From: Parahoeflea alexandrii
GTDB lineage: Bacteria > Pseudomonadota > Alphaproteobacteria > Rhizobiales > Rhizobiaceae
NCBI RefSeq assembly: GCF_027214025.1
Contig: NZ_JAPWHB010000002.1
Coordinates: forward strand, 434,001 to 498,000
Direction of reading: 5' to 3'
Length of the DNA: 64,000 nucleotides
Made by a program: the position numbers and the translations under genes. Shown here piece by piece: positions 1 through 64,000 of this stretch. Position 1 is the stretch's first letter, and each line of letters starts with the position of its first letter. The notes beneath the pieces were generated by a model. That model did no database searches, was not told the origin of the DNA, and was given only the letters and a program-made list of their open reading frames with translations.

Positions 1-168
1 CCTTGCCTTGTTCCAGCCGGTGATCAGCATTGGCCCCCATTCCTCGGCCATCGTCGCGCGGGCGCGCGCGACCGCCGACTTCGGCAAGGGGCCGAGCGAA
101 TTGCCGTCGAGATAGGTGATCCCCTCCGGCAGGTCGAACAGATCCCGCCGCGTCTGGAAGCTGCTCAT
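1..168 (-). CDS. kynU: Kynureninase, N-terminal part (runs off the window)
   Basis: Only the first 56 codons are inside the window. The translation begins MSSFQTRRDLFDLPEG and carries YLDGNSLGPLP, the N-terminal signature of kynureninase, followed by EEWG and ITGWN, which also fit. Kynureninase is a PLP enzyme that cleaves kynurenine to anthranilate and alanine. It begins 4 bases after the RidA stop and is the last visible gene of an operon that activates and degrades anthranilate, so the context fits. The PLP lysine lies outside the window, so integrity of the enzyme cannot be judged. Confidence 0.85.
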   Translation of the reverse strand, partial: MSSFQTRRDLFDLPEGITYLDGNSLGPLPKSAVARARATMAEEWGPMLITGWNKAR

Positions 169-172
169 GGTC

Positions 173-583
173 TCACCCGTCTTTCACCGATTTGCCGATT
201 TCCGCCGTCGCTTCGATCTCGACCATCGCCGCGTCCTCGATCAGCCCGGCAACGACAATCACCGACATCGAAGGAAAATGCCGCCCCATGACCTTGCGAT
301 AGGCCGCGCCAACGTCCTTCTGGCGGGCCATGTACTCTTTCTTGTCGGTGATGAACCAGGTCAGCCGCACGATGTCGGTGATTTCGCCGCCGGCCGCCCG
401 CACGATCGCAACAATATTGGCCAGCGTCTGCTCGAGCTGGCCGACGAAATCGTGGTGCTCGAACACCTGGTCCTTGTTCCAGCCGATCTGGCCGCCGGTG
501 TAAAGCCGGGTGCCGTCGACCAGCATGCCGTTCGCGTAGCCCTTGGGTATTTCCCAATCCGGCGGATTGATGGCTTCTATCAT
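173..583 (-). CDS. RidA/YjgF/UK114 family protein
   Basis: This 136-residue protein has the length and fold signatures of RidA proteins (LYTGGQIGWN near the N-terminus, QLEQTLANIVAIVRAAGG in the middle). RidA relatives hydrolyse reactive enamines and imines or act as deaminases on ring-cleavage intermediates. It sits between 2-aminobenzoate-CoA ligase and kynureninase. A plausible job is removal of the amino group from the amino-oxo-cyclohexene carboxyl-CoA that the monooxygenase/reductase makes, or quenching of PLP-derived imines. The family is clear; the substrate is inferred from neighbours only. The canonical RidA Arg-Cys motif is not obvious, so it may belong to a divergent subgroup. Confidence 0.85.
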   Translation of the reverse strand: MIEAINPPDWEIPKGYANGMLVDGTRLYTGGQIGWNKDQVFEHHDFVGQLEQTLANIVAIVRAAGGEITDIVRLTWFITDKKEYMARQKDVGAAYRKVMGRHFPSMSVIVVAGLIEDAAMVEIEATAEIGKSVKDG

Positions 584-620
584 GATGCAAGTCCTCGTTT
601 ATGTCTTGGGAAAGCCAGGC

Positions 621-2246
621 TCAGGCGTCGCCGGTGCGCAGCCTGAAGCGCTGGATCTTGCCGGTCTGGGTCTTGGGCAATGTGCCGGTGAAGACGATCG
701 ACCGGGGATACTTGTAGGGCGCAATCACCGCCTTGACGTGATCCTGCAGCCGCTTGGTGGTCATCTCGTCCGCGGCAATGCCGGCTTTGAGCACCACATG
801 CGCCTGAACGATCTGCCCCCGCGCCTCGTCGGGAACGCCGATTACCGCGCACTCGGCGACATCCGCATGCGCCAGCAGCGCTGCCTCAACCTCGGGCCCG
901 GCAATGTTGTAACCGGCGGAAATGATCATGTCATCGCTGCGCGCGGCGAAATGGAAGAAGCCGGCGGCGTCCTGCGTGAAGGAATCGCCCGTCAGGTTCC
1001 ATCCGTCGCGGACATATTTCTGCTGCTGCTCGGGGTCGGCAAGGTAGCGGCATCCGGTCGGGCCGCGCACCGCCAGCCGTCCCACTTGGCCGCGCGGCAC
1101 TTCGTTCATGTCGCCGTCGACAATCCGCGCCTGGTAGCCTGAAACCGGAAGCCCGGTGCAGGCAGGCTGCGAGTTCTCGAACCGGTTGGAGATGAAGATG
1201 TGCAGCATCTCGGTGGCGCCGATACCGTCAAGCATCGGCTTGCCGGTCTTGGCCATCCATTGCTCATAGACCGGCCCCGGCAGAGTTTCGCCCGCCGATA
1301 CCGCTGCCCGCAGCGAACTTAGGTCAGCCCCCTCTTCCATCGCCGCCAGCATGGCGCGGTAGGCCGTGGGTGCGGTGAAGCAGACGGTTGCCTTGTGGGT
1401 CTGGATGATCTCGACCATGTTGGCCGGAGTCGCCTGCTCGAGCAGGGCTGCTGCCGCACCGAAGCGCAACGGAAACACCGCCAGGCCGCCGAGCCCGAAG
1501 GTAAAGGCCAGCGGCGGCGAGCCGATGAACACATCCTCGGGCGTGACGCCGAGCACTTCCTTGGCATAGCCGTCGGCAATGATCAGCATGTCGCGGTGGA
1601 AATGCATTGTCGCCTTCGGCATGCCCGTCGTGCCGGAGGTGAAGCCCAGAAGCGCCACGTCGTCGCGGCCGGTCTTCACCGTCTCGAAGCGGACCGGCTT
1701 GGACAATGCCAGCCGGTCGAGTTCGGCATCGTGATTGGCGGTGCCGTCGAAGCCGACTACCTTGTTGAGGAACCTGTTGTCCTTGGCGCAGGCGACCATC
1801 TCGTCCATCAGCCTTGTGTCGCACAGCGCCAGCGAGATTTCCGCCTTGTCGGCGATCTTGCCGAGTTCAGCCGCGCGCAGCATCGGCATGGTATTGACGA
1901 CCACGGCGCCGGCCTTGGTCGCCGCCAGCCAGACCGCCACCATCGCCGGATTGTTGGCCGAGCGGATGAGGACGCGGTTGCCCGGCTTGACGCCGTAATC
2001 CTCAACCAGCACGTGGGCGATGCGGTTGGTCCAGTCGGTCAGTTCCTTGTAGGTCCGGATACGGCCATTGCCGATCAGCGCGGTGTGGTCGCCAAAGCCC
2101 CTGGCCACCATCGCATCGGTCAGCTCGTAGCCGCAATTGAGCCATTCGGGATATTCGAAACCGTCAAGCAGCAAGTCCGGCCACTGATCGGCCGGCGGCA
2201 GGTTGTCGCGTGTGAAGGTGTCGATATGGCCCGATGGTCCCAGCAC
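621..2246 (-). CDS. abmG: 2-aminobenzoate-CoA ligase (AMP-forming)
   Basis: A 541-residue member of the ANL acyl-CoA synthetase superfamily, benzoate/2-aminobenzoate-CoA ligase branch. It activates anthranilate to 2-aminobenzoyl-CoA with ATP and CoA in the cytoplasm. The AMP-binding P-loop TSGTTGMPK is at residues 203-211, and the C-terminal catalytic lysine lies in QTGKIQRF near residue 530. The start is GTG at 2246, supported by a strong Shine-Dalgarno (CAAGGGAG) just upstream. It follows the acyl-CoA dehydrogenase stop by one base. The neighbouring 2-aminobenzoyl-CoA monooxygenase/reductase makes 2-aminobenzoate the best substrate; benzoate or other aminobenzoates remain possible. Confidence 0.88.
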   Translation of the reverse strand: MLGPSGHIDTFTRDNLPPADQWPDLLLDGFEYPEWLNCGYELTDAMVARGFGDHTALIGNGRIRTYKELTDWTNRIAHVLVEDYGVKPGNRVLIRSANNPAMVAVWLAATKAGAVVVNTMPMLRAAELGKIADKAEISLALCDTRLMDEMVACAKDNRFLNKVVGFDGTANHDAELDRLALSKPVRFETVKTGRDDVALLGFTSGTTGMPKATMHFHRDMLIIADGYAKEVLGVTPEDVFIGSPPLAFTFGLGGLAVFPLRFGAAAALLEQATPANMVEIIQTHKATVCFTAPTAYRAMLAAMEEGADLSSLRAAVSAGETLPGPVYEQWMAKTGKPMLDGIGATEMLHIFISNRFENSQPACTGLPVSGYQARIVDGDMNEVPRGQVGRLAVRGPTGCRYLADPEQQQKYVRDGWNLTGDSFTQDAAGFFHFAARSDDMIISAGYNIAGPEVEAALLAHADVAECAVIGVPDEARGQIVQAHVVLKAGIAADEMTTKRLQDHVKAVIAPYKYPRSIVFTGTLPKTQTGKIQRFRLRTGDA

Positions 2247-2247
2247 G

Positions 2248-3414
2248 TTACACTCCCTTGGAATTTGCCAGTGTCTGCCGCGCTATCACGACCTTCTGAA
2301 CGTCCGATGCGCCCTCGTAGATCCTCAGTGCCCGGATCTCGCGATAGAGGCTTTCGACGATGTGGCCCTTGCGCACGCCGTCTCCGCCGTGCAGCTGCAC
2401 CGCCTTGTCGATTACGTCCTGGGCGTGGTCGGTGGCGTAAAGCTTCGCCATCGCCGCCTCGCGACTGACCCGCGGCGCACCCTGGTCCTTGAGCCAGGCC
2501 GCCCGGTAGACCAGCAGCGCCGAGGCATCGACATCGAGCGCCATGTCGGCGATGTGGCCCTGCACCATCTGCAGATCGCTCATCGGCGCGCCGAACAATT
2601 CACGCTCGCTGACACGGTTGAGGCTCTCATCAAGCGCCCGGCGGGCAAAGCCGAGTGCGGCTGCAGCAACCGTCGAACGGAACACGTCGAGCACCGACAT
2701 GGCGATGCGGAAGCCGTCGCCCGGATTGCCGATGATCGCCGATGCGGGGATACGGCAATCGTTGAAGGCGAGCCGCGCCAGCGGATGCGGCGCCACCACA
2801 TCCAGCCGTTCGGCGATTTCCAGTCCCGGCGTATCGGCAGGCACGATGAAGACTGAAAGCCCCTTGGCGCCCGGCGCCTCGCCGGTGCGTGCGAAGACGC
2901 AGTAAACATCGGCAATACCGCCGTTGGAGATCCAGGTCTTCTCGCCGTTGAGAACATAATCGTCGCCATCGCGGATTGCGGTCATCGCCATGTTGGCGAC
3001 ATCCGATCCCGAAGCCGGTTCAGACAACGCGAAAGCCGAAAGCGCCTTGCCGGCACGGGTTTTGGTCAGCCACTCGGTCTTCTGGTCGGGCCGTCCGAAC
3101 AGCGAAATGCATCCGGTTCCCAGCCCCTGCATGGCAAAGGCGAAATCGGCCAGCCCGTCATGCCGGGCCAACGTCTCGCGCATGATGCACAGGCTGCGCA
3201 CATCGATTTTCGAGGCATCGTCAGCCGGGTCGACCGCGGAGAGCTTGAGCCAACCGGCCTCGCCCAATGCCCGGACCAGCGCCTTGCAGGTCTCGTCGAC
3301 ATTGGAATGGTCGAGATCGGCAAGTTCCCTCACCGCCCACGCATCGACACGATCGGCCAGGTCACGGTGGGCCTCATCGAAGAACGGCCACTTGAGAAAG
3401 CTGCGGTCAGACAT
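2248..3414 (-). CDS. Acyl-CoA dehydrogenase of the aminobenzoyl-CoA pathway
   Basis: A 388-residue FAD-dependent acyl-CoA dehydrogenase of normal length. It has the FAD/substrate signature [19 protein letters not shown] in the middle domain and the C-terminal [10 protein letters not shown], whose Glu (about residue 367) is the usual catalytic base position. It probably oxidises an alicyclic acyl-CoA formed after dearomatisation of 2-aminobenzoyl-CoA. Its ATG overlaps the enoyl-CoA hydratase stop by one base (TGATG), implying translational coupling. The exact substrate is inferred from context. Confidence 0.85.
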
Positions 3415-4217
3415 CAGTTGCCCTCGAATACGGGTTTCTGTTTCGCGGCAAAGGCTTCATAGGCGCGGCGGAAATCCTGGGTCTGCATGCAGATCGCCTG
3501 CGCCTGCGCCTCGGCCTCGATCGCCTGTTCGATGCCCATGTTCCATTCCTGCGCCAGCATGGTCTTGGTCATCATGTTGGCGAATGTCGGCCCGTCGGCG
3601 ATCCGCTTTGCCAGCTTGCGCGCCTCGTCCTCGATCTCGGACGCGGCCACCACGCGGTTATAAAAGCCCCAGCGTTCGCCTTCCTCGGCGCTCATGGCGC
3701 GGCCGGTGTAAAGAAGATCTGCGGCCCGGCCCTGACCGATGATCCGCGGCAGGATCGCGCAGGCGCCCATGTCGCAGCCCGCAAGCCCGACCCGGTTGAA
3801 CAGGAACGCGGTCTTGGCCTCGGGCGTGGCCATGCGCAGGTCGGAGCACATGGCGATGATCGCGCCGGCCCCGGCGCAGACACCGTCAACTGCTGCAATC
3901 ACCGGCTTGCCGCAGCCGATGATCGCCTTGACCAGATCGCCGGTCATGCGGGTGAACTCCATGAGTCCCTTCATGTCCTTGTCGAGCAAAGGCCCAATGA
4001 TTTCGAACACATCACCGCCCGAGCAGAAATTGCCGCCGTTCGAACCGAAGATCACCACCTTGACATCGTCCCGGTAGACCAGCCCGCGAAACCAGTCGCG
4101 CAGTTCGGCATAACTTTCGAACGTCAGCGGGTTCTTCTTCTCCGGCCGGTCCAGCGAGACTTCGGCGATGCCGTCGGTCAGTGTCAGTCGGAAATTGACG
4201 GGGGCGTCTGTCGGCAT
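3414..4217 (-). CDS. Enoyl-CoA hydratase/isomerase family protein
   Basis: A 267-residue crotonase-fold protein. The oxyanion-hole segments NFCSGGD and VCAGAGAI are present, as is the family helix [20 protein letters not shown]. It should hydrate, or possibly hydrolyse, a cyclohexene carboxyl-CoA in the lower 2-aminobenzoyl-CoA pathway. I chose ATG 4217 because an in-frame extension to 4304 would overlap the upstream MarR gene by about 80 bases and adds a basic stretch unlike the family. With this start the gap to marR is 4 bases. Ring-opening hydrolase activity cannot be excluded. Confidence 0.82.
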
Positions 4218-4221
4218 GGGT

Positions 4222-4722
4222 TCAGTCCTCTCCCTTGGTGCTCTTGCGGGCGATGCATTCGAGTTGCTCCGACAGGTGCTGGACCTCGGAGACATTGATG
4301 CCATCGAGAAGCGTGTCGATCCACGCTTCGTGGCTTGCAGCCATCGCCTCGAACTGCTCGCGGCCCGCCTTGGTCAGCCGCACCGTTGTTGCGCGCCTGT
4401 CATTGTCCACCGGTATCCGGACGAGAATTCCGTCATCGACCAGCCGGTCGACAATGCCGGTGACGTTGCCGTTCGATACGCGGAGCACGCTCGACAACTC
4501 GCTCATCTTCAGGCCCTGTTCGATGCGGTACAGCGCCGCCATCACGTCGAAGCGCGGCAGCGTCGTGTCAAAACCGGTGCGGAAGTTCTCACGCAGCTCG
4601 GCCTCGACATGCTTGGTCGCCTTGAGCAGTTTCAGCCATAGCCGCAGCCTTGCCTTCGAAGCCGCCGCATCCTTGATGCCGGTGCCGGTCATGCCCGGCT
4701 GCGCCGCCAGTTTGTCGCTCAT
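4222..4722 (-). CDS. MarR family regulator of the aminobenzoate operon
   Basis: A 166-residue MarR-type winged-helix regulator. The HTH covers [20 protein letters not shown] and the wing contains [13 protein letters not shown], with a typical alpha-helical dimerisation C-terminus. MarR proteins in aromatic clusters commonly repress until bound by an aryl-CoA thioester, so 2-aminobenzoyl-CoA is a natural candidate ligand. The start at 4722 has GGGGAGAAAC directly upstream and forms an ATGA overlap with the SDR stop. A perfect dyad upstream of the operon (7844-7860) is a candidate operator. Confidence 0.85.
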
Positions 4723-5480
4723 GTTTCTCCCCCCGATAGCGAGATCGCCTGACCGGTCACCGATGCGGCAGCATCGCTGCAAAGCCACAAGACCGTTCCG
4801 GCGATTTCCTCCGGCTGTATGAAGCGCCCCTGCGGATTCACGTCCCGCAGCGATGCTTCCGCCTCGTCGCGCGATCGTCCTGTTTTTTCGACGATGTTGT
4901 CAATCGATCGATGCAGCATCGGCGTGTCCGTGAAACCGGGACAGATGGCATTGACCGTCACTCCGGTCCTGGCGAGTTCCTGCGCCAGGCTGCGCACCAG
5001 GCCGACCACGCCGTGCTTGGCCGCGCAATAGGCACTGACATAGGCGTACCCCTTCAATCCGGCGGTCGAAGCGATGGCGATCATGCGGCCCGGCTGGGCC
5101 CGATTCATCTTCACAAACGCTGCCTGGAAAGTGTTGAAAACACCGGTCAAATTCACATCCAGCGTGGCGCGGAACAAGGCCGCGTCGGTGCGCTGGAAAG
5201 GCGCGCTTTCCGCCGATCCGGCATTGGCGACGACAATCGTCGGCGCGCCGTTCCTTTCGACCGCTTCCGCAATCGCTGACGCCATGGCGTCAGCGTCGGT
5301 GACATCGGCGGAAATGGCGATGATGCGGTCATCCTGCGCCGCAAGCGCTTCGAGCGGCGCCAGCCGCCGGCCGATCGCGGTGACCCGCGCGCCCTTGCCC
5401 GCCAGCGCCAGTGCGATGGCTTCGCCGGCGCCCGATCCGGCGCCGGTCACAATTGCGTGATGTCCCATCAGTTCCGGCAT
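4719..5480 (-). CDS. SDR family NAD(P)-dependent oxidoreductase (3-hydroxyacyl-CoA dehydrogenase-like)
   Basis: A 253-residue classical short-chain dehydrogenase. The cofactor motif TGAGSGAGEA is near the N-terminus, NAGSAES in the middle, and the catalytic set includes the Ser of ASTAGLKG and YVSAYCAAKHG (YxxxK). The C-terminus LSGGET is typical. It probably oxidises the hydroxyacyl-CoA made by the neighbouring hydratase. The chosen start follows the monooxygenase stop by 2 bases; an extension to 5564 would overlap abmA. The beta-oxidation role is inferred from operon position. Confidence 0.83.
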   Translation of the reverse strand: MPELMGHHAIVTGAGSGAGEAIALALAGKGARVTAIGRRLAPLEALAAQDDRIIAISADVTDADAMASAIAEAVERNGAPTIVVANAGSAESAPFQRTDAALFRATLDVNLTGVFNTFQAAFVKMNRAQPGRMIAIASTAGLKGYAYVSAYCAAKHGVVGLVRSLAQELARTGVTVNAICPGFTDTPMLHRSIDNIVEKTGRSRDEAEASLRDVNPQGRFIQPEEIAGTVLWLCSDAAASVTGQAISLSGGET

Positions 5481-5482
5481 GG

Positions 5483-7780
5483 TCAGACCTTGCCGAGCGT
5501 AGTGTCGGCCCGTTCCGCCAGCCGCCACATCTGGTCGCGTCCGGGATGATAGGGATCCGGCCATTTCGCATCATGGTCACCGAGCGCACTCGCCGCGTGC
5601 AGCGTCCAGTAGGGATTGGCGAGATGCGGACGGGCAAGACAGACGAGATCCGCACGCCCAGCCATCAGGATCGAATTCACATGGTCGGGCTCGTAGATGT
5701 TGCCCACGGCCATGGTTGCCATGTGCGCCTCGTTGCGGATCCGGTCGGCAAACGGCGTCTGGAACATGCGTCCGTAGATCGGCCTTGCCTGCTTCGAGGT
5801 CTGCCCCGCCGACACGTCGCAGATGTCCACGCCCGCGTCCTTGAGCATGCGGGCGATCTCGACCGCGTCAGCTGGGGTGACACCGTCGCCCTCAACCCAG
5901 TCATTGGCCGAGATGCGCACCGAGATCGGCTTGTGCTGCGGCCAGGCCTCACGCACCGCGCGGTAAACTTCGAGCGGATAACGCATCCGATTCTCGAGGC
6001 TACCGCCATACTCGTCATTGCGCCGGTTGGTCAGCGGCGTGATGAAGGAGGAGAGCAGGTAGCCGTGCGCCATGTGCAACTCGATCATGTCGAACCCGGC
6101 GCGCTCGGCCATCTCGGCGGCAGCGACAAACTGGTCGCGGACCTGATCCATATCTTCGCGGCTCATTGCCTTGGGTGTCTGGTTGTCGGACGACCAGGCG
6201 ACATCTGAAGCCGACATCAGCGGCCAGTTGCCCTCTTTGAGCGGCGCGTCCATGATCTCCCAGCCGAGCTGGGTCGATCCCTTTGCCCCGGAATGGCCGA
6301 TCTGCATGCAGACCTTGGCCTCGCTTTCGGCATGGATGAAATCGGCGATCCGCTTCCAGGCAGCTTCATGTTCCGGCGCGTAGAGCCCCGGACAGCCCGG
6401 CGTGATCCGGCCTTCCGGCGAGACGCAGATCATCTCGGTATAGACAAGGCCGGCGCCACCCTTGGCGCGCTCGCCGTAGTGGACCAGGTGCCAGTCGGTC
6501 GGACACCCGTCGACGGCCTTGTACTGGGCCATCGGCGAAACCACGATACGGTTCTTGAGTTCCATGTCGCGCAACTTGTAGGGCGCAAACATCGGCCGCC
6601 GGACCGGCGCCCCTTCAGCCACCCCGGCCTGGGTCTGGAACCAGCGCTCGGCGCCTTCCAGCCATTCCGGATCGCGCAGCCGCAGATTCTCGTGACTGAT
6701 GCGCTGCGAACGGGTGAGCAGCGAGTAGTTGAACTGAACCGGATCGAGATCGAGATAGCGCTCGACTTCCTCGAACCACTCCAGGCTGTTGCGCGCCGCC
6801 GACTGCAGCCGCAGCACCTCGATGCGGCGCTCTTCCTGATAGCGTTCGAAGGCGCGCTCCATCGTCGGTTCGGAATGCAGATAATCGGCAAGCGCGATGG
6901 CGCTGTCGAAGGCCAGCCGCGAACCCGAGCCGATGGAAAAATGCCCCGTCGCCGCCGCGTCGCCCATCAGAACGACGTTCTCGTGGTACCATTTCTCGCA
7001 AATCACCCGCGGGAACTGCATCCACACCGCCGAACCCCTGAGATGCGCCGCGTTGGACATCAGCTCATGCCCGCCCAGATGCTTCTCGAAGATCTTGCGG
7101 CAGGTCTCGACAGTTTCCTCCTTCGACATCTGCTCGAAGCCCCAGCGGTCCCAGGTTTCGGGCAGGCATTCGACGATGAAGGTCGCCGTGTTGTCGTCGA
7201 ACTGGTAGACATGCGCCCAGACCCAGCCGTGCTCCGTCTTCTCGAAAATGAAGGTGAAGGCGTCGTCGAAGCGCTGATGCGTGCCGAGCCAGACGAACTT
7301 GCACTTGCGCGTGTCGATGTCGGGCTTGAACACATCGACATATTCGTTGCGCACCAGCGAGTTGATGCCGTCGGTGGCCACGACGAGGTCATATTCCTTG
7401 CGGTATTGCTCAGCCGTCTTGAACTCGGTCTCGAAACGCATGTCCACGCCAAGCTCACGGGCGCGCTCCTGCAACAGGATCAGCATCTGCTTGCGCCCGA
7501 TCCCGGCAAAGCCGTGCCCGCCGGAGACGGTGCGATGCCCCTGCTGCACCACCGCGATGTCGTCCCAATAGGCAAAGTGACTGCGGATCGCCTCGGTCGA
7601 CTTGGGGTCGTTTTCCTGCATCTGCGTGAGCGCATCGTCAGACAGCACCACGCCCCAGCCGAACGTATCGTTGGCCTTGTTGCGCTCGATCACCACGACC
7701 TCGTGCGAGGGATCGCGCAGCTTCATCGAGATCGCAAAATAGAGACCAGCGGGTCCGCCACCCAGACAAACGATTCTCAT
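5483..7780 (-). CDS. abmA: 2-aminobenzoyl-CoA monooxygenase/reductase (bifunctional flavoprotein)
   Basis: A 765-residue fusion. Residues 1 to about 380 form a PHBH-type FAD monooxygenase ([10 protein letters not shown] at the N-terminus, [12 protein letters not shown] later). From about residue 395 to the end is an Old Yellow Enzyme-type NADH:flavin oxidoreductase domain ([35 protein letters not shown]). This arrangement matches the enzyme first described from Azoarcus evansii, which hydroxylates and then reduces 2-aminobenzoyl-CoA to a non-aromatic amino-oxo-cyclohexene carboxyl-CoA. It is the first gene of the operon. The start at 7780 follows a good Shine-Dalgarno (GGAGGTG); the upstream extension to 7843 adds residues unlike the family. 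Confidence 0.9.
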
Positions 7781-7843
7781 ATTCTGCACCTCCGGACTGA
7801 TTTCGACTGGCTTCGATCCTACGCCCGAACGAATATATTTCAA

Positions 7844-7860
7844 GCATAAAATTTTTATGC
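7844..7860. promoter_or_regulatory. Perfect dyad upstream of abmA, candidate MarR operator
   Basis: The bases GCATAAAA-T-TTTTATGC form an exact 8-base inverted repeat with a one-base centre, in an AT-rich island in otherwise GC-rich DNA, 64-80 bases upstream of the abmA start. Length and symmetry fit a dimeric MarR operator. Linking it to the MarR protein at 4222-4722 is inference. Confidence 0.55.
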
Positions 7861-7961
7861 CACAATAAATTCGCCAGACCTAATGGGCCGGGCACCGGGA
7901 TCGGATTTTCTCGGCGAAACAACGCACGGGAGCGCCCAGGAAACGGACCCCGTCTCACGCC

Positions 7962-8031
7962 GGGACAATGCATCCCGGATCAAGGCCGTACACCCAGCCA
8001 AGGACAGCGGGTAGCGCCGGAAATCCCGGCG
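7962..8031 (-). terminator. Two hairpins after the kynureninase-like gene
   Basis: Two perfect inverted repeats follow the stop of the leftward operon. CGCCGG/CCGGCG pairs at 8015-8031 with a 5-base loop, and CCGGGA/TCCCGG at 7962-7980 with a 7-base loop. Neither has a clear T-run, so these are weak terminator candidates that would insulate this operon from the abm promoter. Confidence 0.4.
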
Positions 8032-8033
8032 TC

Positions 8034-9188
8034 TCAGCCGCCGGTCAGAACGCTTGCCAGCCGGTCAATGCCGGCCCGGGTGGTCATGAAACCCGGCGAA
8101 CACCGCAGGATCGGGCCGCGCGCATCGGCAAACACCGAGACATCCCGCAGTTTCGAAAGCAGCGTCTGGGCGTGGTCCGCGTCAGTCAGGCGCACCATGA
8201 CGCTGCCGCCGCGCTGTGCCGGATCCCGGGGTGAAGCCAGCTCGAATCCGGCCGCATCGGAGGCCGCGATGATCGCCTCGCTCAGGCTGCGGTTCTTGGC
8301 AAGCTGTGCGCCCCAGTCCTGCGCCGCATGCCACTCCAGCGCCGGCACCGTGGCGACGCAGGCCATCACCGACGGCGTGCCGTTGTCGAACCGCCGGATA
8401 TCAGGCGCGTAGGCGAATGCGTTGATATCCCACGAGAAGATATTGTCCTGGCTGAACCAGCCCCTCAGGCTAGGCTGGCAGCGCGCAATCACGTCGGGCA
8501 TCACCTGCAGGATGCCGCCGCCGGGCGATCCGCACATCCACTTCAGGCTGGTCGAGATCGCGAAATCCGCGGCCACCGCCATGCAATCGTAGTCGAACAG
8601 TCCGGCGGCCTGGGTGATATCGACTCCGATCAGCGAGCCCTGTTTGCGACCATGCGCGACTAACGCCTCGAGAACGCAGCGGTGCGACGATGTGGAGCTG
8701 ACCCAGGTCAGGAGCGCCAGCCCCACTTCGGGACCCCAGGCGGTGATCACGTCCTCGTCCTCGACCCAGTGCGCGCCGTCGCGAAGCGGCACCGTGCGCA
8801 ATGTAAAACCATACCGGTCGGCAAGACCGGTCAGCAGGAAATGCAGGCTCGGAAAGCAGTCGCCCGCCACCAGCACCACCCTGCCCTCGAGATCCTCGCG
8901 CGGCAGCGCCATGATCAGCGCCGCCAGCGCCGAGGTCACGTTCTCGGTCGTTGTCAGTGACGCCGACGGCGCGTTGAGCAGCTGGCTCCACAGATCGATG
9001 AACCGCTGCCGCTGCCCCAGCGCATAGCCCCATTGTTCGTCATTGGCAGCACCCCAGCATTCGGCAAATGCCGTCAATGAGGCGGCCATGTCCCGAGCCT
9101 TGCCGGGATACTGCCCGATCGAATGATAGAGCATGTAGCCGTCGCCCTCGGCTTGCGCGTCGCTTGTGCGGCCTGTCTGGTCTGTCAT
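8034..9188 (-). CDS. Diverged kynureninase-fold PLP enzyme (class V aminotransferase family)
   Basis: A 384-residue fold-type I PLP protein. The PLP lysine is K216 in TSLKWMCGSPGGG and the pyridine-nitrogen Asp is D190 in GVDITQAAG. The later GWFSQDN and IRRFDNGTPSV segments resemble kynureninase. However, the N-terminal YLDGNSLG signature is replaced by YHSIGQYPG, the residue before the lysine is Leu rather than Tyr, and the DLAHSAG motif is DITQAAG. It may cleave another beta-substituted aryl amino acid or act as a lyase or desulfurase. The start at 9188 has GGGGGAG upstream. It is the last gene of the leftward Opp operon. Confidence 0.75.
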   Translation of the reverse strand: MTDQTGRTSDAQAEGDGYMLYHSIGQYPGKARDMAASLTAFAECWGAANDEQWGYALGQRQRFIDLWSQLLNAPSASLTTTENVTSALAALIMALPREDLEGRVVLVAGDCFPSLHFLLTGLADRYGFTLRTVPLRDGAHWVEDEDVITAWGPEVGLALLTWVSSTSSHRCVLEALVAHGRKQGSLIGVDITQAAGLFDYDCMAVAADFAISTSLKWMCGSPGGGILQVMPDVIARCQPSLRGWFSQDNIFSWDINAFAYAPDIRRFDNGTPSVMACVATVPALEWHAAQDWGAQLAKNRSLSEAIIAASDAAGFELASPRDPAQRGGSVMVRLTDADHAQTLLSKLRDVSVFADARGPILRCSPGFMTTRAGIDRLASVLTGG

Positions 9189-9257
9189 CTCGATCTCCCC
9201 CGGACCACGCCGTATCAGCGTTCCCTGGCCCTTCACCATGGTTCAGTTCCGGCCCGG

Positions 9258-10097
9258 CTACCAGCCTGCCTGCTGCGGATCGGGCAAGGGAATGGCATCC
9301 AGCAATTCGCGCGTGTAGGCCGCCTGCGGCGCATCGAACACGTGGTCTACATCGCCATACTCGACGATGTTGCCCCGTTGCAGCACCATCACATGATCGC
9401 ACAGCCGCCGGATCACCGACAGGTCGTGGCTGATGAAGGCCAGCGTCAGCCCCAGCTCCTTGACCAGCTCTGCCAGCACATTGAGCACCTGCGCCTGCGA
9501 TGACACATCAAGCCCCGAGACGATCTCGTCGGCCAGGATGAATTCGGGTTTCAGCGCGATGGCGCGGGCGATCCCGACCCTCTGGCGCTGCCCGCCGGAA
9601 AGCTCGTGCGGGTAACGGTTGCGAAATCCGCGCGGAAGCCCGACATGATCGAGCGCATCGTCTATCCGCCCGCCAATATTGTCAAACCCGTGCATCTGCA
9701 GCGGGTCGGCGATGATCGCGCCCACACGCCGGCGCGGATTGAGTGACGACATAGGGTCCTGGAAGATCATCTGCATGCGCCGCCGTATGGGCCTCAGCGC
9801 ATCCTCGTTCAGGTGGGTGATGTCGCGTCCATCAAACAGGATGGTCCCCGCCGTCGGCTCGATCAGCCTGATGAGCGCCCGCCCCAGCGTCGACTTGCCG
9901 GACCCCGAGCCGCCGACGATGCCGAGCACCGAACCCCGGCTGATGTCGAGGTCGATGCCGTTGAGGATGCGGATCAGCGGGGCCTTGCCGAACAGCGGCT
10001 TGGCCGCCATGTCCGGCAGCGCCACCTCGAGCGACCGGGCTGAAAACAGGATGTCGTCCTTTGGAGCAACCGCCCCCGCGCCGTTCTTATCCGCCAT
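9258..10097 (-). CDS. Oligopeptide-type ABC transporter ATPase (OppF-like)
   Basis: A 279-residue cytoplasmic ATPase. Walker A is GGSGSGKST, the ABC signature LSGGQRQR, and Walker B ILADEIVSGLD, in which the usual DEP is DEI; the H-loop is FISHD. The OppF-type MIFQDPMSSLNPRR segment is present. It couples ATP hydrolysis to import through the OppB/OppC pair downstream of the Tat-exported binding protein. It overlaps the preceding OppD gene by 11 bases. The cargo is unknown; gene context suggests an aryl amine, modified amino acid or small peptide. Confidence 0.88.
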   Translation of the reverse strand: MADKNGAGAVAPKDDILFSARSLEVALPDMAAKPLFGKAPLIRILNGIDLDISRGSVLGIVGGSGSGKSTLGRALIRLIEPTAGTILFDGRDITHLNEDALRPIRRRMQMIFQDPMSSLNPRRRVGAIIADPLQMHGFDNIGGRIDDALDHVGLPRGFRNRYPHELSGGQRQRVGIARAIALKPEFILADEIVSGLDVSSQAQVLNVLAELVKELGLTLAFISHDLSVIRRLCDHVMVLQRGNIVEYGDVDHVFDAPQAAYTRELLDAIPLPDPQQAGW

Positions 10098-10965
10098 GAC
10101 GCCACTCCTTGTCGGATGCCAGCACCTCGGCCGCCACCGCCTCGATCACCGCCTCGTCGACCGGCAGCAGCGACGCATCCGGATCGGTGTATTTCGGCGT
10201 CGCCGCCAGCAGCGCCCGGGAATAGGCATGTTTCGGGCCGGTGAAGAAATCGGGGACACTCGAGTTTTCCACGATCTTGCCGCCGTAAAGCACCGACAGC
10301 CGCTGGCAGACTTTCGAGACCACCCCGAGATCGTGGGTGACGAAGACCATGGCGGTCGAATGGCGTTCCTGCAGCTCCCGGATCAGCCTGAGAATCTGCT
10401 TTTGCACCGTCACGTCCAGCGCCGTGGTCGGCTCGTCGGCAATGACCAGCTTCGGGTTGGCGGCGAAGGCCGAGGCGATCAGCACACGCTGACGCATGCC
10501 GCCCGACAACTCGTGCGGATAGCTGCCCATCACCCGTTCGGGATTGTCGATATGCACCTCGTTGAGCAGTTCCAGCGCCCGTACCCGCGCATCCGTCTTG
10601 CCCCAGCCTAGAATGTCGACCAGCCGGTTGGTGATCTGCGGCTCGATCCGCCGCGACGGATTGAGCGCCGTCAGCGGATCCTGCGGGATCAGCGCCGCCG
10701 TGGCGCCGATCAAGCGGCGGCGGTCGGCGGGCTTCATCTTTTGCAGATCCTGCCCGTCAAGCAGGATCTCGCCCTCGATGATCTCGATGGCCGATGGCAG
10801 GATGCCGAGGACCGCCTTGCCGATCATGCTCTTGCCGGCGCCGCTTTCGCCCACCAGGCCGAGCACCTCGCCGGTATCGATGGAGAAAGACACGGAACGC
10901 AGCACCCGCTGGTCGTAGCCGTGCAGCGCCGCGGACAGGTTGTTGACGGTCAGAAACGCGCTCAT
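10087..10965 (-). CDS. Oligopeptide-type ABC transporter ATPase (OppD-like)
   Basis: A 292-residue ATPase starting MSAFLTVNNLSAALHG. Walker A is GESGAGKSM, the signature LSGGMRQRV, Walker B VIADEPTTALD, and the H-loop VTHD. Its start forms an ATGA overlap with the OppC stop. A longer in-frame read-through to 11766 exists but lies within the permease in the wrong frame and is not coding. It is the heterodimer partner of the OppF-like subunit. Confidence 0.9.
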   Translation of the reverse strand: MSAFLTVNNLSAALHGYDQRVLRSVSFSIDTGEVLGLVGESGAGKSMIGKAVLGILPSAIEIIEGEILLDGQDLQKMKPADRRRLIGATAALIPQDPLTALNPSRRIEPQITNRLVDILGWGKTDARVRALELLNEVHIDNPERVMGSYPHELSGGMRQRVLIASAFAANPKLVIADEPTTALDVTVQKQILRLIRELQERHSTAMVFVTHDLGVVSKVCQRLSVLYGGKIVENSSVPDFFTGPKHAYSRALLAATPKYTDPDASLLPVDEAVIEAVAAEVLASDKEWRHGG

Positions 10966-11813
10966 CGCAGCACCGGATCGAAGCGGTCCTTGAGCCCTTC
11001 GCCGAACTGGCTGAAGGAAAGGACGGTCAGGAACAGGACGGCCAGCGGGAACGCCAGCACCCACCAGGCCTGGTAGATCGAGGTGCGGCCCTCGGCAATC
11101 ATCCCGCCCCAGGTCGGCGCGTCGGTGGAGATCGACAGATTGACGAAGGACAGGATCGCCTCGACGATCACCGCAATGCCCATTTCCAGCGTCGACAGCG
11201 CGACAATCGTCGGCAGCACGTTGGGCAGGATCTCCCGCCACAGGATGTCGCGCCGCGGCCGGCCCGCGACAATGGCGCTCGAGACATAATCCATTGCCGA
11301 CTGGTTCATCGCTTCCGCCCGCACCACCCGGCAGAACCGGGTCCAGTCGATGACCACGATGGCGATGATGATCGAGGTGAGCCCGGTGCCGAGCACGGCG
11401 ATCAGCAGGATCGCGAACAGCACCGGCGGAAACGCCATCCAGATATCCACCAGCCGCGAGATCACCACGTCGACCCAGCCGCGCATGTAGCCGGCAAGCA
11501 GTCCGAGCAGCGATCCGACGATCGCCGTGGCAAGCCCGGCGATCAGCGCGACGGAAAAGGCGATCCGGGCGCCATGGATCAGCCGCGACAGCACGTCCCG
11601 GCCGAGGCTGTCGGTCCCAAGCAAATAGGCCGGATCCGACCCGCTTGCCCAGAACGGCGGCAGGCGCCCGGCAAAGAGATCCTGCGCCAGCGGGTCGTGC
11701 GGGCTGATGAGCGGTGCGAACAGCGCCAAGAGCGCCATGACGCCGAGCCAGGTGCCCGACAGCCACAGCCGTGCGCCCAGGCGCCGCTTGATGGAACCGC
11801 GACCGTCAAGCAT
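10962..11813 (-). CDS. Oligopeptide-type ABC transporter permease (OppC-like)
   Basis: A 283-residue inner-membrane permease with about six hydrophobic segments. It has the OppC hallmark GTDSLGRDVLSR after the first periplasmic loop and an EAA-type loop around AIVAGRPRRDILWREILPN. I chose ATG 11813 because GAGG sits seven bases upstream; the longer start at 11840 has no ribosome site and would overlap OppB by 35 bases. It pairs with the OppB-like permease. Confidence 0.88.
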   Translation of the reverse strand: MLDGRGSIKRRLGARLWLSGTWLGVMALLALFAPLISPHDPLAQDLFAGRLPPFWASGSDPAYLLGTDSLGRDVLSRLIHGARIAFSVALIAGLATAIVGSLLGLLAGYMRGWVDVVISRLVDIWMAFPPVLFAILLIAVLGTGLTSIIIAIVVIDWTRFCRVVRAEAMNQSAMDYVSSAIVAGRPRRDILWREILPNVLPTIVALSTLEMGIAVIVEAILSFVNLSISTDAPTWGGMIAEGRTSIYQAWWVLAFPLAVLFLTVLSFSQFGEGLKDRFDPVLR

Positions 11814-12816
11814 GACGCAGCCTCGGATTGAGAAGGGCATAGGTCATGTCGACAACCAGGTTGATGATGGTGAACAGCAGCGCGAAGACGATGACGATGC
11901 CCTGGATCAGCGGCAGGTCGCGGTTGATCACCGCATCGATCGCCATGTTGCCGAGCCCCTCGTAGGAAAACAGCCGCTCGATAATCACAGTGCCGCCGAT
12001 CAGGAAGGTGAACTGGACACCGATCAGCGTCAGCGTCGGCAGCACCGCGTTGGGCAGCGCCTCGGACAGGATCACGTGGTTCTCGCTGTAGCCCTTGGTG
12101 CGCGACAGTGTGACGTAGTCAAGATGCATGGTTTCCTTGAGCGACTGCTTCAGCAACTGGCTGATGATCGCCGCCAGCGGGATCGCCAGCGCGAGCGCCG
12201 GCATGAACATGTGCTTGAGCAGGTCCCACCACAGATCGAAGCGCAGCCGCGCGATGCTCTCGAAGACATAGAATTGCGTGACGAACGGCAGGTCCAGCGA
12301 CGGCGAGATCCGGCCAGAGATGTGAAACACCGGCATCAACACGCCAAACAGCACGATCAGGATCAGCGCCCAGAGAAAGTCGGGGATCGACAGCCCGACG
12401 CCATTGGCCACATCGACGGCCGTTTCGGTACGCGTCTCGCGGTGCCGGACGCCGGTCAGCGCCATCGCGCCGCCGATCACCACCGCAATGACGAGCGCGA
12501 AGATCGCCAGTTCCAGCGTCGCCGGCAACCGCCCGAGCACCAGCGGCATCACCGGCTGGCGCAGGGAGATCGAGGTACCGAAATCTCCGTGAAAGACCCC
12601 GGTCAGCCAGATCCAGAATTGCTCTAAGATGGTCTTGTCGAGCCCGTAATGAGCGGTGAGACGGGCAATGTCCTCTTCCGACGCGCCGGGCGGCAGCATC
12701 ATGGCGATCGGGTTTCCCGGAACCACGCGGATGACGAAGAACACCACCACCGCCGCCCCGATCAAGGTGACCGACATGGTCGCAAGGCGTAGGAGAATTG
12801 CGCGCAACAGTTTCAA
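11806..12816 (-). CDS. Oligopeptide-type ABC transporter permease (OppB-like)
   Basis: A 336-residue permease with an N-terminal membrane helix ending in the OppB signature IRVVPGNP, GLDKTILEQF and SFGTS-like GDFGTS, and a C-terminal NRDLPLIQG segment typical of the family. The start is TTG at 12816, preceded by AGGA. An internal ATG at residue 14 would shorten the first helix, so TTG is preferred with moderate confidence. A terminator-like hairpin separates it from the binding-protein gene. Confidence 0.85.
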   Translation of the reverse strand: MKLLRAILLRLATMSVTLIGAAVVVFFVIRVVPGNPIAMMLPPGASEEDIARLTAHYGLDKTILEQFWIWLTGVFHGDFGTSISLRQPVMPLVLGRLPATLELAIFALVIAVVIGGAMALTGVRHRETRTETAVDVANGVGLSIPDFLWALILIVLFGVLMPVFHISGRISPSLDLPFVTQFYVFESIARLRFDLWWDLLKHMFMPALALAIPLAAIISQLLKQSLKETMHLDYVTLSRTKGYSENHVILSEALPNAVLPTLTLIGVQFTFLIGGTVIIERLFSYEGLGNMAIDAVINRDLPLIQGIVIVFALLFTIINLVVDMTYALLNPRLRHA

Positions 12817-12831
12817 GAGAAGGTGTCCTGC

Positions 12832-12863
12832 AAAAAGGGACCGCCACCGTGAGGCGGCGGCCC
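12832..12863 (-). terminator. Intrinsic terminator or attenuator between binding-protein and permease genes
   Basis: On the minus strand a GC-rich stem (CCGCC/GGCGG, flanked by GGG/CCC, loop of about 7) at 12837-12863 is followed at once by TTTTT. It lies between the binding-protein stop (12881) and oppB (12816). It would end most transcripts after the binding protein and so favour an excess of that protein over the permeases. Confidence 0.65.
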
Positions 12864-12880
12864 GTGTATCTGAACGAAGC

Positions 12881-14410
12881 TTACGCCCGCTTCATCAGGT
12901 GCGGCAGCAGCGCGCCGGACGCATGCGGCGTCACCGCCACGCCATTGGCATGAAGGATCGGCTGCACATACTGCAAGAGCGGGATCACCAGTGCGTTGTC
13001 GGCAATGTACTTGTCGACGGCCTTCCAGCCTTCGATGCGCTTTTCCTCGTCGCCCTCGCCCCAGAGCGGCCCGATCATGTCGATCAGGTCCTGGCCGTCC
13101 CACACCGAGTGCGGCGACGGGCCGAACATGGCGAAACCGGTCGAGGTGGTCGGATCGCCCACCGAGTTGCCCCAGTTGTAGAACGCGGCAGGTGCCAACT
13201 GGTCGGCGGCGCGCAGTTCGTAGTGCTTGGCGATCTCGTAGACCTCGATCTCCGCCTCGATACCGATCTTGCGCCACAGGCCGACGATCGCCTGGACCAT
13301 CTCGTAATCCTTGGGCTTGAAGCCGCGTGTGGTCTGGATCTTGAACTTGACCGGGTTTTCCGGCGAGTAGCCGGATGCCGCCAGCAGTTCCTTGGCCTTT
13401 TCCGGGTCGTATGGAACCTTGATCGAGGCGTCATAGGCCGAATACTCGGGCGTCTGCAGCGTGTCGATGGCAACGCCATAGCCGGACAGCAACCGGTCGA
13501 TGATGAGCTGCTTGTCGATCGACATTGCAGCCGCCTTGCGCACGTTCGGATCGAGCATCACATCAATGTCGTTGAGGAAGATCATGCCAATATCGGAAAT
13601 CGGCGCGGCGGTGCCTGCGATGCCATTGCCGCCCTTGAGTCGGTCATATTCCTCGTAGGGCATTTCCAGCGTCACATGTGCATTGCCCGACTCGATCTCC
13701 GCGACACGCGACGCAGCGTCGGTCACGAACTTGATGGTCACGGTCTCGAAGTCGGGCTTGCCGCCCCAGTAATTCGGGTTGGCCTTCAGCCGCACGAACG
13801 CATTGCGCTCGAACTTGTCGACCATGTAGGGGCCGGTTCCAATCGGAGCGGCTTCAAAGCCTTCCGCGCCAACCTTCTCGTAATAGGCCTTGGGCAGCAC
13901 GTAGCCGGTCAGGAAGTACATCCACTTGAAGATCGTCGGCTCGAAGCGGGCCACATCGGCGGTCACCACATTGCCTTCGGCCTTGATGTTGGCGAGCGTC
14001 GACCAGATGAACTGGATCGGGTTGCCGGTCTTCTCGTCAGCGGCGCGGGTGAGCGACCAGGCGACGTCCTCGGCGGTGAACGGCGAACCGTCATGCCAGG
14101 TCACGCCTTCGCGCACCGTCATCATGACCTTGGTCTTGTCGTCGTTCCAGCCCCATTCGGTCAGCAGGCCGGGCGCGGGCGACAGGTCGGGCTTCTGCAG
14201 GATGAACTGGTCGAACACCGACTGGTAGATCCCCTGGATCGTCGGATTGACCGCCGACGGTCCGACGGTCGGATCCCAGGACGGCAGGTTGACGTTGTAG
14301 GCGATGACAAGTTCATCAATGCCCTGGGCAAAGGCCGGTCCGGCAAAGGCGCTGATCGCCATTGCCGCTGCCGAACCCTTGAGCACTGTGCGGCGCGAAA
14401 TCTGTTTCAT
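12881..14410 (-). CDS. ABC transporter substrate-binding protein (SBP family 5), Tat-exported
   Basis: A 509-residue periplasmic extracytoplasmic binding protein of the DppA/OppA family. It begins MKQISRRTVLKGSAAAM, a twin-arginine signal, with likely cleavage after GPAFA. The family-5 core is visible as VMMTVREGVTWHDGSPFTAEDV. The start at 14410 is supported by GGGAGAACAGC upstream. It lies between the FAD oxidoreductase and the permease genes of the same operon. Family-5 proteins bind peptides but also opines, nickel and aromatic amines, so the ligand is open; the kynureninase-like and FAD enzymes in the operon suggest an aromatic amino compound. Confidence 0.88.
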   Translation of the reverse strand: MKQISRRTVLKGSAAAMAISAFAGPAFAQGIDELVIAYNVNLPSWDPTVGPSAVNPTIQGIYQSVFDQFILQKPDLSPAPGLLTEWGWNDDKTKVMMTVREGVTWHDGSPFTAEDVAWSLTRAADEKTGNPIQFIWSTLANIKAEGNVVTADVARFEPTIFKWMYFLTGYVLPKAYYEKVGAEGFEAAPIGTGPYMVDKFERNAFVRLKANPNYWGGKPDFETVTIKFVTDAASRVAEIESGNAHVTLEMPYEEYDRLKGGNGIAGTAAPISDIGMIFLNDIDVMLDPNVRKAAAMSIDKQLIIDRLLSGYGVAIDTLQTPEYSAYDASIKVPYDPEKAKELLAASGYSPENPVKFKIQTTRGFKPKDYEMVQAIVGLWRKIGIEAEIEVYEIAKHYELRAADQLAPAAFYNWGNSVGDPTTSTGFAMFGPSPHSVWDGQDLIDMIGPLWGEGDEEKRIEGWKAVDKYIADNALVIPLLQYVQPILHANGVAVTPHASGALLPHLMKRA

Positions 14411-14436
14411 GCTGTTCTCCCTGTTATTTTGGGTGT

Positions 14437-16011
14437 TCATTTCCCGCCCAGTTTCTGGGCGAGCATATAGCCTGCACCCGCCCCGGTGCCCGCACCTGGC
14501 CAGACGCTGGCGCCGGTGATGTGCAGACCCTCGACGGGGGTTTTTCCCGTGGCATGACCGAGAGCCGGTCGGAACAGGAAATTCTGTGAAAGATGATGAC
14601 TGCCGGCCACCTGGTCGCCGCCGACCAGGTTCGGGTTGTCGGCTTCGAGATCGAGCGGAGACACCACTGCCCGGCCGATGATCTTCTGACGAATGCCCGG
14701 CGCATGCCGTTCGATGATATCGAGCGCCCGCTCTGCATAGATCTCCTTGACCTGCGCCCAGTCGGTTACCGATATCTTGCCGGCCGCATCGCCACGGATT
14801 TCACCCGGCACCATGCGCACCTGGACCCACAGCACGTGCTTGCCCTCGGGCGCCCGGCTCGGATCGACCACCGTCGGCTGCCCGACCACGAGAACCGGTT
14901 CGTCCGGCAAAAGTCCCGCAACGGCCTGCTGATAGGTGCGCGCCATCTGGTCGAGCGACGGCGCGATGTGCACATAGGCGAATGCCTTGAGCTCTTCGCT
15001 CGCGGTCCAGTCCGGCAGGCCATCGAGCGCCAGGTGGATCATCATGGTGCCCGGCGCATGGACGAAGCCGGTCATCTTGCGGTCAAACCCTGCATCGCCG
15101 GACTGGCCCTCGAGCAGCGACATCAGCCCACTTGGCGCGACATTGGCGATCACCGCCTTGCTGGCATTGATTCTTGAACCGTCGGCAAGCTCGACACCGG
15201 TCGCCTTGCCGCCATCGCGGATGATCCGGGCCACCCGCTTGCCGCAATGGACCTCGCCGCCCGACGCCTCGATCTTCGACACCAGCGCCCGGGTAACGGT
15301 GTCCGCCCCACCCTTGCCGATGACCATTCCGAAATTCTGGTTGGCCATCGATTCAAGATACGGAAACACCGCGCCGCCAGCCATGTCGGGCGCGAAGTCG
15401 AGATGCATGCCCCAAGCGGCCAACGTCGTCCGCACATGCTCGGACTCGAAGGTCTCCGTCAGCCACTTGCGCGGCGACGACAGCAGCATGCGCACCAGAT
15501 CCGCGGTCCAGGCGAAGCCCTTGCGGAACAACGCCTTTGCCAGAAGCCTGCCTTGTATATGCATTTGCATGGGATTTCCGAGCAAGGCGAAGACATATTC
15601 GGCCGTGCCGGGAAATTCTGCGCAAAGCCTGTCCCAGGCTTTGGCGTCGGCTTCGGAGAATGTTGCGATCCGGGCCCGGGTTTCGCCCGCTCCGGTGCTC
15701 ACACCCATCCATTTGCCATCATCGAAAACGCTGGCAAAACAATGCGAAGCGGGCGCGAACTCCAGCCCGCGGCCAATCAGGTCCGCGCCATAGGCCTTGA
15801 AAAACACGGAACCCGCAAACAGGCTCAAATTCATTGCGGCCCAGTCATGACGAAAGCCCGGCGCCGTCAGCTCGAGCGTCTTGACCGCCCCGCCCGGCGT
15901 GCCAGCCTGCTCGAACACGCCGACACGCCAGCCTTTGGCGCCCAGATGCACCGCGCAGGCCAGGCTGTTCACGCCGGCGCCAACAATTATCGCGTCATAC
16001 TCGTTCTGCAC
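14437..16011 (-). CDS. NAD(P)/FAD-dependent oxidoreductase, phytoene-desaturase/PYROXD2-like (copy A)
   Basis: A 524-residue flavoprotein with the Rossmann motif IIVGAGVNSLACA at the N-terminus and a C-terminal FAD segment ITGASVWPGAGTGAGAG. It belongs to the phytoene desaturase/amine-oxidase-like superfamily that includes PYROXD2 and is too divergent from carotenoid enzymes to be assigned there; no other carotenoid genes are present. The start is GTG at 16011, the only one before the nucleotide-binding motif. It is the first gene of the leftward operon, facing a paralogue at 16967-18544. Dehydrogenation of an imported aryl amine or indole is a reasonable guess, not shown. Confidence 0.8.
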   Translation of the reverse strand: MQNEYDAIIVGAGVNSLACAVHLGAKGWRVGVFEQAGTPGGAVKTLELTAPGFRHDWAAMNLSLFAGSVFFKAYGADLIGRGLEFAPASHCFASVFDDGKWMGVSTGAGETRARIATFSEADAKAWDRLCAEFPGTAEYVFALLGNPMQMHIQGRLLAKALFRKGFAWTADLVRMLLSSPRKWLTETFESEHVRTTLAAWGMHLDFAPDMAGGAVFPYLESMANQNFGMVIGKGGADTVTRALVSKIEASGGEVHCGKRVARIIRDGGKATGVELADGSRINASKAVIANVAPSGLMSLLEGQSGDAGFDRKMTGFVHAPGTMMIHLALDGLPDWTASEELKAFAYVHIAPSLDQMARTYQQAVAGLLPDEPVLVVGQPTVVDPSRAPEGKHVLWVQVRMVPGEIRGDAAGKISVTDWAQVKEIYAERALDIIERHAPGIRQKIIGRAVVSPLDLEADNPNLVGGDQVAGSHHLSQNFLFRPALGHATGKTPVEGLHITGASVWPGAGTGAGAGYMLAQKLGGK

Positions 16012-16147
16012 CGCGCCAAATCCCCATTCGAGATTTATAATTGCAAATGCATATTATTTTGTCTAGCATCTATTTATCGCAGAACGCTGGCCCATAATCT
16101 GGGTCGCAACCGGAAACACAACAGGCCCCGCCAGAGGAGGATCACTC
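16012..16147. promoter_or_regulatory. Divergent promoter region between the two aromatic operons
   Basis: This 136-base gap separates two divergent operons. Its centre (about 16035-16080) is strikingly AT-rich and contains TGCA-AA-TGCA (inverted repeat, two-base spacer) flanked by ATAAT and ATTAT. This is a plausible site for the MarR protein at 18541-19032. A Shine-Dalgarno (AGAGGAGG) precedes the rightward start. Assignment of the operator is inference. Confidence 0.55.
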
Positions 16148-16939
16148 ATGAATGCTGCAGAAACACTGGGCAATCTCGCCGCAATGCTGCTTGAGGGAAA
16201 AGTCGAGGTCGTCGACCTCTCCGGATCGCTGGGCCCGGATACGCCTCTTCTCAAGCTGCCGCCTGAATTCGCCAAGGACACCCCGAAGATCGAGGTCCAC
16301 AGGATTTCCGAATATGACAATGACGGTCCGTTCTGGGCCTGGAACTGGCTCAAGATCGGCGAGCACTCCGGCACCCATTTCGATGCACCGCATCACTGGA
16401 TCACCGGCAAGGACTATGCCGACGGCTACACCGACACCATTCCGCCGCAGAACTTCGTTGCGCCCGTCAACGTCATCGACTGCTCCGCGGAAGTCGCCAA
16501 GAATCCCGACTTCCTGCTCGACGCCGCGGGCGTCAAGGCCTGGGAAGCCAAGCACGGCGAGATCAAGCCCGGCGAATGGGTGGTGATGCGCACCGACTGG
16601 GACGCGCGCGCCGGTGACGAGAATGCCTACCTCAACGCCGACGAAACCGGGCCGCATTCGCCTGGCCCCACCGTCGACTGCATCCAGTATATCCTCTCCA
16701 AGGGCGCCGTCGGCTGGGGCACACAGTGCATCGGCACCGATGCCGGCCAGGCCGGCGGCATGGAACCGCCGTTTCCGGCGCACAACCTGCTGCACGCGGC
16801 CAACAAATACGGCCTCGCCTCGCTCGCCAATCTGAGCAAGCTGCCGCCCAAGGGCGCGGTCCTGATTGCCGCCCCGCTGAAGCTGGTCAACGGCACAGGC
16901 AGCCCGATCCGCGCCATGGCGCTGGTTGCACGCAGCTAA
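16148..16939 (+). CDS. Cyclase family metal-dependent hydrolase (isatin hydrolase or kynurenine formamidase type)
   Basis: A 263-residue protein of the cyclase family (PF04199). The metal-binding signature HSGTHFDAPHH is at residues 73-83 (H73, H77, D79, H83), as in kynurenine formamidase KynB and isatin hydrolase. KynB proteins are usually about 210 residues, so the length favours the isatin hydrolase or another branch. Either activity would deliver an anthranilate precursor: isatin to isatinate, or N-formylkynurenine to kynurenine. It leads the rightward operon, has a strong ribosome site, and is followed by an FAD oxidoreductase. Substrate is unproven. Confidence 0.8.
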   Translation: MNAAETLGNLAAMLLEGKVEVVDLSGSLGPDTPLLKLPPEFAKDTPKIEVHRISEYDNDGPFWAWNWLKIGEHSGTHFDAPHHWITGKDYADGYTDTIPPQNFVAPVNVIDCSAEVAKNPDFLLDAAGVKAWEAKHGEIKPGEWVVMRTDWDARAGDENAYLNADETGPHSPGPTVDCIQYILSKGAVGWGTQCIGTDAGQAGGMEPPFPAHNLLHAANKYGLASLANLSKLPPKGAVLIAAPLKLVNGTGSPIRAMALVARS

Positions 16940-16966
16940 GGCGCGAGATCGCCAGGGACCAGGACG

Positions 16967-18544
16967 ATGGCAGATTATGACCACATCATCGTGGGCAGCG
17001 GCATCAACGCGCTCATTGCCGCGGCCATGCTTTCCTCGAAAGGGAAACGCGTGCTGGTTCTCGAACGCAGCGACCGCTTCGGCGGTTGCATGCGCACCGA
17101 GGAAATCACCCTGCCGGGGTTCCACCATGACGTCATGGCGGCAACCTTCGTGCTCTTCCTCACCTCCCCCGCCCATGCCGCGCTCGGACCTGATCTGGCG
17201 CGGCATGGACTGGAGTTCTGCCATACGCCGCACCCGACTGCCGTGCTGAGGCCCGACGGCTCCTCGCTGGTCCTGACCACCGACCGGGCGGCCAATATCA
17301 AGACTTTCAACGCGCTCTCGGCAGGCGATGGCGACCGTCACGGCGCCGATGTCGGCGCGATCGAGGCCGATGCGCCCTTTCTGTTTGCCCTGCTCGGCGG
17401 CGAATTGTGGAGCTGGCCAACCGCCAAGCTGCTGATCCAGCAGGCCTGGAAGCGCGGTCTCCGCGGCCTCGCCGCCTGGATGGGAGAGGCCCTGCGCCCG
17501 ATCCGGGCCTGGCTCGAACCAAATTACACCTCCGGCCTCGTTCAGGCGCTCTGGGCGCCCTGGGCGCTGCACACCGGACTGACGACCGAATCCGCCTATG
17601 GCGGCCAGATGGGCAAGGTCATTGCCTTCGCGCTCGAAGCCGCCGGCGCGCCGGTGGTCAAGGGCGGCGCCGGTCAGGCCGTCGAAGCCTTCAAACGTCT
17701 GATCGAGGAAAAGGGCGGCGAACTGCGCAGCGGCGCCGATGTCGACAAGATACTGGTGCAGAACGGCAAGGCAACAGGCGTCCGGCTCGCCGACGGCTCC
17801 GACATCGCCGCATCGCATGTTATCTGCTCGGTCGCGCCGGGACAGCTCTACAACAGGCTTCTGCGCGAAGAGACGGCAAAGCTGCCGCAGGAAGTTAAAT
17901 CGGGCCTGAGCCAATTCCGCCACGGCCGCGGCAATTTCCAGCTGCATTACGCCATCGACGGACCGATCCGCTGGAAAACCCAGGGCCTTGAAGACGTCGC
18001 TCTGATCCACCTGGCCGAGAGCATCGATTCCGTATCCAAATCCTCCAACGAGGCCGAGCGCGGCATGCTGCCGGTGACGCCGACCATCTGCGTCGGCCAG
18101 CCGCACCGGCTTGATCCGTCCCGCTGCCCGGAGGGCAAGTCGATCCTCTGGCTGCAGATCCCGGATGCGCCCCGCGCCATCAAGGGCGACGCCGCCGGCG
18201 AGATCGCGACCGATGGCGTCTGGAGCGAGGCCACGCGCGAAGCCTTCGCCGACCGCATCGAAGCGATTCTCGCCGCCCATATCGAGGGTTTCGGCGACAG
18301 CGTCCTCGCCCGCAAGGCCTATTCGCCGGCTGATCTCGAAACCATGAACATCAATCTGGTTGGCGGCGACCCCTATGGCGGCTCCTGTGCGCTCGACCAG
18401 TTCTTCATCTGGCGGCCCTTCTCCCAGTCGGTGAACAATGCGACCGCGCTTCCCAACCTGCATCATATCGGTGCCTCGACGCATCCGGGTCCCGGACTCG
18501 GCGGCGGTTCGGGCTTCCTTCTGGCAAAGAGGTTGGGCGGATGA
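16967..18544 (+). CDS. NAD(P)/FAD-dependent oxidoreductase, phytoene-desaturase/PYROXD2-like (copy B)
   Basis: A 525-residue paralogue of the protein at 14437-16011. It shares the N-terminal IIVGSGINALIAAAML motif, a PGFHHD segment at the same position (PGFRHD in copy A), the NLVGGDPYGGS/NLVGGDQVAGS block near the C-terminus and a final Gly-rich HPGPGLGGGSG. The two copies head or nearly head opposite operons, suggesting two related oxidations or a heteromeric enzyme. The gene ends in an ATGA overlap with marR. Function is unknown beyond FAD-dependent oxidoreduction. Confidence 0.8.
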   Translation: MADYDHIIVGSGINALIAAAMLSSKGKRVLVLERSDRFGGCMRTEEITLPGFHHDVMAATFVLFLTSPAHAALGPDLARHGLEFCHTPHPTAVLRPDGSSLVLTTDRAANIKTFNALSAGDGDRHGADVGAIEADAPFLFALLGGELWSWPTAKLLIQQAWKRGLRGLAAWMGEALRPIRAWLEPNYTSGLVQALWAPWALHTGLTTESAYGGQMGKVIAFALEAAGAPVVKGGAGQAVEAFKRLIEEKGGELRSGADVDKILVQNGKATGVRLADGSDIAASHVICSVAPGQLYNRLLREETAKLPQEVKSGLSQFRHGRGNFQLHYAIDGPIRWKTQGLEDVALIHLAESIDSVSKSSNEAERGMLPVTPTICVGQPHRLDPSRCPEGKSILWLQIPDAPRAIKGDAAGEIATDGVWSEATREAFADRIEAILAAHIEGFGDSVLARKAYSPADLETMNINLVGGDPYGGSCALDQFFIWRPFSQSVNNATALPNLHHIGASTHPGPGLGGGSGFLLAKRLGG

Positions 18545-19032
18545 ACGAGGCCAAAGCCCCGGAGACTGAAAAGTCCGAACCGATTCAGCGGCTGGGCGAG
18601 ATCGGTCTGTCCAATTTCGCGCCTTACCTGATGAACCGGATCATGGGCCGCTACAATGCCGATCTGCGGCAGGAAATGACCGGTCTCGGGCTGACCACGC
18701 CAAAGATGCGCGCGCTTGCGGTTCTCTCGGTTATCGATGACCTGCCGATCAGCGACCTTGCGGTCTATGCCGTGGTTGAACAGTCGACACTGAGCCGCGC
18801 CCTCGATCAGCTTGCATCCGACGGTCTTGTCCGGCGCGGACCCGATCCCAATGACAGCCGGGTGACACGTATCGGCATCACCGGGACGGGTCGCGCGGCA
18901 CTCGACCAGCTCTGGCCCTCGATGGCCCGGGTCTATGCGCAGATGTTCAAGGACATCCCGGACGAAGAGCGCCAGGCCTTCGTCACCACCTTGCAGAAAA
19001 TGCTCAAGAACATCCGCAAGCACGATTTCTAA
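18541..19032 (+). CDS. MarR family transcriptional regulator
   Basis: A 163-residue MarR/winged-helix protein. The HTH covers ISDLAVYAVVEQSTLSRALD, with the wing PDPNDSRVTRIGIT. It is translationally coupled to the FAD oxidoreductase by an ATGA overlap. It is the likely regulator of the divergent operons through the AT-rich region at 16012-16147, and may sense an aromatic intermediate or its CoA ester. It is not closely similar to the MarR at 4222-4722, so the two aromatic segments appear separately controlled. Confidence 0.85.
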   Translation: MNEAKAPETEKSEPIQRLGEIGLSNFAPYLMNRIMGRYNADLRQEMTGLGLTTPKMRALAVLSVIDDLPISDLAVYAVVEQSTLSRALDQLASDGLVRRGPDPNDSRVTRIGITGTGRAALDQLWPSMARVYAQMFKDIPDEERQAFVTTLQKMLKNIRKHDF

Positions 19033-19050
19033 TGACGGGAAAGACACAGC

Positions 19051-21198
19051 ATGGCTGAACGCTCATTCGCCAAGGAAGTCCAGAAACTCAAGGTCGGGGA
19101 AGGTGAAACCTTTTCCGGCGAGGGCATTCTGGCGCTGACAAAAGCGCTTCTGGAAGCCGGCGTCGGCTATGTCGGCGGCTATCAGGGCGCGCCGATCAGC
19201 CACCTGATGGACGTGCTCGCCGATGCCGAGGAAATCCTCACAGAACTCGGCGTGCGCTACGAGGCCAATGCCTCCGAAGCGGCAGCCGCAGCGATGCTGG
19301 CGGCCTCCGTGCATTACCCGATCCGCGGCGCGGTCACCTTCAAGGGACCGGTCGGTGTCAATGTCGCCTCCGATGCGCTGGCCAACCTCTCTTCTTCTGG
19401 CGTCACCGGCGGCGCTCTGGTGATCATCGGCGAGGATTACGGCGAAGGCTCCTCGATCATGCAGGAGCGCAGCCATGCCTTCGCCATGAAATCGCAGATG
19501 TGGCTGCTCGATCCGCGGCCCAACCTGCCCTCCATCGTCCAGTCCGTGCACCAGGGGTTCGAGCTCTCGGAAGCCACCAACACCCCTGTCATGCTGATGG
19601 TCCGCATCCGCTCCTGCCATGTCACCGGCAGTTTTGCGGCCAAGGACAACAAGCGTCCGCCCTTTACCGTCAAGGATGCGCTGGCCAATCCGCGTAGCGA
19701 CTATGCCCGCGTCGTGCTGCCGCCGATGTCCTACATGCAGGAACACGACAAGATCAACAACCGCTGGCCGGCGGCGCAGAAGTTCATCGTCGAGCACAAG
19801 CTCAACGAGATGTTCGGCCCGAAGGAAGCCCCCGTCGGTATCGTGCTGCAGGGCGGCATGTACAATGGCGTGATCCGCGCGCTGCAGCGCCTCGGTCTCG
19901 CCGACATCCATGGCGATACCGAGATCCCGCTCTACGTGCTCAATGTCACCTACCCGCTGGTCAATGACGAGTTCTTCGAATTCTGCGAAGGCAAGTCCTC
20001 GGTGCTGGTGGTCGAGGAAGGTCAGCCGGAATTCATCGAGCAGGCCCTGGGATCAGCGCTTTACCGCGCCGGAAAGAGCATCAGCCTGCACGGCAAGGAC
20101 ATGCTGCCGATGGCCGGCGAATACACCGGCCAGATCATGCTCGACGGCATCGAGGCCTTCCTGAAAAAGGCTGCCCCCGAATTGCTGCCGGCCCGCCTGC
20201 GCGCACCCAACTCCGAAGAGAAGCCGGCGCTGCCCGACCTTTCCAAGACGGTCCCGATCCGTCCGCCCGGGTTCTGCACCGGCTGCCCGGAGCGCCCGAT
20301 CTTCGCCGCCCTGAAAATGACCGAGCAGGAATTCGGCAAGCACCAGATCGCCGGCGACATCGGCTGCCACCTGTTCGCCAGCCTTCCGCCTTTCGAAATC
20401 GGCGGCTCGACCATGGGCTACGGCCTCGGCCCGGCCTCCAACGCCGCCTTCGACGGCGGCGGCGACAAGCGCTCTATCTCGATCCTTGGCGATGGAGGTT
20501 TCTGGCACAACGGCCTGTCGTCATCGATCGGCAACGCGGTCTACAACAAGTCCGACGGCGTCATCGTCATCGTCGACAATTTCTATTCCGCCGCCACCGG
20601 TGGCCAGGACATTCTTTCCTCGCGCGCCGACAACCCCAGCAAGGCCACCGGCCACCCGATCGCAGATGCTGTTAAAGGCGTGGGCGTCAAATGGGTCCGC
20701 CAGATCGACCGCACCTATGATGTGCCGAAGATGCGCGAGATCCTGAAAGAGGCGCTGACCACCGACCATGTCGGACCCAAGGTCATCGTCGCCTCGTCGG
20801 AATGCATGCTCAACAAGCAGCGCCGCGAAAAGCCGCTGATGAACAAGGCGATCAAGGAAGGTCGCCGGGTCGAAAAGCCGCGCTTTGGCGTCGACGAGGA
20901 CATCTGCACCGGCGATCACGCCTGCATCCGGCTGTCGGGCTGTCCGTCGCTGTCGCTCAAGAAACTCGACGATCCGCTGAGGGACGACCCGGTCGCCAGC
21001 ATCGACCAGAGCTGCGTCGGCTGCGGCAATTGTGGCGAAGTCGCAGATGCCGCGGTGCTGTGCCCGTCCTTCTTCCGTGCCGATGTCGTGCACAATCCGG
21101 GCTGGCTCGAACGCACGCTCGGCTCATTCACCAGCCGCACCATCGCCTGGCTGCAAAACCGCCGCTCCCGCGGCCGCATCGAATTCGTCCGGACCTGA
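19051..21198 (+). CDS. iorA: Indolepyruvate ferredoxin oxidoreductase, alpha subunit
   Basis: A 715-residue thiamine-diphosphate enzyme subunit. The N-terminal pyrimidine-binding domain contains YVGGYQGAPISHLMD; the ThDP domain has FCTGCPERPIF and GDGGFWHNGL followed by IVDNFYSAATGGQD. At the C-terminus lie two Fe-S motifs: CTGDHAC (C619, D622, C625) and CVGCGNCGEV. The first has Asp where CxxCxxC ferredoxins have Cys. IorAB oxidatively decarboxylates arylpyruvates such as indolepyruvate to aryl-acetyl-CoA, passing electrons to ferredoxin. Four bases separate it from iorB. The electron acceptor gene is not in the window. Confidence 0.85.
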   Translation: MAERSFAKEVQKLKVGEGETFSGEGILALTKALLEAGVGYVGGYQGAPISHLMDVLADAEEILTELGVRYEANASEAAAAAMLAASVHYPIRGAVTFKGPVGVNVASDALANLSSSGVTGGALVIIGEDYGEGSSIMQERSHAFAMKSQMWLLDPRPNLPSIVQSVHQGFELSEATNTPVMLMVRIRSCHVTGSFAAKDNKRPPFTVKDALANPRSDYARVVLPPMSYMQEHDKINNRWPAAQKFIVEHKLNEMFGPKEAPVGIVLQGGMYNGVIRALQRLGLADIHGDTEIPLYVLNVTYPLVNDEFFEFCEGKSSVLVVEEGQPEFIEQALGSALYRAGKSISLHGKDMLPMAGEYTGQIMLDGIEAFLKKAAPELLPARLRAPNSEEKPALPDLSKTVPIRPPGFCTGCPERPIFAALKMTEQEFGKHQIAGDIGCHLFASLPPFEIGGSTMGYGLGPASNAAFDGGGDKRSISILGDGGFWHNGLSSSIGNAVYNKSDGVIVIVDNFYSAATGGQDILSSRADNPSKATGHPIADAVKGVGVKWVRQIDRTYDVPKMREILKEALTTDHVGPKVIVASSECMLNKQRREKPLMNKAIKEGRRVEKPRFGVDEDICTGDHACIRLSGCPSLSLKKLDDPLRDDPVASIDQSCVGCGNCGEVADAAVLCPSFFRADVVHNPGWLERTLGSFTSRTIAWLQNRRSRGRIEFVRT

Positions 21199-21201
21199 TT
21201 A

Positions 21202-22785
21202 ATGGCAAGCAAGACCCAAACAGCACTGCAATCCAAGGCCCACGACCCGGCGCTGGATCAGATCATCAAGCTGGCGATCATGGCCGTCGGCGGTCAGGGC
21301 GGCGGCGTTCTCACCAACTGGATCGAGGATTGTGCCCACCGTAATGGTTATGTGGTGCAGGCGACCTCGGTGGCGGGTGTCGCCCAGCGCACAGGCGCCA
21401 CGATCTATTACATGGAAATGGCGCCGGCGCAGGAACGCGCTCCAGTATTTTCTCTTCTGCCGGCCGCAGGCGACGTCGACATTCTGGTCGCCGCCGAGAT
21501 GATGGAGGCCGGCCGCGCCATCATGCGCGGTTTCGTCACCCCCGACCGCACGACATTGATCGCGTCTTCGCACCGGGCTCTCGCGGTCTCGGAAAAGACC
21601 GTGCCCGGCGACGGCATCGCCGATTCCGAGGAAGTGATCGCCGCAGCTGAAATCGCCGCACAGCGCTTCATCGCCTTCGACATGGAGAAGATGGCGGTCG
21701 ACGCCGGCTCGATGATTTCAGCCAGCCTGTTCGGCGCGCTTGCCGGTTCCGGCGCGCTGCCTTTCGAGCGCGAAAGTTTCGAAGCCGCGATCAAGGCGTC
21801 CGGGCGCGGCGTTGAGGCCAGTCTTCGCGCTTTCGCAGCCAGCTTCGACGCCGCCACCGGCGGCAAGATCGAACGACCACAGTCCGGCCAGGCCAAGCTC
21901 CCCGCTGCCAATACGCCGGCGGGACCGAAGCATCTGGTCGAACATTGGTCAAAGCTCGAAGCCCGTGCCGCGGCCATGCCCGAGGCGGCCCGCGACATGG
22001 CGCTCACCGGGCTTCGCGCGGTGGTTGACTTCCAGGACCTCGACTATGGCGCGGAATATCTCGACCGGCTTGAACAGGTGCTCGCCCAGGATGACCCGGC
22101 CAAGGGATACGAACTGACCCGCGAAGCCGCCAAATATATCGCCAAGGCGATGGCCTATGACGACGTCTTCCGCGTCGCAGACCTCAAGACCCGCGGCAGC
22201 CGCTTTGCCCGCGTTCGCTCAGAGATCGGCCCGGCCAAGGGCGCGCAGATGAAGCTGACCGAATTCATGCATCCCCGCGCCGAGGAAATCGTCGGCATGA
22301 TGCCCTCGAGCCTCGGCCGCAGGCTTTCGAAGAGCGAGAGCAGCATGCGGCTGATCGATCGCTTGTTCAACAAGGGTCGCAGGCTCAGGACCGACCGCCT
22401 TCTTCCCTTCGCCCAACTCTATGTGCTTGGCGGACTGCGCAAGTACCGGCGCGGCACCTTACGTCACGCCATCGAGAAGCAGCACATGGAAGCCTGGCTC
22501 GACAAGGCCATGACCTACCGCAAGATCGGCTATGCGCTCGGCGTCGAAACCCTGCGCAACCGCCGCCTGGTCAAGGGGTACTCCGACACCCATGCGCGCG
22601 GCCTGTCGAAGTTTGATCGGGTCATGGATGGCGTCGCCCTGCTCGCTGGCCGGGACGATGCAGCGCACTGGTGCAAGCTTTTGCGCGAGGCCGCACTGGC
22701 CGACGAAAAGGGCGACCAGCTGGAAGGCGCGCTCAAGACCGTGCGGTCCTTTGCCGAACCGCGTGAAACCGCGCTTCCCAACTGA
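21202..22785 (+). CDS. iorB: Indolepyruvate ferredoxin oxidoreductase, beta subunit with C-terminal extension
   Basis: A 527-residue subunit. Residues of about 20-210 form the pyruvate:ferredoxin oxidoreductase gamma-type domain (AIMAVGGQGGGVLTNW, VAGVAQRTGAT). The archaeal beta subunit is only about 200 residues; here roughly 300 further residues follow, helical and charged (for example KYIAKAMAYDDVFRVADLK), a conserved extension of proteobacterial relatives with unknown role. It follows iorA directly and ends the rightward operon. The CoA-forming arylpyruvate oxidation role is inferred from the family. Confidence 0.83.
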   Translation: MASKTQTALQSKAHDPALDQIIKLAIMAVGGQGGGVLTNWIEDCAHRNGYVVQATSVAGVAQRTGATIYYMEMAPAQERAPVFSLLPAAGDVDILVAAEMMEAGRAIMRGFVTPDRTTLIASSHRALAVSEKTVPGDGIADSEEVIAAAEIAAQRFIAFDMEKMAVDAGSMISASLFGALAGSGALPFERESFEAAIKASGRGVEASLRAFAASFDAATGGKIERPQSGQAKLPAANTPAGPKHLVEHWSKLEARAAAMPEAARDMALTGLRAVVDFQDLDYGAEYLDRLEQVLAQDDPAKGYELTREAAKYIAKAMAYDDVFRVADLKTRGSRFARVRSEIGPAKGAQMKLTEFMHPRAEEIVGMMPSSLGRRLSKSESSMRLIDRLFNKGRRLRTDRLLPFAQLYVLGGLRKYRRGTLRHAIEKQHMEAWLDKAMTYRKIGYALGVETLRNRRLVKGYSDTHARGLSKFDRVMDGVALLAGRDDAAHWCKLLREAALADEKGDQLEGALKTVRSFAEPRETALPN

Positions 22786-23076
22786 TCCCGTGGCCGGAAT
22801 GCGTCGCGGATCATCGTCCGCAGTCGACAGTCGGAAAGGAGCATCTGCGCCTGAATGGTTCAGGAAGGGCGGCACGACTGCCCTTGCAACTCCTAACCGA
22901 TCTGGAGAACGTGTGAGAGGCCTGCCAATGCGGCCGCATGGGGGACTGCAACCGGGACAGCCCGTCCAACCGCGAGTCGTCGTGATCTGAACAGGCCGGA
23001 TCGGAAATCCGTGCTACGGCACGGTCAACGACCTGTGCGTCGTCTGTGACTTCGTTGCTGGATAAAGAGATCAGGC
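22786..23076. other. Intergenic gap between iorB and the LysR gene
   Basis: No open reading frame here looks coding. The only marked feature is a 12-base palindrome ATGCGGCCGCAT at 22928-22939. No U-tailed hairpin was seen after iorB. The last part should contain the promoter of the LysR gene, but no clear -35/-10 pair stands out. Confidence 0.5.
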
Positions 23077-23991
23077 ATGAGCCGAAAATTGCCGCCACTC
23101 AACTGGCTCCGCGCCTTTGAAGCTTCCGCGCGGCGCTTGAGCTTCACCCAGGCCGCAGTCGAGCTGAACCTGACGCAGGCGGCGATATCCAAGCAGGTGA
23201 AGCTGCTTGAACTCTATCTGCGCGAACAATTGTTCATCAGAAACCCCCGCAGCCTCGAACTGACCAAGACGGGCGAGGCCTATCTTCCCAAGGTTCGCGA
23301 CAGTTTTGACCGGCTTGCTGCTGGCACCAACGAAGTGTTCGGCCGCCGCCGCAGCGAGATGCTGACAATCCGCTGCCTGGTCGGATTTTCGATCAACTGG
23401 CTGGCGCCAAGGCTGCCCAGGTTCATGGCGCGCCACCCCGGAGTGACCATCCGGATCATTTCCAGTGTCTGGGGCGATGAATTCGAAAAGGAGCAATTCG
23501 ATTTCGACATCCGCTATGGCGCGGGCAACTGGCCCGGCCTGAACGCCGAGCGCCTGACCTGGGAGACGATCACGCCGGTGTGCAGCCCCGCCTTGCTTGA
23601 AGGTGAAAACCCCATCCGCAAGCCGGAGGATCTGGCAAATCACGCGCTGCTGCACGTGCTCGGCTATGAGGAGGGCTGGGGATTGTGGCTCAACGCGGCA
23701 GGCGTGGGCGTCGAGATCGACAAGGGCCTCGGCCTGCATTTCGACACATCGCTGATTGCCTTCGAGGTCGCTGCGAAAGGCGCAGGCGTTGCCTTGGGCC
23801 GCTCATCGATGACTGAAGAGGACCTAGCATCGGGCCGCCTGATCGCGCCTTTCGACCTGGCTGTCCCGGTCGACGAGGCGTTCCACCTGATTGCAAACTA
23901 CGACGAGACCGCCCACCCCGACGCCGGACTGTTCCGCGACTGGCTGCTAGAAGAAGCCGGTCTTGCCAGGCACCCACATTTCCGTTCATAA
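23077..23991 (+). CDS. LysR family transcriptional regulator (GcvA-like)
   Basis: A 304-residue LTTR. The N-terminal HTH contains FTQAAVELNLTQAAISKQVK, typical of the GcvA/AmpR subgroup that starts with PLNWLRAFEA. The effector domain follows from about residue 95. It is transcribed toward a PACE efflux gene and away from iorAB, with no obviously divergent partner. Its target could be the efflux gene, iorAB or a distant locus; the sequence does not decide. Confidence 0.85.
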   Translation: MSRKLPPLNWLRAFEASARRLSFTQAAVELNLTQAAISKQVKLLELYLREQLFIRNPRSLELTKTGEAYLPKVRDSFDRLAAGTNEVFGRRRSEMLTIRCLVGFSINWLAPRLPRFMARHPGVTIRIISSVWGDEFEKEQFDFDIRYGAGNWPGLNAERLTWETITPVCSPALLEGENPIRKPEDLANHALLHVLGYEEGWGLWLNAAGVGVEIDKGLGLHFDTSLIAFEVAAKGAGVALGRSSMTEEDLASGRLIAPFDLAVPVDEAFHLIANYDETAHPDAGLFRDWLLEEAGLARHPHFRS

Positions 23992-24068
23992 CCCTGTCAA
24001 GCGAGGACGACCTCCCCCATCCGGGAAAATTGTGGCCGGGACGACCCGACGAGGAGCTGGGGATCTCC

Positions 24069-24494
24069 ATGCGAACCACAAAAGACAGAATCCGCCACGC
24101 GCTGAGTTTCGAAATCATCGCGCTGCTTCTGGTCACGCCGCTTGGCGCCTGGGCCTTCGACATGCCTGCCGGCCATGTCGGGGTTGTCGCCGTGGTCGGC
24201 GCCACGATCGCCACCGGCTGGAACTATCTCTACAATCTTCTGTTCGACCACGCCCTGCTGCGGATTGCCGGGCATGTCAGCAAGAGCATCGCCGTCAGGA
24301 TTCTCCATGCCTTCCTCTTTGAAGGCGGATTGCTTCTGATCCTGCTGCCGTTCATCGCCTGGTATCTCGGCGTCAGCCTGATCGAGGCTTTCCTGATGGA
24401 CGTGTCGTTTGCGGCATTCTACCTGGTCTACACATTCGCGTTCAATTGGCTCTACGACCTGGTCTTCCCCATACCGGCAGCGTCTCAACCGTAG
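24069..24494 (+). CDS. PACE family multidrug efflux protein (AceI-like)
   Basis: A 141-residue membrane protein with four hydrophobic segments arranged as a tandem pair of bacterial transmembrane pair domains. Signatures include DRIRHALSFEIIALLL, ATGWNYLYNLLFDHALLR, HAFLFEGGLLL and FNWLYDLVFPIP, all characteristic of PACE proteins that export chlorhexidine, acriflavine or short diamines by proton exchange. The Glu of FEIIALL corresponds to the conserved acidic residue in helix 1. The start at 24069 excludes a charged 13-residue extension without family similarity. It lies 77 bases downstream of the LysR gene, which may regulate it. Confidence 0.85.
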   Translation: MRTTKDRIRHALSFEIIALLLVTPLGAWAFDMPAGHVGVVAVVGATIATGWNYLYNLLFDHALLRIAGHVSKSIAVRILHAFLFEGGLLLILLPFIAWYLGVSLIEAFLMDVSFAAFYLVYTFAFNWLYDLVFPIPAASQP

Positions 24495-24541
24495 AGCCGC
24501 CGCACCGCGGCGACGCGGCCGGGGCCGGTCTGGAAACGGGA

Positions 24542-24567
24542 ACGGCCGCGGATCACTCCGCGGCCGT
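24542..24567. terminator. Bidirectional hairpin between convergent genes
   Basis: A perfect 10-base stem ACGGCCGCGG/CCGCGGCCGT encloses a 6-base loop. It lies between the convergent ends of the PACE gene (24494) and the binding-protein gene (24592). The T-tails are poor (CTCTT on the plus side), but position and stability favour a shared terminator. Confidence 0.65.
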
Positions 24568-24591
24568 CTCTTGGCAAATCTGTGCCTAGGA

Positions 24592-26199
24592 TCAGGCGAA
24601 CCACCAGCGCTCGGCGACCTTGTTGCCATCGCTCTGCCAGTTGGCGGCAACCTTGTCGTCATGCACAAGCGCCTTGGAATGGGCATGGATGAAGTTCGCC
24701 CACATGCCGACAATGGCGCCGCCATCGTCCTGCAACAGCCGCTGCGCTTCCCAGTACTGGTCCTTGCGCTTGGCGTCGTCGGTTTCGGATCGAGCCATGA
24801 CAACAAGCTCGTTGAACTTTTCGGCGGCCGCACCTTCCTTCCAGGCAGTGTCGTTCCACTCGGTGTCGTTCGTGTAGGCGGACGAATACATCCAGTCCTG
24901 GGTCGGACGGCCACCCCAGTAGCATGCCGACCAGGCCTTCTTGTTCCACACGTTCGACCAGTAGCCGTCGGAGGGTTCGCGCACGATCTCGATATCGATC
25001 CCGGCTTCCTTGGCCGATGCCGCGATCAACTGCACGGCGTCCATGGCGCCGGCAAAGGCTGCATCGGAAGCCGACAGCTGGATCGGGCCGGAATGGCCGG
25101 ACTTCTTGTAGTGTTCGGCTGCCTTTTCCGGATTGAACTCATGCACCGGCAGTTCGGTGTTGAAATACGGCATCGACTCATTGACCGGCACGTCGTTGCC
25201 GGCCTTGCCGTGGCCGAGAAGGATCTTGTCGACCAGTTCCTGCCGCTTGATGGCGTATTTGAGCGCCATGCGCAGGTCGTAATTGTCGAACGGCGCCATG
25301 TTGACCCGCATCGGGAAGGTGAAATGCTGTGTACCGGTGGTCTCGAAGATCTGAACAGTCGGCACACGGCCGAGCAGCGCCACGGTCTTCGGATCGACGT
25401 TGTCGATGAAATCGACGTCGCCGTTCATGACTGCGTTCTGGCGTGCGGTGGTGTCGAGCAGCGTGATGAACTCGCATTCATCGAAATGCGCGCGGCCTTC
25501 CTTGAAGAAGTTCGGGTTGCGCTTGGCCGTCGTGCGGACCCCCGGCTCGAATGTTTCGATGATGTATCCGCCGGTGCCGACCGGGCTGTTCGGGTCCTCG
25601 ATCTTGCCGTTGGTCGAGGGCATGATCATGATGTGGTAGTCCGACACGATGAACGGGAAGTCGGCATTGCCGCCGCTCAGTTCGAAGATCACGCGGTTGT
25701 CGCCGTCCTTCTTGATATCGGTGACGCCGCCCAGCAGGCCCTTGGCTGCGGACTTCGAATTCTCGTCGCGGTGGTAATTGAAGGTGGCGATCACGTCATC
25801 GGCGGTCATGGTCTTGCCGTTGTGGAATTCCACGCCCTTGCGCAGGTCGAAGATCCAGGTCTTGGCGCCGTTCGCCGGCTCGAAGCTCTCGGCCAGTTCG
25901 GGAACCAGAACGCCCTCGTTGCTGATTTCGGTAAGCTGGTTGCCGCGCGCGTAGTTGATCGCCTGCGTCATGCCGTGTTCCGAGGTGCCTGCGTCAAGCG
26001 TGTCGGTGGTCGATCCATAGGACGAACCGAGGCGAAGCTTTCCGCCCTTCTTTGGCGTCGCCGCAAGCACATCGGTCGCAAGCGTCAATGCCGATGGCAC
26101 GGCGAGGCCGGCCGCAATGGCGGCCTTGATGAACTGGCGGCGATCGATCTGGCCTTCGCTGAGCCAGCGCGCCTGCTTCTTCAGATATTCGTCTCTCAT
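24592..26199 (-). CDS. ABC transporter substrate-binding protein (SBP family 5), second system, Tat-exported
   Basis: A 535-residue family-5 binding protein. After an N-terminal extension comes the twin-arginine motif DRRQFIKAAIAAGLAV, with cleavage probably after TDVLA. WIFDLRKGVEFHNGKTMTADDV is the family core. The start at 26199 has GGAGG upstream. Its gene points away from the permease genes at 26606-28503, an unusual but workable arrangement for one importer. The ligand is unknown; a Trp/Tyr-rich C-terminal lobe (WSACYWGGRPTQDWMYSS) suggests an aromatic or bulky solute. Confidence 0.87.
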   Translation of the reverse strand: MRDEYLKKQARWLSEGQIDRRQFIKAAIAAGLAVPSALTLATDVLAATPKKGGKLRLGSSYGSTTDTLDAGTSEHGMTQAINYARGNQLTEISNEGVLVPELAESFEPANGAKTWIFDLRKGVEFHNGKTMTADDVIATFNYHRDENSKSAAKGLLGGVTDIKKDGDNRVIFELSGGNADFPFIVSDYHIMIMPSTNGKIEDPNSPVGTGGYIIETFEPGVRTTAKRNPNFFKEGRAHFDECEFITLLDTTARQNAVMNGDVDFIDNVDPKTVALLGRVPTVQIFETTGTQHFTFPMRVNMAPFDNYDLRMALKYAIKRQELVDKILLGHGKAGNDVPVNESMPYFNTELPVHEFNPEKAAEHYKKSGHSGPIQLSASDAAFAGAMDAVQLIAASAKEAGIDIEIVREPSDGYWSNVWNKKAWSACYWGGRPTQDWMYSSAYTNDTEWNDTAWKEGAAAEKFNELVVMARSETDDAKRKDQYWEAQRLLQDDGGAIVGMWANFIHAHSKALVHDDKVAANWQSDGNKVAERWWFA

Positions 26200-26605
26200 A
26201 TTAGCCTCCGTTGGGTTCCCTGATTGTGCTTTATTAGCGCTGCGCACCGCGCAACATTTTGGAATTTCAGTCTATTCTGTCGTCTTGACGCCAGTTGTCA
26301 ACCGTTTCACCGGATCGAATGATACTGCGAGCTTTGCCCCGCCAAGACCAATAAATGTAGGGCCAATGCATGCCTGTCAGTTATGCCAGACGATGTTTGA
26401 TAAGGTTTTTCGCCACCCTGGATTGAAACGGGTGAACGCAGAACATCCGCCGCCTTGCCTTGTCTCCGTAAAATCCAGCCGCCCGGTTTACAAATCCCAT
26501 CCAAGCGGCCAACAATACAGCACCTGCCAACGGGCCGGCATTCGCCGGTCCGAAGCAATCTGAAAAGATGGCGCCAAGACCATCCGATCACGAGGGGAGT
26601 GCCGG
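26200..26605. promoter_or_regulatory. Divergent intergenic region of the second peptide-type importer
   Basis: This 406-base gap has no credible gene. It has lower GC than its flanks near the binding-protein side. TTGAC and GTCAA form an inverted repeat with a 7-base spacer at 26285-26301, a possible operator or part of a promoter. A hairpin (GGGCCGGC/GCCGGTCC, one mismatch, 4-base loop) is at 26532-26551, shortly before the permease gene. GAGGGGAG at 26592-26599 is the ribosome site for the TTG start at 26606. Confidence 0.5.
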
Positions 26606-27586
26606 TTGAACGCTGTGCTGGCGACAATACTGAAACGCCTGGGGCTTGGCTTTGCCACGCTTGTCGTTGTTTCGGCCATCATCTTCAGTTCCGTATCGAT
26701 GCTCCCTGGCGACTTCGGCCAGGCAGTGCTCGGGCAGTCGGCAACCGAGGAGACCGTGGCGGCCTTCCGCAAGGAGCTCGGCTTGGACAAGCCAGCGCCA
26801 GTCAGGTATTTCGAGTGGGCCGCGTCGGTTTTGCAGGGCGATCTCGGAACCTCGTTTTCGGGCCGCAACGCATCCGGCCAGGATCGCTCGCGTCAGGTCG
26901 TGGACCTTGTGATGCCGCGGCTGTGGAACACCCTGTTTCTGGCCGGCGTGACCGCACTGATTGCCGTACCGCTGGCGCTTTTCCTGGGGCTGACCGCGGC
27001 ACTCTATCGCAATTCCGCCTATGACCGGGCGGTCAATGCGGCGACGTTGACCACCATCTCGACACCGGAATTCTTCGTCGCCTACATCCTGATCCTGTTC
27101 CTGGCCTCGCTTTGGCCGGTGTTCCCGTCGCTTGCCAACATCGATGCTTCCACCGCGCTCGGCGAAAGGCTCTATCGGGTGGCCCTGCCCGCGCTCACCC
27201 TGACCCTGGTGATCGTGGCGCACATGATGCGCATGACCCGCGCCGCCATCATCAACCTGCTCGCCAGCCCCTATATCGAGATGGCGCGCCTGAAGGGCGC
27301 CTCGCAGTCGGAGATCATCCTCAAGCACGCGCTGCCGAACGCCTGGGCGCCGATCGCCACCGTGATCGCCTTCAACCTCGCCTACCTGGTGGTTGGCGTC
27401 GTCGTGGTCGAAGTGGTGTTCGTCTATCCCGGCATCGGGCAATTGATGGTCGATGCGGTGACCAGCCGTGACATCCCCGTCGTTCAGGCCTGCGCGCTGA
27501 TTTTCGCTGCCACCTACATCCTGCTCAACCTGACCGCCGACATCATCGGCATTGTCACCAACCCGCGATTGCTGCACCCGAGATGA
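26606..27586 (+). CDS. Peptide-type ABC transporter permease (DppB-like)
   Basis: A 326-residue inner-membrane permease. The first helix ends in SSVSMLPGD, followed by ELGLDKPAPVRYFEW and GDLGTSF, all DppB/OppB hallmarks; the EAA loop is at IEMARLKGASQSEIILKHALPN. The start is TTG, supported by GAGGGGAG six to seven bases upstream. The stop overlaps the next permease start (ATGA). It pairs with the DppC-like subunit at 27583-28503. Confidence 0.87.
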   Translation: MNAVLATILKRLGLGFATLVVVSAIIFSSVSMLPGDFGQAVLGQSATEETVAAFRKELGLDKPAPVRYFEWAASVLQGDLGTSFSGRNASGQDRSRQVVDLVMPRLWNTLFLAGVTALIAVPLALFLGLTAALYRNSAYDRAVNAATLTTISTPEFFVAYILILFLASLWPVFPSLANIDASTALGERLYRVALPALTLTLVIVAHMMRMTRAAIINLLASPYIEMARLKGASQSEIILKHALPNAWAPIATVIAFNLAYLVVGVVVVEVVFVYPGIGQLMVDAVTSRDIPVVQACALIFAATYILLNLTADIIGIVTNPRLLHPR

Positions 27587-28503
27587 CCCAACAGCCCGAA
27601 ACCTACGCCGCAGCAGCGGAAGTCGGCGCGGTCCGGAAGCGCCGGACCCGCCTCGAGCGGTTTGGCCTCCTGATGAAATCGGCCCCGCCGAGCGCCTGGT
27701 TCGGCATGATCGTGGTCACCCTCTATATTCTGGTGGCGATCTTCGCCGATGTCATCGCCCCCTATGGCGAGGCCGAGATCCATCCGGTCCCGTTCGCGCC
27801 CTGGAGCGACGAGTTCATCTTCGGCACCGACCAGATCGGCCGCGATGTGCTGACCCGGCTGATCTACGGCGCCCGCAACACCATGGGCATCGCGCTCGCC
27901 ACCACGCTTCTGTCGTTCCTGATCGGCGGCGGTCTCGGCCTGGTGGCGGCGATCAACCGCAGCTGGATCGACCAGGCATTGAGCCGACTTGTCGATGTCC
28001 TGATGGCGATCCCGAGCCTGATCTTCGCTCTGATGCTGCTGTCGATCTTCGGATCGACCATCACCAGCCTGATCATGATCATCGCCGTGCTCGATTCCAC
28101 CCGCGTGTTCCGACTGACCCGGTCCGTCGCGGTCAATGTCGCGGTGATGGATTATGTCGAGGCGGCGAAACTGCGCGGCGAGGGTCTCGGCTGGATCATG
28201 CGGCGGGAAATCCTGCCCAACATCATGCCGCCGCTGGTCGCCGAATTCGGGCTCAGGTTCTGTTTCGTGTTCCTGACCATTGCGGCGCTGTCGTTCCTCG
28301 GGGTCGGCATCCAACCGCCAACCGCCGACTGGGGTTCCATGGTCCGCGCCAACGCCTCGCTGATCCAGTTCGCCAAGTACGACATGACAGCCGCAATCAC
28401 CCCGCTGCTGCCGGCGGCGGCGATTGCGCTTCTGACCGTCGCGGTGAATTTTATCGTCGACTGGTTCCTCCAAAAGACAAGCGGACTTCGCGATGACAAA
28501 TGA
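27583..28503 (+). CDS. Peptide-type ABC transporter permease (DppC-like)
   Basis: A 306-residue permease with the DppC signature FGTDQIGRDVLTRLIYGAR, about six membrane segments, and an EAA loop at VEAAKLRGEGLGWIMRREILPN. It is coupled to the upstream permease by ATGA and overlaps the ATPase gene by 11 bases, consistent with a co-translated importer operon. Confidence 0.88.
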   Translation: MTQQPETYAAAAEVGAVRKRRTRLERFGLLMKSAPPSAWFGMIVVTLYILVAIFADVIAPYGEAEIHPVPFAPWSDEFIFGTDQIGRDVLTRLIYGARNTMGIALATTLLSFLIGGGLGLVAAINRSWIDQALSRLVDVLMAIPSLIFALMLLSIFGSTITSLIMIIAVLDSTRVFRLTRSVAVNVAVMDYVEAAKLRGEGLGWIMRREILPNIMPPLVAEFGLRFCFVFLTIAALSFLGVGIQPPTADWGSMVRANASLIQFAKYDMTAAITPLLPAAAIALLTVAVNFIVDWFLQKTSGLRDDK

Positions 28504-30112
28504 GCCCGGCGACCGCAACGAGATCCTGCTGGAGATGCGCGACATCCGCATTGACGGCTTTTCCGACGAGCAATGGCACCCGATCATCAAGGGCGTCGAC
28601 CTGACCCTGCGCCGCGGCGAGATCATGGGGCTGATCGGCGAATCGGGCGCGGGCAAATCCACCCTTGGCAAGGCGGCCATGGGCTACACCCAACCGGGCT
28701 GTAAGCTGACCGGCGGTTCGATCCTGTTCGACGGCATCGATCTGGCAAGAGCCCGCGACCGGGAAAAGCGCAGGCTCTGGGGCACCCGCATTGCCTATGT
28801 GGCCCAATCCGCTGCAGCCTCCTTCAATCCCGCGCACCGTTTGATCGACCAGACGGTGGAGGCCGCCAACCGGCGTGGACTGAGGCCCGATGCCGAATCC
28901 CGGGCTGACGCGGTGGAACTGTTCAAGGCACTGCAACTGCCCAACCCGGAAACCATCGGCAGCCGCTATCCGCATCAGGTGTCCGGCGGACAGCTGCAGC
29001 GGATCATGACGGCCATGGCCATGTCGCCGCGTCCCGACCTGATCATCTTCGACGAGCCCACCACCGCACTTGACGTCACCACCCAGGTCGAAGTGCTCTC
29101 GGCGATGCGCAACATTGTCGAGGAGTTCAACACAGCGGCGATCTACATCACCCATGACCTCGCCGTGGTTGCCCAGATGGCCGATTTCATCAAGGTGCTG
29201 CGCTATGGCGAGGAGGTGGAGCAGGCCCCTACCCGGCAGATGCTGACCAGGCCGGAGCAGCCCTACACCAAGTCGCTATGGTCTGTCCGGGCGCTGGAAA
29301 AGCCGGAGGTCAAGGGCGAGGACATTGTTCTTTCCATTGATCATGTCGACGCGGCCTACGGCCCGATCAAGGTGCTGCACGACGTCAACATTTCCATACC
29401 GCGGGGCCGGACCGTCGCCGTGGTCGGCGAATCCGGATCGGGAAAATCGACGACCGCGCGGGTGATCACCGGGCTTCTGCCGCCGCTCAGCGGCAGCGTC
29501 AGCTTCAACGGCGAGCCGCTGCCGGCCGCACTCAAGGATCGCAGCAAGGACCAGCTGCAGAAGATCCAGATGATCTACCAGATGGCCGATACGGCGATGA
29601 ACCCGCGCCAGACGGTGGAGGAGATCATCGGGCGGCCGCTCGAATTCTATCTCGGGCTGACCGGCAAGGCGCGTGAAGCCCGGGTGATCAAGCTGCTGGA
29701 GATGATCGAGCTCGACGAGAGTTTCATGGACCGGTTGCCGTCCGAGCTCTCCGGCGGCCAGAAACAACGCATCTGCATCGCCCGCGCGCTTGCCGCAAAC
29801 CCGGAAGTCATCATCTGCGACGAGGTGACCTCGGCGCTGGACCAGATCGTCCAGGAAGGCATCCTGCAACTTCTGTTGCGGCTGCAGAAAGAGTACAACA
29901 TCACCTATCTCTTCATCACCCATGACATCGCCACGGTGAAGGCGATTTCCGACGAGATCGTGGTGATGCTCCAGGGCAAGGTCGTCGAACAGGGATTGAA
30001 GAGCGAGATCCTCTCACCGCCCTTCCCCGACTACACCAAGCTGCTTTTGTCTTCGGTCCCGGAAATGGATCCCGACTGGCTCACCAATCTGCTGGCCGCC
30101 CGCAACAGCTGA
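28493..30112 (+). CDS. Fused dual-ATPase ABC transporter protein (DppD-DppF fusion)
   Basis: A 539-residue protein with two complete ABC ATPase domains. In the first, Walker A is GESGAGKST, the signature VSGGQLQR and Walker B LIIFDEPTTALD. In the second they are GESGSGKST, LSGGQKQR and VIICDEVTSALD. The first signature has V where L is usual and the second Walker B has DEV for DEP. Such fusions (YejF/GsiA type) replace separate DppD and DppF subunits, unlike the Opp system at 9258-10965. It overlaps the preceding permease gene. Confidence 0.9.
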   Translation: MTNEPGDRNEILLEMRDIRIDGFSDEQWHPIIKGVDLTLRRGEIMGLIGESGAGKSTLGKAAMGYTQPGCKLTGGSILFDGIDLARARDREKRRLWGTRIAYVAQSAAASFNPAHRLIDQTVEAANRRGLRPDAESRADAVELFKALQLPNPETIGSRYPHQVSGGQLQRIMTAMAMSPRPDLIIFDEPTTALDVTTQVEVLSAMRNIVEEFNTAAIYITHDLAVVAQMADFIKVLRYGEEVEQAPTRQMLTRPEQPYTKSLWSVRALEKPEVKGEDIVLSIDHVDAAYGPIKVLHDVNISIPRGRTVAVVGESGSGKSTTARVITGLLPPLSGSVSFNGEPLPAALKDRSKDQLQKIQMIYQMADTAMNPRQTVEEIIGRPLEFYLGLTGKAREARVIKLLEMIELDESFMDRLPSELSGGQKQRICIARALAANPEVIICDEVTSALDQIVQEGILQLLLRLQKEYNITYLFITHDIATVKAISDEIVVMLQGKVVEQGLKSEILSPPFPDYTKLLLSSVPEMDPDWLTNLLAARNS

Positions 30113-30132
30113 CAACCCAGCGGCTGCTATCG

Positions 30133-30846
30133 CTAAGCAAGAAGCGCCGGCAGGTCCGCCACCGATCCGATCAGCACATCGGCGAGTTCCGCGAGCGTGC
30201 GGTGCGAGCCGGTTCCCGACAGCACGCCGATCGCGGCGCCCGCGCCCGAAGCCCGGGCCATCTCCATGTCGTGCCTGTTGTCGCCCACCATGGCGACCTG
30301 GCTGGGAGCCAGTCCCAGATGCGCTGCATAGGCGTGCAGCATGCCGGGCTCGGGTTTCGGGCCATGGCCGCTGTCGTAGCCCGCGATGAAGCTGACATGA
30401 GTCTCGATCCCGAGGACCTCGACCGTGCGCCGGATGCTGGCTTCCCCGTCACTCGAGGCGATCCCGATGGAAAGCTCCGCCCCGATGAGGGTCCGCATCA
30501 GCATGTCCAGATCGCAGATCGGCCAGGGCGTATCGGCACCCTCGATGAAGGCCTGATCGAGCAGCCGCGCCAACCTTTGGGCCTCGACCGGACTGCCGTG
30601 TGCCACCATGTGCGCCGCAATCTCGTTGGCGTTGGCGGCGGCAAACATGCTGTCCGCCCGTGTCTTGCCGGTCAGCGGGTCCATGCCGCACTCGAACAGC
30701 AGGATGTCGGCAAGCACCGCGTCGCCGTCCGCGGCAAGCAGCGCCGCCTTTCGGTTCGTATGAGCCCATGTCTTGTCGAAATCGACCAGTGTGCCATCCT
30801 TGTCGAACAGGATTGCCTTGATCTCGCTACCCAATTTCCAGGTCAT
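30133..30846 (-). CDS. HAD family hydrolase (phosphoglycolate phosphatase-like)
   Basis: A 237-residue haloacid dehalogenase-type phosphatase. Motif I is ILFDKDGTLVDFDK, motif II GIASSD, the motif III lysine lies in GPKPEPGM, and motif IV is VAMVGDNRHDMEMA. The helical C1 cap fits the Gph/PGMB subgroup. It is convergent with the importer operon and divergent from an esterase gene 83 bases away. The substrate cannot be read from the sequence, and a second Gph-like gene at 36491-37213 sits in the Calvin cycle operon. Confidence 0.85.
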   Translation of the reverse strand: MTWKLGSEIKAILFDKDGTLVDFDKTWAHTNRKAALLAADGDAVLADILLFECGMDPLTGKTRADSMFAAANANEIAAHMVAHGSPVEAQRLARLLDQAFIEGADTPWPICDLDMLMRTLIGAELSIGIASSDGEASIRRTVEVLGIETHVSFIAGYDSGHGPKPEPGMLHAYAAHLGLAPSQVAMVGDNRHDMEMARASGAGAAIGVLSGTGSHRTLAELADVLIGSVADLPALLA

Positions 30847-30929
30847 GATGTTTTTCCGGTTTGACAGAAGCTGTGCCTCGCGATTGCATGGGCGTCAACA
30901 TCAATATCTCGAACCGGAAGGACACGCCG

Positions 30930-31877
30930 TTGCGCCCTGCCCCCTACGACACCCTGCTCGACGAAGAAACCTGGGCGTTCATCGACAAGTCTGTCTCCTT
31001 CTACCCCGAAACCGCGACCAGCCTGGATTATCAGGGCCAACGCCAGGTCTACGACGACCTTTGCCGGGCGTTCGACGCCGGCCGTCCCGCAGGCGTCTCG
31101 GCCCGCGATTACACCATCCCCGGCCCTGTCACGCCAATCCCGGTGCGCGAATACAGGACCGGATCCGGAGCGCCTGCGGCAACCGTACTTTATCTACATG
31201 GCGGCGGCTTCATCCTTGGCGGGCTGGAAAGCCACGACAGCATCTGCGCCGAAATCTGCGACCGGACCGGGTTCGAAGTCGTTGCCATCGACTACCGCCT
31301 TGCGCCCGAACACTTGCATCCGGCCCAGTTTGACGACGCGCTTGCGGCGTTCCGCTTCATTGCCGGCGATCGCGGACATCCGGTCATCCTTGCTGGCGAC
31401 AGCGCCGGCGGCAATCTCGCCGCAGCGGTCTCATGGACGACACGCGGCGAAAAGCGGGTTCCCGCGGGACAGCTGCTGATCTATCCGGCACTTGGCGCGG
31501 ACACCTCCCAAGGCAGCTTTGTCGACCACGCCAACGCGCCCATGCTCACCACCGCCGACATGCTCTATTATGACGTACTCCGCTCGGGTGGCACGTCTCC
31601 GACCGCAGATCCCCGCTTCACCCCGCTCGCCGCGACCGATTTCACCGGCATGCCGCCGACCGTGATCTTCACAGCGGAATGCGACCCGCTGGCAAGCGAC
31701 GGCCCCGACTATTGCCAGAGGATGATGGACGCTGGCGGACAGGCGGTCTGCTTTGACGAAAAGGGGCTCGTGCACGGCTATCTGCGCGCCCGGCACTCGG
31801 TCGCCCGCGCCCGTGACAGTTTTGACCGGATGATAGCGGGCTTCAAGGCGCTCGGCGCGGGCGAATGGCCCTATTGA
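30930..31877 (+). CDS. Alpha/beta hydrolase, HSL-type carboxylesterase
   Basis: About 315 residues with the hormone-sensitive-lipase layout: oxyanion motif HGGGFILGG, nucleophile elbow GDSAGGN, the catalytic Asp in ECDPLASDGPDY, and the His in GLVHGYLRA. It should hydrolyse short acyl or aryl esters in the cytoplasm. I prefer TTG at 30930 because GGAAGGA lies seven bases upstream and the protein then begins as family members do (PAPYDTLLDEETWAFID). ATG 30888 and TTG 30861 are possible longer starts. Next to a peptide-type importer and a CocE-type hydrolase, it may belong to an ester/amide scavenging locus. Confidence 0.82.
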   Translation: MRPAPYDTLLDEETWAFIDKSVSFYPETATSLDYQGQRQVYDDLCRAFDAGRPAGVSARDYTIPGPVTPIPVREYRTGSGAPAATVLYLHGGGFILGGLESHDSICAEICDRTGFEVVAIDYRLAPEHLHPAQFDDALAAFRFIAGDRGHPVILAGDSAGGNLAAAVSWTTRGEKRVPAGQLLIYPALGADTSQGSFVDHANAPMLTTADMLYYDVLRSGGTSPTADPRFTPLAATDFTGMPPTVIFTAECDPLASDGPDYCQRMMDAGGQAVCFDEKGLVHGYLRARHSVARARDSFDRMIAGFKALGAGEWPY

Positions 31878-31901
31878 GCCATGCCCGGGGATCTGCCGGG
31901 T

Positions 31902-33920
31902 TCAGACAAACCGGCGCGCGATCCGTTCGTCCCATTCCTTGTCGAACATCACGGTGTCGTTCTCCGTCGCCACCAGCTTGCCCGTGACATAGAACCAGTC
32001 CTTGTCGCAACGCATCTCCATCTCCGCGACCGTCTCTGTCCACCAGCTGTCACGCCCGCCAGTCTGCTCCCATCGTATATGCGCCGTTGCCGACAGCGGA
32101 TCATCCGGATGGATCGACCAGCGCTCGCGCGTCGTGCTGCCCGAAACCAGACCATGGTCGAGATCACGGTTCTCGCCGGCATCGTTGAAGATCGACGTGG
32201 TTACAAGGCCGGTTTCAGGGTCAGTCTCGGTCGCTCGCGTCGAGGCGGACGGCCTGAGGTTCTCATGTCGCCAGGGTTCCGCGCCGACCGGTTTTTCAAA
32301 GCTGCATTCATCGCTGTCGGCGAGCACGGCGCGGCACGGGAGATCAAGCCGACCGGCTTCGAGCGTCACCGTGGCCCGCTCCGGCGCAGGCCAGATGAAC
32401 GGCCAGTAGCAGGTCGAAATCGCAACCCGCAGCCGATGCCCCGCCGGAATCCGGTAGGCGATTTGGTCTAACGTGACGACCGCCTCGAAAACCTCACCCG
32501 GCGTCAATCGTTCCGGCGCCTCGGCGGAGTTCCGGTGGCACAGGTTGAGAACACCCATGGTGATCAGCGCCGAGGTTCCATCCGGGCGCAGGTCGCAAAG
32601 CCGCACGGCCAGTTGCGCCATCGGCTTGTCGGAACCGGCCCTGATCCGGACTCGCGGCGCACCGACGATGTCGAGCGGTTCGGCGAGCACGGCACCATCG
32701 AAACACGCGGATCTCCGATCATCCGGCGTTTGCTCGTCAGGCAGTTCGGGGCCGTAGGCGAACGGAAAATACTCACCCGTCTGCGTACCGCAATCGGCCG
32801 GCGAACACACCGCTACCGGTGCGCTGATCGGTCCCTGACCGAGAGTGCCGTCACCCAGATCAAACCCTTTCGAGACGATCCCGGCTGCCGGCCATTCGGC
32901 TTCCGTAATCCACCGGCCCGGTCGCTCGTCCACCCAGCGATGCGGCACGATGCTGTCCATCAGCCACGCCCGGTAGGCCGGCAGGCCATCTGCGCCATTG
33001 TCGATGCCCTTGAGCCAGCGGTCCCACCAGCGCCGGGCCTCCTGCAGGAATCCGATCCGCGGCTCGGGTCCGGCATAGTGTGGATATTTGTGGATCCATG
33101 GCCCGACGATGCCCTTGACCGGGGCTGCGAGGTTCTCGACCAGGTTTGAAATCGTGTTGCGATAGCCGTCGTGCCAGCCGCCGATCGACAGCACCGCCGC
33201 TTCGATCGCATCGTAATCCTCGCAGACCGACCCGTGCTTCCAGTAGTCGTCCCGCGCCTGCCGCGAGATCCATTCGCGCGCCAGGAACGGCATTTCCCGC
33301 AACCGGTTGAGCCACAGTTCGCGCCATCCGGGGCCCATCAGCAATGGATCCGGCGGACGCGACGAATAGGACAGCATGTTCGCCGCCCAGCCGAAATTCT
33401 CGCCCAGCAGGCAGCCGCCCTTGAAATGGATGTCGTCGGCAAAGCGGTCGGCGGTCGAGCAGATGGTGATGATGGCCTTCAGCGCCGGCGGCCTGAGTGC
33501 TGCCACCTGCAGCGAATTGAACCCGCCCCAGGAAATCCCCATCATGCCGGCCGTTCCCGAACACCAGGGCTGGCTCACCGCCCAGGCGATCACATCGCAG
33601 GCATCCTGCAATTCCTGCGCCGTGTACTCGTCTTCCATCAGGCCTTCGGAATCGCCGTTGCCGCGCATGTCGACCCGGATGCAGGCGTAGCCCTGCCCCG
33701 CCATCCACGGATGGGTCAGGCTGTCGCGCACGATCGTGCCGTCGCGTTTCCGGTAGGGCAGATGTTCCAGGATGACCGGCACGGGGTTTTCGACCGCATC
33801 CTGCGGCATCCAGATCCGTGCCGACAGCCGGCAGCCGTCGGGCATCTCGATCGGCTGGTCCTCGATCTCGACGATCTCGCGGGCAAACGCGGTCTCGGTT
33901 TCCGGCATGAATGACGCCAT
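31902..33920 (-). CDS. CocE/NonD family hydrolase
   Basis: A 672-residue serine hydrolase of the X-Pro dipeptidyl-peptidase/cocaine esterase/glutaryl-7-ACA acylase family. The N-terminal alpha/beta domain has RVDMRGNGDSEG and the nucleophile elbow GISWGGFNSLQ. The C-terminal jelly-roll domain (about residue 350 on) includes PAGHRLRVAISTCYWPFIWPAP. Such enzymes cleave esters or amides. The start at 33920 has GGGGAG upstream; the in-frame extension to 33977 is discounted. There is no signal peptide, so it is probably cytoplasmic. Substrate unknown. Confidence 0.85.
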   Translation of the reverse strand: MASFMPETETAFAREIVEIEDQPIEMPDGCRLSARIWMPQDAVENPVPVILEHLPYRKRDGTIVRDSLTHPWMAGQGYACIRVDMRGNGDSEGLMEDEYTAQELQDACDVIAWAVSQPWCSGTAGMMGISWGGFNSLQVAALRPPALKAIITICSTADRFADDIHFKGGCLLGENFGWAANMLSYSSRPPDPLLMGPGWRELWLNRLREMPFLAREWISRQARDDYWKHGSVCEDYDAIEAAVLSIGGWHDGYRNTISNLVENLAAPVKGIVGPWIHKYPHYAGPEPRIGFLQEARRWWDRWLKGIDNGADGLPAYRAWLMDSIVPHRWVDERPGRWITEAEWPAAGIVSKGFDLGDGTLGQGPISAPVAVCSPADCGTQTGEYFPFAYGPELPDEQTPDDRRSACFDGAVLAEPLDIVGAPRVRIRAGSDKPMAQLAVRLCDLRPDGTSALITMGVLNLCHRNSAEAPERLTPGEVFEAVVTLDQIAYRIPAGHRLRVAISTCYWPFIWPAPERATVTLEAGRLDLPCRAVLADSDECSFEKPVGAEPWRHENLRPSASTRATETDPETGLVTTSIFNDAGENRDLDHGLVSGSTTRERWSIHPDDPLSATAHIRWEQTGGRDSWWTETVAEMEMRCDKDWFYVTGKLVATENDTVMFDKEWDERIARRFV

Positions 33921-34081
33921 GGCATGTCTCCCCGGCTGCTGTTCCGCACGGACCCTCTCATGCCGGAACAGGGACACGCAATGGTCCAGGGGACAAGTTT
34001 TCCAAACGGAGCCAATCTCTTGGGGGATCGGGCGGACGATCCGGACGAGATCAGCCGCCGGCTTGGTTCACCCAGTCAATT

Positions 34082-35284
34082 CTAGACCGCGTGCAGCGTG
34101 GCCAGAAGTCCGCGGGGACCTTTTCCGCGCGGGGAAAGCGCTGCTCCGGGAATGCACGATACGATCTCGACACCATGTTGCTCGAGTACGCGAAAACCCG
34201 CTTCATGTTCCTCGAACGCGATGATCCGCCCCGGCGACAGCACGATCGGTGAAAGCGTCGCAAGCGCGTCCGCCACCGGCCTGGGATGCTGCCCGATATC
34301 GATAAGATGCAACTCGGTCATCTCCATGCGCCGGGCCAGATCCTGGACGAATGAAGATCCGCAAGGCTCGATCCCCAGGACGGCGCCCCGGTGATTGGCG
34401 CGCACCCCGAAAGCGCTGGCCGTTTCAAGCAGCGCCATGTCGACAAGCAGGCAATCACGGCTGAGCGGCAGGAAGCAGTCGTCGAGGCACTCGCACCCGG
34501 TGCCTGTCAGGTCCAGCCAGAACATGCTGCTGACCCGGTTGTGGCGAAACAGCGATGCGGCCAGCAGGGACAGCGCCTGGACACTTGTGTTGCGCGTTAT
34601 CGCCCCGACGCAGACCCTCTCGCTCGGCATGGCGATGTCGTTTCCGGCGACCGGCGGAGAAGATCGGTCGGCGCCGTCGGCGGTCAGCCAGAACTCGAAG
34701 CGTGACTGATCGAACAACGGCGCGAAATTCAGGACCGTCGCAGCGGTGATCGCCGCTGCACGGCTTTGCCGCTGTTCGGGCTGGGAAAGCAGAACGCCGC
34801 CATCAATGACCCGGAGCCGTGGGCGCGGATGCATCGCATCGCCGAGCGGTGCGATCAGCCAGCCCTCACCAATGGCAGCTTCATGGGCCGCACCGCGCAG
34901 TCCGGCAGGCAGGTCGGTGATCTGCATTCCCTCCATCAGGAAGCGTGTCAATACTTCGGCCGGCTGCTCGCTTAGCCAGAAAATGATGCCGCCGGCCGAG
35001 CTCGTCTCGATTTCAACTTCGGCAAGCCGCCGTTCGAGTATCCAGTCGCGCGCATCGGCAAACCCGAGTGCGGAATGAAGCAGTGCATCAACATGCCGGA
35101 CGGTCACACCGAATTTTTCGAGCGCCCGCACCAGACGCCTGTGTTGGCTGGCCGCTTCCTCAACCTCGCGTCCGGGGCTCTCGGTGCGGACCCCGAGAGG
35201 ATCGCATACCGGTCCCTGAACCAGGGCATCCCGCAAGACGCCAACATCATCGGAAACCGAGATTACTGTGCCGGATCTCACCAT
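34082..35284 (-). CDS. Arginine deiminase-like protein lacking catalytic residues
   Basis: A 400-residue protein that follows arginine deiminase (ArcA) end to end: VGVLRDALVQGP at the N-terminus, a helical WLSEQPAEVLTRFLMEGM insert, a GND block where ADI has EGGD, CLDD (266-269) where ADI has HLDT, and a C-terminal SPRGKGPRG where ADI has RGRGGPRC. The general-base Glu, the His and the nucleophilic Cys are thus all replaced, and only D268 remains. It is therefore probably not a deiminase; a regulatory or binding role is inference. The start at 35284 has GGGGA upstream and leaves an Fnr box in the promoter. Confidence 0.7.
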   Translation of the reverse strand: MVRSGTVISVSDDVGVLRDALVQGPVCDPLGVRTESPGREVEEAASQHRRLVRALEKFGVTVRHVDALLHSALGFADARDWILERRLAEVEIETSSAGGIIFWLSEQPAEVLTRFLMEGMQITDLPAGLRGAAHEAAIGEGWLIAPLGDAMHPRPRLRVIDGGVLLSQPEQRQSRAAAITAATVLNFAPLFDQSRFEFWLTADGADRSSPPVAGNDIAMPSERVCVGAITRNTSVQALSLLAASLFRHNRVSSMFWLDLTGTGCECLDDCFLPLSRDCLLVDMALLETASAFGVRANHRGAVLGIEPCGSSFVQDLARRMEMTELHLIDIGQHPRPVADALATLSPIVLSPGRIIAFEEHEAGFRVLEQHGVEIVSCIPGAALSPRGKGPRGLLATLHAV

Positions 35285-35354
35285 GTTTTCCCCATTTCCC
35301 AAGGCGGTCAGCCAAGGTGCTCGGGGACCATGCTCGACCCAAAACCGGGCCCGC

Positions 35355-35374
35355 ACATTGATGTTCGTCAATGT
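35355..35374. promoter_or_regulatory. Fnr-type box upstream of the arginine deiminase-like gene
   Basis: ACATTGATGTTCGTCAATGT contains 7-base arms (ACATTGA/TCAATGT) around a 6-base spacer. The core TTGATGTTCGTCAA matches the Fnr/FixK consensus TTGAT-N4-ATCAA at 9 of 10 positions. It lies about 71-90 bases upstream of the gene's ATG and downstream of the Fnr-type gene, so that regulator probably controls the deiminase-like gene. Confidence 0.72.
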
Positions 35375-35464
35375 CCAGGTATCTCGACTGGCGATGCCGT
35401 CGAAAGATGAAAACCGCCGCTCCCGGACTTGCCTGGCAGGCTTCGGCTTATTGCAGGCCGATGC

Positions 35465-36229
35465 TCAGCGGGCAGCGATCCTTTCGAGATCCTCGCGCGA
35501 CTCGCCTGAATGCCTGACCAGCTCACTAGCGTTGAGAAGTTCGAAATGCTTGGCATTGATGATCCGGATCACCTTTGCCCGTGCCAGAGTCTGAATATTG
35601 CGGCTGAGCGTCTCGGGGGTTGTGCCCAGATAGTCAGCGATGTCGCGGCGGCTGAGCGGAACATGTACGACTGGATTAGAAGACTGATCCCCTGGCTCCC
35701 TGCGCTGGTTCCTCGACCGCAGCGAGAACACGAAGAGCAACGTTGCCACACGTTGCATGGTGGTATGGCCATTGGTGATTGCCGCCCATTCCCTGACCGC
35801 ATCCAGCTCATCGAGCTTGGCCTTGAGCATTTCGTGTTCGACCTCCGGATGATCGATCAGGAAACGTTCGAAGCCGGATTTGTTCATCGCGCACAGCGTC
35901 ACGTCGGTGACCGCCTCGTAGGCAAACCGGGATTCCTCGGCAAACAACCGACCAAAAAAATCCGACGGAAACAAAAGGCCGACGATGTGATCGTCGCCAT
36001 TCGCCGATGCGCTGGAAAGCTTGACCACGCCCTCGATGATATTGCCGACAATGTCGCTGGCCTCACCCTGCCCCTGGATGACCGTGCCGCGCGCAAACTT
36101 CCGGATATGGGAAATACGGTTGAGCTGCGCCATCGCCTCAGGCGATGCGACATGGCAGACGGAGCGATTGAAGATCACGCAACTCGTGCACTTCCCGCAC
36201 AGACAGGCAGGATCAGCAGCATTGCTCAT
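35465..36229 (-). CDS. Crp/Fnr family oxygen-responsive regulator (FnrL/FnrN type)
   Basis: A 254-residue regulator. The N-terminal cysteines C14-x2-C17-x7-C25 plus C113 in the beta-roll domain are the arrangement that binds an oxygen-labile [4Fe-4S] cluster in FnrL/FnrN. The C-terminal HTH contains SRRDIADYLGTTPETLSRNI, with the E-x2-S-R of Fnr that reads TTGAT half sites. It is expected to dimerise and activate under low oxygen. It lies upstream of, and in the same direction as, the arginine deiminase-like gene, with an Fnr box between them. Confidence 0.88.
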   Translation of the reverse strand: MSNAADPACLCGKCTSCVIFNRSVCHVASPEAMAQLNRISHIRKFARGTVIQGQGEASDIVGNIIEGVVKLSSASANGDDHIVGLLFPSDFFGRLFAEESRFAYEAVTDVTLCAMNKSGFERFLIDHPEVEHEMLKAKLDELDAVREWAAITNGHTTMQRVATLLFVFSLRSRNQRREPGDQSSNPVVHVPLSRRDIADYLGTTPETLSRNIQTLARAKVIRIINAKHFELLNASELVRHSGESREDLERIAAR

Positions 36230-36490
36230 AAGGACACCCCTGCACGATCGGGGCTCAGGACCACCTGATGGCCGAGCACATCACGATACATCTGAGCCAC
36301 CTGTTCCAAGCGGCAGTCAATCGCACCGATGATGACGCGTCAAGGACAAAGGCATGCGACCTTCGATTGAAATCAATTCGTTGGGTGCGCGGCTCATGGC
36401 TTAGGCCTTGATCGCGACTGTGCCTTATCTGCCTCGCCCCCCGGATTACGGCCTGGTCGGAAACACCGGAATGAGCACCGATAGCTTTGC
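36230..36490. other. Intergenic gap upstream of the Fnr gene
   Basis: Short frames here look non-coding. Two small dyads are visible: TGACGCGTCA at 36333-36342 and ATTGA-AA-TCAAT at 36366-36377. The second resembles Fnr half sites but the spacing (2 instead of 6) is wrong. The region should hold the promoter of the Fnr gene and the 3' end of the cbb transcript. Confidence 0.45.
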
Positions 36491-37213
36491 TCATTTGCGC
36501 GCCCGCACCGGTTGTTTGAGAGCTTCGATCGCCGCAGGCAGCTCGAGCAGGCTCGAAATCACCCGGTCGGCGCCAAGCTCGTCGGCAGGTACGGTGGTAT
36601 AGCCGCCGCGCACCGCGACATTGGCCATGAACGCCGCCTTGGCCGCGCCGATATCCGCGGGGCTGTCGCCAACCATCAACGCGCGGCCTGCCGATAACCC
36701 CATGGCCGCAAGCGCATGATGCAGCATGTCGGGCGCCGGCTTGCGGGCCGGGCCGGTATCGCCGCCAACCACGACATCCACCTGCCCGTCGATGCCGAAA
36801 TGCTTCAGGATCTCGCGGGTGAAGGCTTCCGGCTTGTTGGTTACAACACCGATCTTGACGCGGGCGCCGTGATAGGCGGCAACCATCTCCATGGCGCCTG
36901 GCATGGCAACCGTGTCCCGGGTAAGATGCTTGCCGTAGATGCCCATCATCCGGTCGGTCGCCTGATCCAATCCGTCGGCTTCGACCGGTTTGCCGGATGC
37001 AGCACAGGCCCGCTCGACCAGTTTCCTGACCCCGTTTCCGATCATGCCCCGCACCGCATCCACCGACAGCGGCGGCAGCCCGTCCTGGGCGAGCAATTCA
37101 TTCACCGCAGCCGCGATATCCGGCGCGGAATCAATCAGCGTTCCATCCAGGTCGAACAGGATTGCCTGTGGCCAGCCGCAGCGATCCCCGTCATTGGCGA
37201 AAATTCCGGTCAC
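36491..37213 (-). CDS. gph: Phosphoglycolate phosphatase
   Basis: A 240-residue HAD phosphatase of the Gph/CbbZ type. Motif I is ILFDLDGTLIDSAPDI, motif II VVTNKPEAFT, the motif III lysine lies in GPARKPAPDM and motif IV is ALMVGDSPADIGAA. It dephosphorylates 2-phosphoglycolate made by the RuBisCO oxygenase reaction. The GTG at 37213 forms a GTGA overlap with the redoxin stop and has AAGGA six bases upstream; ATG 37240 is an alternative. Being the last gene of the cbb operon, it probably acts in photorespiratory salvage here. Confidence 0.87.
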   Translation of the reverse strand: MTGIFANDGDRCGWPQAILFDLDGTLIDSAPDIAAAVNELLAQDGLPPLSVDAVRGMIGNGVRKLVERACAASGKPVEADGLDQATDRMMGIYGKHLTRDTVAMPGAMEMVAAYHGARVKIGVVTNKPEAFTREILKHFGIDGQVDVVVGGDTGPARKPAPDMLHHALAAMGLSAGRALMVGDSPADIGAAKAAFMANVAVRGGYTTVPADELGADRVISSLLELPAAIEALKQPVRARK

Positions 37214-37767
37214 ACAGCATCCTTCCATTTGATCGAACACCCCATCGAGGCGATCTGGTCTTGAGGACCCTTGCCGGTCCCGGCCACCTGGCGCATCGCC
37301 TCGTAAAGGTCCCGCCTGAGATCCACAGGTCCGGTTTCCCGCCGCGATGCGTCAAGCCGGCCGCGATACTGCAGCTCCATCTGCGCGTTGAAGCCGAAGA
37401 AATCCGGCGTGCACACCGCACCCCAGGCCCGCGCCACCGACTGGTCTTCATCATACAGATACGGGAACGGAAACCGATGCTGATCGGCAAAGAGTCTCAT
37501 GTTTTCAAACGAATCTTCGGGATAGGCGTCCACATCGTTCGAAGAGATCGCCACGAAGCCGACGCCAATATCCGCCAGATCGCCCGCATCCCGCACGATG
37601 CGGTCGATCACCGCCTTGACGTAGGGGCAATGGTTGCAGATGAACGCCACCACCAGACCGTTTTCGCCGGCTTGATCAAGAATATTACGGGCCTGTCCGT
37701 CGACGCCGATCAAGCGAGCGTCACTCGGTTTCCATCCAAAATCACACAAGGGGGGAATTGCGGCCAT
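37210..37767 (-). CDS. Redoxin/thioredoxin-fold protein (AhpC/TSA family)
   Basis: A 185-residue thioredoxin-fold protein. The active-site region is CNHCPYVKAV, a CxxC at the start of the first helix as in thioredoxin-like peroxide or disulfide reductases, and VGFVAISSNDVDAYPEDSF is typical of the redoxin family. No signal peptide is seen, so it is cytoplasmic. It lies 34 bases after cbbE and overlaps gph, so it is probably co-transcribed with the Calvin cycle genes. Redox tuning of cbb enzymes is possible but unproven. Confidence 0.8.
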   Translation of the reverse strand: MAAIPPLCDFGWKPSDARLIGVDGQARNILDQAGENGLVVAFICNHCPYVKAVIDRIVRDAGDLADIGVGFVAISSNDVDAYPEDSFENMRLFADQHRFPFPYLYDEDQSVARAWGAVCTPDFFGFNAQMELQYRGRLDASRRETGPVDLRRDLYEAMRQVAGTGKGPQDQIASMGCSIKWKDAV

Positions 37768-37801
37768 TGGAGGTCTCCTCGATCAGTTCCGGTAACAAGT
37801 C

Positions 37802-38476
37802 TTAGCGCAGCGCGCCATCGGATGCCGCGCGAAGTGCATCGATATTGGTCTTATACGCTGTTTGTGTCCCTCCTTTGAACACCGCCGAACCGGCGACCAG
37901 CACATTGGCGCCGGCGGCAGCCACCAGCGGCGCGGTTTCGGGCGTCACGCCGCCGTCGATTTCGATGTCGATCGGCCGGTCGCCGATCATGCTCTTCACC
38001 CGCGCCACCTTGTCGACCACCGCCGGGATGAATTTCTGCCCGCCGAAACCCGGGTTGACCGTCATCAACAGGATCAGGTCGAGCCGGTCGAGCACGTATT
38101 CGATGACGCTTTCGGGCGTCGACGGGTTGAGCGACACGCCCGCCTTCTTGCCCAGGTCGCGGATCGCCTGCAGCGACCGGTCGAGATGTTTTGTCGCCTC
38201 GGCATGCACGGTGATGATGTCGCAGCCCGCATCGGCGAAGGCTGCAAGGAACGGATCGCACGGCTCGATCATCAAGTGGCAATCGAAGACCTTGTCGGTG
38301 CGGTTGCGCACCGCCTTGATGATCGGCGGGCCGAAGGTGATGTTGGGCACAAAATGCCCGTCCATCACGTCGAGATGGATCCAGTCGGCGCCGGCTTCGA
38401 CCACGGCCTCGATCTCCTCGCCGAGGCGGGAAAAATCAGCCGACAGCACCGAGGGCGCGATGATGGTCTTTTTCAT
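37802..38476 (-). CDS. cbbE: Ribulose-phosphate 3-epimerase
   Basis: A 224-residue TIM-barrel epimerase of full length. It contains [17 protein letters not shown], the metal-binding [28 protein letters not shown] and the phosphate-binding [12 protein letters not shown] with VAGSAVFKG. It interconverts xylulose-5-phosphate and ribulose-5-phosphate for regeneration of RuBP. The start overlaps the cbbX stop (ATGA), confirming membership of the cbb operon. It may also serve the pentose phosphate pathway. Confidence 0.93.
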
Positions 38477-39423
38477 GCCCTCTCCTCCGCAGCACCATCC
38501 GGGATGCCCATGGTGAACACCCGGCTGACCTTCAGGTCCTCCGCCGTGATGGTCGACAGGTCTTCCGCCGTCACCGGTCCGGTGGCGGTCGAAAACAGCC
38601 GGTTGGCCTGCCTCAGCCGCGCCCGGTCGAGCGCGTTGCGGATCGAGCGCGCATTGGCGAAATGCGGCTGCTGCCGCCTGAGCCTGATATAGCGCTGCAT
38701 CAGCTCGTGGGCTTCCTCGTCAAAATGATAGGTCTGCTGCTTGAGCATGCCGTCGGCGATCTGCAGAAGTTCGCCTTCGCTGTAGTCGGGAAACTCGATG
38801 TGATGGGCGATGCGCGACCGGAAGCCGGGGTTGCTTTCGAAGAACTTGTCCATCCTGTCGGCATAGCCGGCGAGGATCACCACCAGGTCCTCGCGGTTGT
38901 TTTCCATCACCTGCAACAGGATCTCGATCGCTTCCTGGCCGTAGTCACGTTCGTTATCCGGCCGGTAGAGGTAATAGGCCTCGTCGATGAACAGCACCCC
39001 GCCCATCGCCTTCTTCAGGATTTCCTTGGTCTTGGGCGCGGTGTGGCCGATATATTGACCGACCAGGTCGTCGCGCGTCACCGACACCAGATGGCCTTTG
39101 CGGACATAGCCCAGCCGGTGCAGGATATTGGCCATCCGCATCGCCACGGTGGTCTTGCCGGTGCCGGGATTTCCGGCGAAATTCATGTGCAGCGTCGGCG
39201 TTTCGTGGCTCAGCCCCATAGCCTTGCGCGCCCGCTCGACGATCAGCATCGCCGCGATCTCGCGGATCCGCTGCTTGACCGGCTTGAGCCCGATCAGTTC
39301 CCGGTCGAGTTCGTCCAGTACCTCGGCGACGCCGGATTTGTTGTATTCCTCGCGCAGGTCGATCGCAGTCGGCAAGGCCTCTGCTTCATCAGGCGCAATC
39401 ATGTCAGCGGCGTCGGCCATCAT
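38473..39423 (-). CDS. cbbX: Red-type RuBisCO activase CbbX (AAA+)
   Basis: A 316-residue AAA+ protein. Walker A is [11 protein letters not shown], Walker [14 protein letters not shown], followed by sensor 1 VVILAGYAD and the arginine-finger region [14 protein letters not shown]. CbbX hexamers pull on the C-terminus of the red-type RuBisCO large subunit to release inhibitory sugar phosphates. Its presence next to a red-type cbbLS pair is as expected. GAGGAG precedes the start. A stable hairpin separates it from cbbS. Confidence 0.93.
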
Positions 39424-39440
39424 CGTCTCCTCAACGATTG

Positions 39441-39468
39441 CCGCCGGCCCAGCGATTTGGGCCGGCGG
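39441..39468. other. Strong hairpin between cbbS and cbbX
   Basis: An 11-base perfect stem CCGCCGGCCCA/TGGGCCGGCGG with a 6-base loop occupies the cbbS-cbbX gap. There is no T-run behind it on the minus strand, so it is more likely an mRNA-stabilising or processing element at the 3' end of cbbLS than a full terminator. It would let cbbLS mRNA outlast the distal part. Confidence 0.65.
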
Positions 39469-39479
39469 ATGCTTTCAGA

Positions 39480-39872
39480 TCAGCGCCGCGCCGCGTCCCA
39501 GGAATAGGTCTGGCTGCGCGAGCGCACATCGGTGCGGGTCATCTGCAGTTTCGGCTCTTCCTTTGGCCGGTTGACGATGAAGCTCATCATCACCGTCTCG
39601 AAACCGCGCGAGGAATCGAACGCGTTGATCCTTATGTAGCTGTCGCCATGCGCCTTGCGGCAGTCGTCGAGCTCCATCATTGCGCCCTTGGGATCCTTCA
39701 GATCGAACATCGGGTGGCCCCACATCTCCCAGTAGGTGTTCCTGGGGTGCGGATCGTCGGTGTACTCGATGCCGACCGCCCATTCGCGCGACAGGCAATA
39801 CTCGATCTGGGCGGAAATCTGCTCGTCGGTCAGGTCGGGCAGAAAGGAAAAGCAGCCTTGGGTGATACGCAT
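39480..39872 (-). CDS. cbbS: RuBisCO small subunit, form IC
   Basis: A 130-residue small subunit beginning MRITQGCFSFLPDLTDEQI, the hallmark N-terminus of red-type small subunits, with WGHPMFDLKDPKG in the middle and the extended C-terminal hairpin YSWDAARR. It caps the large-subunit octamer. The start at 39872 has GAGGA seven bases upstream; an open frame continues to 40001 but overlaps cbbL and is not used. Confidence 0.95.
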   Translation of the reverse strand: MRITQGCFSFLPDLTDEQISAQIEYCLSREWAVGIEYTDDPHPRNTYWEMWGHPMFDLKDPKGAMMELDDCRKAHGDSYIRINAFDSSRGFETVMMSFIVNRPKEEPKLQMTRTDVRSRSQTYSWDAARR

Positions 39873-39895
39873 GTCCGTGTCCTCTTCAATCGGGC

Positions 39896-41389
<1,494 letters not shown>

Positions 41390-41410
41390 TCAGGAGCTTG
41401 AATCGGTTTC

Positions 41411-42490
41411 TCAGGCAGCCTTGGCTGTGGTGGTTTGCGGATCGAGCGTGCCGCTGGCATAGCGTGCCGCCATGTCGTCCATGGCGATCACCCGGATTTT
41501 CGATGCCTGCCCGGCGGTCCCAAAAGCTTCAAAGCGGTCGCGGCACAGGTCCCGCATCGCGTCCATCGCCGGCTTGAGGAACTTGCGCGGATCGAACTCG
41601 CTGGCCTTGGAAGTGGCGATCTTGCGGAACTGGCCGGTCATCGCCATCCGGCAATCGGTGTCAATGTTGACCTTGCGCACGCCGTGCCGGATGCCGCGGA
41701 CGATCTCCTCGACCGGAACGCCGAAGGTCTGCGGCATCTCGCCGCCGAACTCGTTGATGATGTCCTGCAGCTCCTGCGGCACCGAGGAGGAACCGTGCAT
41801 GACCAGATGGGTGTTGGGGATCTTGCGGTGGATCGCCTCGATCACGTTCATCGCCAGGATGTCGCCATCGGGCTTGCGCGAGAACTTGTAGGCGCCGTGC
41901 GAGGTGCCGCAGGCGATGGCCAGCGCGTCGACCTTGGTGCGAAGCACGAAATCAAGCGCCTGGTCCGGATCGGTCAGCAGCTGGTCGTGCGAGAGCTTTC
42001 CCTCGGCGCCGGAGCCGTCCTCGGCTTCCGCCTCGCCGGTCTCGAGCGAGCCGAGCACGCCAAGTTCCCCTTCCACAGATGCCCCGACCCAGTGCGCCAT
42101 CCGCGCCACCCGTTCGGTGATGGTCACGTTGTAATCGTAGGACGCCGGCGTCTTCATGTCGGCTTCCAGCGACCCGTCCATCATCACCGAGGTGAAGCCG
42201 TGGCGGATCGCGCTCATGCAGGTGGCCTCGTTGTTGCCGTGGTCCTGGTGCATACAGATCGGGATGTCCGGATACATCTCGGTCAGCGCGTCGATCATCT
42301 TCGACAGCATGATGTCGCCGGCATAGGATCGCGCTCCGCGCGATGCCTGCATGATCACCGGGGCATTGCACGCCTTGGCCGCCTGCATGATGGCGAGCCC
42401 CTGCTCCATGTTGTTGATGTTGAAGGCCGGCACGCCGTAGCCTTGTTCGGCGGCGTGATCGAGCAGTTGACGAAGGGTGATGCGGGCCAT
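41411..42490 (-). CDS. cbbA: Fructose-bisphosphate aldolase, class II
   Basis: A 359-residue zinc aldolase of the Calvin-cycle (CbbA) type. It includes [14 protein letters not shown] at the N-terminus, the zinc-binding [19 protein letters not shown], and [14 protein letters not shown] near the phosphate site. It makes fructose-1,6-bisphosphate and, in this context, probably sedoheptulose-1,7-bisphosphate. It lies between the pgk-like gene and cbbL, as in many cbb operons. Confidence 0.94.
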
Positions 42491-42502
42491 TGGGATCTCC
42501 TG

Positions 42503-42978
42503 TCAGGCTGAAGGGGCGAAAGTCGGCGTCGGTTCGGGCAGCAGTTTCGCAAGCTCCCTGATCCAGACGGATGCGGTCTCGGGCATGCCGCCCGGCACTG
42601 CGAAATAGTCGCCGAGCGCGCTCAGGCGGATGGCGAAAGTCCGGCTGCGGCGCTGGGCTTCGGGATGGAATCGCAGGTTCTCGAGAAGCGCGATCGCCCC
42701 GGCGGGCGTCGCGGCAAGGCCGGATTCCGCCACCGGACCGACACAGTCTCCGACGAAATGCACCGGCAGTCCGGTCAGTTGCTTAAGCGGCTCAATCAGA
42801 TGACGGAGCGACAGGGTCGGGTTCACGTCGCCGCCCGGATTGTCATATCCGGCGATCACCGCCACCCGCGCGCCGCGACCGACAAGATCGCGCAGGCCGA
42901 CGGCGAAATCCGCATCGAGGCCCTCGCTCAGGTCGCACCGGACCAGCACGGTCCGGTCCTGAAGATCGGTTGCACCAC

Positions 42979-42982
<4 letters not shown>
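42503..42982 (-). CDS. Phosphoglycerate kinase-like protein, N-terminal domain only
   Basis: A 159-residue protein resembling only the N-terminal (3PG-binding) half of phosphoglycerate kinase, which is normally about 390-400 residues. [10 protein letters not shown] aligns with [20 protein letters not shown] with DDCIGEEA and LLENLRF (100-106) is intact. But the Asn of RVDLN is Ser, SHLGRP is AGYDNPGG, and NDAFGTAHR becomes [10 protein letters not shown], removing most substrate residues, while the nucleotide domain is absent. Its ATG overlaps the cbbT stop (ATGA), so it is coupled to transketolase. Cognate cbbK genes sit at this place in other cbb operons. It is intact as an ORF, so it is either a decaying cbbK or a repurposed domain. 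Confidence 0.75.
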
Positions 42983-44994
<2,012 letters not shown>

Positions 44995-45004
44995 GACGGT
45001 CTCC

Positions 45005-45874
45005 TCAGGACATGCGGCGCTTGCGCTCGACCAGCTTGTGGATCAGCGGCGTGAAGATGAGCTGCATGGCGAGATCGAGCTTGTCGCCCGGCACGACGAT
45101 GGAATTGGCGCGCGACATGTAGCTGTTCTGGATCATCGACAGCAGGTAGGGAAAATCGATGCCGCGCGGATTGGCGAAGCGGATCACCAGGATCGATTCC
45201 GCCGGCGTCGGGATCCAGCGCGCGATGAACGGATTGGAGGTATCGACGATCGGCACCCGCTGGAAATTGATATCGGTCAGCGAGAATTGCGGGCAGATGT
45301 AGTGCACGTAGTCCGGCATCCGCCGCAGGATGGTGTCGGTGACGGCTTCGGTGGAATAGCCGCGCGCCGCCTTGTCGCGGTGGATCTTCTGGATCCATTC
45401 GAGATTGATCACCGGCACCACGCCGATCTTAAGGTCGCAATGCTGCGCCAGGTTGACATCGTCGGTGACCACGCAGCCGTGCAGGCCCTCGTAGAACAGC
45501 ACGTCGCTGTCGCCAAATTCCTCCCACTCGGTGAAGGTGCCCGGCGCCGCGCCATAGCGCTCGGCCTCCTCGTCATCGTGGATGTAATGCCGGGTGCGCC
45601 CCTTGCCGCGCCGGCCATATTCCTCGAACACGCTCTCGAGGATTTTGAGTTCATTGGCTTCGGCGTTGAAATGGGTGAAGTCGCGGCCCTGTGCCTTTTC
45701 TTCAGTGATCTTGTCCTTCATCGCCTGGCGGTCGAAGCGGTGAAATGCATCGCCTTCGATGAAGGAGGCTGTGACCTTTTCGCGGGCGAAGATTTTCTTG
45801 AAGGTCTGCTCGACCGTCGTGGTGCCCGCGCCCGACGAGCCTGTAATGGATATGATGGGAAATTTAGCTGACAT
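45005..45874 (-). CDS. cbbP: Phosphoribulokinase
   Basis: A 289-residue proteobacterial-type phosphoribulokinase. The P-loop is [14 protein letters not shown] near the N-terminus, followed by the catalytic-Asp region [10 protein letters not shown] and [15 protein letters not shown]. It phosphorylates ribulose-5-phosphate to RuBP, the committed step of the cycle. Proteobacterial enzymes are activated by NADH and lack the plant cysteine switch; none of the plant motif is visible. It sits seven bases after cbbF's stop. Confidence 0.95.
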
Positions 45875-45880
45875 GATGGA

Positions 45881-46930
45881 TCAAACCCTGAAAAGACCGC
45901 GGTTACCGAACAAGGGCGAGCGCTCGCTGATCATCTCCGGATCGACGTGATAGCGGGCGACCCGCTCGACCTTGGATTTCGAGCCGAAGACCAGCGGAAT
46001 GCGCTGGTGCAGGCTGGTGGGCTGGATATCGAGGATACGGTTGACCGAATCGGTCGCCGCGCCGTCGGCCTGCTCGACCAGAAAGGCGATCGGATTGGCC
46101 TCGTAGACCAGCCGGATCCGCCCCGAGCCGTAGCCCTTGCGCTTGTCGGCCGGATAGAGAAACACGCCGCCGCGGATGAGAATCCGGTAGCAATCGGCTA
46201 CCAGCGACGCAATCCAGCGCATGTTGAAGTCCTTCTCGCGCGGGCCCTCGCTGCCGGCGAAACAATCGTCGACATAAAGCCGGATCGGCTCTTCCCAATG
46301 CCGGTAGTTCGACACGTTGATGGCAAATTCAGAGGCATTCTTCGGGATCGCGACGGAATCATAGGCCTCGATGAAATCGCCGAACTTGCTCGAGTGAATG
46401 AAGATCCGCGTGCCGGTGCCGACGGTCAGGACCAGCGCCAGTTGCGGCCCGTAGATGAAGAAGCCGGCGGCCAGCTGTGTCGTACCGGGCTGCAGAAAGG
46501 ACTTCTCCGGATCGGATTTCGGATCGCCGGTTACCGGCAGGATGGAAAAGATCGTGCCGATCGAGACATTGGTCTCGATGTTGGAAGAGCCGTCGAGCGG
46601 ATCGATCGCCAGCGCCAGCGGCTTGGCCGGATCGATCAGGATCGCCCCGGTGTTTTCCTCCGAGCCGTAGAGCGCCACCGGCACCTCCCGGATGGCCTGC
46701 AGGAAGATGCCGTCGGCCACGACATCAAGATCCTTCTGGATGTCGCCGTCGGTGTTTTCGCTGCCACGCGAGGCTGCAAAGCCCGCATTGAGCGCGCCCT
46801 GCGTTGTCAGCTTGCGGACCTCGAGAGCGGCCTTGGCCAATGCGCCGATGGTTGCCGAGACGGCTTCACTGTGCGGCTTCTGGGTAAATGACCCTGAACG
46901 CAAGAATGCGAGTAACGATTGCCCTGACAT
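45881..46930 (-). CDS. cbbF: Fructose-1,6-bisphosphatase, class 1
   Basis: A 349-residue class 1 fructose bisphosphatase. The metal site is DPLDGSSNIETN, preceded by YGSEENTGAI, with GGVFLYPADKRKGYGSGRIRLVYE near the sugar site. It dephosphorylates fructose- and probably sedoheptulose-1,7-bisphosphate. It is the first cbb gene and is divergent from cbbR. The start at 46930 follows GGAGGAG; the ORF extension to 46954 is ignored. Confidence 0.95.
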   Translation of the reverse strand: MSGQSLLAFLRSGSFTQKPHSEAVSATIGALAKAALEVRKLTTQGALNAGFAASRGSENTDGDIQKDLDVVADGIFLQAIREVPVALYGSEENTGAILIDPAKPLALAIDPLDGSSNIETNVSIGTIFSILPVTGDPKSDPEKSFLQPGTTQLAAGFFIYGPQLALVLTVGTGTRIFIHSSKFGDFIEAYDSVAIPKNASEFAINVSNYRHWEEPIRLYVDDCFAGSEGPREKDFNMRWIASLVADCYRILIRGGVFLYPADKRKGYGSGRIRLVYEANPIAFLVEQADGAATDSVNRILDIQPTSLHQRIPLVFGSKSKVERVARYHVDPEMISERSPLFGNRGLFRV

Positions 46931-47028
46931 TGCGGTTCTCCTCCCGAACCACAATGAATAGGCGTTTCGCTATATTTGTAAATTTTAACTTATTGACAGT
47001 TTATATAAGATTTTTTAACATTTGAAAA
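46931..47028. promoter_or_regulatory. Divergent cbbF-cbbR promoter with LysR-type dyad
   Basis: The 98-base gap is AT-rich. CTTAT-N11-ATAAG at 46989-47009 is a perfect 5-base inverted repeat, the spacing expected of a LysR-type (CbbR) box. TTGACA at 46993-46998 lies inside it and may be the cbbR -35 element. That would make cbbR autoregulated by occupancy of the same site, but its -10 is weak and the 5' leader very short. Confidence 0.6.
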
Positions 47029-47973
47029 ATGCTCAACATATCCATCCGCCAGATGCACACGCTGCTCGCCATTCAAAAGCACGGCAAGATCTCCGCCGCG
47101 GCGCGGGCGCTCGGGCTGACCTCTCCGGCCGTGACGCTGCAATTGCAGCAACTGGAACAGGAGCTTGGCTGCCAGCTGTTCCTGCGCTCCAAATCCGGCG
47201 CGCAACCGACCGAGATCGGCGAGATCGCCATTGAAACGGCTCATCGCATTGTCAACGAGGTGACCTCGCTTGAGGAAACCGTCCAGGCGCACAAGGGCGT
47301 TGCCGCGGGCACGATTCGTCTGGGCGTCGTCTCGACCGGCAAGTATTTCGCGCCGCGCGTCATCGCCGCCTTCACGGCGCTGCATCCCGGCATATCGATG
47401 ACACTGGTCGCGGCCAACCGCTCCGAAATCATTCAGAAGCTGCATGATCATGACATCGACATCGCCCTGATGGGCCGTCCGCCGACATCGTTCAGGGTCA
47501 ACGCCACCCTGTTCGGCGACCATCCGCTGGTCTTCATCGCCAGCCCCGATCATCAGCTGGTCGGCAAGCTCGACATCAGCAGGGAAGAACTGGCCGAGCA
47601 GAAGTTCATCGTGCGGGAGAGAGGCTCAGGCACGCGCTCATCGTTCGAGTTTTTCATGGCCGACACGATCGAGGGCATGCGCACGGTCCCGACGGAAATG
47701 GATTCCAACGAGACCATCAAGCAGGCGGTGATCGCCGGACTGGGCATAGCCTTCATCTCCGGCCACACCATCGAGCAGGAATGCCGGGCCGGCAGCATCG
47801 CCATTCTCGATGTTGTCGAAACCCCGATCAGGCGGCAATGGTATGCGATCCGGCACGCCGGCCGGTCGCCCACCCCGGCGCTGCAGGCGCTTGACGATTT
47901 CCTCAGGCTGCGCGGACCAAGCCTGCTGCCGGTCCTGAGCAAGCCCTATCAGGAGCCCCCGCTCAAAGCCTAG
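47029..47973 (+). CDS. cbbR: LysR-type regulator of the cbb operon
   Basis: A 314-residue LTTR. The N-terminal HTH has HGKISAAARALGLTSPAVTLQLQQLEQELG. Its effector domain includes RLGVVSTGKYFAPRVIAAF, which marks the CbbR subgroup. Divergent orientation from cbbF with a dyad between them is the classical arrangement; CbbR proteins sense metabolites such as RuBP or phosphoenolpyruvate. It converges on the FAD dehydrogenase gene at 47997. Confidence 0.92.
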   Translation: MLNISIRQMHTLLAIQKHGKISAAARALGLTSPAVTLQLQQLEQELGCQLFLRSKSGAQPTEIGEIAIETAHRIVNEVTSLEETVQAHKGVAAGTIRLGVVSTGKYFAPRVIAAFTALHPGISMTLVAANRSEIIQKLHDHDIDIALMGRPPTSFRVNATLFGDHPLVFIASPDHQLVGKLDISREELAEQKFIVRERGSGTRSSFEFFMADTIEGMRTVPTEMDSNETIKQAVIAGLGIAFISGHTIEQECRAGSIAILDVVETPIRRQWYAIRHAGRSPTPALQALDDFLRLRGPSLLPVLSKPYQEPPLKA

Positions 47974-47996
47974 ACCGTTCCATCGCGTGCAGTCGG

Positions 47997-49649
47997 CTAG
48001 GCGATCACCTCGCTCCGCCCGACCTGGCGTCCCGAGAAGATGCAGCCGCCGAGGAAGCTGCCCTCGAGCGCGTTGTAGCCGTGATAGCCGCCACCGCCGA
48101 AACCGCTGACCTCTCCGGCGGCGAACAGCCCTTCGATCCGCTCGCCCTGCGCATTGAGCACCTGGCCGTTGAGATCGGTTTCAAAGCCGCCGAGCGTCTT
48201 GCGGGTGATGATGTGCAGCTTGACCGCGATCAGCGGTCCGTTCTCCGGATCGAGGAAACGGTGCGGCCTGGCCGTGCGCATCAGCCTGTCGCCGCGGTAG
48301 TTGCGCGCCGCATGCACCGCCATCAGCTGCGCGTCCTTGGTGAACGGGTTGGCCACCTGGCTGTCCCGCGCCACAATCTGCGCCCTGATCTTCTCGAGGT
48401 CGACGAGGCCGCCGCCCTTCCGGTTCATCCCCTCGACCAGTTCCTCCAACGTGTTGGCAACAATGAAATCCTCGCCATGCTGTTTGAACGCTTCGACGGC
48501 CGGTATGGCCTGCTTGTTGAGGATCCGCTGCCGGATCACCTTGAGCCAGCTTTTCGAGGCGAAATCCGGGTTCTGTTCAGAGCCCGACAGCGCCACCTCC
48601 TTCTTAAGGATCTTCTGGGTCATGATGAACCAGGAATAGTCATGCCCCGTCGACAGGATCTCCCTGAGGGTGGACAAGGTGTCGAAGCCAGGCATGCAGG
48701 GCGGCCTCAGCCGGTTGCCTTCGGCATCGAACCACATCGACGAGGGACCGGGCAGGATGCGGATTCCGTGATTGGGCCAGATCGGGTTCCAGTTCTTCAC
48801 GCCTTCGGTGTAGTGCCACATCCGGTCGGCATTGATCACCCGGCCGCCGGCTGCTTCGGTGATCGCGACCATCCGCCCGTCGACATGGGCCGGCACCCCG
48901 GAAATCATCTCGCGCGGCGGTTCGCCCAGCCGGTCACGCGGCCAGACCTTGCGCACCAGATCGAAGTTTCCGCCGATCCCGCCCGACGTCACCAGCACGC
49001 TCGGCGCCCGGATTTCGAACTCACCGCGGATCTCGCGGCTGGTCGATTGTCCGCGTTCCTTGACGTCATCGACAAGGATCTCGCCGGACACGCCCTTCAC
49101 CGCATTGTTCTCGGTAATGATGGTCGAGCAGCGATGCCGGAACCTGAGCTCGATCAGGCCGGATTTCACATGAGCCCGCACCCGCTTCTCGAACGGCTCG
49201 ACAATCCCGGGCCCGACACCCCAGGTGATGTGGAACCGCGGAACCGAATTGCCGTGACCGTCGGCGAAGGATCCACCGCGTTCCGCCCATCCGACGACAG
49301 GGAACCAGCGCATGCCCATCGCGTGCAGCCAGGGCCGCATTTCGCCGGCGGCAAAATCCACATAGGCCTCCGCCCATTTGCGCGGCCAGTAGTCTTCCTT
49401 GCGGTCGAACTGGGCCGAGCCCATCCAGTCACCGAGCGCCAGCTCCCGGCTGTCCTTGATGCCCATCCGCCGCTGCTCCGGCGTGTCGACCAGAAACAGG
49501 CCGCCGAGCGACCAGAACGCCTGCCCGCCCAGGAAATTCTCGGGCTCCTGGTCTATGATGATGACCCGCTTGCCCCTGTCAGCCAGTTCGGTCGCGGCAA
49601 CAAGCCCGGCAAGCCCGCCACCCACCACAATCACATCACAGCTGTCCAT
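47997..49649 (-). CDS. FAD-binding dehydrogenase (3-ketosteroid dehydrogenase/fumarate reductase-like)
   Basis: A 550-residue flavoprotein beginning MDSCDVIVVGGGLAGLVAATELA with an E-P-E-N binding turn, a mid-protein SVLVTSGGIGGN and a C-terminal AGEVSGFGGGGYHGYNALEG, the FAD/active-site signature of the KsdD-like family often annotated FAD-binding dehydrogenase. Members reduce or desaturate steroid, fumarate-like or other substrates; the specific one is unknown. No signal sequence is seen. The start at 49649 has GAGGTCAG upstream, and the longer frame to 49715 is not family-like. Confidence 0.8.
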   Translation of the reverse strand: MDSCDVIVVGGGLAGLVAATELADRGKRVIIIDQEPENFLGGQAFWSLGGLFLVDTPEQRRMGIKDSRELALGDWMGSAQFDRKEDYWPRKWAEAYVDFAAGEMRPWLHAMGMRWFPVVGWAERGGSFADGHGNSVPRFHITWGVGPGIVEPFEKRVRAHVKSGLIELRFRHRCSTIITENNAVKGVSGEILVDDVKERGQSTSREIRGEFEIRAPSVLVTSGGIGGNFDLVRKVWPRDRLGEPPREMISGVPAHVDGRMVAITEAAGGRVINADRMWHYTEGVKNWNPIWPNHGIRILPGPSSMWFDAEGNRLRPPCMPGFDTLSTLREILSTGHDYSWFIMTQKILKKEVALSGSEQNPDFASKSWLKVIRQRILNKQAIPAVEAFKQHGEDFIVANTLEELVEGMNRKGGGLVDLEKIRAQIVARDSQVANPFTKDAQLMAVHAARNYRGDRLMRTARPHRFLDPENGPLIAVKLHIITRKTLGGFETDLNGQVLNAQGERIEGLFAAGEVSGFGGGGYHGYNALEGSFLGGCIFSGRQVGRSEVIA

Positions 49650-49761
49650 CTGACCTCGTCCCGATCCCTGTCTGCCTGCCCCGCCCCGGTCGATCCGGGC
49701 CGGGCAAGGCTTCAAGTATCAATAAACCATCTGCCCGCAGCGGCAACAACCTGGACGATGC

Positions 49762-51033
49762 CTAGAAACTCTTGAGCACCTGGTTGGCGGAAAACGCGGC
49801 CCGGTAGAAGCCCGTCTTCAAACCCCTCAACGCCTCCGGCTTCACCCCGGTCACCGGCATCGGCAGGTCCGCCTCGCTTCCGCCGGCAATCAGCTCGGCC
49901 ATGGCCTTGCCGAACACCGTACCCGGCGCGATGCCCCGGCCGTTGTAGCCAATCGGCGTGTAGAGCCCCTCGTCGAGCCGGTGAATGCGTGGCAGGTGGT
50001 CACCCGTCATGGCGATCTGACCGTGCCAGCTTTTCTCGAACTCAACCGGCCCGAGACCCGGAAAGAGACGTTTGAGCTTGCGCGCCGCCCAGCGTTCCGA
50101 AAGCCCCTTTTCGCCGCCGATCACTGCGCCCATCGAGCCGATGATCAGCCTGTCCGCCGCATCGCGCCGGAGCGAGAACATGATCTGCCCGGTGTCCCAA
50201 ATCCCCTGCCGCTCGGGCAGGATGTCTTCAACCCGGGCGCCGAGCGGAACGGTCGCCACCTGGAAATAGTGGATCGGAACGAAACTCGATTTCAGCCCCG
50301 GCCAGAGATCGTCGGAATAGGCGTTGGTCGCCAGCACCACCGATTTCGCCCGGACCACACCCGCCCCGGTTTCAAGCAGCCAGCCCCCCGGCTGCTTGAC
50401 CAGTCTCGTCACTGCTGCACCGGTGTGGATGCGCGCGCCCGCGGCGCGGGCGGCACGCGCCAGGCCGCGCACATAGCCCATCGGGTTGATCGTTCCGGCA
50501 CGGGCGTCGAGCAGTCCGCCATGAAACGCGCTGGAGCCAATCTTCTCCGCCGCCTCCGGCCGCGACAGAAGCCGCACCGGCGCGCCGAGCCGGGTCCATT
50601 CCTCGGCCCGTCGCGACAGATCCTTGAACCCGGCAGCGGAATGGGCCGCGTGAATGGTGCCCGAACGGGTCAGTTCACAGCGGATCTGGTGCCGTTCGAT
50701 CAGCGACATCACGCAGTTCGGCCCGTCGCCCAGGAGATCCACCAGCCGCGCGCCGCGCTCGCCGCCGAGCTTTGCCCGCACGTCCTGCGGCGGCAGCCAC
50801 AACCCGGCATTGACCAGCCCGACATTCCGTCCCGACCCGCCGTAACCGATTTGTTGAGCCTCCAGAACGCAAGTCTCAAGGCCTTTCTCTGCCGCATGCA
50901 GCGCGGTCGAAAGCCCGGTGTACCCGCCGCCGACAATGGCCAGATCGGTTGTCACGTCCGCCGCCATCGGCGACGCCTCAAAGATCTCTTCCGATGTCTC
51001 GTCCCACAACGACACTGCCGACGACCCTGGCAT
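49762..51033 (-). CDS. FAD-dependent amine/glycine oxidase-like oxidoreductase (DadA/PuuB type)
   Basis: A 423-residue DAO-fold flavoprotein. The Rossmann motif is LAIVGGGYTGLSTALHAAEKG after a 30-residue leader (SLWDETSEEIFEASP), as in gamma-glutamylputrescine oxidase PuuB. The C-terminal GYNGRGIAPGTVFGKAMAELI motif also fits that subgroup. It probably oxidises a secondary or primary amine or amino acid. Upstream AAGGA supports the ATG at 51033. No polyamine genes are beside it, so the substrate is open. Confidence 0.83.
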   Translation of the reverse strand: MPGSSAVSLWDETSEEIFEASPMAADVTTDLAIVGGGYTGLSTALHAAEKGLETCVLEAQQIGYGGSGRNVGLVNAGLWLPPQDVRAKLGGERGARLVDLLGDGPNCVMSLIERHQIRCELTRSGTIHAAHSAAGFKDLSRRAEEWTRLGAPVRLLSRPEAAEKIGSSAFHGGLLDARAGTINPMGYVRGLARAARAAGARIHTGAAVTRLVKQPGGWLLETGAGVVRAKSVVLATNAYSDDLWPGLKSSFVPIHYFQVATVPLGARVEDILPERQGIWDTGQIMFSLRRDAADRLIIGSMGAVIGGEKGLSERWAARKLKRLFPGLGPVEFEKSWHGQIAMTGDHLPRIHRLDEGLYTPIGYNGRGIAPGTVFGKAMAELIAGGSEADLPMPVTGVKPEALRGLKTGFYRAAFSANQVLKSF

Positions 51034-51172
51034 CACTTGACTGTCCTTCACCCTGGAACACACCTGCCGGCGAACACAAATCCTGATCCGTCGGCTTCAG
51101 GACTGTTGAACCAAGCGCCGTGTTGCGTCAATCATGCAGGCAATTCCGACACATGTTTGAACAGGTATCCCC

Positions 51173-51577
51173 ATGGTCAAGTCCATCACCCCGATAGCCG
51201 ATCTGGTCGCGGCCGCCCGCGCCCGCATCGAAGAGATCGAAACCGCGGACGCCATCGCCATGGTCGATGACCCTGAAGTGGTCATTGTCGATCTGCGCGA
51301 TATCCGCGAACGCCAGCGCTCGGGCTTCATCCCCGGCAGCTTCCACTGCCCGCGCGGCATGGTCGAGTTCTGGGTCGATCCGCAAAGCCCCTATTACAAG
51401 GAGGTTTTCGGCCAGGACAAGAAATTCGTATTCCATTGCGCCTCGGGCTGGCGCTCTGCGCTGACCACGGCAACGCTCAACGACATGGGCTTTGTCGCCG
51501 CCCACCTGAAGGAAGGCTTCTCGACCTGGGAAGCACAGGGTGGGCCCGTGGCGTTCCCGCCCGAGCACAAATCCTGA
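51173..51577 (+). CDS. Rhodanese-like sulfurtransferase
   Basis: A 134-residue single-domain rhodanese. The active-site loop HCASGWRSAL contains the catalytic Cys, and VIVDLRDIRERQRSGFIPGS is the conserved first half of the domain. It is cytoplasmic, transferring persulfide sulfur or detoxifying cyanide-like compounds. It is transcribed away from the FAD oxidoreductase and converges on a metallophosphoesterase gene. Its physiological partner is unclear. Confidence 0.85.
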   Translation: MVKSITPIADLVAAARARIEEIETADAIAMVDDPEVVIVDLRDIRERQRSGFIPGSFHCPRGMVEFWVDPQSPYYKEVFGQDKKFVFHCASGWRSALTTATLNDMGFVAAHLKEGFSTWEAQGGPVAFPPEHKS

Positions 51578-51626
51578 CATCACCCGGCCCTGATATCACC
51601 GGGGCGCACTGTCCCGGCAGCGAACC

Positions 51627-52451
51627 TCAGTGCTGGCTGAAATCCGCATCGATCCGCCACTTGACCTTGTCAGCGTCGAGGAAATCGACCGAATGCACCA
51701 CGGTGCTGTTTTCATGCAGGAAACAGACATTGTAGTTCGGCGCCAGATCGCCATAGCCCATCCGGCTGATATCGCCCGAGAAATCCGGCCAGCAGGCATG
51801 ATTGGTCGAGCGCGGGGCCGAATAGGGAATGCCGCAGACCGCGCCGCTCAAGGTGTAATGGCAATGGCCGAAGAACAGGTGCGCGACGGTGTCGTTGTAC
51901 TCGGCGAGCAGTGCCTGCAGCGCTCGCTCGTCGATGATCCCGATGATATCGGCATTGGCCACGTGTACGCGCACTGGATTGTGATGCATGAACAGGTAGG
52001 CCCGCTGGTCTTTGGCCCGTGCGCCATCGAGCACGGCCCTGAGCCAGTTCATCCGCTTCTCGCAATAGCGGCCGCTGTGCTTTCCCTGATCGACCGTGTC
52101 CATGTAGACAAACAATCCGGCCGGCGTGTCCTCCGTCCACTGCACGAAGCCCGCCTCGTCACGGTTTGTGCCCGCAAACATCGACGCAAACGTCTCGCGG
52201 TTGTCGTGATTGCCGATCATCAGCCGCGGCTCGAGCCTGTCCTTGAGCGAGCTGGCAGCCAGGATGGCCTGCAGTTCGCGGTAGCTCTCCTCCTGCCCGT
52301 AATGGGTCAGGTCGCCGGTGATCACCACCCGATCGGCGTCGTGGTCATACGCCTCGACATAGGCCAGGCATTTCTTGAAATTGGCGATTGAATCGAGGTC
52401 CAGGATCGGCTCGGGATTGATGTGGATGTCGGAGATATGCACAAGTTTCAT
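51627..52451 (-). CDS. Metallophosphoesterase (class III cyclic phosphodiesterase type)
   Basis: A 274-residue calcineurin-like phosphoesterase beginning MKLVHISDIHINPEP. The dinuclear metal motifs are DIH, VITGDLTHYG, GNHDNRET, LFMHHNPV and FFGHCHYT, all in order. It is similar in layout to CpdA and GpdQ enzymes that act on phosphodiesters such as cAMP or glycerophosphodiesters. GAGGAGG precedes the start at 52451, so the longer frame to 52787 is not used. Its substrate cannot be read from the sequence. Confidence 0.85.
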   Translation of the reverse strand: MKLVHISDIHINPEPILDLDSIANFKKCLAYVEAYDHDADRVVITGDLTHYGQEESYRELQAILAASSLKDRLEPRLMIGNHDNRETFASMFAGTNRDEAGFVQWTEDTPAGLFVYMDTVDQGKHSGRYCEKRMNWLRAVLDGARAKDQRAYLFMHHNPVRVHVANADIIGIIDERALQALLAEYNDTVAHLFFGHCHYTLSGAVCGIPYSAPRSTNHACWPDFSGDISRMGYGDLAPNYNVCFLHENSTVVHSVDFLDADKVKWRIDADFSQH

Positions 52452-52645
52452 GACGGCCTCCTCTGTGGCTCTGGAGTGACTATCCGGAATGTGTTGCCAC
52501 TCCGTGACAGCCGCCTTGGACACCATCGACCACGCCGCAAAACGCCGCGCAAGCCCTCTCCGTACCCAACCCGGAATTTTGCCTTTCAGGCAGAGCCCGA
52601 CGCTGCGGCTGGAGTACCATGGTCTTGACGCGCTCAAACGCACAA

Positions 52646-52686
52646 CGCCGCGCCTTTCACCCGGAACGGGAAGGAAAAGCGCGGCG
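52646..52686 (-). terminator. Hairpin downstream of the Cache-like gene
   Basis: CGCCGCGC at 52646-52653 pairs perfectly with GCGCGGCG at 52679-52686, enclosing a further weak CCTTT/AAGG helper pair. It follows the minus-strand gene ending at 52738. The T-run is poor, so it is a moderate terminator call. Confidence 0.5.
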
Positions 52687-52737
52687 TCGGATTGTGCCTC
52701 GGATGCTCCCGGCCGTCGATGGCGACCGGCGGGCCTC

Positions 52738-53325
52738 TTACAGCATGTCGAGGTTGATACCGACGGTGATCGCACCGATCGGTTCACCGGTTTCCGGATC
52801 GGAAATTGTCACGCTGGCCTGGGACTGCAGCGCCTGGGTGGATTCGTCTTCCTCGACACCGTCGACAAACATCGCACCGGCGCCGGCGGCATAGGACTTC
52901 TGCCACTTGGCTTCGTCACCCTGCCAGTAGTCGGAGGTGACATCGCTCTGGCCGACATTGAGGCCCTTGGCGTCCATCACGAACATTTCCGTGATCATGC
53001 CCTGACTGCTTTCCTTCTTGGCCATCAGGAACTTGGAGATTTCGCGCGCCAGAACCTCGTTGACGAAGGGCTTGTCCGCTGCAGTTGCCTGTGCGCGCCA
53101 CTCCTTGTCGAGCTTGTCGATTGCCGCATCGTCGAGGCCGGCGGTCTTTGCGTTCTGTTCCTTGATCGCGCCGACAACGACCGGATCGGTCAGCCAGGCT
53201 TCAACGTTCTGGCTGATGAATTCCTTGACCGGGGCAACATGTGCTTCCTCGGCCTGTACGGTAGCCGGTGCAAACGCGATTGTTGCGGCAGCAAACATGG
53301 CAGATGCAAAAAGCTTGGTCTTCAT
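52738..53325 (-). CDS. Secreted Cache/PDC-like sensor domain protein
   Basis: A 195-residue exported protein. Residues 1-25 (MKTKLFASAMFAAATIAFAP, then ATVQA) are a Sec signal peptide. The mature part looks like a single extracytoplasmic Cache/PDC sensor domain: EMFVMDAKGLNVGQSDVTSD, YWQGDEAKW and a C-terminal ISDPETGEPIGAITVGINL. It has no membrane anchor or signalling domain. It sits downstream of a chemoreceptor, in the same direction, about 70 bases apart. It may deliver a ligand to the receptor, but this is inference. Confidence 0.75.
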   Translation of the reverse strand: MKTKLFASAMFAAATIAFAPATVQAEEAHVAPVKEFISQNVEAWLTDPVVVGAIKEQNAKTAGLDDAAIDKLDKEWRAQATAADKPFVNEVLAREISKFLMAKKESSQGMITEMFVMDAKGLNVGQSDVTSDYWQGDEAKWQKSYAAGAGAMFVDGVEEDESTQALQSQASVTISDPETGEPIGAITVGINLDML

Positions 53326-53355
53326 TGGGTACTTCTCCTCGTTTTGAAGTGGATT

Positions 53356-53373
53356 GCGATCACCTCTGATCGC
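53356..53373. other. Hairpin between chemoreceptor and Cache-like gene
   Basis: GCGATCA/TGATCGC is a perfect 7-base stem with a CCTC loop, in the 69-base gap between two minus-strand genes. There is no T-run, so an RNA-processing or stability role is more likely than termination. Confidence 0.5.
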
Positions 53374-53394
53374 TATTGGCTTTGGTACGCGGGC

Positions 53395-55311
53395 TTAAAA
53401 CTCTTCCCAGTTCTCCGTGCTCTGGGCGAGCGCGGCGTTGCCCTGGGTCTTGTACTGGCGTTGGGCGGCCGGCTTCGGTGCAGCCGCTGTTCGGACGGGC
53501 GCCGGCGCCGGTTTCGGCGTGTCCGCCATTCGCGAATGACCGGACGCACCGGTCAGTTTGAAGGACCGGACGACGTCGGCGAGGCGTTCGCATTCACCGG
53601 CCAGTTTCTGCGAAGACGTGTTGCTGTCCTGAACCATCGCCGCGTTCTTCTGGGTCATGGTATCCATCTCGTTGATGGCCATGTTGACCTGCGACAGCCC
53701 GGTCGCCTGCTCCCTGGAAGCGCGCGAGATTGCATCGATCTTTTCGGCGACGGCAGTGATCTGCTGTTCGATCTGCTCCATGGAGCGTCCGGTCTTGTTG
53801 ACGAGATCGACACCATTGCTCACCTGGGCGCCGCTTTCTTCAATCAGGTCCTTGATTTCCTTGGCGGCGTTGGCAGAACGCCCCGCGAGATCCCGGACTT
53901 CCTGCGCGACCACGGCAAATCCCTTGCCGGCTTCACCGGCACGAGCAGCTTCAACCCCGGCATTCAGCGCCAGCAGGTTGGTCTGGAAGGCGATATCGTC
54001 GATCACCTTGAGGATTTGCGCGATGCGTGACGAGGATTCCTCGATACCGCCCATGGCCTTGATTGCCGAGCGCACGATCTCCGACGATGACGTCGCTGCT
54101 TGCCGGGTTGATCCGACAAGATCACCCGCTTCGGTCGCTTGTTCGGACGAGGCTTTGACGGTCGAAGTGATTTCATCCAGCGCCGCCGCGGTCTGTTCCA
54201 GCGCTGCCGCCTGCTGTTCCGTCCGGCGGGCCAGTTCATCGGTGGAACCGCCGAGGCTGTCGGAAGCCTGCTTGACCGCATGCTGCGCGCTGTCGATGGT
54301 GCCGACCGTCGCCTCAAGCGCCGAAAGCGCCCTGTTGAAATTGTCCTGCAATGCGGCGAATTCGCCGCCAAGATCGGGAACGCGTGCGGTCAGATCGCCG
54401 GCGGCGAGCTTTTCGAGCGCGGTGCCGAGTTCCTCGACCACCCTGCGCTGGGCCTGTGAGGAGCGCTCGGTCTCGCTCATGTTGGCCTGGCGCTCCGCAT
54501 CAAGCTGCTCGCGCTGACGCACCATCTCGGCATCCGCTTCGAGCTTCTGGCGCGCCGCATCGCAGAATTCGGTCAGGGCACGCGCTACGACACCGATCTC
54601 GTCGCCTTTTTCCGCATGCGGAACCGGGGCGGTGATGTCGCCTGCCTGCAACTCGCCGATACGCCGGTTGACATCGGCCAGAGGCCGTCCAACGAACTTG
54701 CGCATGGCAAACAGCAGGATGGCGACCGCGATGACCAGCACCGCAATCTGGGATGCCATTGCCTTGAAGGCAAAATCCCGCGCAGACTTTGTGATATCGT
54801 CTGTCGACCAGACAGTCTTGATCTGCCCCAGCGACACGCCATCCTTGCCGGCGGGCAACGGCGCCGAAACGATAACCGAAGCATCACCTTCCTCGACAAC
54901 GGATTGCTTCATTTCACCGGGATTGGAGTTCAGCACCTGCGACAGGGACGCGTCGGGCGATTCCGAGCGCGTCCAGACATCAACCTGGTCGCCGGCCTGG
55001 TTGAAGGCCGTGAACCCGACAAGAGCGAGCTTCGGATCATTCTGGAAAATTTCGTAGGCCGAGCGGATCGCCTCGGTCTTGCCCCACTTCACGCCGCCTG
55101 CGGCCTGAGCGCCTATCTGGGTGGTGTCCTTGATCCAGTTGCGTTCGGCCATCGCCATCTGGCTTGCGCCGGACATCTGCGAGATCGCGAAACTGGTGAC
55201 GACAAGTCCAAGCAAATTGACCAGAATGACGGTAATCGCGATTTTCTGCGTTATGCTTCGCGCTGACCCCTTGGCCTTGGCAGCCAGGCCCTTCGTCGCA
55301 TTGAACCCCAT
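53395..55311 (-). CDS. Methyl-accepting chemotaxis protein
   Basis: A 638-residue chemoreceptor. TM1 covers about residues 24-45 and TM2 about 185-203, with a periplasmic sensor of about 140 residues between. Two HAMP-like regions follow ([20 protein letters not shown] and [15 protein letters not shown]), then the signalling domain with the tip [24 protein letters not shown] (split here for display as [14 protein letters not shown] plus [10 protein letters not shown]). The protein ends in NWEEF, the CheR/CheB docking pentapeptide after a Pro/Ala linker. The ligand is unknown; a stand-alone Cache-like protein is encoded next to it. Confidence 0.92.
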
Positions 55312-55658
55312 GAAACCCCCACAACAATTGCAGACACTATTCCCAAAGATGCAATCATTGCGGGCCGCCGGGCTTCATATCCGACGTTTGGCCGTAGTGT
55401 TTAAGGTTCTTACTGTCGGTTGAACTGGTTTAAGTACCCTTAATTATTAGGGGGTCATTATTTGCTAAAATGGCTCGTTTTCGTGCGGTTTGTCGCTTTC
55501 TCTTGTATCTGCCGCTCGATCCCAGCGCGCCCGAAGCCCGCGATGCGCCGTTTCATACGCCAATCCCTACCGGACAGACGCAGCAGTTGTTTGTGACAAT
55601 GGCTATCTTTACTGATCGACGGAGAACGTTGAACCGGCCGAAACCGCGGGAGGCGCAA
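55312..55658. other. AT-rich intergenic region between chemoreceptor and small orphan gene
   Basis: This 347-base gap carries the promoters of the divergent flanking genes. It is markedly AT-rich around 55395-55470. A dyad TTAAG-TACC-CTTAA lies at 55430-55443. I see no clear -35/-10 pair or coding sequence; an in-frame extension of the small gene back to 55470 has no ribosome site and atypical composition. Confidence 0.45.
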
Positions 55659-55913
55659 ATGCCTAAAAAGAAGATCCGGAAGATATACGACGCCCTCGTC
55701 GAAGGGGCCTATCAAGGCCTGTCGGATGTCGAGTTGCATGACTATGTCGTCGAGCATTGCCCCAAGGCCACCAGCAAGCGGCTGGTTCGCGCCGCCCTGC
55801 TGGCGCTCAGCGACCCGGAAATCCAGGACCGCAATGTTCTCAACGTAATTTACGCGCTGGCAATCAAGCACCGGCTGGACGGCGGCCCGGACAGCGACGA
55901 GGACGATGACTGA
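55659..55913 (+). CDS. Small conserved-looking acidic-tailed protein of unknown function
   Basis: An 84-residue protein with a basic start (MPKKKIRKIYDALVEGAYQG), a helical core (SDVELHDYVVEHCPKATSKR, ALLALSDPEIQDRNVLNVIY) and a strongly acidic tail GGPDSDEDDD. GGGAGG sits correctly before ATG 55659. It converges on phnN. The high coding quality and small size suggest a real protein, perhaps nucleic-acid or protein binding. I do not recognise a family. Confidence 0.68.
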   Translation: MPKKKIRKIYDALVEGAYQGLSDVELHDYVVEHCPKATSKRLVRAALLALSDPEIQDRNVLNVIYALAIKHRLDGGPDSDEDDD

Positions 55914-55997
55914 ACGGACCGGTCCGCCATCGCGCCGCCCCGCGTGAGCCGCAGGACCAGTGGCCGGAGCGGTTTGAGGATCTGATCCCTCCGCTGC

Positions 55998-56597
55998 TCA
56001 GCCAAGCGCGACCGCGGCCGCCATCGCTTGCGCCATGTAGGCGACCAATGAGGATCCGGCTTTCTCCGGTGGGCCGGAATTGTCGATGACGACATCCGCC
56101 TCGAAGCCGGCCTCCAGCGCTGCGGCACGGGCCAGGCGCGCCTCGATTTCAGCCGCACTCTCCCGGCCTCTTGATTGAAGCCGTTGCGCCAGAATGCCCG
56201 GATCCACTCTTATTTCCACGGCCACAGCGCTCGGGAACACCTGCTGAATCACAGCCCAGGCGCCCCGCGACCCGTTGACCACGGCGAGCCTCCCCTCAGC
56301 CAGATGCGTTTCGATGGCGCGCGGCAGACCGTAGCGCAGCCCGTTGGCTGTCCAGGTCAGGGAAAACCGTCCCTCGTCGATTGCTGCGTCGAACTCGGCT
56401 TCGGTCATGGCAATATGGTCTTCGCTTCCGGCATCCGCGGGCCGGGTGATTGCGCGCCGGACAAACAACACGTCCGGGCGCTCGCCGAGCTTGTTCCGGG
56501 CATAGGACATCAGCGTGTCCTTGCCAGAACCGCTCGGCCCGAGCACCACGATCAATGGCCCCTGAGAGGTGCCCGTGAGGGTCCGGGAAGCCTGCAT
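55998..56597 (-). CDS. phnN: Ribose 1,5-bisphosphate phosphokinase
   Basis: A 199-residue guanylate-kinase-like protein with the P-loop GPSGSGKDT near residue 20 and FVRRAITRPADAGSEDHIAM, typical of PhnN. It phosphorylates ribose 1,5-bisphosphate to PRPP, the salvage step of the C-P lyase pathway. Its ATG overlaps the phnM stop by one base (TGATG). It is the last gene of the phn operon. Confidence 0.88.
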   Translation of the reverse strand: MQASRTLTGTSQGPLIVVLGPSGSGKDTLMSYARNKLGERPDVLFVRRAITRPADAGSEDHIAMTEAEFDAAIDEGRFSLTWTANGLRYGLPRAIETHLAEGRLAVVNGSRGAWAVIQQVFPSAVAVEIRVDPGILAQRLQSRGRESAAEIEARLARAAALEAGFEADVVIDNSGPPEKAGSSLVAYMAQAMAAAVALG

Positions 56598-57736
56598 CAG
56601 GCCACCCGGTCGCCCTGCCGCCAGACCGATCGCACCACCGGAACGCCGCTCTCACGGCGCACTCGAACCATGTCCGCCCGTTTCCCGGTCGCAAGACTGC
56701 CACGGTCATCGAGCCCGACGGTTCTGGCAGGCGTTGCTGTCACCAGCCGGATCGCGGCCGGCAGATCGAGATCGTCGATCTCGTCGGCCAGCACGAACGG
56801 TGCATGGATCAGACTGAACGGCACGTAGTCCGACGAAAGCACGTCAAGCACACCGGACCGGGCAAGATCCGTGGCCGCGATGTTGCCCGAGTGAGATCCG
56901 CCGCGCACCACGTTCGGCGCCCCCATCAGCACGCTCATGCCGGCCTTGTGCGATGCCTTGGCCGCTTCGATGCTGGTCGGAAACTCGGCGAGCCGGACAC
57001 CGAAGCCGACCGCTTCATCGACGTGTTCGAGCGTCGCATCATCATGGCTCGCGATCGTGATGCCGCGTTCCGTGCACGCGCTTGCAATCGCCTTGCGGTG
57101 CGCGTCGGAATACTTGGCCGAACATTCCTGCCGCCGGGTGACGAAATGGGCGAACGCCTCGTCGGACAGGCCGCGCTTGGTCTTGTAGTAGAGCGTGTAC
57201 TGCTCCATCGTCTGGAACTGCCGCTGACCCGGCGCATGGTCCATCAACGAGGCCAGCCGCACCTGAGTGTCGGTCGCAAAATCGGCGAAATGATCGAGCA
57301 CGTCCGAGGCCGACACCTCGCAACGCAGATGGATCAGGTGGTCCGCGCGCAACCGGTTCTCGGCCCGCGCGGAGGCGATCGCGTCGGCGATCGCCCGCAT
57401 CTCCCCTACCCTGAAACCGTCATCCTCGTCGGAACCGAGCCGCAGGCAATCGAACACCGTGGTGATGCCGGAGGAGGCAATCTGCGCGTCATGCGACTGG
57501 ATCGCCGATGTCGCATTCCAGCGCACGCCGGGGCGCGGCGAATAATGCGCCTCCAGGTGATCGGTATGCAGCTCCACGAGGCCGGGGAGAATGTAGTCAC
57601 CCTCCATGTCCACGCCGCTTGCCGAATTGCCTTCGGAGATCTCGGCAATCACGCCATCGCGGAAAACCAGGCTGCCGGGAACGATCCGGTCCTCGAGAAC
57701 GAGCCGGGCATTGGTCAATACGGTTTCGGTGGTCAT
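56597..57736 (-). CDS. phnM: Alpha-D-ribose 1-methylphosphonate 5-triphosphate diphosphatase
   Basis: A 379-residue amidohydrolase-fold protein. PGLVELHTDHLEAHYSPRPG carries the first metal-binding His residues, SHDDATLEHV a later one, and GAPNVVRGGSHSGN and SSDYVPFSLI are PhnM signatures. It hydrolyses the triphosphate of the C-P lyase intermediate. It is directly adjacent (no gap) to the 2H phosphoesterase gene upstream. Confidence 0.9.
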   Translation of the reverse strand: MTTETVLTNARLVLEDRIVPGSLVFRDGVIAEISEGNSASGVDMEGDYILPGLVELHTDHLEAHYSPRPGVRWNATSAIQSHDAQIASSGITTVFDCLRLGSDEDDGFRVGEMRAIADAIASARAENRLRADHLIHLRCEVSASDVLDHFADFATDTQVRLASLMDHAPGQRQFQTMEQYTLYYKTKRGLSDEAFAHFVTRRQECSAKYSDAHRKAIASACTERGITIASHDDATLEHVDEAVGFGVRLAEFPTSIEAAKASHKAGMSVLMGAPNVVRGGSHSGNIAATDLARSGVLDVLSSDYVPFSLIHAPFVLADEIDDLDLPAAIRLVTATPARTVGLDDRGSLATGKRADMVRVRRESGVPVVRSVWRQGDRVA

Positions 57737-58444
57737 TCAGGCAGTCTTTCTTTGCTGTCCGGACGCAAGCATTGCCCGGCTGTGGATCAGAAATGGTGCG
57801 CCCGGTTCGGGCTCGACAAACAGGGTGAGTGCCCGCACCGCCACCGGCCGGGCAAGAACCGGTGCGAAATGGGCCCTGGCGGCGGCCTCGACCCGGCTGG
57901 TCAGCGGTTCAGACAGGCGTGTGCTGAGCGTCATGTGAAAGCGGAAGTGATCGAAAACGTAAGGGTACCCCCACCGCATCAGGTTCCTCAACTCGCCTGA
58001 AGTCAGCGATTCAGGATTGCGGCGCTCGATCTCCCGGTCGGTCAATGTTGCCCTGAGCGGCTCGAAGGCTTCGACGACCGAATTGGCAAACGCGTTGAGC
58101 GCCGGTGCGGAGCCTTCCGGCACCAGCGCCAGAAACCCTTCAAGACGGCCGACCATCAACGATGGAATCTCGAAAACGCTGCTGCGTGCGGAAAAGGCCT
58201 CCATCGCATCGACCAGGTCTGTTTCGCTCACGCCCGCGGCCAGACGGAATGGCGCCTTCAGCGTCGCGTGAAAACCGTAGCGGCGGGCGGGTCCGGTAAT
58301 CTCGGCCAGTTCGCTTGCGCCGAGGCCGGCAAGATCGGGGTGCTCAACCGCATGGCCGGAGGCGGTATCCCGGCCCAGCCAGCTGGCTCCCAGATCATGA
58401 AACGCATCGTCAGCACTCGGAGCGAAATAAAGCCCGTACCGCAT
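57737..58444 (-). CDS. Phosphonate-operon 2H phosphoesterase (DUF1045 family)
   Basis: A 235-residue protein of the DUF1045 family linked to phn operons. Two 2H phosphoesterase motifs are visible: FHATLKAPF (H59-x-T) and FHMTLSTRL (H-x-T-L-S) about a hundred residues later. Such enzymes open 2',3'- or cyclic phosphates, so it could replace PhnP on the cyclic ribose phosphate made by C-P lyase. It overlaps phnE2's stop by one base. The role is inferred from motif and operon position. Confidence 0.8.
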   Translation of the reverse strand: MRYGLYFAPSADDAFHDLGASWLGRDTASGHAVEHPDLAGLGASELAEITGPARRYGFHATLKAPFRLAAGVSETDLVDAMEAFSARSSVFEIPSLMVGRLEGFLALVPEGSAPALNAFANSVVEAFEPLRATLTDREIERRNPESLTSGELRNLMRWGYPYVFDHFRFHMTLSTRLSEPLTSRVEAAARAHFAPVLARPVAVRALTLFVEPEPGAPFLIHSRAMLASGQQRKTA

Positions 58445-59985
58445 CACACCTGTCCCTTGCCAATCAGCAGCCCGCGCAGCCGCGAGGAAATCGTGTCGAA
58501 AACGTAGACGACGAGCAGGATGAGTAAAACCATGTAGGCAACATTCTCCCAGTCCGCATTTGTCCGCATTGCCTCCCACAGCTTGAGCCCGATGCCGCCG
58601 GCGCCAACCGCACCTATGATTGTCGCCGAGCGGGTGTTGGATTCCCAGAAATAGAGCGACTGACTGACAAAAACCGGCAAGACCTGCGGCACGACACCGA
58701 AGCGCTGCACCAGTACCGGATTCGCGCCAAGCGAGCGTACACCCTCGCGCTGTTTTTCGTCGATATTTTCAAGCGCCTCGGAATAGAGTTTTCCAAGCGT
58801 CCCCGTATCGGTGAAGAAAATGGCGGAAATACCGGCCAGCGGCCCGGGGCCAAAAGCGCGGGTGAAAAACAGCGCCCAGATCAGCATGTCGACCGACCGC
58901 AGGAAATCGAACAGCCGCTTGGTCACCTGGTTCGTCAGGAAACTCGGCGTGATGTTGCGCGCCGCCATAAAGGACAGCGGAAACGCGATGGCGGTGGCAA
59001 ACAGCGTGCCGACGAAAGCCATGACAATGGTCTGGCCGAGCTTTACGTAGACATCGCCGTGCTGCCATTCGGCATTGTTGAGGAAATTGTCGATCGCCAG
59101 CGACAGGTTCGACTGCTCCGGCTTGATCCGCTCGCCCCAGAGGATCGTTGCGGCGACATCGCCGAAGCTCCGGTTCCAGAACGCCGAGGACGGATCGAAG
59201 ACGAAGTTCTCCCAGCCAAGGAAGCGCTGGCGAATCTTGACCTCGTCCTCCTCCACCTCGACCCGGCCGTCAAAGCCGAAATAGGCGACAATCTTCTCAC
59301 CTTCACGGCGCTGGACCGCCCATTCCGGAAGCTCGCGGTCGGCCCGGACGATGCCGTCCGAACCGGCGGTCACGACAAGGCTTTCCGCCCCGCGCGTGAG
59401 CGTCACGCGGTAAGGTTCGACTAGAACGGTGCCCGATCCCATGTCGACATCCGCCCGGACCGGCAGCACCTTGCGCTCCGATGTCGTCACGGGTTGGGTT
59501 GCGCCCTCGCCCGCTTGTGGAGCCGAGCCTCCGGTTGCAGCCCCCGGCGCCATGAAACCCGTCGAAGTTCCCTTGGCGCCCGGAACGAGGAAGCCGGTGG
59601 CGGCAGGCGCTTGAGCTGCGGCCGGAGACGTTTCGGTCGTCGTCACAACCGTAACTTCGGCCTGTTCCGTGACCAGCCAGTCCGGTTTGGGATCGTTCCC
59701 CAGCGGCGAGAAGCGCGGGAATTCAACCTCAAGATAGCCATCCTGGTAGGCGATATCCGGACGCACTTCGTAGGAGACCCAGTCCGCGAGATAACTGCCG
59801 GCGATATCCCAATTGCCGCGCTGGAATACCTGGCCGATGGCAAACAGGTTCCAGGCAAACACCAGGTAGACCGCCACCGCGGCGACGGCGAGGCTCTTGC
59901 CATGGCGCGCCAGGAACGACCGGTTGAACACTTCGGGGTAGCGTCCGACGAGATCGTCGATCTGCTCGGCGGTCATTGCGCTCAT
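58444..59985 (-). CDS. phnE: Phosphonate ABC transporter permease with a large N-terminal extracytoplasmic insert
   Basis: A 513-residue PhnE-type permease, much longer than the usual 260-320. One N-terminal helix (about 32-52) is followed by about 260 residues before the permease core begins near residue 316 (YVKLGQTIVMAFVGTLFATA), which ends normally with SATIIGAVGAGGIGLKLWEA. The insert has a Pro/Ala/Thr-rich linker (about 110-170) with a repeated TGF(L/M)xPGA and a possibly folded beta-rich part afterwards. The start forms an ATGA overlap with the other phnE. The insert's function is unknown. Confidence 0.87.
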   Translation of the reverse strand: MSAMTAEQIDDLVGRYPEVFNRSFLARHGKSLAVAAVAVYLVFAWNLFAIGQVFQRGNWDIAGSYLADWVSYEVRPDIAYQDGYLEVEFPRFSPLGNDPKPDWLVTEQAEVTVVTTTETSPAAAQAPAATGFLVPGAKGTSTGFMAPGAATGGSAPQAGEGATQPVTTSERKVLPVRADVDMGSGTVLVEPYRVTLTRGAESLVVTAGSDGIVRADRELPEWAVQRREGEKIVAYFGFDGRVEVEEDEVKIRQRFLGWENFVFDPSSAFWNRSFGDVAATILWGERIKPEQSNLSLAIDNFLNNAEWQHGDVYVKLGQTIVMAFVGTLFATAIAFPLSFMAARNITPSFLTNQVTKRLFDFLRSVDMLIWALFFTRAFGPGPLAGISAIFFTDTGTLGKLYSEALENIDEKQREGVRSLGANPVLVQRFGVVPQVLPVFVSQSLYFWESNTRSATIIGAVGAGGIGLKLWEAMRTNADWENVAYMVLLILLVVYVFDTISSRLRGLLIGKGQV

Positions 59986-60944
59986 GACACGGCTCCCTGG
60001 ACACGGGTAAAGGCCTGCTCGCCAACCACGCGTTTGCGCAGCCATGCGGACAGCTGGTCGACCGCGATCACCGTGGTCAGCAGCAGCAGGATGATGGCGA
60101 TGGTCTTGGCCTCGTGGCCGCGGCTGATCGACAGCCGCAAGGCTTCGCCGATGCCACCGCCGCCGACCGCGCCTATGATGGTCGAGGCGCGGACGTTGAT
60201 TTCCAGCCTGAGCAGCGTGTAGCTGAGAAAGTTCGGCAGCACCTGCGGCACCATGCCGTACCGCACCCGTTCGACCCAGTTGCCGCCGGACGCCCGCAGC
60301 CCCTCGTCAGGCTTCATGTCGGCATTTTCGACAACTTCGAAGAACATTTTGCCAAGCGATCCGATGGTGTGGATCGCCACGGCGATGATTGCAGGCACCG
60401 GACCGAGCGAGAGAATCGCGGCGAAAAAGCCGGCAATCACGATCTCGGGGAAAGCCCGGAGGATTTCTAGGAACCGGCGCACGAAGCCGCGCAGCCAGCC
60501 GCGCGTGGTCAGGTTCGATGCCGCCAGGAAGCACAAGAGGAAACCGAAGAAGAAACCGACCAGCGTCGAGACGATCGCGATGTTGATGGTCTCGATCATC
60601 TTGAAGACGTACTCGGGCATGTAAATATTCTCGGTCAGGTAGACCCGGCCCACCGGATAGTCATATTTCAGCGACCCATCCGCATAGGGACTCTCCAGAT
60701 CGAACATCGCCCGCCAGATCTCCCACCCGTCGCGCGGAATCATGTCGCCGAAGAAATCGAAGAAATGCGGCAGCCGGTCCCAGAACTTGCCCGCATTGGT
60801 CTCGTTGGCGAACCACAACGAGCCGGCCAGCGCCATCGCAAGAAGCAAGAGCCCCAGACCGGTATAGAGCCGCCGCTGACGGGCAAGCGCCTGCCAGTGC
60901 CGCTCGGTCTCGGTCACCATCGGGGAGTATCGGGGCGTTGTCAT
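59982..60944 (-). CDS. phnE: Phosphonate ABC transporter permease
   Basis: A 320-residue inner-membrane permease of usual length. Signatures include FLEILRAFPEIVIAGFFAA, the EAA-like NADMKPDEGLRASGGNWVERV and ASTIIGAVGGGGIGEALRLS. It probably pairs with the longer PhnE encoded just downstream. A small hairpin (CCTGT/ACAGG, 60953-60966) covers part of its AGGA ribosome site, which may lower translation relative to phnD. Confidence 0.9.
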   Translation of the reverse strand: MTTPRYSPMVTETERHWQALARQRRLYTGLGLLLLAMALAGSLWFANETNAGKFWDRLPHFFDFFGDMIPRDGWEIWRAMFDLESPYADGSLKYDYPVGRVYLTENIYMPEYVFKMIETINIAIVSTLVGFFFGFLLCFLAASNLTTRGWLRGFVRRFLEILRAFPEIVIAGFFAAILSLGPVPAIIAVAIHTIGSLGKMFFEVVENADMKPDEGLRASGGNWVERVRYGMVPQVLPNFLSYTLLRLEINVRASTIIGAVGGGGIGEALRLSISRGHEAKTIAIILLLLTTVIAVDQLSAWLRKRVVGEQAFTRVQGAVS

Positions 60945-60970
60945 GGGAAGATCCTGTTGCGACAGGGAAA

Positions 60971-61000
60971 GCCGCGGCCCCTCGCAAGAGGAGCCGCGGC
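60971..61000. other. Strong hairpin between phnD and phnE1
   Basis: GCCGCGGC/GCCGCGGC (8 bases, self-complementary arms) continues after single mismatched bases into CCTC/GAGG with a GCAA tetraloop. It lies in the gap between phnD and phnE1, where such hairpins often protect the abundant binding-protein mRNA from decay. Confidence 0.65.
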
Positions 61001-61019
61001 GATCTGGTGTTGATGAAGC

Positions 61020-61931
61020 TTAGGAACCGATCTTGGCTTTGCGAGCGTCAATGATCGCCTGGTAGAACGAGGCGTCGACTTCGGTGTAGCCCTTGTAATC
61101 GCCGCCCTGGATGGCGGAGAAGCAGGCCGGATCGCTCTCCGGCAGCGCCATCATGAAGTCCTTGAACTTGGTCTTCATGTCAGCGTTCATCGACGAGCGG
61201 ACCACGATCGGGCCGTTCGGGATCAGCGGCGACTTCCAGAGTTCAACCAGGTCACCCATGTCGACGATGCCCTTGTCGACCATCTTCTTCAGGTTGCCGG
61301 ATGTGTAGCCGTCCTTGAATTCGCCAACGCCCGAAGCCCAGGTGGTGCCGGCGTCGAAATTGCCCTTGACCACTTCGAGAACCAGGTTCTCGTGACCGCC
61401 GCCGAAGCCGGTTTCACCAAAGAACTCGGCGATCGGCATGCCGATAGCGGCAGGCAGCGTCACCGAGGGAACCAGGAAGCCGGAGGTGGAGTCCGGATCG
61501 GCAAAACCGAGCTTCTTGCCCTTGAGGTCCTCGAGCTTGGTGATGCCCGAATCCTTGCGTGCGACCATGACCGAGTAGTAGCCGGTTGCGCCGTCGGTCT
61601 GGATCGTGGTCAGGATCGGCTCGACGGCCTTCGGGTCTTCGAGATAGACCTTGGCGTAGCCCGATGCACCGAGCTCGGCATAGTCGAGCGTGCCGCCGAG
61701 CAGGCCCTGGATCACGCCGTCATAGTCGGCGGCCGGAAACAGCGAGACCTTTTCGACGCCGAGAACGGCGGGCAGCTTCTCGGTCATGCACTGGAAGTTG
61801 CGCAGGCGGTCGGCTTCGTTTTCTCCGCCGAGAATGCCGATGCGGAAGTCCTTGAGGTCTTCGGCACCTGCGGGCTGGACTGCGAGGATGGCAGCGAACG
61901 AGGCTGCTGCGAGAAGGGCTTTCTTGATCAT
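61020..61931 (-). CDS. phnD: Phosphonate ABC transporter substrate-binding protein
   Basis: A 303-residue periplasmic binding protein. The Sec signal MIKKALLAAASFAAILAVQP is cut after AGA. Ligand-site features of PhnD are visible: GLLGGTLDYAELGASGYAKV, KKLGFADPDSTSGFLVPSV and KGNFDAGTTWASG. It binds phosphonates such as 2-aminoethylphosphonate. The start at 61931 follows AGGAGCAGATCC; the upstream in-frame stretch to 62237 overlaps phnC and is not used. Confidence 0.92.
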   Translation of the reverse strand: MIKKALLAAASFAAILAVQPAGAEDLKDFRIGILGGENEADRLRNFQCMTEKLPAVLGVEKVSLFPAADYDGVIQGLLGGTLDYAELGASGYAKVYLEDPKAVEPILTTIQTDGATGYYSVMVARKDSGITKLEDLKGKKLGFADPDSTSGFLVPSVTLPAAIGMPIAEFFGETGFGGGHENLVLEVVKGNFDAGTTWASGVGEFKDGYTSGNLKKMVDKGIVDMGDLVELWKSPLIPNGPIVVRSSMNADMKTKFKDFMMALPESDPACFSAIQGGDYKGYTEVDASFYQAIIDARKAKIGS

Positions 61932-61987
61932 GGATCTGCTCCTGGTTCGAACCGGCGGCATGCCGGCAATTCCGTGGGTTGAGCCTG

Positions 61988-62869
<882 letters not shown>

Positions 62870-62943
62870 CGGCAAATCCCCTTGGTTCACGTTAGGTCTC
62901 GTGATTTTCGAGGATTGGACTAGCGGAGCCGTATGAAACCGCG

Positions 62944-62961
62944 ATGTCGGTTTGATGTCAG
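62944..62961 (-). promoter_or_regulatory. PHO box upstream of phnC
   Basis: Read on the minus strand, CTGACAT-CAAA-CCGACAT is two 7-base direct repeats spaced by 4, matching the PhoB box pattern (CTGTCAT-N4-CTGTCAT) at 6 of 7 and 5 of 7 positions. It predicts phosphate-starvation control by PhoB. Confidence 0.65.
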
Positions 62962-63061
62962 TTTTGTTACGATTCACAGATGTCGGGCCGGATGCGCGAG
63001 AACCCGCAGTTTTCCGCCATTTTCGCGCTTGCACTGTGGCCCATGGCATGTCCCTATGGGC

Positions 63062-64000
<939 letters not shown>

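Follow-up and report, generated by a model that had tools for sequence, protein, structure and literature searches.

An eleven-gene block in Parahoeflea alexandrii that looks like an import-and-oxidise route through isatin to anthranilate breakdown

Two divergent operons beside an anthranilate-type catabolic operon in Parahoeflea alexandrii raise the question of which compound they take up and oxidise, and how it would reach anthranilate. In the window (the whole 64,000-nt stretch of DNA analysed), eleven neighbouring genes form a block that is common to many relatives and looks, from the sequence, like an import-and-oxidise route leading through isatin to anthranilate breakdown. Taken as a whole, the interpretation that this block forms a catabolic module centred on isatin, with an entry arm of its own, has close to an even chance of being right. 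All genes named in the initial annotation were recovered in place from ORF translations and profile searches, including the Opp importer, the twin FAD oxidoreductases, a cyclase with the HxGTHxD motif, the MarR regulator and IorAB.

The minus-strand operon encoded the Opp-type ATPases OppF (9258..10097; profile matches) and OppD (10087..10935, inside an ORF at 10087-11766, with the protein starting from about 10935), the Opp-type permeases OppC (10962..11840; recognised from its translation and kept in relatives) and OppB (11806..12816; BPD_transp_1, 2.7e-33), a family-5 solute-binding protein (12881..14440; SBP_bac_5, 5.2e-74), and the CrtI/CrtO-fold flavoprotein FAD1 (14437..16011), whose end overlaps the start of the binding protein. 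While the importer proposed in the initial annotation stood, Tat export of its binding protein is only probable, the TAT_signal match being weak (9.1e-4, below the cut-off). The plus-strand operon comprised the "cyclase" (16148..16939), a second CrtI/CrtO-fold flavoprotein, FAD2 (16967..18544; about 38% identical to FAD1), the MarR regulator (18541..19032), the alpha subunit of an IorA-type TPP 2-oxoacid oxidoreductase (19051..21198; profile matches), and an IorB-type subunit with DUF6537 (POR + DUF6537; 21202..22785). The divergent gap (16012-16147) had 48% G+C compared to 63% for the window, bearing out the suggestion of a shared AT-rich promoter region. A motif search across loci located a conserved motif there (16041..16069, plus strand), probably marking overlapping promoters or an operator, whose best match per locus had at most 5 mismatches of 23 in 76 of 80 loci (the best 80 of 405 relatives), against 7 to 10 in shuffled loci. 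Through this motif, the MarR protein probably governs both operons.

The neighbourhood search on which the initial annotation had made its pathway idea depend was carried out on the best 80 FAD2 loci of 405 relatives, 63 of them with both flanks available, and the neighbourhood proved conserved: all ten other core genes were present in 57 of the 63 two-sided loci, more grouping than chance would give. The other six lacked IorAB, and four of these retained the hydrolase (L059, L062, L078, L100). In two Tabrizicola loci, the hydrolase and IorAB were absent together, with FAD1, FAD2, Opp and MarR retained. The module was spread over many Rhizobiales and Rhodobacterales.

Isatin hydrolysis is the sole step of the proposed route with a studied relative, and for the protein encoded here the activity is predicted. 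Sequence comparison identified the "cyclase" as an IHB-type isatin hydrolase ortholog: phmmer aligned it to isatin hydrolase B over residues 1-262 (4.5e-138; 74% identity, 194/262 residues identical to PDB 4j0n). The metal motif HxG[T/A]HxDxPxH was kept (H73, H77, D79, H83; residue roles as given in the available part of PMC6117287), the GLAS or GLQC signature was present as GLAS at LaIHB positions 222-225, and the aromatic pocket (WXW/FXW, Trp84, Phe209) took the form WXW, with Phe63 replaced by Trp and W84 and F209 kept. Given this identity and active-site conservation, the enzyme would convert isatin to isatinate (2-aminophenylglyoxylate), a reaction established for the Roseibium aggregatum enzyme (isatin hydrolase B). 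A separate candidate function, formylkynurenine hydrolase (KynB), was rejected on a TIGR03035 score of 25.2 of 223.05 bits; of the two substrates initially suggested, isatin was thus retained and formylkynurenine dropped.

Members of the 2-oxoacid oxidoreductase family, the phenylglyoxylate enzyme included, yield CoA-thioester products. IorAB may likewise convert isatinate and CoA to 2-aminobenzoyl-CoA and CO2; if it does so directly, free anthranilate and the ATP-dependent AbmG ligase would be bypassed and the ATP spared. IorB scored 675.1 bits against PRK08312 (curated indolepyruvate oxidoreductase beta family; cut-off 348), and in the tree the nearest IorABs without hydrolase adjoined TRAP importer genes, which fits a carboxylate substrate. 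Co-occurrence was assessed in a single sample of 385 genomes from the class, in which all 13 hydrolase genomes had this IorA type and 12 of 13 an abmA type. With the own genome left out, and against expected numbers that ignore shared ancestry, the hydrolase occurred with IorA in 12/12 genomes (expected 1.8) and with the abmA type in 11/12 (expected 2.2), and IorA with the abmA type in 40/57 (expected 10.4). Physical linkage was less frequent: just 6 of those 13 genomes had hydrolase and IorA within 25 kb, and the IorA-abmA distance was below 25 kb in only four cases, window included, many assemblies being fragmented. As 45 of the 57 non-own IorA genomes had no such hydrolase, IorAB does not serve isatinate exclusively. 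A search of the own genome turned up no second split IorA; this IorAB may therefore also supply its auxin (iad-type) locus, where the 16 kb retrieved contained no IorAB, and its indole (iif-like) set.

Alternatively, and rather unlikely in our assessment, IorAB is a true arylpyruvate oxidoreductase converting indolepyruvate to indoleacetyl-CoA upstream, so that the module degrades IAA or its conjugates and the isatin hydrolase acts further down. The family name and kinship to TIGR03336, the IOR-alpha equivalog, speak for it, but IorA reached only 281.5 of the 650.9 bits required, and the own genome already has three fused IOR-like proteins (frames of 1158-1201 aa). In two loci (L124, L125), IorAB was accompanied by abm genes and a kynureninase-like gene, the hydrolase being absent; against this, Sulfitobacter indolifex possessed the order cyclase-MarR-IorA-IorB, and in the 22 kb retrieved there, neither a FAD nor a Rieske gene was annotated next to these four (FAD-type matches lay about 60 kb off on the same plasmid). 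IorAB also marks published IAA (iad) loci, and 7kym (8.1e-24), which ranks second among the solved relatives of the MarR protein, belongs to the auxin-locus MarRs in the available text of PMC9613470; the protein is nevertheless nearer to 3cjn (1.5e-56), its closest solved relative, than to the IAA-binding IadR 3cdh (4.3e-11). Moreover, the CoA ligase and thiolase for the acetyl side chain, like the alcohol dehydrogenase, were absent from 8034-22785 and present at C21:726-742 kb.

Returning to the isatin-centred reading, its new part is the entry arm, in which the Opp importer would bring in an indolic or oxindole compound and FAD1 and FAD2 would turn it into isatin by oxidising the pyrrole ring. 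Two module genomes, G302 and G447, had no StyA-like match at E<=1e-20, and a search for the iad Rieske oxygenase gave none in G302 and only a partial match at 30% in G447, so the module probably has a substrate of its own. Against an indolic one, the best resemblance of both flavoproteins was to carotenoid desaturases and gave no pointer to such a compound. They match the CrtI/CrtO desaturase/ketolase family in fold and sequence but scored far under the curated CrtO threshold of 1000 bits (FAD1, 211.1; FAD2, 159.3) and under that of crtI_fam, 238.1 bits (FAD1, 140.7; FAD2, 99.5). The FAD1/FAD2/Opp unit might instead degrade another import, such as a larger alkaloid, peptide-linked or pigment-like molecule, releasing isatin or an analogue that the hydrolase opens. 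Opp importers are suited to larger polar substrates, FAD1 homologues at 41-51% identity occurred in other contexts, haloarchaea included, Mesorhizobium loti pML2037 had FAD1 and Opp without the other unit, and loci L086 and L098 held FAD1, FAD2, Opp and MarR without the hydrolase and IorAB. The retention of the last two with the FAD pair in 57/63 two-sided loci (best 80 of 405) argues the other way, and we consider this explanation unlikely.

Next to the importer genes, KYNL (8034..9239, minus strand; Aminotran_5, 1.4e-18; KYNU_C, 6.4e-8) encoded a diverged kynureninase-fold PLP enzyme that is accessory to the module. The PLP lysine and the C-terminal KYNU domain were present, and no match to the TIGR01814 kynureninase equivalog was obtained at E<=0.001. 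A Tyr directly preceding the PLP lysine has a functional role in kynureninases; in the alignment this residue was Leu in 6/6 KYNL rows and Tyr in 2/2 kynureninase rows. On these sequence grounds, KYNL is a distinct clade and not a canonical kynureninase, and the idea that it yields anthranilate was not supported. Of 37 module genomes searched, 26 had the clade; in a class-wide draw of 240 genomes it occurred in two, both module carriers. Retro-aldol cleavage is kynureninase chemistry, and this, the Opp-type importer and the distribution of the clade suggest a very unlikely variant, in which peptides or free oxindolylalanine enter through Opp, oxidation of the oxindole C3 by FAD1/FAD2 gives dioxindolylalanine, and KYNL releases isatin and L-alanine, isatinate and 2-aminobenzoyl-CoA following. 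If true, this would be a further tryptophan-to-anthranilate path, for oxidation-damaged tryptophan. The clade was missing in 11/37 module genomes, its relatives were also found beside other transporters, and G068 and G100, both from the same order, had KYNL without the module inside the 40 kb fetched around it, all of which counts against this variant. An ordinary kynurenine branch, with KYNL as kynureninase and the cyclase as formamidase, is highly improbable despite the KYNU_C domain and the adjacent canonical kynU and abm-type operon, as the cyclase is not KynB, KYNL lacks the Tyr, the own genome has a separate canonical kynureninase, and KYNL lay within about 10 kb in only 17/80 loci (best 80 of 405 FAD2 relatives).

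The adjoining 2-aminobenzoyl-CoA type operon (621-7843, minus strand) was confirmed, and kynU lies beside it, nearly all outside the window (right edge of the match at 1..183, minus strand; full match G000:C21:433113-434183); it scored 245.4 bits against TIGR01814 (cut-off 246.4) on a tested 357-aa stretch that is not the whole gene. The operon encoded an abmG-like aryl-CoA ligase (621..2246; benzoate-CoA ligase family, 358.5 bits, cut-off 375.25), an acyl-CoA dehydrogenase (2248..3414; profile search), an enoyl-CoA hydratase (3414..4304; PRK08258, 473.4 bits, cut-off 330), a MarR-like regulator (4222..4788; named from sequence, recurring beside abmA in relatives, with no NCBIfam match at E<=1e-20), a short-chain dehydrogenase (4719..5564; profile search), and the abmA type, a fused FAD monooxygenase/old-yellow-enzyme reductase of the 2-aminobenzoyl-CoA or salicylyl-CoA hydroxylase family (5483..7843; PRK08255, 1303.8 bits, cut-off 1078). 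The PRK08255 model is named for salicylyl-CoA 5-hydroxylase, and either thioester may be the preferred one; abmA-type matches in which identity is about 50% could be salicylyl-CoA 5-hydroxylases. This operon would break down the 2-aminobenzoyl-CoA formed. With the hydrolase ortholog, the conserved neighbourhood and the co-occurrence of IorA, hydrolase and abmA type, convergence on anthranilate or 2-aminobenzoyl-CoA is the part of the initially proposed pathway that is supported.

Among the closest known systems is the Labrenzia (Roseibium) aggregata isatin hydrolase B (PDB 4j0n/4m8d), encoded exactly over residues 1-262 in the syntenic cluster L091 of that strain. The terms "gene cluster" and "operon" are absent from the available text of PMC6117287 on isatin hydrolase, and this crystallised enzyme is now set in a conserved pathway context. 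With the indolepyruvate and phenylglyoxylate oxidoreductases, IorAB shares the TPP 2-oxoacid:acceptor family; it differs in its split IorA, below the IOR-alpha cut-off, and its IorB-DUF6537, and isatinate as substrate is our proposal. According to the available parts of PMC9613470 and PMC12633357, published iad auxin loci (Variovorax paradoxus CL14, Bradyrhizobium) carry IorAB (iadA/iadB) as markers, which the module also possessed, together with a MarR and, in Variovorax, a gene annotated as kynurenine formamidase (IadI); the former source reports isatin and isatinic acid as intermediates and anthranilate as product. In the three iad-type loci compared (L121, L122 and the own genome's), the corresponding cyclase was isatin-hydrolase-like, and in L121, which had abm genes and no FADs, it lay directly 5' of IorAB. 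The lower arm is thus common to both systems, IorAB being part of published iad loci and the hydrolase also occurring in two iad-type loci of this analysis; the supposedly unpublished combination is to that extent known, and its novelty lies in the FAD pair and Opp importer. Unlike iad loci, the module lacks a Rieske oxygenase (IadCDE was absent from 8034-22785 and present elsewhere in the own genome), CoA ligase, thiolase and alcohol dehydrogenase. In Variovorax, in line with the isatin-centred reading, strong C8H7NO3 and C7H7NO accumulation (by formula arithmetic, we infer, isatinic acid and 2-aminobenzaldehyde) was seen only when iadC-K2 was overexpressed in a deletion background, presumably without iadAB, and could be due to overexpression alone; as iadC-K2 fully restored anthranilate in the available text of the same work (PMC12633357), iadAB is dispensable for anthranilate there. 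IorAB is a candidate enzyme for the step that consumes isatinate in auxin and indole degradation. The iif/ind indole cluster, like the module, converges on anthranilate through oxidised indoles (review PMC6221969, available text). The module differs in having no indole oxygenase: a StyA-type oxygenase with flavin reductase was found at G000:C31 of the own genome, and such oxygenase genes adjoined the module in 11/80 loci (best 80 of 405), several with flavin reductase, SDR and AraC, and also in G150. In many Rhizobiales and Rhodobacterales, the module would provide an uncharacterised entry to the isatin node. According to the available text of that review, none of the iif genes is linked with isatin, and whether isatin is a genuine intermediate of indole degradation is listed as open, a question that the hydrolase, IorAB and abm-type genes going together make directly testable.

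The genome around the window measured 5.54 Mb (the window being G000:C21:434001-498000), and the window IorA shared 98% identity with its Hoeflea alexandrii counterpart. Within the block at 8034-22785, the genes listed in the initial annotation were borne out in both position and kind. From a shared intergenic region (16012-16147) between the two divergent operons, FAD1, the binding protein, OppB, OppC, OppD, OppF and KYNL (a diverged kynureninase-fold PLP enzyme) were encoded leftward on the minus strand, and the cyclase, FAD2, MarR, IorA and IorB rightward on the plus strand; open reading frames were called as the longest frame, and some start positions are therefore too early. To the left of this module, a 2-aminobenzoyl-CoA (abm) type operon (621-7843) possessed a fused monooxygenase/reductase (abmA type) above the PRK08255 cut-off, and kynU lay beyond it, with only its edge inside the window.

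An alignment search of the genome collection with FAD2 recovered 405 relatives, of which the best 80 were fetched as loci, so that the sample leans to nearer relatives; two apparent contaminant contigs (L081, Nocardioides; L114, a Blastopirellula MAG) were left in. The neighbourhood, on whose conservation the initial annotation had made its pathway depend, proved conserved in this FAD2-anchored comparison, as all ten other genes were present in 57 of the 63 loci with sufficient sequence on both sides. Across all 80 loci, contig ends being disregarded, the cyclase was found in 77, MarR in 78, FAD1 in 75, IorA in 68, IorB in 65, the binding protein in 70, the Opp genes in 64-68 and KYNL in 17. 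Plasmid records of Sulfitobacter and Tritonibacter carried this divergent block as well, and one of Alloyangia the same module genes, all on one strand. Next to the module, the window contained a further Opp-type transporter set, accompanied by a LysR regulator (23077-30112); among the 80 loci, the binding protein of this set was seen in 8, each of them from Hoeflea.

Among solved structures, the cyclase was closest to PDB 4j0n, the isatin hydrolase B of Labrenzia aggregata (E 4.5e-138), with which it shared 194 of 262 residues. Locus L091, one of the 80, came from strain IAM 12614 of this species, now named Roseibium aggregatum, and its cluster encoded 4j0n residues 1-262 exactly. The window cyclase also retained the metal ligands, the pocket and the GLAS signature given for isatin hydrolase in the accessible part of PMC6117287; Trp stands in place of Phe63, a change that the WXW/FXW motif given there permits. 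The module cyclase is thus predicted to be an isatin hydrolase, and a role as formylkynurenine hydrolase was rejected, its closest solved match being isatin hydrolase B.

In one draw of 385 genomes from the window's class, the IorA type was carried by 58 genomes, the hydrolase type by 13, the abmA type by 71 and FAD2 by 4. With the own genome left out, genomes taken as independent and ancestry uncorrected, the hydrolase co-occurred with IorA in 12 of 12 genomes (1.8 expected) and with abmA in 11 of 12 (2.2 expected), and IorA with abmA in 40 of 57 (10.4 expected). The hydrolase lay at most 10 kb from IorA in 6 of the 13 hydrolase genomes, own genome included, while in the remaining 7 the contig with the hydrolase had no IorA up to 25 kb away; IorA and abmA were at most 25 kb apart in only 4 cases. 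We propose that IorAB acts on isatinate, which with CoA would be oxidized to 2-aminobenzoyl-CoA. IorAB was absent from all six exceptions among the 63 two-sided loci: four (L059, L062, L078, L100) had the hydrolase without IorAB, and the other two (L086, L098) lacked both and retained FAD1, FAD2, Opp and MarR, with FAD1 directly adjoining FAD2. This joint loss in two loci, and the loss of IorAB alone in four, suggests that the module consists of two units, FAD1-FAD2-Opp and hydrolase-IorAB.

In a tree of 21 IorAs, ten module IorAs clustered with those of Sulfitobacter indolifex and of two TRAP-linked loci (support 100/99), and iad (auxin-degradation) and cupin-type IorAs fell outside this group. 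The TRAP-linked IorAB pair (L126, L127; genomes G253, G524) directly adjoined the TRAP transporter genes DctM and DctP, which fits an imported carboxylate substrate, possibly an aryl-2-oxoacid. As the hydrolase search of these two genomes gave none at the threshold used, the pair also shows that IorAB can occur independently of isatin hydrolase. Three other loci (L024, L038 and L039, in Caballeronia, Shinella and Ruegeria) combined IorAB with a thioesterase, a cupin protein, a fumarylacetoacetate hydrolase and an Asp/Glu racemase family gene, perhaps another lower route via a hydroxylated thioester. On plasmid 3 of Variovorax sp. PBS-H4 (L030), IorA matched in two pieces flanked by IS1071 transposase genes, and six plasmid records among the matches listed gave IorA figures identical to it.

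FAD1 and FAD2 were approximately 38% identical to each other, and their predicted models had mean pLDDT values of 86.5 and 81.8, respectively, with low-confidence segments toward the C-terminus. Structure searches with these models placed carotenoid desaturases at the top (4rep, 4dgk). Nicotine, amine and protoporphyrinogen oxidases ranked after them, as did Rab-GDI-like folds, and this spread of matches does not point to a substrate. Carotenoid enzymes were not favoured, both proteins being far below the carotenoid cut-offs. As the module possesses no oxygenase, the simplest guess for the entry-arm substrate is an oxindole-level compound.

KYNL retained the PLP lysine and the C-terminal domain of kynureninase-fold enzymes and, judged from its sequence, belongs to a clade separate from kynureninase; a canonical kynureninase was rejected, given the lack of an equivalog match and the Leu in place of Tyr before the PLP lysine. 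A search of 37 module genomes, 33 of them belonging to the 80 loci and the others being G000, G150, G302 and G447, detected it at ≥55% identity in 26. It was also found in 2 of 240 genomes drawn from the window's class (G000 and G302, both carrying the module) and in 3 of 150 drawn from the order (G000, G068, G100), with no module in the 40 kb fetched around KYNL of G068 and of G100. From this distribution, KYNL is therefore accessory to the module yet linked to it. A second copy in the own genome (C50:564055-565176), 61% identical, had a different Opp-type transporter set at a distance of about 4 kb. The KYNL neighbourhoods of G068, G100 and this paralogue gave no shared substrate hint when their genes were compared with those of the window by BLAST and inspected by eye, and one small protein among these neighbours, searched by family, had no Pfam match.

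A motif from the divergent gap was matched with at most 5 mismatches over 23 positions in 76 of the 80 loci (best match per locus; 7 to 10 in shuffled loci), this count coming from a whole-locus search and the position within the gap being established for the 46 excised gaps, window included. Among these 46, TGTCTAG occurred in 43 and TTGCAAA in 41. The own genome had a single site at up to 3 mismatches, and a palindrome scan of the gap revealed no common operator. The motif reads like overlapping divergent promoters, so that a shared control point of both operons likely lies in the gap. That the module MarR senses IAA is a candidate explanation to which its second-closest solved relative, 7kym from the auxin paper, lends support; however, its closest is 3cjn, for which the accessible part of the text names no ligand, and the IAA-binding 3cdh is distant.

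The own genome encoded a single split IorA, located in the window, besides three fused IOR-like proteins. A second locus (C21:726000-742000) carried the iad genes, namely a MarR, a reductase, a Rieske pair, a ligase, a thiolase, dehydrogenases and an isatin-hydrolase-like cyclase, but the 16 kb fetched contained no IorAB, in contrast to the iad-type loci L121, L122 and L037. Another locus (C31:47001-67000) had a set resembling the iif indole-degradation cluster, with a StyA-type oxygenase, a flavin reductase, an SDR and AraC, and in addition a luciferase-like monooxygenase accompanied by a flavin reductase; in certain other loci, sets of either kind adjoin the module. Read simply, the window IorAB would serve every isatin-producing branch in this genome. 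Two other genomes (G302, G447) carried both the module and the abmA type; a StyA-like search of them gave no match at E≤1e-20, and the iad Rieske query was without a match in G302 and matched G447 in part, at 30%. The module therefore probably has a substrate of its own.

The gene block of the initial annotation was confirmed, and its interpretation as an unpublished route from an imported indolic or aromatic amine to anthranilate catabolism was borne out in part. In the literature searched, which covers a minority of subscription journals, no description of the FAD pair with Opp was found. Nor did any paper there connect IorAB with isatin hydrolase or isatinate, except that the iad paper mentions isatin and IorAB for a single locus. 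Published iad loci contain IorAB, according to the accessible part of PMC9613470. In that of the iad preprint PMC12633357, C8H7NO3 and C7H7NO, which by formula alone fit isatinic acid and 2-aminobenzaldehyde, pile up strongly only with iadC-K2 overexpressed in a deletion background that should lack iadAB; iadC-K2 also restores anthranilate in full there, which counts against a need for IorAB. The iad-type loci of G349 (L121, which also has abm genes) and G481 (L122) possessed an isatin-hydrolase-like gene with IorAB, as does the module. The lower arm is thus shared with known auxin loci, and the entry arm, the FAD pair with its importer, would be the new part.
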